Shown piece by piece: positions 1 to 32,554 of a stretch of DNA of 32,554 bases; positions within the stretch are counted from its first letter, which is position 1, and the number at the start of each line of letters is the position of its first letter. The translations under genes were made by a program, and so were the position numbers. Location of the stretch: IMG/VR virus record IMGVR_UViG_3300037575_000054, positions 1-32,554 of that record; one strand, 5' to 3'. The notes below the pieces were generated by a model. The model saw nothing but the letters and a program-made list of their open reading frames with translations, was not told the DNA's origin and did no database searches. The DNA comes from a virus.

Positions 1-151
1 TGGGGCGCTGGAAGTTTTGAATAAGTACGTACAGGCTTTCAAATCCCTCGGGCACCAATACAGCGTTACACGCAAGCATGGCTGCACCTAGGGACTTTGC
101 CGTGACGTATTGTTGTTTATACGCCTGCAGGCTTGGGAGATTGTTTTTCAT
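1..151 (-). CDS. Partial gene downstream of the gpI-like tail gene, product unknown
   Basis: An ATG at 149-151 opens a frame on the minus strand that stays open to the window edge, giving about 50 residues beginning MKNNLPSLQAYK. It follows the baseplate gene run (gp25-like, J-like, gpI-like), so a tail or tail-fibre role is likely by position only. It is preceded by one of the eleven composite leader elements (152-223), whose hairpin right arm carries an AGGG ribosome-binding core about 8 nt before the ATG. The 3' part lies outside the window, so the family cannot be judged. Confidence 0.6.
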   Translation of the reverse strand, partial: MKNNLPSLQAYKQQYVTAKSLGAAMLACNAVLVPEGFESLYVLIQNFQRP

Positions 152-223
152 GAAAAAAACCCTATCGGTGATTGATAGGGTTTATTTTGGGGGATGCGAG
201 GGCCATCAGGGCGGGGGTGTTCC
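152..223 (-). promoter_or_regulatory. Composite promoter/leader element, copy 1
   Basis: Minus strand: GGAACACC (216-223) just after the TAG stop of the gpI-like gene, then CAAAATAAA 26 nt further on. A perfect 10-bp inverted repeat (AAACCCTATC / GATAGGGTTT) follows, with a T tract, and the next ATG comes at once. The SD core AGGG sits inside the right arm. It looks like an intrinsic terminator fused to a start codon; I read it as a late promoter whose palindrome also hides the SD in read-through RNA. Confidence 0.6.
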
Positions 224-228
224 GCCAT

Positions 229-837
229 CTAAAAGGGCGAGAAGTTAGCCAAATGAAAGCGCTGTAAGGCCACGGCAACCTGTAATCCGTTATCTTCAGC
301 TTCAAATCCCACAGCTATCTCCGGTACGACCTGCCAGGGCACCAGTCTTGATAAAATCGGCGCTAATTCTGACAGCTCGGCCATATTAACTACAGAATCT
401 AGCTTAATGCGAATTCGACTTGTCAAAAAGCTATCTGAGGTTGGTTGCTCGTACAGGTAGTTAGGGTACCGGTCTGAGAAGTATTTTGAATGCCACAGTC
501 TGATAATCTCGTTTTGTTGGGGGTAGAGCATATCTAGGACAAATTGCAAGAATCCAAGGCCGCGCTCGCTTGCTAATGCCGACCAGTTGGCATAAATGAT
601 GCTCATAAGCTTGTCTGATAAGCCGCCATCCTCACGCCTAAGCACCGCCAATCCATTGAGCTTGGTAAAGCGCTCCACCACGGTGCGACTACCCTGCCAT
701 GGTGCGCCATAGTCAAATATTTCGGTAAGCTCGTCGTGCAAGTGCTCGGTGATCAAGTCCTTGAATATACCCGCCATTGCTCGCTCAAGCTCATCCGCTT
801 TATGGCTATGCTCAATAGTGCCTATGAATTCACTCAT
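229..837 (-). CDS. Tail protein I-like (gpI) baseplate protein
   Basis: A 202-residue protein, the usual size for P2 gpI-type baseplate/tail proteins. It directly follows the J-like gene with one base between them, the canonical W/J/I order of contractile-tail phages. The N-terminal half is helical, with an extended proline- and tryptophan-containing stretch (PWQGSRTVVERF) and a later SDRYPNYLYEQP region. The C-terminal third (about residues 140-202) is compatible with the beta-rich end of the family. The family call rests mainly on synteny and size and only secondarily on sequence. The TAG stop abuts leader copy 1. It probably shares a transcript with genes 839-3598. Confidence 0.6.
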   Translation of the reverse strand: MSEFIGTIEHSHKADELERAMAGIFKDLITEHLHDELTEIFDYGAPWQGSRTVVERFTKLNGLAVLRREDGGLSDKLMSIIYANWSALASERGLGFLQFVLDMLYPQQNEIIRLWHSKYFSDRYPNYLYEQPTSDSFLTSRIRIKLDSVVNMAELSELAPILSRLVPWQVVPEIAVGFEAEDNGLQVAVALQRFHLANFSPF

Positions 838-838
838 G

Positions 839-2296
839 CTACATATTCCACAGTGCGCCGCCAGTATCAGCGGTACGGGTCAGATTGACCGTGATGCTAG
901 AACTGCTCAAGAATACCCACTGATGCGGCTTAATCGAGCTACCAGCCCCCTCGCCGCTCACGGTAAAGTCACTGATGCGGTCCTGGAATGCAGGGATGTC
1001 TTGTCTGATGCGAGTCGCTATTTCTTGCAGGTTAAACCCATCAATATTTGGGTGGCTTGCCGCCAGTGATCCCTTGCCATAACTTGCCAGTAACAACTCT
1101 TTAATCTGAGTCTTAACCGCTGCAATATCATGCACCGCAGCTAAGCGGCCACTCACAGTCACCTGGTATGGTCGCTCTACTGCTGCTTTAATTCGCACAC
1201 GGCCATCAAGCAAACTATCAGCCTTCGCCACCAGTTGACGGATATCTTCAGTGAGCGTTGCGCCCTCGCCTGCAGACTTTGGTACCACGGTTAGGTTTAG
1301 ATGATTGATAGCATCAAGCGATGGGCCATAGTGCTTCTCGTTGGTGGTCTCATTCCAGATTGCCATGTATTCAAAGCGGTTCATGAAATGCCAGCGCACA
1401 AGGAAGTCAAAGTTGCCCATGAATACAGCGTTTCTATCGTAAACGGATGGAAAGCTTGCCAGCAGTCTGAGCTGAGCCACAGTTAACGGGTCAGCCCCCG
1501 CCCTTACTGAATCACTGCCTTGAAAATATAGGTTTAACTTGGTCTCGTCATTGGTGTAAACGCTCGCTAGTGATGCCTGCTTTAGACTGTTAGGGTCCAC
1601 AGTGCCATAACATTGAGTGATAGCGACCTCATAGGTCTCACCCGCCTGGACAGTCTTACCGACTCGCTCAGTATCACCGAAGGTAATGCTGATGGTCTCC
1701 AGGTTATCACTGTGCAAGCTAAATACTGCATCTCCAGCGCCCGCATTCATGAACTTAGGCGTGTGCTGGTAAGTCTCACGTGTAGTGGCGTTAACGACCG
1801 CAATGCCTGCAAAATAAGCATCTTCAGTGGTTGATACAGTGACGTTGTAGAACGGCTCATTGACTGGGATTGTGATGGGAAGTCTGACAATCTCACTCTG
1901 CTCAGCCAGCACCTTTTTAACCTCGCCAGCATTAAGCGTGACCGCTGCCATTAGGCGCCAGCCACGACCGGTACCATCATCGATTTGACGACCTTGGGAT
2001 AGGCTTACGGTGGAGTCGCTATTATTTTCAATAGTGACTAGGTGCTGACATGGAGTTGCAACCGGTAGGATGCCTTTGTTAATCGCATCGGCAATAATGG
2101 TCCTATCTTTTGACTTGATAAACGGCTCAATGATATTGACATCATTATCACGTGACAGCCAAACCACCGTCTCAACAATGCTGGTGATAAGCGCTCGTAC
2201 CGTAGGGTCACCGGCTCGCCAGCGCTCAGCCACATCAGGATAGTCATTGATATTACTACCAATGGCATTAAGTAATTTACTGCGCTCTAGTGTCAT
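839..2296 (-). CDS. Baseplate assembly protein J-like
   Basis: This 485-residue protein looks like a baseplate J/gp47-type wedge protein. The N-terminus resembles that family (LLNAIGSNINDYPDVAERWRAGDP), and a long beta-rich middle follows. The C-terminal region near residues 345-450 has the J-like pattern of VVPKSAG, a VRIKAAVERPYQVTVSGRLAAV strand pair, a KTQIKELLLASYGKGSL helix and a later beta end. The start overlaps the gp25-like gene by 20 nt and the gpI-like gene follows, matching P2/Mu/T4-type baseplate operons. It would form the wedge that triggers sheath contraction. It is longer than P2 gpJ (about 300 residues) and nearer to larger J-like proteins. Confidence 0.75.
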   Translation of the reverse strand: MTLERSKLLNAIGSNINDYPDVAERWRAGDPTVRALITSIVETVVWLSRDNDVNIIEPFIKSKDRTIIADAINKGILPVATPCQHLVTIENNSDSTVSLSQGRQIDDGTGRGWRLMAAVTLNAGEVKKVLAEQSEIVRLPITIPVNEPFYNVTVSTTEDAYFAGIAVVNATTRETYQHTPKFMNAGAGDAVFSLHSDNLETISITFGDTERVGKTVQAGETYEVAITQCYGTVDPNSLKQASLASVYTNDETKLNLYFQGSDSVRAGADPLTVAQLRLLASFPSVYDRNAVFMGNFDFLVRWHFMNRFEYMAIWNETTNEKHYGPSLDAINHLNLTVVPKSAGEGATLTEDIRQLVAKADSLLDGRVRIKAAVERPYQVTVSGRLAAVHDIAAVKTQIKELLLASYGKGSLAASHPNIDGFNLQEIATRIRQDIPAFQDRISDFTVSGEGAGSSIKPHQWVFLSSSSITVNLTRTADTGGALWNM

Positions 2297-2606
2297 AAAA
2301 ATCCTGATTCATTGTCGTATCAATGGTCTCACCTATGAAAATAGGCATATTGCCCACCATCAAAAAAACCTGCAGGGCGTCATGGCCCACGGTGTTGGTC
2401 TGGATGCTCAGGTCGTTATCGCCCAGCTGATTTAGCAAAGGGATATCGCGCCTAAGTTTGACCAGTAGCTCGTCAGCCTTAGCGCTGCTTAATTCCTGCA
2501 GCAGCATGGACTTGATATCCGCCCCATAGCCTTGACCAAAATAGCCATTAACTGGAGTGCTTAGCCAGTGCTCAATCATGTTTATGATGGTCTGCGGGGT
2601 TATCAT
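2277..2606 (-). CDS. Baseplate wedge protein, gp25/gpW-like
   Basis: This 109-residue protein has features of the gp25/IraD-like baseplate wedge family: a helical start with WLSTPVNGYFGQGYGADIKSMLLQEL, where the glycine-rich GYFGQGYG segment precedes a helix. A central KLRRDIPLLNQL helix and a C-terminal beta hairpin (ALQVFLMVGNMPIFIGE) follow. Family members are usually 100-150 residues and form a lysozyme-like wedge core that nucleates sheath assembly. It sits immediately upstream of the J-like gene, overlapping it by 20 nt, as in P2 (W-J-I) and related phages. Confidence 0.75.
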   Translation of the reverse strand: MITPQTIINMIEHWLSTPVNGYFGQGYGADIKSMLLQELSSAKADELLVKLRRDIPLLNQLGDNDLSIQTNTVGHDALQVFLMVGNMPIFIGETIDTTMNQDFYDTRAQ

Positions 2607-2615
2607 GCGAAAGCC

Positions 2616-3059
2616 TTATTCTTGGTATGCCGGCGGAAAGCCTGGTCTGTTATCTTGCTTTGCATCTCTTGCTTGCCTTGCCATTTGAGATACGGCGCCC
2701 GCATCAATAAAGCGGCTGTGGCGCAAGCAGACAAGCAGAGATGTGATCCATATCATGCCAATGCCGCCAATGCCCACAAAGACCAATAGGCCGATGCCAC
2801 CAATGCCAAAAGTGGCTGATATAATCATAAGAGATGCAAAGCGCCAGCATAAAAACAGCCATATAGCCACAAATGGCGCTGCCAGGTAGCATGAGCGCTT
2901 GAGCATCTGACCAATAGCAATGGGCAGAATGTTAGGTGGAATAAGCTGATTAATATCCTTTACCCGCGCCATCACATCAAAAAACATGTAGGTTAAAAGC
3001 ACCCAGATAGCGCCGCTTAGAAACACATCGATAATATAAGAATTAGCCATGTTAAGCAT
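2616..3059 (-). CDS. Polytopic membrane protein, function unknown
   Basis: A 147-residue protein with about three hydrophobic segments: residues 10-27 (IDVFLSGAIWVLLTYMFF), about 57-82 (CYLAAPFVAIWLFLCW and on), and about 83-112 (a glycine/isoleucine-rich stretch IGGIGLLVFVGIGGIGMIW). The C-terminal tail is hydrophilic. The start at 3059 is supported by TAGGAG 5 nt upstream; the TAG stop of the preceding gene is part of that ribosome-binding site, so translation may be coupled. A membrane protein inside a tail/baseplate operon could act in lysis (holin-like) or superinfection exclusion. Nothing in the sequence decides between these. Confidence 0.6.
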   Translation of the reverse strand: MLNMANSYIIDVFLSGAIWVLLTYMFFDVMARVKDINQLIPPNILPIAIGQMLKRSCYLAAPFVAIWLFLCWRFASLMIISATFGIGGIGLLVFVGIGGIGMIWITSLLVCLRHSRFIDAGAVSQMARQARDAKQDNRPGFPPAYQE

Positions 3060-3067
3060 ACCGACTC

Positions 3068-3598
3068 CTATGCCGCTGCCTGTTCTAGCGCCTGAGCAAG
3101 CCTCTCTTCTAGCTGCTTTTTCTCAGTCTCTTTAGTGGCGATGGTTTTATCAAGTTCCTTGATCTGCTCTAGTAGCTCGTTTCGCTGCTGAGCTTTATTC
3201 TTGGGCGCATTGGCACGTAGTGGCTTAACGCGAACCTTGGCTTGTTTTTTATTGAAGGCGTTTTGACCACGAACGATGAAGTGACCTAACGCATCGACCG
3301 ACGCATTAAAAGACGGCTTATAACTGTTGTCAAAATCACCTGATAGCGGTTGCTGCTTGCCGTTGATATCAATACGAAAGATATCTAGCTTGTCGTCATC
3401 AGAGCCCTCTGTACGCACATAGAGCTTAACCTTTTGACCATTCTCAAGGACGGCTTCAATTGGCTTTGCGCTTGCGCCAGACACGCGTACCACTTTTAGC
3501 ACGTTGACAATGGGGATGGCTTGTTTAGTGGCTTTGGCCAAACGATTGATGAATTCTTTAATCAATGGCGTCTTTTCGGTAACGTCAGATAGTTTCAT
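3068..3598 (-). CDS. Unrecognised phage protein with C-terminal coiled coil
   Basis: This 176-residue protein is not one I recognise. Residues 1-115 form a mixed alpha/beta domain containing AKATKQAIPIVNVLKVVRV, a GQKVKLYVR strand and a LDIFRIDINGK strand pair. Residues about 118-135 are lysine/arginine-rich (KKQAKVRVKPLRANAPKNK). Residues 136-176 are a strongly predicted coiled coil (RNELLEQIKELDKTIATKE and on) ending in poly-alanine. The gene follows leader copy 2 and opens the run toward the baseplate genes, so it is likely co-expressed with virion proteins, perhaps as an internal or accessory virion component. Confidence 0.6.
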   Translation of the reverse strand: MKLSDVTEKTPLIKEFINRLAKATKQAIPIVNVLKVVRVSGASAKPIEAVLENGQKVKLYVRTEGSDDDKLDIFRIDINGKQQPLSGDFDNSYKPSFNASVDALGHFIVRGQNAFNKKQAKVRVKPLRANAPKNKAQQRNELLEQIKELDKTIATKETEKKQLEERLAQALEQAAA

Positions 3599-3672
3599 AA
3601 AAAAATAACCCTAGCATGTAGATGATAGGGTTATTCTGACTGACTCTAGGTGCCTTATGGCTGGGGTGTTCC
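3599..3672 (-). promoter_or_regulatory. Composite promoter/leader element, copy 2
   Basis: GGAACACC at 3665-3672 (minus), then CAGAATAAC 26 nt on, overlapping a perfect 10-bp repeat (AATAACCCTA / TAGGGTTATT). A T run and the ATG of the 176-residue gene follow. The right arm supplies the AGGG core of the ribosome-binding site. A short region of stop-like triplets after the 3687 stop precedes the motif. Confidence 0.6.
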
Positions 3673-3686
3673 TAGTCTAAGTACTA

Positions 3687-4517
3687 CTAGTCATGCAGCC
3701 CCATACGTAGGCCTTTTTTCAGCGACTTTACTTGCTTGCGAAGCGCGGATCCTGTAGTGGCCTTACGGCGAGCTTTGCGAAGTGCGGATTTTTGACCGGC
3801 AGACAATTTAATTTTGCCGCCGATACGCTTATTGATAACAACTTTCTCGCCATTACGAATGGCTTTAATCGCTTTGTAGACAATAGTCTTGCCATTAACT
3901 TTCTTCACGCTCTTCTTGCCAGCACGAAGTTTTTTACCGCCAATAGCATCAAATTGCTCATCATCTTCGCCCGCATCTTCTTCAAGGGCATAAGCGAACG
4001 CTTCGACAAAGGCATTGAAGTCATCGCCATCATCCGGTAAGTTCTCGATGATGGTCTCACTGGCAGACTCAATAGCAGCATCAGCCACATCGATATCCGC
4101 ATCAAACATATCTTCAATCACGTCATCACTAACGCCAAGGGTAGATAGCGCATCGCTGAAATGAGCTGATAGGACCGCTTTTACAGTCGCATCAATTTCA
4201 TCATCTTCGTCTTCATCGTCTTCGGCAAAAATGGACAGCATTAGATCATCAAGAATTTCGCTTGGAAGTAGCGTGTCTTCGTCTTCTTCGGTCTCGCTTG
4301 ACTCGCTAACCATAGCAGACATCATTAAGGCGACCTGCATGGCAGCCAAGCGCATCTGAACGCTAGCATGAACAGCTTTACGCTCATCGATTGGGTCAAA
4401 CTCAATTGCAGCTGCAGCATCAGCGGCGCTTAGCGCATCAAACTGGGCCTGCTGCTCACGCATACGTGCGTTTTCTTGCATACGCTGCGCGACTTGTGAA
4501 TTGGCAAACATTGACAT
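3687..4517 (-). CDS. Acidic/basic bipartite protein downstream of the sheath
   Basis: A 276-residue protein with marked charge segregation. Residues about 75-190 are very acidic, with runs such as ETEEDED, AEDDEDEDDEID and DDGDD. Residues about 196-276 are lysine/arginine-rich (KKLRAGKKSVKKVNGK, KSALRKARRKATTG). It lies between tail sheath and baseplate genes, where tube or tail-chaperone genes often sit, but it does not look like a typical tail tube. A DNA-mimic or DNA-binding internal virion protein, or a chaperone-like role, is possible. The start is supported by AAGGAT upstream of ATGTCAATG. I do not recognise the family. Confidence 0.55.
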   Translation of the reverse strand: MSMFANSQVAQRMQENARMREQQAQFDALSAADAAAAIEFDPIDERKAVHASVQMRLAAMQVALMMSAMVSESSETEEDEDTLLPSEILDDLMLSIFAEDDEDEDDEIDATVKAVLSAHFSDALSTLGVSDDVIEDMFDADIDVADAAIESASETIIENLPDDGDDFNAFVEAFAYALEEDAGEDDEQFDAIGGKKLRAGKKSVKKVNGKTIVYKAIKAIRNGEKVVINKRIGGKIKLSAGQKSALRKARRKATTGSALRKQVKSLKKGLRMGLHD

Positions 4518-4572
4518 ATTGGGAATCCTTATCGGCTATTTGGTATCAAACGGGGTGGTATAACTGCAACTA

Positions 4573-5949
4573 TTATTTAGTCACAGTCGTTTCAAAGAAT
4601 ACTTGTCGTGCACAGCCCTCTGGGCGGCGCGAGAATTTAATATCTACTTTCTCGAATGGGTTGTCAGCACGTGGGGTTACGCTTAGCACGTAGTATTTAC
4701 CACCAAGCTCTTCTGACTTCACAAAAAACCCTGCAGCCACGCAAGCATCCAAGGCGCGGTTAATCTCAGTTTGAGCATCACGGATATAGCTTTGCATGCC
4801 TTTAAGTAGATGCTTTTTAGCAATACCGACAACAAGGTTATCCGTAAACGTGACAATCTCAGCGGCGTTGGTTAGGCGTAGCGCACTGGTCTTGCTGTCA
4901 TATTGAGTTAACGCATCGCCATAAATCCAGCGGCTACCCGCATCGAACCGCTCATTCATAACGACGTTGATACCAGCCTCAGCCAGTGCATTCTGCGCCT
5001 CTTCATCAAGATTAACGCCGGGCAATCGTTCAGCATCACGAAAGCCCACTGGGAATTGGTAGCCTGCGACTGGACGGTTTAATGGCGGAATACCTGCTCC
5101 ATTAGTCTGAGCGTTGCGAAGTAAAGTCTGACCCAAAAAATCACCGAGACATGGACGCCATTTTTTGCGAGCCATAACGGTTGCTGCATTAGTCGGGCGT
5201 GACTTGTTAGGGTTCCAGAATAGCGATGCACGGTAGTCGTCAATGCTGATTGATTCAGCTAGGGCGACCGCTGCCTCCCAGTCTGTAATCTCGCCAATAT
5301 CAATAAGCAGGTGGCAGTTGAGCTTGTCCATAACCTCGGCCATCGCCTCAATCATGGGCAGGTTGTCAACTGTTGCGCATGCGATATAACGCGGGCGTTC
5401 CTGCATATCTAAAATCGATCGCTTGGCGTCAGCTGGAGTGGTGTCTACGACGACGGTAGCAGGCACCGCGATAACCAATTCATTGACGCGGTAAGCGCCT
5501 AGCGTATTTAACGCGCCAGCAGTTGTAAGGGCTGTCTTGACTGCCGCGGCGTCTGTGCTCTTATAAGCGGTTTCCACCTCTTCGAAGAAGTCGTCAGCGC
5601 CATCTAAGGCGCCCGTGAAGTCTAGCTTTTGGGCGATGTAGCTAAAGTCATTGGGGTAGCGCTGCTCTAGATCATCAATACCGCCGCCAGTATGCAGTCG
5701 ACCCTGCAAACGAGCGATAATGCTATTGTCGATTTTGTCAGCGAGGGTGATTTTAAAAATCAGGTTGTTTAAAGGGTCGTCTGTATTGGTGGGTGTCTTG
5801 TCATCAATGACACTAACTTTGGCTACGACGTTATCGTCAAAACCATACTCAGTGACCATCTTGATGCTCGCCAGCGCACCAGCGTCCGGCTCACTTGCAA
5901 GAGTGATGCCGCCAGCCGCTATATTGAGGGTGAGGGTCGTAGCTGCCAT
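4573..5949 (-). CDS. Tail sheath protein
   Basis: A 458-residue protein typical in size for contractile tail sheaths. The N-terminal half is a variable beta-rich region. The middle has the sheath core pattern: RPRYIACATVDN and an NCHLLIDIGE strand followed by the helix WEAAVALAESI, then the RASLFWNPNKSRP strand. The C-terminal third (INVVMNERFDAGSRWIYGDALTQY, then a VGIAKKHLLKGMQSYIRDAQT helix) matches the conserved sheath C-terminal domain that carries inter-subunit contacts. It polymerises around the tube and contracts on infection. Leader copy 3 lies immediately upstream. It heads the tail module 5949-229. Confidence 0.75.
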   Translation of the reverse strand: MAATTLTLNIAAGGITLASEPDAGALASIKMVTEYGFDDNVVAKVSVIDDKTPTNTDDPLNNLIFKITLADKIDNSIIARLQGRLHTGGGIDDLEQRYPNDFSYIAQKLDFTGALDGADDFFEEVETAYKSTDAAAVKTALTTAGALNTLGAYRVNELVIAVPATVVVDTTPADAKRSILDMQERPRYIACATVDNLPMIEAMAEVMDKLNCHLLIDIGEITDWEAAVALAESISIDDYRASLFWNPNKSRPTNAATVMARKKWRPCLGDFLGQTLLRNAQTNGAGIPPLNRPVAGYQFPVGFRDAERLPGVNLDEEAQNALAEAGINVVMNERFDAGSRWIYGDALTQYDSKTSALRLTNAAEIVTFTDNLVVGIAKKHLLKGMQSYIRDAQTEINRALDACVAAGFFVKSEELGGKYYVLSVTPRADNPFEKVDIKFSRRPEGCARQVFFETTVTK

Positions 5950-6022
5950 AAGAAAAAGCCTATACTATTGAGGTATAGGCTTAGTATAGATATAGATGCT
6001 TTGCAAGCTGTGGGGGTGTTCC
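5950..6022 (-). promoter_or_regulatory. Composite promoter/leader element, copy 3
   Basis: GGAACACC at 6015-6022 (minus), then TATACTAAG 26 nt later. The inverted repeat AAGCCTATAC / GTATAGGCTT (10 bp) begins inside that box and is followed by TTTTTC and the sheath ATG. The only SD-like core, AGG, is in the right arm. Confidence 0.65.
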
Positions 6023-6077
6023 TATACTTCGGAATCAACTACTGCTCACACTTTGCTTTAGGGCACTCTCTGTGGCG

Positions 6078-6707
6078 CTACAATCTTTGTTTAGCGCACC
6101 GATTGCCTACAGCTCCTGATTGAGGTCTATCGTTATCAATAGGCGGGTACTTGCAGCTTATTTGTTCAAATCGCGCGCCATTTCGCAAACATTGAGTTAT
6201 AAAGTCGCCGTCATCGCGACGACCTACATCCCGGTATCTTGCCGGGCCGTACATGGATTTTGTCACGCCTATCCTTCCGCTACGGCCATCATTGCGCCAT
6301 TCTGACTGTTTGGTTACAAGTATCGTATTTTCACCTAAGTTCAATAGAGCGTCGTTTAATTCATCATCAACAAAATTATCAGCATCCAGGTTAAATAAAA
6401 CTCTCCCGGTAGCTAGTGTGTGAATGATGTGCTTCACCGGGCCGCATGACCAGGTGCTTCCGTCCGCAAAAACCTTTTTTTCGTTATGCTCGAATACCTT
6501 TAATCGCCCATCGTTAATATATTGGCCGTAGTGCTTTTTCAGGTAGGGCGCTACATCAGCGTCATTGTAAGACAACACGCATAAGTCCACGCTGCCGACT
6601 TTCGTGTAGCGCAGGTTGTGGTCTATGGTTTGCACCAATTGCCACAATCGACCGTGGCAAGTGGTGCAATAAGATACATCCATTGTTGACAGCATGATTC
6701 TATTCAT
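6078..6707 (-). CDS. Glycosyltransferase-like protein (GT-A fold, DxD motif)
   Basis: About 209 residues from the ATG at 6707. The N-terminus (VSYCTTCHGRLWQLVQTIDHNL) resembles the nucleotide-sugar-binding start of family 2-type glycosyltransferases. VDLCVLSYNDADV follows, then the metal-binding motif RVLFNLDADNFVDD, and GRRDDGDFITQCLRNGARFEQI toward the C-terminus, an acceptor/base-type region. The start overlaps the upstream gene's stop (ATGAATAG), suggesting translational coupling. An upstream extension of the frame lies inside the preceding gene, so the shorter start is preferred. It may glycosylate a virion protein, host envelope or nucleic acid; the target is not shown. Confidence 0.65.
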   Translation of the reverse strand: MNRIMLSTMDVSYCTTCHGRLWQLVQTIDHNLRYTKVGSVDLCVLSYNDADVAPYLKKHYGQYINDGRLKVFEHNEKKVFADGSTWSCGPVKHIIHTLATGRVLFNLDADNFVDDELNDALLNLGENTILVTKQSEWRNDGRSGRIGVTKSMYGPARYRDVGRRDDGDFITQCLRNGARFEQISCKYPPIDNDRPQSGAVGNRCAKQRL

Positions 6708-7395
6708 CTGGTTTTTGCAATCTAAATCTAATCGTGCCATCTGGATCAATGACGGCGGCGTTTTCACCATAGACTAAATCAGTGTATTTTCTCTGCTCAT
6801 CACTAGGATAGAGCTTGACATACATAACCTCTGTAGATTGCGGGTAGATATAAAACGTACCCTCTGAATCTGAGTAGAAAACCATATGCTCACTAAGGGG
6901 TTTTGTACCCGTTCCCGTATCTTCATCTAACATATCTAAACTAAGGCTCTTATCTTCATTAAAAATAACGCCATTCACCTCTAGTTTAAACTCCATCAAC
7001 GTTCGGTTGCTAGTCCAACCTTCGGGGGTCAGCCAATAGTTTTTAAGACTCATGTCGTGCTGAATTTCAAGATCCGACCCATCATCCACGCCACCACCGC
7101 CACCACCGCCACCGCCAATACCGGCGCTACTACCAACACGGCGAACCATAACGCTAGATACGCCGCTTTTCAACGTATCCTCTACGACTGTGTAGCTCGG
7201 GTTGGTTGGATCATAGCCTAGTAAAGCTTGGTAGTTGTTTCGCGCAACTCTGAATGGCTTGTCTAGCCGGCCGCGCTTAAAACGACCTATGATCAGTGCC
7301 GCGCTGGTGCTGGGCGGGGCCGTCGACTCGGTCTTGTCGACCACAGCTTGTCTTTGAATACCGACCGCGGCGCCTAGTGTTTTGGATTCAATCAT
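6700..7395 (-). CDS. Sheath-like N-domain protein with glycine linker and extra C-terminal domain
   Basis: 231 residues. Residues 1-90 are a close paralogue of the neighbouring 92-residue protein (shared TLGAAVGIQR, GRFKRGR, DKPFRV, NYQALLGYDP, VEDxLKxGVS). The pattern resembles the N-terminal domain of contractile sheath proteins (GRF...P..V...Y..LLGYD...Y..VED...GV..V.VRRVG). A run of nine glycines (about 96-104) links it to an unrecognised beta-rich C-terminal domain (about 110-231). The start at 7395 is chosen because it aligns with the paralogue and sits on leader copy 4. It could be a small tail or decoration protein. The paralogy is directly visible; the function is not. Confidence 0.6.
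   Translation of the reverse strand: MIESKTLGAAVGIQRQAVVDKTESTAPPSTSAALIIGRFKRGRLDKPFRVARNNYQALLGYDPTNPSYTVVEDTLKSGVSSVMVRRVGSSAGIGGGGGGGGGVDDGSDLEIQHDMSLKNYWLTPEGWTSNRTLMEFKLEVNGVIFNEDKSLSLDMLDEDTGTGTKPLSEHMVFYSDSEGTFYIYPQSTEVMYVKLYPSDEQRKYTDLVYGENAAVIDPDGTIRFRLQKPDE
7085..7115 (-). repeat. Trinucleotide repeat encoding a nine-glycine linker
   Basis: The plus strand reads repeated ccacc/gcc triplets that encode consecutive glycines on the minus strand within the sheath-like protein. It is a short simple-sequence tract whose length can change in steps of one residue without breaking the frame. It marks the junction between the duplicated N-domain and the C-terminal domain. Confidence 0.7.
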
Positions 7396-7467
7396 AATAA
7401 AAGCCCATACTTGTTTAGGTATGGGCTTAGTGTATCTTTGATAAGATGGGTTTTCTTGAGGTGTTCC
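7396..7467 (-). promoter_or_regulatory. Composite promoter/leader element, copy 4
   Basis: GGAACACC at 7460-7467 (minus), two bases after the TAG of the 92-residue gene. TACACTAAG follows 25 nt on and runs into the 10-bp repeat AAGCCCATAC / GTATGGGCTT, then TTTATT and ATG. The palindrome is closely related to that of copy 3 (sheath). Confidence 0.6.
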
Positions 7468-7469
7468 TG

Positions 7470-7748
7470 CTAACCGGTGGCTGCGCCTGTGCGACAGACC
7501 CAAATCTCGCTAACGCCTTGTTTTAGCGCGTCCTCCACAGCGTTGTAATTGGGGTTCGCTGGGTCGTAGCCCAGCAATGCCTGATAGTTGCTACCAGTAA
7601 CCCTGAATGGCTTATCTGTGCGCCCGCGCTTGAATCGCCCAACAATTAGCCCGTTGTCCGCAGATGGAAGCGAGGTGGATTCCGTTTTATCGATAACGCC
7701 TGATCGTTGTATGCCAACGGCGGCGCCTAAAGTTTTAGTTTCTACCAT
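7470..7748 (-). CDS. Short sheath-N-domain-like protein (paralogue of the 7395 gene)
   Basis: 92 residues starting MVETKTLGAAVGIQR. It is roughly two-thirds identical to the first 90 residues of the downstream 231-residue protein but stops where that one enters its glycine linker. The domain resembles the N-terminal part of phage tail sheaths. Each copy has its own GGAACACC leader, so gene and leader appear to have duplicated together. It may be a stand-alone structural cap, or a decayed or exchangeable copy. No frameshift remnant of the C-terminal domain was noticed after its stop. Confidence 0.6.
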   Translation of the reverse strand: MVETKTLGAAVGIQRSGVIDKTESTSLPSADNGLIVGRFKRGRTDKPFRVTGSNYQALLGYDPANPNYNAVEDALKQGVSEIWVCRTGAATG

Positions 7749-7822
7749 GAGAAAGGCCTGTACTGGTGAAGGATATGGATTTATTTTAGGGGTAATTCGG
7801 GGTTACGGCTTGGAGGTGTTCC
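7749..7822 (-). promoter_or_regulatory. Composite promoter/leader element, copy 5 (degenerate palindrome)
   Basis: GGAACACC at 7815-7822 (minus), then TAAAATAAA exactly 26 nt on, and an ATG about 32 nt after the end of that box. The palindrome is mostly lost: AAATCCATATCC and GTACAGGCCTTT pair poorly. The two sequence boxes are therefore kept where the hairpin is not, which suggests that the boxes are the selected part. Confidence 0.5.
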
Positions 7823-7856
7823 CAGGTCTAACGCTTCTCACTAGCAACAGACTGTA

Positions 7857-7890
7857 GGCAGGGTGGCCGGCGCTCGCCAGCCACCAGGAT
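7857..7890 (-). terminator. GC-rich hairpin after the repeat-bearing gene
   Basis: Minus strand GGTGGCTGGCG and GCCGGCCACC form a strong imperfect stem shortly after the stop at 7894. There is no clear T tract, so it may be a weak terminator or a 3' end stabiliser. Confidence 0.4.
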
Positions 7891-7893
7891 TGA

Positions 7894-8355
7894 TCAGTCA
7901 AGAATCTTCAGTGTCTTGCCGCGGGTGATATTCATCTGCTTGATATTGCGGACAATCTGGTCTTTATCTACATGAGCAGGAATATTGACCGTGGTTGTCT
8001 GCTTAGCCTTGAGTAGTGCGCCGGTTGCAGTCTCTAGAACATTGTAGGGACCGCTGTTTTCAATCTTGATAGATGCTTTATCTGAGATTGCTGTGCCCTG
8101 TGCATCAGCATCAGCATCAGCATCAGCATCAGCATCAGCATCAGCATCAGCAGGATCGTTGGTGAATGCAATACCGTTATTACTCATATATCGCCAGACC
8201 AACTTATCCTTGGTGTCATTGGCTAGATAATTGCCTTCGCCGAGCATTTCGTGCAACTTGTCATTGGTTGTTTCCGATTTAATCTTTTTAAAACTATCGG
8301 TTTCCGCCAATTTCTCTAAGTTACTTGGGGCGTCTTTTAAATTACTCGTGGTCAT
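7894..8355 (-). CDS. Unrecognised phage protein with an Asp-Ala dipeptide repeat
   Basis: 153 residues from the ATG at 8355 (AAAGGA ribosome-binding site), preferred over an upstream in-frame start because that one overlaps the capsid gene's terminator. Residues about 10-55 are lysine/glutamate-rich and helical. Residues about 70-90 consist of alternating Asp-Ala encoded by a hexanucleotide repeat. The C-terminal 60 residues form a compact domain (YNVLETATGALLKAKQTTTVNIP, then QIVRNIKQMN). It sits just downstream of the major capsid gene and behind its terminator, a common place for decoration or head-completion genes. No family recognised. Confidence 0.6.
   Translation of the reverse strand: MTTSNLKDAPSNLEKLAETDSFKKIKSETTNDKLHEMLGEGNYLANDTKDKLVWRYMSNNGIAFTNDPADADADADADADADADAQGTAISDKASIKIENSGPYNVLETATGALLKAKQTTTVNIPAHVDKDQIVRNIKQMNITRGKTLKILD
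8102..8152 (-). repeat. GCATCA hexanucleotide tandem repeat (8 full units)
   Basis: Plus strand GCATCA repeats eight times plus a partial unit, coding for Asp-Ala pairs on the minus strand. All units appear identical, consistent with recent expansion. Copy-number change would lengthen or shorten the linker by two residues per unit and keep the frame. Confidence 0.85.
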
Positions 8356-8383
8356 AATATTGTCCTTTAGGTTGTATTGAATA

Positions 8384-8418
8384 TAAAAAGACCTTGCTGC
8401 CAAAGGCGACAGCAAGGT
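8384..8418 (-). terminator. Intrinsic terminator after the major capsid gene
   Basis: Minus strand ACCTTGCTG and CAGCAAGGT form a 9-bp stem followed by TCTTTTTAT, about 30 bases after the capsid stop. The downstream gene starts at 8355 with its own AAAGGA site, so some read-through or a separate promoter is needed. Confidence 0.75.
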
Positions 8419-8448
8419 TAGGAAAAACAATGAAGCCTTGCTAGCCGA

Positions 8449-10260
8449 TTACATTGTTGGCAAGTTAATCATCTCGATTAGCATGCACTGGTTGGCAAAG
8501 CGTGGAATTGGGTTAGGCTCGGCAGCCTGGCGACTATAAACCGCAACGTCTTTTTCAAACGCATTGATATTAGACGCAAGTACCATTGGCGGCACGGCCA
8601 CATGACCAACAAACGGTGCATGAGCTGGGCTAGTAGGACGTGGAACCATTAGAGCGTAAGCGCCATTGGTTAAGCTGTCTTCGTTGAATACGCCCATAGC
8701 TTTTGGCACGTAGTAAACGTTAGCGCCGGTATTTAAGCGGCCAATGCGGTAGATGCTGTATGGGTCGCCATAAGCCTCACCAGTTGGCGTGTAAGCATTG
8801 CCGGTTAAGCCCTCAAAGAACCCTGCACCATTGTCGCTGACATACAGGTCATAAGCGCCAATGCCAAGCTTGATAGCGTTAGATAAAGCGGTACGCGCCT
8901 TGCCTAGTGTCATGCGGATGCCACCAAACATATCTTGGACAGTGTTATAAGTAATACCGGCCTTGATTGGGTCAAACGTGACTACGCGATTATCGCTATC
9001 AGCTAAGCAGCGGTTAACAGCCCAGCGAAGTAGGCGGCCGTTTTGCTCGTAGTAGTACTTCTGCATCGTGATCATTTGCACAACGCCGTACCAGTTCAGG
9101 TTCAGCTCGTTTGCCATCTGAGTAATAGCATCGATAGTCGCTGAGCTGCGTGAACGGTGCGGGTGCGCATAGACGCCATGATGAGCAAAGCCCATGTCAA
9201 CGCCAGGCGCTTTTAGCAGGTAGTTGCCATCATCGTCTTTGCGCTCGTAGTCAAAGATTAAATCAACTTCTACGTCATCAGCACCCGGCTCTACGCCATC
9301 AGTGATGTCAAACTGCACAGTGACAGTATGGTCATCAAGGTCGGCTTGGGCTGAGGTTACGATGTACTTATTAGCACCGATAGTGACTTCTTTTTGCGTA
9401 GGCTGCAGCGTGCTGATGCCAGTCGTGGTTGGGTGATTGCGATGCTTGTCATTAGCAACCTCAACGCCTTTGACGAATACAGCAACACGGCCACCTAAGA
9501 ATGGGGCTGCTTTTGACGCTTCGTCTACAACAAACTTGGTAGTCTTGTTTGTACGTACAGCGGCGGTATAGCCAACACGTGAATTCAGAGTAAACTCGCC
9601 AGCATCGCCCTTGGTCATCGTCAATAAATGACGGTTTTCAAGGTATGGCATGCCAGCTTGTGCGCCATCAATTGCTTCACCGCGTGAGAATACGCCCATC
9701 TGCATGCTGGCATTAACTTCGCCAGATATCAATGGCACTTCGTTTGAGCCAGTTGGGTTGGGCAGCATGGCAACAAGCGGTAGGCTGTTAGCGATACCGT
9801 AAGAGATGACGACTTGAGTAGCCGCTGGTACTACTGACAACGCTTCATGATGTGAGAATGACAAGCTATCGAACGTTTGACCGTCAACAGTGGCGTCATC
9901 AGGGCGGTTTTCAGTAAAGACTACAGCTTGCTGGATAGCACCAAGCACGACTTCAGCTGATGGCATCTCACCACCGTTACGACGCTGATATTCGGCAATA
10001 CCGATGTTTAAGCCATCAAAGACCTTTTGCTTTTGCTCATCTTCAGGAAAATACTTAGACTCAAGCAAGTTGGTCAAAGCTTTTGGCATGTCACCCATAG
10101 CGGCTTCGCGGCCCTGTGGATGCTGAGCTAGCATTGAGTCGAATGTAGCAACATCGCCGGTCGTCTTGCCAAGATTCTCATAACGCTTTAAAAGCTGAGC
10201 TGTCTTATGCTTTTCGGTACCAACAATATCGGTATAACTTTTAACTTTGGATTGATCCAT
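8449..10260 (-). CDS. Probable major capsid protein
   Basis: 603 residues with no transmembrane segment or catalytic motif. It has a charged helical N-terminus (about 1-130) and a long beta-rich core. Segments typical of HK97-fold capsids include LNWYGVVQMITMQKYYYEQNGRLL (spine-helix-like), a TYNTVQDMFGGIRMTLGKARTAL segment, AYDLYVSDNGAGFF and a C-terminal domain. It is a monocistronic unit: a terminator precedes leader copy 6 upstream and a strong terminator follows, as expected for the most abundant virion protein. The N-terminal 130 residues could be a scaffolding or delta domain removed by proteolysis. The assignment is by position and general character, not by a diagnostic motif. Confidence 0.6.
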   Translation of the reverse strand: MDQSKVKSYTDIVGTEKHKTAQLLKRYENLGKTTGDVATFDSMLAQHPQGREAAMGDMPKALTNLLESKYFPEDEQKQKVFDGLNIGIAEYQRRNGGEMPSAEVVLGAIQQAVVFTENRPDDATVDGQTFDSLSFSHHEALSVVPAATQVVISYGIANSLPLVAMLPNPTGSNEVPLISGEVNASMQMGVFSRGEAIDGAQAGMPYLENRHLLTMTKGDAGEFTLNSRVGYTAAVRTNKTTKFVVDEASKAAPFLGGRVAVFVKGVEVANDKHRNHPTTTGISTLQPTQKEVTIGANKYIVTSAQADLDDHTVTVQFDITDGVEPGADDVEVDLIFDYERKDDDGNYLLKAPGVDMGFAHHGVYAHPHRSRSSATIDAITQMANELNLNWYGVVQMITMQKYYYEQNGRLLRWAVNRCLADSDNRVVTFDPIKAGITYNTVQDMFGGIRMTLGKARTALSNAIKLGIGAYDLYVSDNGAGFFEGLTGNAYTPTGEAYGDPYSIYRIGRLNTGANVYYVPKAMGVFNEDSLTNGAYALMVPRPTSPAHAPFVGHVAVPPMVLASNINAFEKDVAVYSRQAAEPNPIPRFANQCMLIEMINLPTM

Positions 10261-10349
10261 CGGGATGCGTCCTATTCAGTGAGAAAGGTATGGGTAACTG
10301 ATAGGACTAATGTTAAATCTGCCATGTATGGGCCATATGGGGGTGTTCC
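10261..10349 (-). promoter_or_regulatory. Composite promoter/leader element, copy 6 (major capsid)
   Basis: GGAACACC at 10342-10349 (minus), directly after a separate terminator. TAACATTAG follows 26 nt on, overlapping a stem GTCCTATcCAGT / ACTGaATAGGAC (7 + 4 bp). AGGA in the right arm lies about 9 nt before the capsid ATG. Because a true terminator already lies upstream here, the element is unlikely to exist only for termination. Confidence 0.6.
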
Positions 10350-10353
10350 AAAC

Positions 10354-10380
10354 GAAAAAACCACCCGTGATAGGTGGTTC
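10354..10380 (-). terminator. Intrinsic terminator upstream of capsid leader
   Basis: Minus strand GAACCACC TATCAC GGGTGGTT followed by TTTTC, about 40 nt after the stop of the 10418 gene. It insulates the capsid unit from the tail-fibre operon. Confidence 0.8.
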
Positions 10381-10417
10381 TAGCCTTACTGTAAATTATA
10401 ATTGCTTTGGAGTGCAA

Positions 10418-10984
10418 TCAGTCATAAGGCACTTCAACGTCATCAATGCTATCCTCGTCAAATGCGTCCAGATAATCCATATCAAAACGCTGATTAAGCA
10501 TGTATCGTTTGCCATGGCTTGCCAGCATCGAATTGCCCATAATGCCAGTGCACTCGTGATACTCCTTATGGCCATTTAACAAAAAGCATAGCAAATCGCC
10601 CTTCTTAAGCTCCCAGTCCGGACAATACTTAATCCGGTCATCGCCCATAAGGTCAATATCATATGGCTCGACAAGCGCCATTGATGTGACATCCTCTGGC
10701 GTGACAAATGTGCCGCTGTCATGAAACGCACCGCCTAGACTATCAATAATATGCACCATAGCGTGCCCTAGCGGCTCGTAGTCGAATGAATGCTCGTCAC
10801 TGTCGCTAACCATGCCCAAGCCCGAATAGGTGACAGCCTGACGCTCCTCTGACATATTCTTTAGTGGCAATATCGTTCTACGAAAGGCAAAAGTCGGAAT
10901 GGCTGACAAACTGCGCATGGTAACGATGCGATTGGTCAGGCGCTTGCCCTCAGTGACCAGTTGGTTCTCAATTCTTAATGTCAT
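10418..10984 (-). CDS. Unrecognised virion-operon protein
   Basis: 188 residues from the ATG at 10984, which overlaps the stop of the preceding gene in an ATGA arrangement; an alternative start four codons earlier is possible. The N-terminus is basic (MTLRIENQLVTEGKRLTNRIV), with a beta-rich middle (AVTYSGLGMVSDSDEHSF, DLLCFLLNGHKEYHECTGI) and an acidic C-terminus (DAFDEDSIDDVEVPYD). It is the last gene of the tail-fibre operon, before the terminator. Neck/head-completion proteins have similar size, but no diagnostic motif is seen. Confidence 0.55.
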   Translation of the reverse strand: MTLRIENQLVTEGKRLTNRIVTMRSLSAIPTFAFRRTILPLKNMSEERQAVTYSGLGMVSDSDEHSFDYEPLGHAMVHIIDSLGGAFHDSGTFVTPEDVTSMALVEPYDIDLMGDDRIKYCPDWELKKGDLLCFLLNGHKEYHECTGIMGNSMLASHGKRYMLNQRFDMDYLDAFDEDSIDDVEVPYD

Positions 10985-12183
10985 GATGCGCCCCACTTGG
11001 ATTCATGAGCTTTGATTTTCTCCTTAAACAATGCCTTTGTGTCTGCATCTAAAAACGGCTGTTTAAGACTCTTTTTGAAGAAATTGTATGCCCTAATGTC
11101 ATTTGCCGACGCTCGACCTGGGCTATTTTTTCTCTCCCTTTCGTTTTCCATCTCAATAGCCTGTTCGGCCTTTTCAGATATCCTCCTGACTTCTTTAGCC
11201 CAGTGCAACCGACCATTCCAGTTATTCATTGCTTCGACCTGACGTCTGGCCTCGCGCTCCACTTGCTCACGTCTCTTGATGTGAGGTGTTGAGTTGTTGG
11301 CAGCCTTAGCTATGTCTTTTATAGCCTCGCTACGGACTTTTTGCACCATCATGCCGCTCATAACATGATTCATGACTCGCAACACGTGCTTGCACCCAAG
11401 GCCAGTCAAGTCAGGGTTTCTGGTGCTTGGATAACGATTTTCATCAATGCCAAAATTATACTTGCCGACTGTGGCTATATAGCGGTACCAATATCGATGT
11501 CTCCCGCAGTCACAATCAAATTTAATCTTGCCATCTTTTAGGATGTCGGAAACTCTTTTTATTGGAGGCGCTTTAGTTGTGCCGAGCAGTAGGTCAGGAT
11601 AATTTAATAATTGCACCACAACTTTATGGTTTTGAGCCTTACTATTTGGGCCAGCATTAGTCAGAAAGTAAAAAACATTGCCTTCACGCTTAAATAAGCT
11701 TGCTAAGAATATCTGCTCATTGGCTCGCTTTATGTCTGTAGCACGCGATAGGTTAATGACCTGCTGGGGAGTTATGCCGCCAGTAAATTGACTAGCTGCC
11801 TTTTTAACGTTAGCAAGATATGTATTTAAGACTGTTGCATCAAGCGTTTCAATAATCTTTTCATTACGCGCAGTCTTGCCCAGTGTAAATTCAAGCAGCT
11901 CGCTAACGCCAATACCCGCTTTTTTGCGCGACTGACTGACAAGCTTTTCCAAGTCTTTGCTAGTAAGCCTTTCGCCGTTCCTGATGCTCTCAATGGCTTG
12001 ATTGCGGTATTTATTATGACTAGAAGCGTGTCGGCCGGAATTAGTGGCCAGCCCTGCCGCCTCGTCACGCCACTTTTTAATCTCATCAAGTGTCATATCT
12101 TTGATGATTTCATCTTGCGTTAAATGAGTCTTTCCACTACGCCTAATTACATTAGCCAATATGTTGCTAGACTTTTTAGTCAC
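10981..12183 (-). CDS. Unknown protein with SWIM-like zinc-binding motif
   Basis: 400 residues, lysine/arginine-rich and mostly helical at both ends. In the centre a CDCGRHRYWYRY segment is followed about 35 residues later by GCKHVLRVM. This is the CxC...CxH arrangement of SWIM zinc fingers, which bind nucleic acid or protein. The C-terminus (REQVEREARRQVEAMNNW and on) looks coiled-coil. It sits between a baseplate-type gene and the 10418 gene, overlapping the latter by 4 nt, so it is produced with virion proteins. A head-tail or DNA-associated internal protein is possible. The motif is directly visible; its function here is inference. Confidence 0.6.
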   Translation of the reverse strand: MTKKSSNILANVIRRSGKTHLTQDEIIKDMTLDEIKKWRDEAAGLATNSGRHASSHNKYRNQAIESIRNGERLTSKDLEKLVSQSRKKAGIGVSELLEFTLGKTARNEKIIETLDATVLNTYLANVKKAASQFTGGITPQQVINLSRATDIKRANEQIFLASLFKREGNVFYFLTNAGPNSKAQNHKVVVQLLNYPDLLLGTTKAPPIKRVSDILKDGKIKFDCDCGRHRYWYRYIATVGKYNFGIDENRYPSTRNPDLTGLGCKHVLRVMNHVMSGMMVQKVRSEAIKDIAKAANNSTPHIKRREQVEREARRQVEAMNNWNGRLHWAKEVRRISEKAEQAIEMENERERKNSPGRASANDIRAYNFFKKSLKQPFLDADTKALFKEKIKAHESKWGAS

Positions 12184-12185
12184 TC

Positions 12186-12470
12186 TTACCTCCCAGTCTG
12201 AATATGCACTTTACGGATTTGCATCAAATCACGTGGCAGCGGCAGGTAAATATCACGACTTGGCAGCGGCTCTGATATACGGTTCGTGCCAGCACACAGC
12301 ATGACAATATCCGCATAGTCACGGTTGCCATACACCCTATGGGCAATTAGCGTGGGGTCGTGAACCTCGTCACTCCCCACACGCCAAATAATCACTTGGT
12401 CGGTGCGCCCACGCCTAACCAGTAGGTCAACGTGGGCGCGAATGTCGTTGTGGTAAGTATTGGCTATCAT
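12186..12470 (-). CDS. Small baseplate protein, gp53/LysM-like
   Basis: 94 residues. The core HDPTLIAHRVYGNRDYADIVMLCAGTN, then a short loop and IYLPLPRDLMQIRK, matches the pattern of small baseplate wedge proteins related to T4 gp53 or LysM-type tail proteins: a helix starting at a 'YG' turn, then a hydrophobic helix ending in N, then 'LP'. The start overlaps the tail-fibre gene by 4 nt. It is likely a structural adaptor in the baseplate periphery. Confidence is moderate because the family is short and divergent. Confidence 0.5.
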   Translation of the reverse strand: MIANTYHNDIRAHVDLLVRRGRTDQVIIWRVGSDEVHDPTLIAHRVYGNRDYADIVMLCAGTNRISEPLPSRDIYLPLPRDLMQIRKVHIQTGR

Positions 12471-14725
12471 GGCGTACGGCCTTTGGTTGTGCCGCCTGTT
12501 AAGTTATTGATGGTGACGTTACCCTCAAAAACTCGGCCTGCCTTCCCGCCTGCTGCAGATGGGATATACCACTCAGTGTCTTCGGCTGTAATAACGGTGT
12601 TATCACCCGCATCACCATACTGATAAAATGCTTCAAAACTACCATTTTCTCCGTTTTCACCGAAGTCCCCGCCATGGCCACCGCGAGTGGCTGTTGGATT
12701 GGACCCTGCTGGGTACTTATTAAGTGCTGGGAAATAACTACTAGGAATAAGACTCAGTCCAGCGCCACCAACACCGCGAAGTTCGAGTGACGCATTTTGT
12801 GACATTTTCAAATTCAGTGAGCCTTGCGCTGGAATCTCCCCACTCCAAGTTGACGTACGATATTCAGTAAAATCACCAGTAGCCTGCGCTACTTTGTTTG
12901 TCATAATCTCAATAAATACATAGCGCTCTTCATCCGCGCTCGATGCGTTAAAGCTTGAAGCATAGGTATAGTCACCGCTTGTACCAGGCCAGTTAGCGAA
13001 AGCTAAGTCATGGCCGTGGTTTAGAATTTTATAAAACCGACCGTTATTGGGAAGAGGTAGTCTTGCGTCAGGAAACGCAGGGTCTTGTAGGTACATAGTG
13101 TATGTGGACTCGTTAGGCGAGCGCTTGCCATAAGGGGCGCCGCCACCAGTTCCACCACCACCTACAACAAAGTTATAGTTAGGCGCTTTGTAAGCCCCAA
13201 GACCACCGCCACCGCCGCCGCCGCCCGCAATAAACGAATAGTTTTCAACCAAAATTGCCTTGGCTAATGATTTGATAGCCGTGCCACCATCGCCCCCCGG
13301 TTGTGGACTACGTATTTTAGAACGACTTGGGTTGCCTGTCGTGTGTTGGTATGCGCTACGTCCGCCATCACCACCATGCCCCAAAATGCGTCCACGGTTT
13401 TCAATAATGATGTTTGAGCTTGCAGGCCAGTGACTTCCCTCGATAATACCCGGCGTGTTAACGTCAGGCGCCACTACGTTCACCCCGGCATCCACAATAA
13501 ATCTAATGGTGTCGTTATCACTGGGATAGCGTCCTGCTTGGGCCTTATAATACTCGTCAAGCATAAGTCCATCGTAAACCGACTGACTGATATGAACCAC
13601 CGCCTCGTTGTGACCAGCGTCATTAATTGGCACGTTTATAGACAGGTTTGCGGGTGCGCTTACTGTCAGGCGCACATGCTTTTGCGGCTCCTCGAGGTTA
13701 TCATCTGGCGTTGTCTTGAAGTCAATTACCGCCTGTCCATTACGCAAAATGACAGTGCCGCTATCTATCTTTTCAGGGCTTAAAACGTCATTATCGCTAG
13801 CATTTAAGACACCCTCTTTAACCAGCCAGCTTAGTATCTGACCATCAGGAATATTGCTTGCCGTGATGGTGAATCTGACCGTGCCGCCTTCGTCTATGTT
13901 GTTTTTGTTTGCGCTAACATTCCACACCGTCTCAATAGCGCTGCTAGGATCATAGCGTTCAAATATGTGTGTAGTTTGGAGAGGGTAAGCATGTGGACGC
14001 TGAGCTGTCGCGACCTCGGTCATGCCTTTTTGGCCCAAGATAACACTTGGGTTTTTAATGTAGGAGTCATTTGGATCAGTGGCAACAATGATTTTACCGG
14101 CCAATCTTCGCCAATATGTTTCCATGCCTAGCAGCTCGTCAAACGATGACTTGGGATTGGACAGAGTGTGAGAATGATACAGATATCCTATTGGAATAAG
14201 TGACTGCATGAAGAATCTGAATCGATTGATGTTCAGATACTGCGGATGAGGGTCCACTGCGGCCAAGTGGTTTTCCATAATGACCAGCGATAACGCGCCA
14301 TTGGGGTCTGTCGTCACGGTCACGCTACCGGCATCCACGCCATCTAGCGCAAGTCCAAAACTGCCTACGAATGAGATATCGGGATGAATTGTGATTAGCG
14401 GCTGACTAGCAGTTGTGCTTGCAACCGCAAACAGCACATTGTTATCGGTCACAAGACCAAGCTCGAACACTTGAGTGATTGAGCTTGCGGTGATGGTGCT
14501 GCTAAAGCGCAACGTATGACTGTCAGTCTCGACATCGCCTGAGATAACGGGGTGTCTGCTGATTTCGGCCTTAAGCGCGGTCTCAGTGCCTGTGATTGTA
14601 CGCTTGCCACTGCCAATAGCTAAGTGAGCTAGATTGAGAGATAGGCCAACGTCAACGCCATTTAAAGCGGCATTCTTGCCAGCATCAGTAATTTTAAAAA
14701 TAATAGGTGGTGGGGTAGCTGCCAT
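12467..14725 (-). CDS. Tail fibre with glycine-rich receptor-binding tip
   Basis: 752 residues. Residues 1-165 resemble the N-terminal tail-collar fibre domain that attaches fibres to the baseplate (IIFKITDAGKNAALNG, LSLNLAHLAIGSGKRTI, VFELGLVTDNNVLFAVAS). A 'VDPHPQYLN' motif near 164 is typical of fibre shafts. The middle (about 265-400) has Ig-like beta repeats. The C-terminal third (about 430-752) contains glycine clusters separated by variable loops (GRILGHGGDGG, a run of eight glycines, VVGGGGTGGG, RGGHGGDFGENG), a layout like the polyglycine sandwich adhesins of T-even gp38-type tips. It binds host receptors. Leader copy 7 precedes it. Confidence 0.75.
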   Translation of the reverse strand: MAATPPPIIFKITDAGKNAALNGVDVGLSLNLAHLAIGSGKRTITGTETALKAEISRHPVISGDVETDSHTLRFSSTITASSITQVFELGLVTDNNVLFAVASTTASQPLITIHPDISFVGSFGLALDGVDAGSVTVTTDPNGALSLVIMENHLAAVDPHPQYLNINRFRFFMQSLIPIGYLYHSHTLSNPKSSFDELLGMETYWRRLAGKIIVATDPNDSYIKNPSVILGQKGMTEVATAQRPHAYPLQTTHIFERYDPSSAIETVWNVSANKNNIDEGGTVRFTITASNIPDGQILSWLVKEGVLNASDNDVLSPEKIDSGTVILRNGQAVIDFKTTPDDNLEEPQKHVRLTVSAPANLSINVPINDAGHNEAVVHISQSVYDGLMLDEYYKAQAGRYPSDNDTIRFIVDAGVNVVAPDVNTPGIIEGSHWPASSNIIIENRGRILGHGGDGGRSAYQHTTGNPSRSKIRSPQPGGDGGTAIKSLAKAILVENYSFIAGGGGGGGGLGAYKAPNYNFVVGGGGTGGGAPYGKRSPNESTYTMYLQDPAFPDARLPLPNNGRFYKILNHGHDLAFANWPGTSGDYTYASSFNASSADEERYVFIEIMTNKVAQATGDFTEYRTSTWSGEIPAQGSLNLKMSQNASLELRGVGGAGLSLIPSSYFPALNKYPAGSNPTATRGGHGGDFGENGENGSFEAFYQYGDAGDNTVITAEDTEWYIPSAAGGKAGRVFEGNVTINNLTGGTTKGRTP

Positions 14726-14797
14726 AATATCCTACACTAAGTATTCAAAGTTAACTTAGTGTAGGGGTTTAGGGGTAGTGCAATGATTGGGTGTTCC
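14726..14797 (-). promoter_or_regulatory. Composite promoter/leader element, copy 7 (tail fibre)
   Basis: GGAACACC at 14790-14797 (minus), one base after the TAG of the 14799 gene. TACACTAAG follows 26 nt on and lies wholly inside the left arm of a perfect 12-bp palindrome (CCTACACTAAGT / ACTTAGTGTAGG). The right arm ends in TAGGA, the SD, 6 nt before the ATG. This copy shows the overlap of -10-like box, palindrome and SD most clearly. Confidence 0.7.
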
Positions 14798-14798
14798 G

Positions 14799-15197
14799 CT
14801 ACAGCCCCAGTGCCATCTTTTGCACATCGCCCAGTGCTCGGCAGTGGTCAGCGTAGACGTTATACTCGTCAAACTCAGCGCTGGGCGCGGTGCGCAGTAG
14901 TTTAATCTCGTCAGTCACACTGTATCGCTCAGCGATAGCATCTCGCACTCGCTGATTAATTAACTGCACGTGCGATGAATGCTTGCAAATCAGCTCTCGC
15001 AACTCGTCAGTCAGCTCGACTGTTTGTATTGAGTCCGCAATCTCGCTGGGTTGCTCGTTTGATAACTCTACATCGTCGGGTATGCTGACGTATGTAATAT
15101 CGCCAATAGTGCAGAGCTCGGTAACATCATCGGGTGCGTTTAGCTGTCTTGTGATGTCGTGAGTTATATACTTTCGGTAGCTGGTGATATAGCTCAT
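14799..15197 (-). CDS. Unknown protein overlapping the DGR reverse transcriptase gene
   Basis: 132 residues, acidic, no recognised family. The start at 15197 has AGAGGT about 9 nt upstream and lies inside the last 71 nt of the reverse transcriptase gene in another frame, so expression is probably coupled. The sequence has a short N-terminal basic part (SYRKYITHDITRQL), beta strands and a helical middle (VELTDELRELICKHSSHVQLINQRV). Small genes after fibre genes often encode fibre-assembly chaperones; that is only positional here. It is the last gene of the DGR operon before leader copy 7. Confidence 0.5.
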   Translation of the reverse strand: MSYITSYRKYITHDITRQLNAPDDVTELCTIGDITYVSIPDDVELSNEQPSEIADSIQTVELTDELRELICKHSSHVQLINQRVRDAIAERYSVTDEIKLLRTAPSAEFDEYNVYADHCRALGDVQKMALGL

Positions 15198-16152
15198 TAT
15201 TCTGTACCTCTGCGTAGTTTAGTAGATGCTGTAGTGAGTGGGTTTTTGATGCGTGAGCCAAGTGAGATATCACTGAGTCAATTCGACCTGCTCTAACTGC
15301 GCGACGGGCCTTGTAAAGACTGTGCTTTCTAACAAATCGCGATGAGCGCCATGTTCTGTAGCCGCAAAAATTAACACCTCGTCTGGAGTTGGCGATAGTC
15401 GACTTCGACAGTGATAGTTTTAACTCTTGTCTGACGAACTCAGTAATCTTAGTCCTGTGTGCTAGCGCCTCGTCCCTGGTTAGCCCGAACAAGATAAAAT
15501 CATCAACATAGCGGCAATAGCCTGCGCGGGGCTTGAGCTCTCTTGTGATATAGTGATCGACCGGATTCATATATATCAGTGCGTACATCTGAGACAGCAG
15601 GTTGCCTATAGGGATGCCAGTGGGCTGTGAGTAATCAGCAAACATCATCATCAAGTCGATTAGTCTTGGGTCTTTGATTTTACGTAATAGCAGCCGCTCA
15701 AGAATAGGCCGGTCAATGCTGTAAAAAAATTTGCGTATATCAAGTTGGAGAGTGTAGCTATCAGCAGGTGAGCGCCTTAACGCCGCTTGCGCGTAGTCAG
15801 CCGCTTTGTGCGTACCCTTGCCAATTCTGCAAGCAAACGACTGGTTAATAAATGTTCGCTCGTAAATTGGCATCACTGCGTTATATATTGCATATTGAAC
15901 CACGCAGTCTCTAAACGCAGGTGCATAAATGGTTCTGGTCTTGGGCTCATGAACTATGAATTTGAAATACGGCCTTGGCTGATAAGTGCCAGCCACAAGC
16001 TCGTCATGTAGCGCACCAAGCTCCAACCCTAGTTTTTTCTCAAACTGAAAGCATGACCGGCGCCCACCCTTGCTGCGTCGTGCGTCTAAGTAGCCCTGCC
16101 ATAGCGCTTGTTTTGATATAACGCCATCATACAAACCACCAACTCTTTTCAT
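15127..16152 (-). CDS. DGR reverse transcriptase
   Basis: 341 residues from the ATG at 16152. This start is preferred over one 19 codons earlier, which would lie in the structured spacer; MKRVGGLYD resembles starts of DGR reverse transcriptases. Visible motifs: motif A LQLDIRKFF (Asp138), DGR-type motif B IGNLLSQ (182-188), where retroviral, group II and retron enzymes have a QGxxxSP pattern, and catalytic YVDD (215-218) followed by the KLSLSKSTI / GVNFCGYR palm-thumb region. There is no maturase, endonuclease or integrase domain. It copies the TR RNA into adenine-mutagenised cDNA together with Avd. Position after TR and Avd matches the classic Bordetella phage cassette order. Confidence 0.93.
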   Translation of the reverse strand: MKRVGGLYDGVISKQALWQGYLDARRSKGGRRSCFQFEKKLGLELGALHDELVAGTYQPRPYFKFIVHEPKTRTIYAPAFRDCVVQYAIYNAVMPIYERTFINQSFACRIGKGTHKAADYAQAALRRSPADSYTLQLDIRKFFYSIDRPILERLLLRKIKDPRLIDLMMMFADYSQPTGIPIGNLLSQMYALIYMNPVDHYITRELKPRAGYCRYVDDFILFGLTRDEALAHRTKITEFVRQELKLSLSKSTIANSRRGVNFCGYRTWRSSRFVRKHSLYKARRAVRAGRIDSVISHLAHASKTHSLQHLLNYAEVQNNELYHQLPKVYNSRHHKTAKRTR

Positions 16153-16285
16153 AAAATTCTCAATAAAATGGTGCGTCTGACGGTCAGAAACCCTACTAGA
16201 AATACGCACCCAGTCCGATTTTGCTTAAAGCAGGAAATCGCCTCCCTTGGCACCACGCAGCATCTTGCTGCTTTGGGTGGAGCCG
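16153..16285 (-). ncRNA. Structured spacer of the DGR template RNA
   Basis: About 133 nt separate TR from the reverse transcriptase ATG, close to the roughly 140-nt spacer known to be needed in the Bordetella phage DGR RNA. Two stems are visible on the minus strand. GCAGCA-AGA-TGCTGC (16257-16271) is one. The other is an outer GGTGCGT / ACGCACC pair (16170-16176 with 16204-16210) enclosing CTGA-CCG-TCAG (16177-16187). Extent of the RNA is inferred from the known system. Confidence 0.6.
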
Positions 16286-16399
16286 AGTCCGCCCGAAACC
16301 CAACGTTGTTGTTGCTGTTCGCGCGCGAGTTATTGTAGTTGACGCACCAGACACCGGCGTTAGAACTGTTGTTCCAGTTACCGCCGACGATAGGGCACA
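16286..16399 (-). repeat. DGR template repeat (TR)
   Basis: Aligns with the variable repeat at 16856-16972. The minus strand is rich in AAC/AAT codons (in the VR frame: ...GGNWNNSSNAGVWCVNYNN..., ...ANSNNNVGFRAD). Of about 27 adenines, 19 are replaced in VR, and I found no replacement at C, G or T inside the repeat. The 3' end holds a 17-nt adenine-free tract identical in VR (16289-16305), a candidate IMH-type homing signal. The short reading frames that cross it are not genes. Confidence 0.93.
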
Positions 16400-16424
16400 C
16401 ACATATTAAGACGACTCCCCAAAC

Positions 16425-16808
16425 CTATTGGTTGTTTGACTTAATCCAACCTCCTATGATTCTACCTATCTCATCGATTTTGGTTGAGATGGCTAAATAG
16501 CGCTTTGCGCTTAGTTTGTCGGCGGGCATCTTGTCGGTTTCCGGATGTCCGAAGTAGCCGAGCTCAAACGCCAGCCTTACCAGCATCCGTAGTTGCTCGT
16601 GTTTAATATCCAAATTTGTTAACGTGGTTTTTTTGTGGTGTCGCTTTTGCGCCTCAACGATATAGTCGTACATCTCGTATGCCGTCATGCGTATCTTAAG
16701 TGCCAAGCCATGTCGCTCATGACTCGGAAAGTGATTAAGATAGATGTTTAAAAGCTTCATCATTTGAATAAACCTACGGTCAAGATTTGCCTCGCTATCA
16801 ACCGCCAT
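16425..16808 (-). CDS. avd: Avd, DGR accessory variability determinant
   Basis: 127 residues, the same size as Bordetella phage bAvd (128). It is all-helical and basic: FIQMMKLLNIYLNHFPSHERHGLALKIRM, a YEMYDYIVEAQKRHHKK helix, TLTNLDIKHEQLRMLVRLAFELGYF and a final AISTKIDEIGRIIGGWI helix, consistent with the four-helix-bundle Avd/S23-like family. The pentameric barrel binds the reverse transcriptase and template RNA and is needed for mutagenic retrohoming. The ATG directly follows the TGA of the variable gene with no gap, so translation is coupled. TR begins about 25 nt after its stop. Confidence 0.88.
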   Translation of the reverse strand: MAVDSEANLDRRFIQMMKLLNIYLNHFPSHERHGLALKIRMTAYEMYDYIVEAQKRHHKKTTLTNLDIKHEQLRMLVRLAFELGYFGHPETDKMPADKLSAKRYLAISTKIDEIGRIIGGWIKSNNQ

Positions 16809-18212
16809 TCAATCCACCCTCCCTCCCTCACTATCGTTCGGTCGCCCAAGGTACAAGGCCGCCCGAAACCCAACGCTGGTGGTGCCGCTGGTCGCGCGCG
16901 AGGTAGTGCAGGCGACGCACCAGACACCGGCGCCAGAACCGGCGTACCAGTAACCGCCGACGAGAGGGCACAAGTGCTGCGGCCTATTGTCGTAGAAACG
17001 GTCGTTACCAAAAATGTTTGTACCGCCCGCTCCGCCCGCTAGCGGTATACCCGCGCAGGACGCAAGCCAGTCCGCGCCGCTGCTAGCACTAGAAAACACC
17101 TGCGTACTCACCGAGCCGATTGCGAAGTTGCGAGAAGCGCCCGACAGCTCACCATAGCTTGCGCCCAGTGATTCGTAGTTTTTTGCCATAGACGCAGTGC
17201 CCCAGGCATCATTTGCCAGCGTTGCACCGCTCGTTAATGATGCCGCTTTAGCGGATGTCTTGAGCACATAAAAATTACCGTCTGTTTGCGTCAGTCCAAG
17301 CACTATCTCCCACATATTGCCGTTTAAATCCGCCACCCCGCACAACTGGCCATTATGCGTGGTCTTTGCAAAAGGTTCGCCCGAGCCCGTCTTTCCCATA
17401 TTCTGGTAGCCGCCATCTGCATAGACCACTGATGTGTCGTTAACGTCTCGCAAAGCATTGTTGTTACAGCCTTTTGGATAGTTTGTTGCGCCTAATGGGT
17501 CATACCAAGCGCAAACACTCGTGCTTTTAGCGGCTTGAGCATGAGCCATGCTTAACAGTGACAGTGCGCGCTGTATAAAGATAGTTGTCGGGAAAAACTC
17601 AGCGCCGCGAGTTTTTGCAGACTCAATTGCGCCTGAATAATTATTAGACGGCGAACCTGTTAAGCCACTAAACGGATTGTTAGCAACACTTGATGACAAG
17701 GGACTGCCGTTTTTAATTGAGCTTGCAATGCCACCGTTGTTACTGCACAAATACTTATCTACAAAAAAACAGTCCTTTAGCTTGCCGTCATCATAAAACG
17801 CTCGGTGTACCGCATACCCTGCCGCATTTGCTGCTGCCACATCTGCAAAATCATGCTTAGACTTAACGTCTAGCGCATTGACGCCATACTCAGCGTATCT
17901 CGGACTGTCAGGATGCCCCCAGCGGTAATAAAACATTGGCACACAATCCATGATAGAGCCGTCAGAATATTGATAGTTGCCGTAGTTTTCGTGCCCCCTG
18001 ATGCGAGTGCCTTCCATCTCGCTCATGCCCGTAGGTAATTTGTTTGTAGGACTCACCCCAAAACTTATTTCGCCTGCAATGCCGATGCTATCAGTGGCTA
18101 TTAATGGCGAGTAGACATACTGGCTAAATGGAGCTGATTTAGACATCTCCAAGGCAACACGGAGTTTTTCTTTTGTGTTAGTGAGTAGTGCCAATTTATC
18201 TGCAATAGTCAT
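16809..18212 (-). CDS. DGR-diversified tail adhesin with C-type-lectin fold
   Basis: 467 residues. A helical N-terminus (1-30) probably mediates attachment or trimerisation. Residues about 40-467 resemble formylglycine-generating-enzyme-type C-lectin domains: MFYYRWGHPDS, FVDKYLCSNN, the marker DLNGNMWEI (295-303), and near the end CPLVGGYW...GVWCV...VGFRA. The variable repeat spans residues 415-452; the diversified residues by comparison with TR are about 417, 421, 423-425, 427, 434-437, 441 and 443-445, typical ligand-binding surface positions. The unvaried GVWCV and SRA blocks form the scaffold. It overlaps the preceding gene by 4 nt. It is the receptor-binding target of the DGR. Confidence 0.9.
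   Translation of the reverse strand: MTIADKLALLTNTKEKLRVALEMSKSAPFSQYVYSPLIATDSIGIAGEISFGVSPTNKLPTGMSEMEGTRIRGHENYGNYQYSDGSIMDCVPMFYYRWGHPDSPRYAEYGVNALDVKSKHDFADVAAANAAGYAVHRAFYDDGKLKDCFFVDKYLCSNNGGIASSIKNGSPLSSSVANNPFSGLTGSPSNNYSGAIESAKTRGAEFFPTTIFIQRALSLLSMAHAQAAKSTSVCAWYDPLGATNYPKGCNNNALRDVNDTSVVYADGGYQNMGKTGSGEPFAKTTHNGQLCGVADLNGNMWEIVLGLTQTDGNFYVLKTSAKAASLTSGATLANDAWGTASMAKNYESLGASYGELSGASRNFAIGSVSTQVFSSASSGADWLASCAGIPLAGGAGGTNIFGNDRFYDNRPQHLCPLVGGYWYAGSGAGVWCVACTTSRATSGTTSVGFRAALYLGRPNDSEGGRVD
16856..16972 (-). repeat. DGR variable repeat (VR)
   Basis: 117 nt near the 3' end of the adhesin gene, homologous to the 114-nt TR. Every mismatch is at a TR adenine (A to T, G or C). VR has one extra codon within the ACC/AGC/GGC run corresponding to TR's AAC-AGC-AAC-AAC-AAC stretch. 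About 45 nt of coding sequence separates it from the stop. Confidence 0.92.
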
Positions 18213-18403
18213 GGCTGCTCTCCGTTAATCGCATCGAGCAACGTCTCGATATCACCAAGCCTATTGGTAAGTAGTTTTTGCGACACGGCTAACGTATCAG
18301 ACTGCCCTAGCGAGGTCGTGACCTGAACTGCATCAGACCTAATGCCCTTAATGTCAGAGCCAATCGCCTCGGCAAGCCTTTTTATTTCTACAACCCTTGT
18401 CAT
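18209..18403 (-). CDS. Small protein sharing an N-terminal module with the 18907 gene
   Basis: 64 residues. Its start, VEIKRLAEAIGSDIKGIR, aligns with IKQLATAMGADIKALK of the neighbouring 166-residue protein, so the two share a duplicated N-terminal helix, probably an attachment or oligomerisation element. The rest is a helical stretch (SQKLLTNRLGDIETLLDAIN). It overlaps the adhesin start by 4 nt (ATGA), suggesting coupled, roughly equimolar production. It may be a separately encoded stalk or adaptor for the DGR adhesin. Confidence 0.65.
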   Translation of the reverse strand: MTRVVEIKRLAEAIGSDIKGIRSDAVQVTTSLGQSDTLAVSQKLLTNRLGDIETLLDAINGEQP

Positions 18404-18406
18404 TTA

Positions 18407-18907
18407 TTACACCTTAGCTGCCGTGTAGTCGACAACAAAATCATAATCAGGGTCGCCCAAACCTAGGTTCTCTGCTCCCTGCTTTTTCTCAATTGCTGTA
18501 AATGTCTGGGCGGCATCGACACGAACACGCTTGCCAAGAGATGTGGCAATAGTTGCAGCAAAGCTTGGGTCATTACCAATGGCGTCACCTAGCTCTTTTA
18601 ATGTATCTAGCGCCGTGCCAGCACCATCAGTTAGGTCGTTTTTAACTGCCACTTTAGCAGCTTCAATAGTGTCAAAAACCTTATCAGCAGACCATACAAC
18701 ATCAGTTGCGCCATTACCTGCCATATCGTCAATCTGCGCGCCGTTTGGCTCATTGGCCAGAACATACAGCTCGTTGATAGCCGCTACTAGGTTTGTTTTG
18801 GCGGTAGTGCTGAGTGATGACAAGTCACCTGTAGATGTCTTCAGGGCTTTGATGTCTGCGCCCATAGCGGTCGCAAGTTGCTTAATTCGTTCTTCACGGG
18901 TCGCCAT
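18407..18907 (-). CDS. Tail-fibre/stalk-like protein in the DGR operon
   Basis: 166 residues. The N-terminal helix IKQLATAMGADIKALK is followed by LSSLSTTAKTNLVAAINELY, a pattern often found in phage fibre shafts. Then DDMAGNGATDVVWSADKVFDTIEAAKVAVKNDL and GTALDTLKELGDAIGNDPSFAATIAT follow, again fibre-type helices. The C-terminus is short and beta (DYDFVVDYTAAKV). It probably builds the stalk onto which the diversified adhesin is mounted. It is encoded between small structural genes and the adhesin, with tight spacing. Confidence 0.65.
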   Translation of the reverse strand: MATREERIKQLATAMGADIKALKTSTGDLSSLSTTAKTNLVAAINELYVLANEPNGAQIDDMAGNGATDVVWSADKVFDTIEAAKVAVKNDLTDGAGTALDTLKELGDAIGNDPSFAATIATSLGKRVRVDAAQTFTAIEKKQGAENLGLGDPDYDFVVDYTAAKV

Positions 18908-18925
18908 GCGAACCTCCTTGATTGG

Positions 18926-19243
18926 TTAATTGCTAGCTAAGATGTAATGGGCTAAAAAATCTATATCAGGTGGCTGTGAGACCAGCTTGTTATCACTACC
19001 TAGTGATAGATTGTTTGGGGTATCAATGCTGATTAGCTCAGATGCACCCAGGGTTATAGCTGACGCCACAAGCTTGCCATCACTACCCACTGTTAGGGCG
19101 TTTGGCAGGTCATCACTAATCATTTCGCTGGGCGGAATCGCCACAGGCACAAACGTACTCATCTGCAAGACTAGATTGGCGATATTGTGAGCTTGCGTTG
19201 TATTGGGCGCAAAAGTCTGAATTGATACCACTAACTCTGCCAT
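18926..19243 (-). CDS. Fibre-type protein with internal repeat
   Basis: 105 residues. The first 35 residues are a helical start. After that two copies of a unit of about 27 residues are visible: ISDDLPNALTVGSDGKLV and ISIDTPNNLSLGSDNKLV, with the conserved pattern IS-D-PN-L--GSD-KLV. Such 'N-L--GSDGKL' units are frequent in phage fibre and baseplate adaptor proteins. The C-terminus (IDFLAHYILASN) is helical. It likely connects baseplate and fibre in the DGR adhesin operon. Confidence 0.6.
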   Translation of the reverse strand: MAELVVSIQTFAPNTTQAHNIANLVLQMSTFVPVAIPPSEMISDDLPNALTVGSDGKLVASAITLGASELISIDTPNNLSLGSDNKLVSQPPDIDFLAHYILASN

Positions 19244-19252
19244 GCCGCCTCC

Positions 19253-19576
19253 CTAAGGCTTAGTAACAGCTGGGTACACTGTCATTGTAAACGTCTGACT
19301 GGACATACGACTGCCATCCTTAGAGAAGAGAACGTCAATGCTGACTGGGCCGGTCGGTAATTTATTAAGCGCAGGCTTAAGCGTGAACTTGCCATTCTCA
19401 ATATCATCATCAACAACGATGAGTGTTCCTACCAGCTCTCCCGATGATCCGCGCATCTCCGCTTTAATCTCGATGCCTTCAAGACTTATTGGCGCCTTAG
19501 CGTCATCTAGATACTGACAAGCGATAACCACCGTATCGTATTCTTTAATTTTGGGTTTATGAAAGCTGCTTCGCAT
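19253..19576 (-). CDS. Small beta-rich baseplate/fibre adaptor, first gene of the DGR operon
   Basis: 107 residues that form successive beta strands (YDTVVIACQYLDD, ISLEGIEIKAEMRGS, LVGTLIVVDDD, GKFTLKPA, VSIDVLFSKDG, SSQTFTMTVYP). The layout resembles Ig-like or upper-baseplate N-terminal domains that mediate fibre attachment. It opens the operon 19576-14799 immediately after leader copy 8. There is no signal peptide or membrane segment. Function is inferred from fold character and position. Confidence 0.6.
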   Translation of the reverse strand: MRSSFHKPKIKEYDTVVIACQYLDDAKAPISLEGIEIKAEMRGSSGELVGTLIVVDDDIENGKFTLKPALNKLPTGPVSIDVLFSKDGSRMSSQTFTMTVYPAVTKP

Positions 19577-19640
19577 AATAATTAGCCTCTAGTTGCCCTC
19601 TATTTTAGTGGGCTTGCCAGCAATGATTCCGCGGTGTTCC
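19577..19640 (-). promoter_or_regulatory. Composite promoter/leader element, copy 8 (DGR operon)
   Basis: GGAACACC at 19633-19640 (minus), one base after the terminase TGA. TAAAATAG follows 25 nt on. The palindrome is weak (GCCC / GGGC with a loop), and GAGG lies about 11 nt before the ATG. It drives, by inference, the whole adhesin-DGR operon and so ties DGR expression to structural genes. Confidence 0.55.
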
Positions 19641-19641
19641 A

Positions 19642-21198
19642 TCACTCAAGCTCACTTGCCAGCGCTTCAAGCTCATTCCATTCCTGCTGGTCTTTATCTG
19701 CAGCATCAGCGATATGAATGCCGTCCGATGGTGCGTAATCAATGCCCTCCATGAAAGCAAAGGCAAAAGTATCTGCAATATCTGGCGATGGAATGCCCAT
19801 CTTCTTCATGTCATCCTTACTCATCATCTTCCAGCGGCCCTTGTCATCAAACGAATAAGGCAGCTTGGTCATCTGCTCCTCAAGATTGGTTTTAACCTGA
19901 TACATTTTTTGCACTTTGGCGCTGATGCTAAAGCGACCCATCTCAACCGATTTAGCCATGCCCACATACGCATGAGATCGCTTGTTGTAATAATCCAGTT
20001 TTAGCTGATTGTTAAAGCAAGGTACGCCCCAGTGCACTTTCTCAAAGTAAACGCTTTCAGCATCCAAGCTTTGACACAAGCCAGTACCAACACCCAGCGG
20101 GTCGATGACCAGAGTTGCGCCTGGGTATTCGTTTAGCGCATCCATTACCCGCGCTTTAATCTCGTTAATGTCGGCTCGGTTGCTAAACAGCGGGATATCG
20201 ACAATATGAGCATAGCGCTCGATACGTCGCTTATATTCTTTATCAACAACCTGCATGACGGTGATAACACTACTGTCACGCCCAACGTTGCCGCCAACGT
20301 CCACAGTGATGGTATAGCCGTAACGGTCGCCCTCTTTGATGACACACTCGCTCTCAAGCATCCCTGTAACGTCTGAGCGAGTAAGTAAAAACTCACCTTT
20401 TAATTCTGGGAATTTGCCACGAATACGGATCATATAGCCTGGATGATCACGACTGCCGTACTGATATAGCGCCTCTCTAATCTTCTCTTCACTGACCAGC
20501 GGTGACATCTCACCATTGAATTCAAGCGCAATCCATACGCCGTCATTGTGGTGACTGAGTTTGTGATGGGTGTCGTAGAAAAATCCGGCATTGGTGGCGG
20601 GCTGTGAAGTTAAGACAGCGCGGTTATTCTTGTGAGTTAATGCACCAATGGCCACATCCATCACTGCATCATCAATACCGCAAGCCTCATCCGCCCATAC
20701 CATGTAGTGGTCGCCATGCTGACCGGCGATATTGGTTGGCTGGTGCTTGGGCGCAGTCTTAGCGAAGACAAACCACGTGTCTTTAAAGCCTTTGATGTAG
20801 ATTTTCTCAGCCAACACCACAACATAATCAGCAAGCCAGCCCAATGCCTTGTTGTTACGCAGCCTTTGCAGGCAGATATTAATCTCTTTCCACACGACCG
20901 TTCGCAGCTGCCCAATCTGAGGCGCCGTGAATAGCATTACGGATTCGGGATAGAAAAGAAGGTGCCAGAGGGCGATGATGCCGGCGCTTCGGCTCTTTCC
21001 GGTACCGTGACCAGACGCCACGCTGGTACGACTACCAGGCACAACAATTGACTCGAATAAGAGTTCTTGCTGCCAAGTGACCGCTTGGCCTGACTTAAAC
21101 GTCATATCTAAAGCTTCGACGGCAAAGCGCGTGATATCATATCGATAGCGCTTACAAACTTCGTGCCACTCGGGCAATACCATTAAATCATCAAGCAT
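19642..21198 (-). CDS. Terminase large subunit (TerL)
   Basis: 518 residues. The ATPase domain has Walker A SGHGTGKS at 62-69 and Walker B YMVWADEA at 165-172; the TAPQIGQLRTVVW segment lies between. The RNase H-like nuclease domain has Asp300 in TITVDVGGNVGRDSS, Asp366 in LVIDPLGVGTG, and a third acidic site near DIADTFAFAF (473-476). It packages DNA into the prohead and cuts the concatemer. It is the last gene of the 23567-19642 unit, 9 nt after the preceding gene. Its placement far from the capsid gene, next to the adhesin operon, is unusual for myophages. No small terminase is clearly identifiable beside it. Confidence 0.92.
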   Translation of the reverse strand: MLDDLMVLPEWHEVCKRYRYDITRFAVEALDMTFKSGQAVTWQQELLFESIVVPGSRTSVASGHGTGKSRSAGIIALWHLLFYPESVMLFTAPQIGQLRTVVWKEINICLQRLRNNKALGWLADYVVVLAEKIYIKGFKDTWFVFAKTAPKHQPTNIAGQHGDHYMVWADEACGIDDAVMDVAIGALTHKNNRAVLTSQPATNAGFFYDTHHKLSHHNDGVWIALEFNGEMSPLVSEEKIREALYQYGSRDHPGYMIRIRGKFPELKGEFLLTRSDVTGMLESECVIKEGDRYGYTITVDVGGNVGRDSSVITVMQVVDKEYKRRIERYAHIVDIPLFSNRADINEIKARVMDALNEYPGATLVIDPLGVGTGLCQSLDAESVYFEKVHWGVPCFNNQLKLDYYNKRSHAYVGMAKSVEMGRFSISAKVQKMYQVKTNLEEQMTKLPYSFDDKGRWKMMSKDDMKKMGIPSPDIADTFAFAFMEGIDYAPSDGIHIADAADKDQQEWNELEALASELE

Positions 21199-21207
21199 GG
21201 CGCCGCC

Positions 21208-21732
21208 TTAAATACTAAATGGCATTAATGCGTCATCAAAAGCCTCGTCAACCACGTCATCATTGTGATTATAGGTCTGTGGGGTATTCATGACATAGCC
21301 GCCATGAGCCTTGCGAGCCGCCCAGATAGCGAGCAGGATAGCCATGTGACCGTTATTGATACTTGATGAATCAAACTCTAATGCCGCGCCCCGCTCATCA
21401 AATTTGCGCATCTGGATAACTTTATCCGGCTCATATCGCCTTAACTCATCTTTAATCAGCACCATGTTTGAGCGGTTGGCTTCCTTGTACGCCGTAATGA
21501 CTTGGCTGATATCGTCTTTTTCAGAAAAGGCCAACCCCCAGTGATCAAAGATTTGCGGGGTATCGGTCACAACCATAGTGGTGTTTTTAACCACTACCGG
21601 CTCCTTCCACTCAGCCATAGCTTGTACGATAATTTTGCCACTGGCAGTATCGGTCACAGCCATGATGCGAACGGGCTCTCCTGCATAAGCCGCTGCTCTA
21701 GCATCTATAAATACCGCGTCCTTTTTACTCAT
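21208..21732 (-). CDS. Unrecognised protein upstream of TerL
   Basis: 174 residues with an alpha/beta character: FIDARAAAYAGEPVRIMAVTDTASGKIIVQAM, TPQIFDHWGLAFSEKDDISQVITAYKEANRSN, then LEFDSSSINNGHMAILLAIWAARKAHGG and an acidic C-terminus. The ATG overlaps the stop of the preceding gene by 4 nt (ATGA), and TerL follows after a short gap. Neighbouring position makes a packaging or head-assembly role possible; no helix-turn-helix of a small terminase is obvious. Confidence 0.55.
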   Translation of the reverse strand: MSKKDAVFIDARAAAYAGEPVRIMAVTDTASGKIIVQAMAEWKEPVVVKNTTMVVTDTPQIFDHWGLAFSEKDDISQVITAYKEANRSNMVLIKDELRRYEPDKVIQMRKFDERGAALEFDSSSINNGHMAILLAIWAARKAHGGYVMNTPQTYNHNDDVVDEAFDDALMPFSI

Positions 21733-22628
21733 GGGATATCGTCTCCCAATTCAGTCTGAGTGATAACGCGAGTATCTGGGTCGATAGTGATACGAGTCCT
21801 GCCAGCCAAGCCCCTATCTTTAATATCTGCCTCGATAACATACTTACCCACCACATCCGGCGGTTGTTGGGTACCAATAACAGGCGGCAAGCCTGGCGGA
21901 ATACTGCCCTCCGGCTCACCTGTATCGGTCACAGGGTCCCACTCAGCACCAAGACCAACCACGACCGGCTCAAGGCCAGTTAGATTGCAATCAAGGGTTA
22001 TGACGTGCAGGTTTTTAAGGCCTACATCTGCCTTGTCTGGGTAAATTGAGTTCTCAAGGACACGAAAATTCCACGGATCACGAATGATATTCTGACCGGC
22101 ATACCCAATCTCATAAAATACTTCAAAATTGCGTTTGGCTTCGTGCCTAAAGAAACTCACTAGCTGATTGGCGATTGCCGACACACTGTGCGGGTCTGGG
22201 GCAAAAAACGCTATCTGGCAGCGGTACGTGGTAGCAGTCGTTCTGAACTGGACTACTCGCATCAATGGGTCGGTCGGCACCACGCCTTTCATCCACTGCG
22301 ACTGAGGGATTATCTGGTCATACTCAGGCGGGGCCTCAATAGGGCTGATTGCCGTCATCATGACCGGTAGGTAGACTGATGTGCCAGACTCGCTACGGTC
22401 GCCGCTGGCCACGTCATTACGATTCTCTTGGAGTGCTTTGAGCATCACCTCGGCATCATCAATCATTGACGACCGGGCAACGACAATAGCGCCCTCAACA
22501 CGGCGACTCTTCCAGTCAAAAAGCGCCTGTGTCGATGGCTGGCACCACTGCCTAAAGTCTCGGAGCTTAAGCCCCCAAGCCATCTGCAGGCTCTCTAGGG
22601 GCGTTAATAACTGCTTAGTCTTGCTCAT
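21729..22628 (-). CDS. Unrecognised virion-type protein
   Basis: 299 residues. The N-terminal part (1-60) is helical with WGLKLRDFRQWCQP. The middle contains the well-formed beta/alpha stretch VVQFRTTATTYRCQIAFFAPDPHSVSAIANQLVSFFRHEAKRNFEVFYEIG, a pattern like tail-completion or neck proteins. A proline-rich linker (residues about 238-262, PEGSIPPGLPPVIGTQQPPD) precedes a small beta domain (YVIEADIKDRGLAGRTRITIDPDTRVITQ). It lies between structural gene 22638 and packaging genes. I cannot name the family. Confidence 0.55.
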   Translation of the reverse strand: MSKTKQLLTPLESLQMAWGLKLRDFRQWCQPSTQALFDWKSRRVEGAIVVARSSMIDDAEVMLKALQENRNDVASGDRSESGTSVYLPVMMTAISPIEAPPEYDQIIPQSQWMKGVVPTDPLMRVVQFRTTATTYRCQIAFFAPDPHSVSAIANQLVSFFRHEAKRNFEVFYEIGYAGQNIIRDPWNFRVLENSIYPDKADVGLKNLHVITLDCNLTGLEPVVVGLGAEWDPVTDTGEPEGSIPPGLPPVIGTQQPPDVVGKYVIEADIKDRGLAGRTRITIDPDTRVITQTELGDDIP

Positions 22629-22637
22629 GGCTTGCCC

Positions 22638-23567
22638 CTAGTAGCGGCGGAATAGATTTGGTGCAGGCTTTGACGCGCTCTGCGCCTGCGCTCGCTCTTT
22701 ACTGGCAGTGGTGGTGGTCTTAAGGTCGGCATCACTCGTGCCCATATCCATAAACCCATCCCAGCCTTCAAGCGCCTTGGAGAATGGCACCGATGGGCAA
22801 ATCATAGAGTCGTAAATAGCCTCTTCACGCTCCTGAATGCGCTTGCGTCTGCGGTCTTGACGCTCACACGCTTGGATAAGCATGTTTTGAGCAGCGATAG
22901 CCTCAGCTTGGTAATGCTCGACCAATCCTTCAGCCTGTAATGCGGTATGAATGCTGTCATATTGCTGAGCAATCACCACGTCCAAAGCATCTTTTAAAAC
23001 AGCGTGCGCTGGGGTCATCTCGTTCATGCTGTCAAAACACATAACCTCTTCGTCGAATAAGCCGCTAAGCAGGCTGTCAAACATGCCATGACCACGATTG
23101 GTGTTGTAATTAGGCTGACGCACGTAGTCATAGCCATAAAAACCAGTAACTTCATATTTGCCAGTATCCAATCTACGGCGATTAACAGCGCTGCTAAACC
23201 CGCCAGCCTTATTTGTATAAAGCTTGTTGGCGTATCTGCCATCATCGGTATCTAGGAATTCGTGCTGGGTTGTGACATTGCCGTCACTGTCTGCAGATAA
23301 TTTGACTGTGCGAATGGCTGGCTCGATGTTAATAACACTGCCGGTAGCTGGATTGACGTACTTATCAGGCGGATTCATGCCGAATCGGGCGCGGATTTCA
23401 TGGCCGTTGTAACCAAACAAATCTCCTGACTGGACAAGCTCTTGCGTCGCTGCAGAGTTGATTTGATTGATCATAGACCGGATGTCCATATCAGACCGGT
23501 CCACACCATTGTGTTGACGACCACGGTCGGCCAGATTATAGGTAATGACTTTAGTTCGAGTGGACAT
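22638..23567 (-). CDS. Unrecognised head-type protein, first gene of the TerL operon
   Basis: 309 residues. Residues 1-165 are an alpha/beta domain (DMDIRSMINQINSAATQELV, GDLFGYNGHEIRARFG, a VKLSADSDGNVTTQHEF strand region, YEVTGFYGYDYVRQ). Residues about 195-255 form long helices (DALDVVIAQQYDSIHTALQ, then NMLIQACERQDRRRKRIQEREEA). The C-terminus is low-complexity Ala/Ser/Lys. A scaffold or head-maturation component would fit position and composition, but no catalytic residues can be assigned. It is preceded by leader copy 9. Confidence 0.5.
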   Translation of the reverse strand: MSTRTKVITYNLADRGRQHNGVDRSDMDIRSMINQINSAATQELVQSGDLFGYNGHEIRARFGMNPPDKYVNPATGSVINIEPAIRTVKLSADSDGNVTTQHEFLDTDDGRYANKLYTNKAGGFSSAVNRRRLDTGKYEVTGFYGYDYVRQPNYNTNRGHGMFDSLLSGLFDEEVMCFDSMNEMTPAHAVLKDALDVVIAQQYDSIHTALQAEGLVEHYQAEAIAAQNMLIQACERQDRRRKRIQEREEAIYDSMICPSVPFSKALEGWDGFMDMGTSDADLKTTTTASKERAQAQSASKPAPNLFRRY

Positions 23568-23651
23568 TAAAAAACCCCTTACACGGTAGGCATAATATTA
23601 GTTATGCGTTAAGTGTAAGGGGCTAGGTGGTTGCTAGAGCTGTGGTGTTCC
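23568..23651 (-). promoter_or_regulatory. Composite promoter/leader element, copy 9
   Basis: GGAACACC at 23644-23651 (minus) overlaps the last base of the preceding TAG stop. TACACTTAA lies 26 nt on. A double palindrome follows: outer CCCCTTACAC / GTGTAAGGGG (10 bp), inner GCATAA / TTATGC (6 bp). The outer left arm covers the -10-like box; the outer right arm is the AAGGGG SD, 7 nt before the ATG. If transcription starts about 7 nt after the box, the RNA begins with the inner hairpin and frees the SD. Confidence 0.7.
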
Positions 23652-24136
23652 TAGTTGCTCATAAGCTCAATGCGTGCGCTTAGCACCGCATGATAAGCAT
23701 CCATGGCAATCTTCTGATTTTTCATAAGGTCCCATTGCTGTTGGTCAACAAACATAGGCTTATCTTTAGCTAGAAATTCCGCTAGCTTATCAAGGCGTTC
23801 TGTCAGCTCTGCACGCTCTATAGTCATGCGTTGCAACGGTCTGGTCATATTGAGTTGCTTTGGCTGTGGCTCTGCATCATAGGTCTTGTTAAAAATACCT
23901 GGCTTGCATGGGTAAAACTCACCATTGACGCCTTTGATGATGTAGTCGCCATGATTGGCTGTCATAGCGCCTTCTAGTGTCTGTATTTTCACAGATGAGG
24001 GTGCGCTGCCTGTGGGCATATGATAACTAGGGCGATATTCAAATGCTTCATACGGCATAAAGCCGTCAACCGACTGTAGCGTGCCATCAAATTGTACAGC
24101 CTCAATCACCACTGGTTTCTTGCGATATTTATTCAT
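23651..24136 (-). CDS. Phage protein combining two common phage modules
   Basis: 161 residues from the ATG at 24136 (AGGTGA site 6 nt upstream), preferred over a TTG start inside the terminator hairpin. Residues 1-85 match a widespread phage domain: KYRKKPVVIEAVQFDG, an IQTLEGAMTANHGDYIIKGVNGEFYPCKPGIF segment, then KTYD. Residues about 95-160 match another recurring phage pattern, helices with MTIERAELTERLDKLAEFL, then QQWDLMKNQKIAMDAYHAVLSARIEL. Both occur in phages as separate genes, so this looks like a fusion. Neither has an established function known to me. Confidence 0.65.
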   Translation of the reverse strand: MNKYRKKPVVIEAVQFDGTLQSVDGFMPYEAFEYRPSYHMPTGSAPSSVKIQTLEGAMTANHGDYIIKGVNGEFYPCKPGIFNKTYDAEPQPKQLNMTRPLQRMTIERAELTERLDKLAEFLAKDKPMFVDQQQWDLMKNQKIAMDAYHAVLSARIELMSN

Positions 24137-24249
24137 AGCGTCACCTATATTCGCCGTCACCAAAAACAAGAAGGCCGCCAGCGGGTGACGTCACTGACGG
24201 CCTATACTTATTATCAGGGATTGCTAGGTTTCCGCGACCAAGGTGTTCC
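24137..24249 (-). promoter_or_regulatory. Composite promoter/leader element, copy 10 (with separated SD)
   Basis: GGAACACC at 24242-24249 (minus), then GATAATAAG 26 nt on. A strong hairpin GGCCGTCAG / CTGGCGGCC (one G-T pair) with TTCTTGTTTTT lies at 24162-24202. Unlike other copies, the SD (AGGTGA) is 25 nt further downstream, outside the palindrome. Here the hairpin looks like a plain terminator or attenuator after the promoter-like box. Confidence 0.55.
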
Positions 24250-24278
24250 AGTTAATGGATTGCGCTTTGTTGGGCAAT

Positions 24279-24304
24279 AAAAAACCCAGCTCATTGGCTG
24301 GGCT
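24279..24304 (-). terminator. Intrinsic terminator after the accessory operon
   Basis: Minus strand AGCCCAGC CAAT GAGCTGGGTTTTTTAT. It lies shortly after the stop at 24330 and just before leader copy 10, so transcription of the accessory operon ends here. Confidence 0.8.
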
Positions 24305-24329
24305 CTGTGCGCTAAGTTTGCTTGTTTTT

Positions 24330-24647
24330 TTAATTATCAAACAAAGATTTGTATTCATCATAGTCAAGCTGACGACGCTCGGCGAGCTGTTTCTCGGCGT
24401 CCTCTTTGCAAAAGTCATAGATCTTTTGCAGTGTTTCACTCATATTGAAATACTCTTTGCCCGTAAAAATATTTTTTACCGCACGCGAATGCCATTCTCG
24501 CCAAGTGCCGAAAGGCGGCTCATATCCACCCATGAATGAAATTATAGCAGTAAAATTGTTTTGCTCAATAAATCGACTGAACATCTTGTTCTGTTCAAAT
24601 TCATCTGGCATAACATTTTTATCTTGGTATATCTTGAATTTTGACAT
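24330..24647 (-). CDS. Unknown small protein, end of accessory operon
   Basis: 105 residues from the ATG at 24647; a longer form starting 13 codons upstream is possible but lacks a better ribosome-binding site. It begins MSKFKIYQDKNVMPDEF, with aromatic-rich segments (FGTWREWHSRAVKNIFTG) and a charged helical C-terminus (EDAEKQLAERRQLDYDEYKSL). It is AT-richer than the structural genes. No family recognised. Last gene of the operon started near 25560. Confidence 0.55.
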   Translation of the reverse strand: MSKFKIYQDKNVMPDEFEQNKMFSRFIEQNNFTAIISFMGGYEPPFGTWREWHSRAVKNIFTGKEYFNMSETLQKIYDFCKEDAEKQLAERRQLDYDEYKSLFDN

Positions 24648-24705
24648 TATCATTCTCAGCAGTCGTGAGCCCTGCGATTTTGGCAATTGTTTTTAATTTA
24701 TGCAT
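24619..24705 (-). CDS. Possible 28-residue ORF bridging two genes
   Basis: ATG at 24703-24705 lies just after the stop of the 65-residue gene, downstream of the AAGAGCGAG element that also precedes two other genes of this operon. The peptide begins MHKLKTIAKIAGLTTAEN and overlaps the start of the next gene in another frame. It could be a real microprotein or a translational coupling device. The evidence is only start context and position. Confidence 0.3.
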   Translation of the reverse strand: MHKLKTIAKIAGLTTAENDNVKIQDIPR

Positions 24706-24709
24706 ATCA

Positions 24710-24907
24710 TTACTCGCTCTTATCTGACTCATCAGCAAAGTGATTTAGCCACCTTGCCAGCCTCCTAGCGTCAGCAGGCGACAAACTAAAACCTGCCCTG
24801 TAAGCTGAAGTATATGGCTGGCCGACACTTACTTTAACTTTGCCCTTGCAAGCGCCTACCTCGAACTCATAGGGGCTTGCACTAAAACTTGTGTTTCTAT
24901 CAACCAT
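24710..24907 (-). CDS. Small unknown phage protein
   Basis: 65 residues (MVDRNTSFSASPYEFEVGACKGKVKVSV...). The C-terminal SLSPADARRLARWLNHFADESD helix resembles the 'L-P-eAr-La-wL' pattern of small phage accessory proteins. It starts behind the AAGAGCGAGTAG element and ends in the same element, which encodes its last residues KSE and stop. It sits between two unknown genes in the accessory operon. Confidence 0.6.
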   Translation of the reverse strand: MVDRNTSFSASPYEFEVGACKGKVKVSVGQPYTSAYRAGFSLSPADARRLARWLNHFADESDKSE

Positions 24908-24911
24908 ATTG

Positions 24912-25457
24912 CTACTCGCTCTTAAGGGCGCTATCGAGCACCATGCTACTCACAATCGCCTGTCTGATTGACTCCAGTCTTTCACGGCTTGGGTATGCGT
25001 CTTGGCTGCAGCCCGCGCTCTGACTCTCGTGAAGTGAGTGCTTATAGCGCTTCCATATTTCATGAGGCAGCCAATCAGGAAAGGGCATCTTTTCAAGCAC
25101 GCTTTCAATCACCGTGCTCCAACAGCCTTTAGATATCCGCAAGTCGCCACTGGCCAGCAGCTCAGACTCAAAGCCGTTATATTCCAGTATATAAGCAAAC
25201 TCTCGTAGCATTACGCTCCGCACATCATCATCAATGGGGTAGTCTTGGATATCAGGGCGTGTTGAGGACATCTCTAGCGACCCATTAGTTTTTTGCCACT
25301 CCTTGAGCATGACCATCCATTCAGCGGCATCTAGGTCTCTGTGAGCTTTAACGCCGTCAGGAATAGTGATTGTGATGGTGGTAGACTGAGCCATAAACCA
25401 GCGGTTTCTAGCCTCAGTCACCATCTTATTAACTTGTGCTGGAGGATATGGGTTCAT
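24912..25457 (-). CDS. Unknown protein, first gene of the structured-leader operon
   Basis: 181 residues. Residues 24-60 show TTITITIPDGVKAHRDLDAAEWMVMLKEW, a short beta strand then helix; the middle is acidic, and the C-terminal part is helical with KMPFPDWLPHEIWKRYKHSL. The start at 25457 has AAGCGAGTAAC upstream, related to the elements before the next two genes. It ends in LKSE-stop. The leader upstream forms a three-way-junction-like fold (25490-25557). Regulation by that RNA is plausible. No family recognised. Confidence 0.6.
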   Translation of the reverse strand: MNPYPPAQVNKMVTEARNRWFMAQSTTITITIPDGVKAHRDLDAAEWMVMLKEWQKTNGSLEMSSTRPDIQDYPIDDDVRSVMLREFAYILEYNGFESELLASGDLRISKGCWSTVIESVLEKMPFPDWLPHEIWKRYKHSLHESQSAGCSQDAYPSRERLESIRQAIVSSMVLDSALKSE

Positions 25458-25489
25458 GATGTTACTCGCTTAGTAATCGCTAGTTGAGG

Positions 25490-25557
25490 TGTCGAGAAAG
25501 CACACTAGCGTATTGTGCTTTGTCAGACTTAGGAGCGACCCAAATCCTATCTCGACA
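25490..25557 (-). ncRNA. Structured 5' leader, three-way-junction-like RNA
   Basis: Minus strand, read 5' to 3': closing stem TGTCGAGA / TCTCGACA (8 bp); hairpin TAGGA / TCCTA with a 10-nt loop, directly abutting it; a single-stranded AGTCTGACA linker; and hairpin AAGCACA / TGTGCTT with loop ATACGCTAG, abutting the closing stem again. All three stems are perfect. The predicted start from the adjacent extended -10 falls at the first bases of the closing stem. Confidence 0.5.
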
Positions 25558-25562
25558 ATTGT

Positions 25563-25571
25563 ATTATACCA
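25563..25571 (-). promoter_or_regulatory. Extended -10 promoter of the accessory operon
   Basis: Minus strand TGGTATAAT: a perfect -10 hexamer with the TGn extension. No good -35 is visible, which is usual for extended -10 promoters. It lies just downstream of the lipoprotein gene's terminator and just before the structured leader. Confidence 0.65.
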
Positions 25572-25578
25572 CGGGCAC

Positions 25579-25606
25579 AAAAAAAACCCACCGGTTGATT
25601 GGTGGG
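25579..25606 (-). terminator. Intrinsic terminator after the lipoprotein gene
   Basis: Minus strand CCCACC AATCAACC GGTGGG followed by eight T. It follows the stop at 25648 and separates this gene from the accessory-operon promoter. Confidence 0.8.
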
Positions 25607-25647
25607 CAATTCACAAGAAGTATATCGCATCGTGGCTAAAAGCTTGC

Positions 25648-26073
25648 TTAGGTTGGTGCTGTTTCAATTGCACCGGCAACAGCACATCCTTCATAAGACT
25701 TACCTTTGTAACTCAAAGTAGCCGTGAACTCATTCTCTTGACCATTATCATCGGTACAAGGTTGGCCGTTTATATTAATTGTTATAGGACTACCATCAAC
25801 TGTAGTAATGAACTCAACTCCTTTGGCGTATGCTGAACGCGCCACAACTACCGTTGCCGGTTTAAGGAACTCCGCCTCAACACTCATCTCATCACCATCA
25901 ATTACAGCACGCCAGCTCTTGTCTGAGTTACCAAAAGCGGTAAATGCTAAAATAGGGCTTTCTGTATCAGATTCCTCCGTCTGAACATTATTTATAACGG
26001 GGCTTTGACTGCTGCAAGCCGCAACTGTGATACCGCATGCCAAACAAAGAGTAGTTAAAAGCAAAGAACGCAT
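25648..26073 (-). CDS. Phage-borne lipoprotein, COG3650-like
   Basis: 141 residues with a lipoprotein signal: MRSLLLTTLCLACGITVAAC, lipobox VAAC with Cys20 as the likely lipidated residue. The mature part is beta-rich (GNSDKSWRAVIDGDEMSVEAEFL, GVEFITTVDGSPITININGQPCTDDNGQENEFTATLSYKGKSYEGCA). The C-terminal 'PC-D--G...--Y.G..Y.GCA' pattern resembles small envelope lipoproteins of the COG3650 type. A phage lipoprotein expressed alone from its own promoter often serves lysogenic conversion or superinfection exclusion; that is inference. AAAGGAAA lies 5 nt before the ATG. Confidence 0.7.
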   Translation of the reverse strand: MRSLLLTTLCLACGITVAACSSQSPVINNVQTEESDTESPILAFTAFGNSDKSWRAVIDGDEMSVEAEFLKPATVVVARSAYAKGVEFITTVDGSPITININGQPCTDDNGQENEFTATLSYKGKSYEGCAVAGAIETAPT

Positions 26074-26194
26074 ATATTTTCCTTTAATTTCTAAATAACA
26101 AAACCACTAAGCAGTAGCTAAGAAGATTACATTACTAACGATTCTAATGCGCACTTCCGCCCACTTGAATAGGCCAGAAGTTAGCATCATTGCT

Positions 26195-26200
26195 ATTATA
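26195..26200 (-). promoter_or_regulatory. Probable -10 box of the lipoprotein promoter
   Basis: Minus strand TATAAT in a very AT-rich stretch about 120 nt upstream of the lipoprotein ATG; the -35 region is weak. The 200-nt intergenic region 26074-26276 is distinctly AT-rich compared with flanking genes. Confidence 0.5.
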
Positions 26201-26276
26201 TACTTTATTTACTATTTAGATTTTTTTAGCAAACGAAAACTTACTAAAAAGTGTCTTGTTGTGTTTCTAAGGCATT

Positions 26277-26304
26277 AAAAAACCCACCTCACTGGTGGGT
26301 TTTT
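26277..26304 (-). terminator. Bidirectional-looking terminator after the Arc-like gene
   Basis: AAAACCCACC TCACT GGTGGGTTTTT has A and T tracts on both sides. On the minus strand it ends the Arc-like transcript shortly after the stop at 26344. Confidence 0.8.
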
Positions 26305-26343
26305 ACTCGTCGTTCAAATTCCATTACAACCAATAAGACCATA

Positions 26344-26673
26344 TCAGTCATCCCCCTCAAGCTCATTAAGCAAGCGCCCATACTTCGATTTTAGCCCATT
26401 CGGTATATTTTCGAAGTTAGAGTTAATGGCTTCTATATACAGGCGGCGTAGCTCTCTGTTTTCCGTGCTTAAGGCCACTAGCTCTTCCGCCATATTCTGC
26501 AACCCTTCGTCAGCAGCGACTTCGCCGCCAGCATCGCTAAGACTATCCTCTAGGCGTGCGACAATATCCGCATTCATCGAGCGGTTATGACTCTTGGCTG
26601 ACCTCTTAATACTATCCCTAAGCTCTTCGCTTAAACGAAGTTGATATTGCACGGTTGTATGCTGGTCGCTCAT
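26344..26673 (-). CDS. Arc-family ribbon-helix-helix regulator
   Basis: 109 residues. Residues 8-50 fit the Arc-type ribbon-helix-helix fold: the beta strand TVQYQLRLSEE, helix A LRDSIKRSAKSHNRSMNADIVARLEDSL with the SMNADIV turn typical of Arc/Mnt. The remaining residues form a second helical region (LQNMAEELVALSTENRELRRLYIEAI), possibly for oligomerisation. It is transcribed away from a second, smaller ribbon-helix-helix gene across an operator region. By analogy with the P22 immI region it would repress the antirepressor side. Family assignment is strong; operator choice is inferred. Confidence 0.8.
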   Translation of the reverse strand: MSDQHTTVQYQLRLSEELRDSIKRSAKSHNRSMNADIVARLEDSLSDAGGEVAADEGLQNMAEELVALSTENRELRRLYIEAINSNFENIPNGLKSKYGRLLNELEGDD

Positions 26674-26701
26674 ATGAAAATCCGGTTAAAAACAATATTT
26701 A

Positions 26702-26788
26702 ATATCCACTGGGTGTTGACAAGTAAAAGATGCAGGCGTACCATTAGAAGCATATCCAGTGGATAGGTATTATCAATCTACTGGATAT
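26702..26788 (+). promoter_or_regulatory. Divergent immunity operator region with three related sites
   Basis: Three related sites: ATATCCACTGG (26702-26712), ATATCCAGTGGAT (26752-26764, near-palindromic), ATCTACTGGATAT (26776-26788, inverted). The rightward promoter has -35 TTGACA at 26716-26721 and -10 TACCAT at 26739-26744 (17-nt spacer). The leftward promoter seems to use overlapping TTGTCA on the other strand. The sites flank the rightward promoter, as expected for repression by a ribbon-helix-helix protein. Confidence 0.65.
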
Positions 26789-26824
26789 ATAGTAACTCAA
26801 ACCCTTAAACAAGGAAACTTGCAT

Positions 26825-27001
26825 ATGTACCCAAGTCGTTTATTACCCCAGTTAAACCTTCGTTTTAGCTCGCAAGAAATGAAAGATTGGATAGCAGAAC
26901 AGGCTAAAATCAATCACCGAACATTAACCGCTGAAATCAACTACCACATTGAAAAAGCAATGATTAAGCAGCAGGAGGAGTCAAGCGATGCTGCAAATTG
27001 A
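26825..27001 (+). CDS. Small Arc/Mnt-like ribbon-helix-helix protein
   Basis: 58 residues from the ATG at 26825, supported by AAGGAAAC 6 nt upstream; an upstream in-frame start at 26759 would put translation inside the operator sites. LLPQLNLRFSSQEMKDWIAEQAKINHRTLTAEINYHIEKAM fits the compact ribbon-helix-helix fold with almost nothing else. It is the first gene of the rightward operon and overlaps the next gene by 14 nt. It likely binds the adjacent operators, possibly opposing the leftward Arc-like protein, like the Arc/Mnt pair of P22. Confidence 0.75.
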   Translation: MYPSRLLPQLNLRFSSQEMKDWIAEQAKINHRTLTAEINYHIEKAMIKQQEESSDAAN

Positions 27002-27578
27002 ATTAGTATCAATCGAAAATGAAGTTCCCAAAACCACGTCATTAGTCGTCGCTAAGTTTTTTGGTAAGCGTCACTCTGATGTACTAAGGGCAATATCCAA
27101 GCTTGATTGTTCAGAAGAATTTAGTCAACGCAATTTTGCGTTAGTAATAGAATCAATGACTTACATCGATAGTAATGGGGGTTGTCAGAATAAAACCACA
27201 AAAAGAGCCGGTCATTACAGTATGACCAAAGACGGCTTAATATTTCTGGTCATGGGCTTTACAGGTAAGCAAGCAGCCAAACTAAAGGAGGCTTACATAA
27301 ATGAATTTAATAGAATGAGCGATGTTCTTAACCAGCGTCAGAACAGCTTAATGTACCAGTATAACAAAGTGTCTATCGCTTATGACGCAGCCACAAGGAA
27401 TGCCAGTGACGCAGGTAGAGCGTTGGCAGTGCTAGGAAAGCAGATTAAACCTGATTTACAAGAACGCTTAGAGCAACTAGAGCAGAAAATGCAGCTGGTG
27501 CTAAATTTTGACAATAAAAAAGCAGACCTCACCCACCAAGATGAAATGTCTGCCAACTTACTAATCAAAGGAAACTAA
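26988..27578 (+). CDS. Rha-family phage regulatory protein
   Basis: 196 residues. The N-terminal 110 residues show the Rha pattern: TTSLVVAKFFGKRHSDVLRAISKLDCSEEFSQRNFALVIESMTYIDSNGG, then GHYSMTKDGLIFLVMGFTGKQAAKLKEAYINEFNRM. The C-terminal part is a coiled coil (ERLEQLEQKMQLVLNF). AGGAGG precedes its ATG by 7 nt inside the upstream gene. Rha proteins occur in lambdoid phages and interfere with phage growth in IHF-deficient hosts; function is usually regulatory. It is part of the rightward immunity-like operon. Confidence 0.85.
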   Translation: MLQIELVSIENEVPKTTSLVVAKFFGKRHSDVLRAISKLDCSEEFSQRNFALVIESMTYIDSNGGCQNKTTKRAGHYSMTKDGLIFLVMGFTGKQAAKLKEAYINEFNRMSDVLNQRQNSLMYQYNKVSIAYDAATRNASDAGRALAVLGKQIKPDLQERLEQLEQKMQLVLNFDNKKADLTHQDEMSANLLIKGN

Positions 27579-27579
27579 C

Positions 27580-28359
27580 ATGAATGCTTTAACCTTTAAC
27601 GATGTTAATTTTAACCCAGTTGAACAGAATGGTCAAATCTGGCTAACGTCTAGTGAACTTGCGAAAGCGCTTGGTTATGCAGACCACACTGGCGTTAATA
27701 GAGCTTTCAATCGAAACAAAGACGAATTCACCCCAAGCATGACTCAGCTTGTTGAAATCAACGAGGAGGTCAAATCGACCTACTCGTCTAAAACAAAGGG
27801 CTTGGCGGCAAAAACCCGTATATTTTCACTGCGCGGCTGTCATTTAATAGCAATGTTCTCGCGCACCAAAATAGGTAAGAAGTTTAGAAAGTGGGTACTG
27901 GATATCTTGGATAAAGAAGTGGGTATGCCTGTGCAAAAAGAAGTAGGCATGCCTATGCAAAAAGACCTACTCACTCCAGAGCAAACTCTACCTCTTCGCA
28001 ATGCTGTAAACACTCTCGTGACAAGAGCAGGAATAATGTACCCAGAAGCGTACAAAATAATTCACCAAAAGTTTACAGTTAATCATATTAAGGAGCTGAC
28101 AGTAGAGCAAGTACCAGAAGCCGTAACCTACATCCACTGGTTAACAATGACTGCTAACACCCGCAATCATGCTAACCAAGTAAATGCAGAGAATGCCCAT
28201 GCTTTAGCTGTACACATGAATAACTGTGCCGATTGGTTCGATGCTGTCAGAGAACCTTTATCACAACTGAACCCGCAGCTAACCAGCTCCATCTCCGGAC
28301 AGTTCTATGAGGGCAGGTCTACAGCCAGACTGGTTCGGAGGGAGTTGGTTTCTGGATAG
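27580..28359 (+). CDS. BRO-N antirepressor-like protein
   Basis: 259 residues. Residues 1-110 form a BRO-N/Ant domain: FNPVEQNGQIWLTSSELAKALGYADHTGVNRAFNRN, then RIFSLRGCHLIAMFSRTKIGKKFRKWVLDIL. A short repeat follows (KEVGMPVQ / KEVGMPMQ, residues about 113-127). The C-terminal part (LTPEQTLPLRNAVNTLVTRAGIMYPEAYKIIHQKF, ELTVEQVPEAVTYI) resembles the P22 antirepressor or ORF6C-type C-domain. It would inactivate the prophage repressor. It starts after the Rha stop with AAAGGAAA upstream and ends before a convergent terminator. Confidence 0.82.
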   Translation: MNALTFNDVNFNPVEQNGQIWLTSSELAKALGYADHTGVNRAFNRNKDEFTPSMTQLVEINEEVKSTYSSKTKGLAAKTRIFSLRGCHLIAMFSRTKIGKKFRKWVLDILDKEVGMPVQKEVGMPMQKDLLTPEQTLPLRNAVNTLVTRAGIMYPEAYKIIHQKFTVNHIKELTVEQVPEAVTYIHWLTMTANTRNHANQVNAENAHALAVHMNNCADWFDAVREPLSQLNPQLTSSISGQFYEGRSTARLVRRELVSG

Positions 28360-28383
28360 GCAGTTAGATTGATTGGCTAAAAG

Positions 28384-28414
28384 AAAACCCCGTCAGATTT
28401 TGATGGGGTTTTTT
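28384..28414. terminator. Convergent bidirectional terminator
   Basis: AAAACCCC GTCA GATTT TGAT GGGGTTTT followed by T. It lies between the antirepressor gene (plus strand, ends 28359) and the secreted-protein gene (minus strand, stop 28430) and can serve both. Confidence 0.8.
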
Positions 28415-28429
28415 GTATGCTATGAAAGC

Positions 28430-29059
28430 TCAATACTTAGCGTCTTCCCCTGCCAAGTCAGTGTTAGGCGCTAATACCCCTGAATCAATGCCGCCCTCTT
28501 CGTAGTAACTCTGACCCAGTGTATCACTAGCGCTTTCTTCTACTTTTTTCTTGCCGCCCGCATCCAAGACCATCAACTCGCCTATCATGATTTCAACCTT
28601 GCGCCCTAGCACCTCTGGATCTGCAGCATGCTTGTCCTTCAGCCAGACGTACTCTTTCTTAGCTAAAGGGCAGTACTTCAAGACCTTTGACTCTAGGCTT
28701 TTTGCATACCTTTCAATTTGCCCCGGACTATACAACATCATATTGTTCAGATTGCTATTTGCAGCTAAGTCCAACCTAGCAGCCTTCTTGGCACTAATAA
28801 AATCCTCCATAGTATCGCCCGAAGGATTCCTCTCTGAAACAACCACTAAGTCAAGTGCCCTGTTGAGTATTAAACTCTTCATTTCCGTCGAATTAAAAGC
28901 TCCTAGCGGCGCCATGTCTTTCATCGTTATATCTATGTACACAGCGCACATTAAACTATTATTTGTCGACTCACCTGCTAGTGCCTGACCACTAACAGCC
29001 AGGCTTGCCAGCAAACTAACCCCAACGCCCATACGACTTAAAAAACACTTCAACTTCAT
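28430..29059 (-). CDS. Secreted protein, function unknown
   Basis: 209 residues with a signal peptide: KLKCFLSRMGVGVSLLASLAVSGQALA, cleavage after ALA. The mature protein is helical and charged. Two or three cysteines are visible (one early, YIDITMKD preceded by MCAVY, one in LKYCPLAKK), compatible with periplasmic folding. The signal is similar to that of the next secreted gene upstream. It is the last gene of the operon with the virion hydrolase. A role in lysis or superinfection exclusion is possible by location; no family recognised. Confidence 0.6.
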   Translation of the reverse strand: MKLKCFLSRMGVGVSLLASLAVSGQALAGESTNNSLMCAVYIDITMKDMAPLGAFNSTEMKSLILNRALDLVVVSERNPSGDTMEDFISAKKAARLDLAANSNLNNMMLYSPGQIERYAKSLESKVLKYCPLAKKEYVWLKDKHAADPEVLGRKVEIMIGELMVLDAGGKKKVEESASDTLGQSYYEEGGIDSGVLAPNTDLAGEDAKY

Positions 29060-29081
29060 ACCCTAAAACTCCTCAATAAAA

Positions 29082-29465
29082 CTATTGACCGGTATTGTAT
29101 TTACCGTCAGACATATATTGAACAATATCGCCATCATGCAAGTAAAACTTAACTGCCGACAAGGCGCACGTTATGGTTATTCGCTTGTCGTCAAACCCAT
29201 CACACGCATCCAACTGCGCCTTATAAATCTCCATGGCGTAAAGAGTCTTGTCCGAATGATTGCCAGCCAGCTTATGATAGGCGCTATAAGCATCAGTCAT
29301 ACATAGGTAGACCTCGCCATCGTAATTAGCAGAACTTGAGCACCGAGCAAAGCTACGATCGATATCGCCCTTGGTTGTAGCTGCACTGACCTGGCTGCCA
29401 GCCATTAGCCCAGCCGCCAAACTAACCCCAATACCTATCTTGGCCAAGACCACCCGTAATTGCAT
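29082..29465 (-). CDS. Small secreted cysteine-containing protein
   Basis: 127 residues, signal peptide MQLRVVLAKIGIGVSLAAGLMAGSQVSA with cleavage at VSA. The mature part has four cysteines (ARCSSS, LCMTDA, DACDGF, ITCALS), suggesting two disulfides. The pattern C-x(11)-C-x(3)-Y and later D.C vaguely resembles the LprI/DUF1311 type of small secreted inhibitors; I do not rely on that. Its start lies 44 nt inside the end of the virion hydrolase gene. It shares the KIGIGVSL/RMGVGVSL signal-core type with the 29059 gene, so the two may be diverged relatives or share a signal module. Confidence 0.6.
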   Translation of the reverse strand: MQLRVVLAKIGIGVSLAAGLMAGSQVSAATTKGDIDRSFARCSSSANYDGEVYLCMTDAYSAYHKLAGNHSDKTLYAMEIYKAQLDACDGFDDKRITITCALSAVKFYLHDGDIVQYMSDGKYNTGQ

Positions 29466-31875
29466 GTGCTATCCCTCTGTCTGATACATTTTGACTAATC
29501 GTATCATTATTTGCCTGAATGATGATAGGCTTTTGCCCACCACTGTCGAGTCGCTGAGAAACCTTAGGCATCGTTGGGAACTGCAGTAGCTTGCTTATTG
29601 GCAAGTTAGGTAGCGGCGTGCTGAAGTTGGTCGCTGCAGGTGCAAAGCTATTGCCAGGCTGAGCCATGCCCCCCAAGCTAAATCCTGTGGCGCTGCTGGT
29701 TGGCTTGGCCTTGCTTGTTGTCCCAGTATTAATAACATAATTAGAGTTCACCGCTTCCGCCATATCAGCTCGCTTCGCCCTTTCTCCAAACTTGTCTTCT
29801 GGTCTTTCATAATACTCTGATACTATCGAGCCTGCCTGTGCTGCAGTTGTTGCCTTTCTCAGCCTGTCACCCGCAGCCTTCTCCTTGCCTTTAGTCAGCT
29901 CGAAGTTCGTAAACTCTAACTGCTCCTCAAAGCTAGAGCCTTTTAGGTTTTTCTTATACTGATTTTTGAAATCATTCTGTCTGGGTGGGTGCCATTGACC
30001 TATCCCAACCGCCTTCCCGCCGTCTCCAGTGCGACTCCCTGATATCACATCCTCATCAAAATAACCACTCTCTCTCTGCAGATTAGCCACAAGCCCAGCG
30101 GCCTGCTCCTTTGTCCATCCCTTCTTCATGAAAAAGCTCATAGCCTGTGCTGTTCGTGCATTACTACTAGCACCTTTTGGAGCTACAGCAGCCGGCTTAA
30201 TATCCCTATAAAGCTTGTATTGCAAATTTTCATCAGCAATATCGCCCCACGGATTCCTACTCTTTTGCTTGAAATCCGATACCCATTGTTCACCGTTATA
30301 CATCTGAATATGTCCAGCCGAGTGCTTTCCTTGCGCAGGCATAACCATAATGTCGCCCTTTTGAGGTGCGGCATTAGGGTCAATATTAGTAAAACCAGCA
30401 TCCACTAAAGCTCCATTGCCATACTGATAAGCAAACTCTTGAGTCTTTAAGTCATACCCAGCTTCCTGCAGACCCTTCCGGACAAACTTAGCGCAATACC
30501 CAGATGATTTCTCAAGCGCGTTCTGGGTTATCAAGTCAGCAGCCTTGTTTGCTTTTGCCGTAACCCCCGCTCCTAGCCCTTCATCGTCATTGGTAATGCC
30601 CAAAAAGTCACCAGCTGCTCTTAGCTTCCGCTCAATCCAAGACCCCATCTGAGTACCGATATCGCCAAGCTTGGTAAAGAAGGGCTTCATGCCTCCTTCC
30701 CAGACGCCCTTCATCTTGTCAGCCAGATTATAGTTTTTAAGCGAAGTGGTCCAACTCTCAATATAAGGCGATGCGGTCGTGCCCAACCACTCACCACCCT
30801 CGCTACCAAGCCACGCTCCAAGTGCACCGCCAACTACAGTACCAACGCCTGGGAATATCATAGTACCCAAGGCTGCACCAGCCAAAGCACCCCCACCACC
30901 GCCCGCCAGAGCACCAACTCCGCCCGACTTGCCAGCATGGTCCATATCGCCCCAATTCATAGCAAGGTCAGCCACGCCAGCAAGCGCCGCTATAGGACCC
31001 AAGAATTTCATGCTTTTAAGCTTACCAAGCCCGCCAAGCAGACTCTTTCCACCCTTGCCAAGCAATCCAGCGCCAGCACCCAGTAAGCCTGCGAGTCCAG
31101 CGCCTGCGCCTAGTGCACCACGCCCAAGCAAGCCACCAAGCCCAATACCTCCGCCCGAGCGTCCGCCTCGCATTAACTGACGCAATATTTTGGTTAGTAG
31201 CTTTTCATTGTTGCGGTTATGACGCTCCTCATCTCGTGGCAATGGTTCGCGCCTCTTCATGGACTTAAACTTACTCCATGACCATTTGACAGCACGACCG
31301 GCCATGCCAGCCCCACGGGTGACTGGTGATAAAAGGCTTTTTGCTTCGTTCAAGCTATCGACTAATGGATCGACGCCTTGTGCACTACCCACGCCTCCAC
31401 CATGCACGCCAGCATGACTACGCAAGCTCTTTAATAGACTCTCATCGCTAGAGCGGCTACGACCGCCCACAAAGCGTCCGTTTTCGTCACGCTCCCTTGG
31501 GGTATTACCTCTAGTGCTATTGGGTGATGTGTTGGTAGTAGTAGGACTTGGGGACGCCCTGTGATTAGGCGCTCTACGTGTGACGCCTCGCAAGGTGCTA
31601 TCGCTATTTGATGTGTTGCTAGATGATGTTCGAGTAGGGCCCTGCCCTGATGGGCTAGTGTTGGCGCTATTACGCGTTCGCCCAGTGGTGTTTCTCTGAG
31701 CAATGCGTTCGGCGTTACTTGCCACCCGCGCCATGCGAGTATTGGCGATTTGATTTTGCGCTTTTAGAATCTTGATGATTTCTTGAGTATCATCGCTCAG
31801 AGCTTTCATACCGCTCTCTAATTGTGCTGAGCCGACGATAAAGCCTTGTTCATCATAGTTGAGTATAGTTGCCAT
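29422..31875 (-). CDS. Tape-measure-like virion protein with CHAP-like and lysozyme-like domains
   Basis: 817 residues. About 60-145 is low-complexity Ser/Thr/Arg. About 235-365 is glycine/alanine-rich and hydrophobic with membrane-like helices (LLGAGAGLLGKGG, ALAGAALGTMIFPGVGTVVGGALGAWLG), typical of tape-measure or DNA-ejection proteins. About 445-560 is CHAP/NlpC-like, with Cys461 in SGYCAKFV and His522 in SAGHIQMYNG as the probable catalytic pair. About 575-700 resembles the tail-tip lysozyme family: AMSFFMKKGWTKEQAAGLVANLQRESG with Glu602 as the likely acid, then GIGQWHP. It would puncture peptidoglycan during DNA delivery. The size is short for a full tape measure. Confidence 0.75.
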   Translation of the reverse strand: MATILNYDEQGFIVGSAQLESGMKALSDDTQEIIKILKAQNQIANTRMARVASNAERIAQRNTTGRTRNSANTSPSGQGPTRTSSSNTSNSDSTLRGVTRRAPNHRASPSPTTTNTSPNSTRGNTPRERDENGRFVGGRSRSSDESLLKSLRSHAGVHGGGVGSAQGVDPLVDSLNEAKSLLSPVTRGAGMAGRAVKWSWSKFKSMKRREPLPRDEERHNRNNEKLLTKILRQLMRGGRSGGGIGLGGLLGRGALGAGAGLAGLLGAGAGLLGKGGKSLLGGLGKLKSMKFLGPIAALAGVADLAMNWGDMDHAGKSGGVGALAGGGGGALAGAALGTMIFPGVGTVVGGALGAWLGSEGGEWLGTTASPYIESWTTSLKNYNLADKMKGVWEGGMKPFFTKLGDIGTQMGSWIERKLRAAGDFLGITNDDEGLGAGVTAKANKAADLITQNALEKSSGYCAKFVRKGLQEAGYDLKTQEFAYQYGNGALVDAGFTNIDPNAAPQKGDIMVMPAQGKHSAGHIQMYNGEQWVSDFKQKSRNPWGDIADENLQYKLYRDIKPAAVAPKGASSNARTAQAMSFFMKKGWTKEQAAGLVANLQRESGYFDEDVISGSRTGDGGKAVGIGQWHPPRQNDFKNQYKKNLKGSSFEEQLEFTNFELTKGKEKAAGDRLRKATTAAQAGSIVSEYYERPEDKFGERAKRADMAEAVNSNYVINTGTTSKAKPTSSATGFSLGGMAQPGNSFAPAATNFSTPLPNLPISKLLQFPTMPKVSQRLDSGGQKPIIIQANNDTISQNVSDRGIAHAITGGLGQDRYWG

Positions 31876-31947
31876 AAGAGTGCCTTAAATGAGCGTTTAT
31901 GGCCTAAATTATGGCACTCAAGGGGGTTCTGACTGGCTCGGTGTTCC
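31876..31947 (-). promoter_or_regulatory. Composite promoter/leader element, copy 11
   Basis: GGAACACC at 31940-31947 (minus) after the microprotein stop. CATAATTTAG follows 26 nt on. The palindrome GAGTGCC / GGCACTC brackets this box, with AAGG of the SD next to the right arm, 7-10 nt before the ATG. The left arm lies entirely upstream of the predicted start point, so a locally started RNA cannot form this hairpin. Confidence 0.6.
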
Positions 31948-31954
31948 TAGTGAG

Positions 31955-32059
31955 TCATCGTTTGTCCTTAGTCACGTACGCCCACGCTAAAATAATAAAG
32001 CCAGGTATCGTTGATAAGACCATCGCCAGCAGCAACCCATAAATAAAATTAATCATCAT
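31955..32059 (-). CDS. 34-residue single-span membrane microprotein
   Basis: Starts MMINFIYGLLLAMVLSTIPG; almost the whole length to about residue 28 is hydrophobic (one transmembrane helix), followed by the charged tail VTKDKR. The ATG lies in the last codons of the upstream gene (overlap of 11 nt), suggesting coupled translation. It is followed at once by leader copy 11. Small single-span proteins next to tail and lysin genes may be holin-like or exclusion factors; that is a guess. Conservation in relatives would decide whether it is real. Confidence 0.5.
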   Translation of the reverse strand: MMINFIYGLLLAMVLSTIPGFIILAWAYVTKDKR

Positions 32060-32554
32060 TCACCTCGCTAAACTCAACGTCTTCCGCGTCATGCTCCAAG
32101 AAGAAGTCCGGATCACTTTCAAACTGCTCAACTCTGGCCATGCGGTCTTGTAATTGTTGATGCAACTTCTCTCGCATGGCCTCCTCTTCCTCTTGAATGC
32201 CCGCCAGCGCTTCTAGTGAGTCCAAGCGGCGGTCACGGTCTGATTGACTAAAGTCCTCTGGAGTAATGCCGCAAATTGGAAACTCCATCTCAGCCGTGGC
32301 TTTTTGTGATGATGTTAGTTTGTCTAGTACCTTGCTAAGCTCGCTTGCCATGACCAGCTTCTTGGTGATTGAATCACCGCCCTCCTCATCATCAGGTGGC
32401 AGATAATCAAAGTCGGTCTCTGATAATTCGATAGCAATATCAGTAATGGCGTCCTGTAATATGCCAAGACGCCTTAATCTTTTGCGGTGAGTGATTATTC
32501 GTTCGGCTCGCTGTTCAGCTGACATTACCAGTCGTTCGGCCACCTGTTCGATGT
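32049..32554 (-). CDS. Charged helical phage protein, open at window edge
   Basis: At least 168 codons on the minus strand; the frame is open to the right edge, with a GTG at 32543 and an ATG at 32525 as possible internal starts. The N-terminal part is basic and helical (AERLVMSAEQRAERIITHRKRLRRLGILQDAI), then an acidic segment (SETDFDYLPPDDEEGGD), then KLVMASELSKVLDKLTSSQKATAEMEFPI, a helix seen in some small-terminase-like proteins. The C-terminus is coiled-coil and very acidic. A DNA-packaging or scaffold-type role is possible. Not certain where it starts. Confidence 0.5.
   Translation of the reverse strand, partial: IEQVAERLVMSAEQRAERIITHRKRLRRLGILQDAITDIAIELSETDFDYLPPDDEEGGDSITKKLVMASELSKVLDKLTSSQKATAEMEFPICGITPEDFSQSDRDRRLDSLEALAGIQEEEEAMREKLHQQLQDRMARVEQFESDPDFFLEHDAEDVEFSEVNDD

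Follow-up and report, generated by a model that had tools for sequence, protein, structure and literature searches.

Several phage-encoded activators act at promoters without a good -35 element. For instance, P2 Ogr uses a site near -55 with dyad symmetry, Mu C a site near -35, and lambda CII recognizes TTGC repeats around -35. Repeated promoter modules have been found as well: the PeSL cassettes of the T4-like phages RB49 and phi1 (Comeau et al. 2010) reportedly consist of a small repeated intergenic promoter and a stem-loop terminator, the promoters are said to be of the early sigma70 type, and the adjoining modules are said to be duplicated or shuffled. To our knowledge, neither an activator site at -46 nor a Shine-Dalgarno sequence (SD) in the 3' arm has been described for these cassettes. 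In gene transfer agents, the phage-derived activators GafY/GafZ and GafA contact RNA polymerase components and turn on the structural gene cluster (PMC11150451). Finally, in phage T4, the late promoters of genes e, soc, 49 and I-TevI lie inside hairpins at the ribosome binding site (PMC3014915, PMC2988022).

Here, we analyze a repeated element in 32,554 nt of viral DNA (the window). The window is best explained as a fragment of a temperate-type contractile-tail phage of Psychrobacter/Moraxellaceae; a megablast search with its first 25 kb against phage records returned no match, and no known Rfam RNA family was found in the whole window.

A repeated intergenic element on a single strand

A preliminary description of this DNA listed eleven copies of GGAACACC, and all eleven are located where it placed them, on the minus strand and between genes (Table 1). 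By chance, 0.55 copies are expected and the maximum in 100 shuffles of the window is three; the element is thus 20-fold overrepresented, and on a single strand. With one mismatch allowed, the plus strand has two additional matches and the minus strand six.

Table 1. Copies of GGAACACC in the window with their boxes, predicted transcription starts and genes.
Feature	Position	Strand	Box	Predicted +1	Gene and remarks
Copy 1, candidate activator site	216..223	-	184-189	177	gene from 151, runs off the window
Hairpin of copy 1	151..183	-
Copy 2	3665..3672	-	3633-3638	3626	gene 3068-3598
Copy 3	6015..6022	-	5983-5988	5976	gene 4573-5949 (tail-sheath-like)
Copy 4, 25-nt spacer	7460..7467	-	7429-7434	7422	ORF from 7395
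Copy 5	7815..7822	-	7783-7788	7776	gene 7470-7748
Copy 6	10342..10349	-	10310-10315	10303	capsid-like gene 8449-10260; own terminator just upstream
Copy 7	14790..14797	-	14758-14763	14751	tail collar/fibre gene 12467-14725
Copy 8, 25-nt spacer	19633..19640	-	19602-19607	19595	gene 19253-19576; by position, later fibre/DGR genes
Copy 9	23644..23651	-	23612-23617	23605	gene 22638-23567; by position, genes up to terminase
Copy 10	24242..24249	-	24210-24215	24203	gene 23651-24169 (ATG probably 24136)
Copy 11	31940..31947	-	31908-31913	31901	tail lysozyme/tape-measure-like gene 29422-31875
Last gene of the window	32049..32543	-			homologue in relatives directly follows the XRE/HTH candidate activator gene

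The proposal that each copy follows a stop codon or terminator by 0 to about 15 nt describes seven copies and is too strict for the other four. Based on ORF ends, the distance from the stop codon is 0-14 nt for the copies at 216, 3665, 7460, 14790, 19633 and 23644, and a terminator precedes the copy at 10342; for those at 6015, 7815, 24242 and 31940, the stop codon is approximately 55, 71, 80 and 101 nt away, respectively, with a T-rich terminator-like stretch ahead of the copy at 24242. From GGAAC to the start codon, the distance is 64-89 nt in most copies and approximately 113 nt for the copy at 24242 if its gene begins at the internal ATG.

Architecture of the putative late promoters

As described previously, a box begins 26 nt after GGAACACC in nine copies and 25 nt after it in two (7460 and 19633), and A at box position 2 and T at position 6 are invariant in all eleven; position 4 is A in ten of them. 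The consensus given for this box, TANAMTAAG, stands in its TANAMT part, while the full TANANTAAG is exact in only three copies and the AAG tail is loose. In two sets of Psychrobacter/Moraxella relatives, a 28-29 nt spacer separates GGAAC from TANANT 14 and 33 times on the terminase strand; every other spacing occurs 0-2 times, and the opposite strand has 0-1 cases. Moreover, A is present at box index 12, i.e. the predicted +1, in 82% of the Acinetobacter and 60% of the Psychrobacter elements, and this enrichment exactly at +1 supports the assignment of the box as a -10 element. In other words, a recurrent -10-like box lies at a fixed distance from an upstream site, in the absence of a -35 element, and the site is upstream of late (structural) genes on the same strand, as expected for late promoters. 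Strand, spacing, the A at +1 and the relatives all support the earlier suggestion of late promoters with an activator site in class II position. From the computed spacing, strand, conservation and +1 signature, we infer that the elements are promoters; GGAACACC and its box have the appearance of late promoters of the sigma70 type that lack a -35 element and carry an activator site between -46 and -39.

The preliminary description left the choice between an activator and a new sigma factor. The RpoE -35 element GGAACTT (PMC12153292) has GGAAC as its core, as would suit late promoters at which an alternative sigma factor, of phage or host origin, touches GGAAC directly. However, the spacing between site and box peaks sharply at 28-29 nt and not at the 16-17 nt of ECF sigma (RpoE/SigAb) promoters, the box is a sigma70-type -10 element with A at +1, the Acinetobacter ECF factor SigAb reads the different motif GTCAAC/CGTT, and the regulator common to these phages is an XRE protein, with no sigma-like gene common to them. 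Promoters of the ECF type (RpoE/SigAb) do not match these elements in spacer or motif, and we consider an alternative sigma factor very unlikely. Because the box resembles the sigma70 -10 element, an activator is favored over a new sigma factor.

GGAACACC is often found right after stop codons and right before terminator-like hairpins, which could also point to an RNA element at the 3' end of the upstream message that acts in antitermination or termination (nut/put-like), with the box as the start of a terminator. The fixed distance to TANAMT and the A at +1 would have no role in such an element, and there are copies that come after a separate terminator or lack a hairpin. This possibility therefore seems even more far-fetched than an alternative sigma factor.

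Conservation in related phages

The same element is present at late genes of related phages and prophages from Psychrobacter, Moraxella and Acinetobacter, with conservation limited to the GGAAC core, the -10-like box and the 28-29 nt spacer between them. An 8-mer equally frequent inside genes and on the other strand had been named as evidence against a late-promoter motif; the relatives do not have this distribution. Among 13 related phage contigs, the exact 8-mer is on one strand only in 11, once per strand in one (G005) and absent from Moraxella boevrei (G012). In host chromosomes, it is roughly equally frequent on both strands. In every complete relative, GGAAC with the box behind it lies between genes on the late strand, and the opposite strand has 0-1 occurrences. 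Similarly, intergenic GGAAC is almost confined to the coding strand in the relatives (54 vs 2 in Psychrobacter/Moraxella, 72 vs 0 in Acinetobacter), but in distant phages the counts are 10 vs 7 and 14 vs 13. A pattern scan of IMG/VR gave 83 matches, most of which fall by chance within genes of unrelated phages with AT-rich DNA; the true relatives are L017/L004, L019, L029/L005 and L052. Xanthomonas phage Rb1 has genes in common with these phages but neither the GGAAC site nor the XRE gene.

A candidate activator

The preliminary description pointed outside the window for the activator gene, and a specific candidate is present there. This XRE/HTH gene is located just upstream of the late region and just beyond the window end (in the relative G001, 35474-36169, minus strand). 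It encodes a protein of phrog_7396, an XRE/HTH family with no known function. An N-terminal HTH_3 domain, the mark of the XRE family, was found, with Pfam scores above cut-off in two of four proteins, at cut-off in ABMM1 and below it in G001, the relative nearest to the window; all four match PHROG 7396. At 16 of 20 XRE loci, GGAAC and the box are found downstream on the same strand; two of the 20 (L310 and L311) have no terminase nearby and no motif.

GGAAC could instead be bound by a host protein or another phage protein, with the XRE gene a mere neighbor that, for instance, encodes the repressor of its own operon. The XRE protein and the site are linked by genomic association only, and the GGAAC site lacks a dyad, which is unusual for a dimeric XRE protein. 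By contrast, three observations argue for the XRE protein. First, among the early-region genes, only the XRE gene recurs in all of the compared relatives, ABMM1 among them, that carry the motif and extend over this region. Second, distant phages with a related terminase but without the XRE gene lack the GGAAC site. Third, in two phages only (L313/L314), the HTH is most diverged and site base 5 is altered, giving GGAATA, although their terminase has not diverged in this way and is closer to that of ABMM1 than are the terminases of the Psychrobacter GGAAC phages. We therefore regard a different activator as improbable, and the phrog_7396 protein as most likely the activator of the GGAAC sites. 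An AF2 model of the XRE protein has an HTH and long helices but is weak (pLDDT 65), and it matches nothing in the PDB beyond generic XRE domains (C.BclI, ImmR, lambda repressor); the structure is thus uninformative on mechanism.

Predicted pairing between promoter and ribosome binding site

In many copies, the DNA from -12 to +3, as RNA, is predicted to pair with the SD/AUG zone, a feature absent from the preliminary description. In copy 1, the terminator-like hairpin ACCCTATC/GATAGGGT with T7 has its 5' arm just after the box, the SD as its 3' arm and the T run before the ATG. In copy 2, AATAACCCTA/TAGGGTTATT is followed by a T run up to the ATG, in copy 3 AAGCCTATAC/GTATAGGCTT by T5, and copy 4 has AAGCCCATAC/GTATGGGCTT. 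The hairpin GTCCTAT/ATAGGAC of copy 6 masks AGGA and has no T run. In copy 7, the box itself is the 5' arm and TACACTAAGT/ACTTAGTGTA adjoins the SD AGGA; in copy 9, TTACAC/GTGTAA adjoins the SD AGGGG and is kept in G004; and in copy 11, CATAA within the box pairs with TTATG at the start codon, with stronger forms in G004, G009 and G011.

Overall, 5' arms are most frequent between -12 and +3, and 3' arms between -14 and -6 relative to the ATG. At starts with the site, arm-to-start pairing is 6.9 bp vs 3.0 bp in shuffled sequences (n=71), while at intergenic starts without the site it is 2.9 vs 3.0 bp (n=97; p=4e-8). Predicted accessibility of the start site is increased in RNA begun at +1 at 111 of 120 sites. 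Hairpins are not universal: at least 3 bp are predicted at 8 of 11 sites in the window, 17 of 37 in Psychrobacter/Moraxella and 42 of 70 in the Acinetobacter group. Thus, the arrangement of a T4-type gate, i.e. SD/AUG paired in the read-through RNA by a 5' arm upstream of +1, is predicted in many copies but not in all.

Several hairpins have a T run and the look of intrinsic terminators, and they might simply terminate the upstream genes, placed near the promoters for compactness and without effect on translation. However, 88 of 124 sites lack a T run (36 have one), yet the strong excess of arm-to-SD pairing is seen and is absent at other intergenic starts, and in some copies the -10 element pairs with the AUG itself. 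We therefore find a role purely as ordinary terminators doubtful, although more plausible than the alternatives considered above; terminator and gating roles are compatible and not exclusive. We infer from the predicted pairing that the hairpin would act in vivo.

Discussion

Based on these data, we suggest a model for late transcription in these phages. In this model, host RNA polymerase with sigma70 would read TANAMT as the -10 element (-12 to -7), in the absence of a -35 element, and start at +1, and initiation would require an activator on GGAAC(ACC), in the class II position (-46 to -39). This role would most likely fall to the phrog_7396 protein, an XRE-family HTH protein whose gene lies just ahead of the late region. 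In many copies, the promoter DNA from approximately -12 to +3 would also encode the 5' arm of an RNA hairpin with the SD/start codon as the 3' arm, sometimes followed by a U tract. In read-through RNA, this hairpin would fold, resulting in termination or lack of translation. By contrast, RNA begun at +1 would be without the 5' arm and would be translated. Because read-through RNA would be gated and RNA begun at +1 free, each late unit would be silent unless its own activated promoter fires. We estimate the probability that activated late promoters, the phrog_7396 activator and hairpin gating hold together as one explanation at roughly two in three.

More boldly, the whole late regulon of temperate phages might be controlled by an undescribed XRE activator family (phrog_7396), with promoters as self-cancelling leaders complementary to their own ribosome sites and units insulated from host, prophage and neighbor read-through; we see the odds for this extension as evenly balanced. 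We found no paper describing the GGAAC/box motif in the open-licence literature, in which absence is weak evidence, and the ABMM1 paper does not mention promoters. The model offers a possible function for phrog_7396, so far a phage protein family without an assigned role, and marks out the likely late promoters of a prophage group across Moraxellaceae, including Acinetobacter. It makes the simple prediction that transcription starts 46-47 nt from GGAAC in an XRE-dependent manner. The co-change of HTH and site may provide a natural orthogonal pair for specificity, and the T4 promoter-in-hairpin gate would become a late-region-wide design and not an exception.

Compared to known systems, the proposed promoters share with those of Ogr, C and CII a phage-encoded activator and the lack of a good -35 element, but differ in protein family or site position. 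They share with the PeSL cassettes a repeated intergenic promoter with a stem-loop, while the PeSL promoters are reportedly of the early sigma70 type. As in the Gaf systems, a dedicated phage-derived activator would serve the structural gene cluster; however, the GafY element is at approximately -120 with IHF, and GafZ is an anti-terminator (PMC11150451). In T4, upstream (early) transcripts hide SD/AUG in a hairpin and, because the late promoter is in the 5' arm, late transcripts escape and are translated, as suggested here. The elements are not T4 late promoters proper, which have the TATAAATA box and gp55, since their box is TANAMT with GGAAC at -46. Thus, while T4 has the gate at a few genes and uses the gp55 late sigma factor, the phage of the window would repeat it over many of its late units and combine it with a GGAAC site, a -10 element of the sigma70 type, probably an XRE activator and sometimes also a terminator.

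The GGAAC-N28/29-TANAMT element

The 32.5-kb window is a viral contig that probably represents part of a larger phage genome. Genes on its minus strand have matches in phage families of terminase, baseplate wedge, tail fibres, tail length/lysin and the capsid-like phrog_1014. Among annotated phages it is closest to vB_AbaM_ABMM1, a temperate phage of Acinetobacter (terminase 54%, capsid 31%), and IMG/VR contigs and prophages of Psychrobacter and Moraxella are closer still. All 11 copies of the 8-mer GGAACACC that the preliminary description had placed on the minus strand were recovered in their places, with 0.55 expected. As also described there, the -10-like box begins 26 nt after GGAACACC in nine copies and 25 nt after it in two, with invariant A and T at box positions 2 and 6 in the window copies. 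Among 13 related phage contigs (G001-G005 and G007-G014), the exact 8-mer occurs on one strand only in 11 (e.g. 8/0, 0/12 and 0/9); the exceptions are one contig with 1/1 and the Moraxella boevrei contig, which is without exact GGAACACC and has GGAAC with the box. In whole host genomes, the counts on the two strands are roughly alike.

In contig G004, which has 64-78% DNA identity to the window in aligned blocks, three GGAACACC copies have kept their positions while the spacer sequence differs. No GGAACACC was found in ABMM1; its late genes are preceded by GGAAC with an identical box and spacing. In the Psychrobacter/Moraxella loci, TANANT comes 28 or 29 nt after GGAAC in 47 cases, versus 0-2 at other spacings and 0-1 on the opposite strand. 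By strand, intergenic GGAAC counts are 54 versus 2 in these loci and 72 versus 0 in Acinetobacter prophages; in distant beta- and gammaproteobacterial phages, intergenic GGAAC is strand-balanced. Throughout, the sites of related phages are not fully independent of one another, and the contigs include near duplicates. Thus, the conservation of GGAAC, spacing, strand bias and box across relatives defines the core as GGAAC-N28/29-TANAMT. Because the box rule used in picking sites fixes two box positions, these two positions in the relatives' logos are no evidence. The core is flanked by an ACC tail typically in the Psychrobacter group and by TT before GGAAC typically in Acinetobacter.

The element resembles a promoter. 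With the box as a -10 element (-12 to -7), +1 would be the base 12 nt after the box start, and GGAACACC, at -46 to -39, would occupy the position of a class II activator site; no -35 element is visible. The base at the predicted +1, which played no part in site selection, is A in 82% of 68 Acinetobacter/ABMM1 sites (1.25 bits) and in 60% of 51 Psychrobacter/Moraxella sites, and is most commonly preceded by T.

A predicted hairpin between box and start codon

In many copies, though not in all, a predicted hairpin lies between box and start codon. By base-pair probabilities, the 5' arm covers -12 to +3 and the 3' arm covers -14 to -6 relative to the start codon, which places the latter on the Shine-Dalgarno sequence. 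Full leaders fold better than shuffled ones, the hairpin is largely lost from leaders cut at +1, and predicted start-region accessibility is higher in RNA begun at +1 (46/50 and 65/70 sites). Pairing between the two zones amounts to 6.9 bp versus 3.0 bp in shuffled sequences at starts with a site (n=71), and to 2.9 versus 3.0 at intergenic starts without one (n=97; p=4e-8). The gene starts used here come from mechanical assignment, and a few, such as that of the gene after copy 24242, may be incorrect. In the orthologous TMP cassettes of G004, G009 and G011, the AUG is itself the pairing partner of the -10, both sides having changed in sequence. A T run follows the hairpin in 36/124 cases, and some hairpins are therefore also terminators.

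A candidate activator

Comparison of relatives points to an XRE/HTH protein as the probable activator of the putative GGAAC promoters. Its gene, directly before the late region, is the sole early-region gene common to every motif-bearing phage covering that region, and in the close relative G001 it lies just past the point corresponding to the window end. The protein (roughly 230 aa, HTH_3 domain) belongs to phrog_7396, of unknown function, and proteins of this type were detected in 24 of the 299 Moraxellaceae genomes searched. When 15-20 kb downstream were taken, 16 of 20 XRE loci had intergenic GGAAC with box on the strand of the XRE gene; only three had it on the other strand, once each. 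No XRE match was found in 11 records with related terminases outside Moraxellaceae, phage Rb1 included. Two Moraxellaceae genomes (L310, L311) have homologues with neither a nearby terminase nor GGAAC-plus-box sites, possibly prophage remnants or homologues with another use.

In the two best exceptions to the GGAAC pattern, L313 and L314, the site is GGAATA in an unchanged layout (intergenic GGAATA by strand, 7 versus 3 and 8 versus 1; GGAAC, 1 and 0). Their HTH is the most diverged (undetected and 31%, versus 40-45% for Psychrobacter/Moraxella), although their terminase is closer to ABMM1 (60% identical, versus 54% for Psychrobacter phages). In helix 3, NRISEIENGK gives way to forms such as ANRVSELESGN. 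Thus, in these two phages, the site follows the HTH and not the rest of the phage.

Other features of the window

Features of the window
Feature	Position	Description
Diversity-generating retroelement	15127-18212	without own GGAACACC
Reverse transcriptase	15127-16209	
Template repeat	16307-16399	82% alike to variable repeat
Avd	16425-16808	
Target protein	16809-18212	
Variable repeat	16880-16972	
Tail-sheath-like module	6700-7822	about 92 aa, two tandem copies
Asp-Ala repeat gene	7894-8430	DADADADA... run; diverged in G001
Regulatory block in late region	26344-28359	two Arc-like genes, Rha-like regulator, anti-repressor; partly plus strand; without late element

The retroelement seems to belong to the unit of copy 19633. 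In the window, each copy of the short tail-sheath-like module, which is present in several copies in G001 and G007, has its own GGAACACC cassette, suggesting shuffling of cassette plus gene. An insertion of roughly 140 aa, seemingly ending in HN and probably a mini-intein, splits the terminase genes of G004 and ABMM1 (L096:5572-7536, L006:682-2673) at residue 64-65, inside the Walker A motif; it is absent from the window's terminase.

Comparison with phage T4

In T4 genes e, soc, 49 and I-TevI, the start is masked in early read-through RNA, and late transcripts initiate within the hairpin (PMC3014915, PMC2988022). The element described here probably works in the T4 way, with the promoter in a hairpin over the start site. 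For a temperate phage, the inferred purpose of a gate of this kind would be to keep structural and lysis genes off when transcription reads through from host or early promoters. Membership in the T4 late-promoter family was rejected, the T4 box and sigma both being absent from the GGAAC-TANAMT element. Unlike in T4, the layout is repeated throughout the late region, and it comes with another promoter class and probably an XRE activator.
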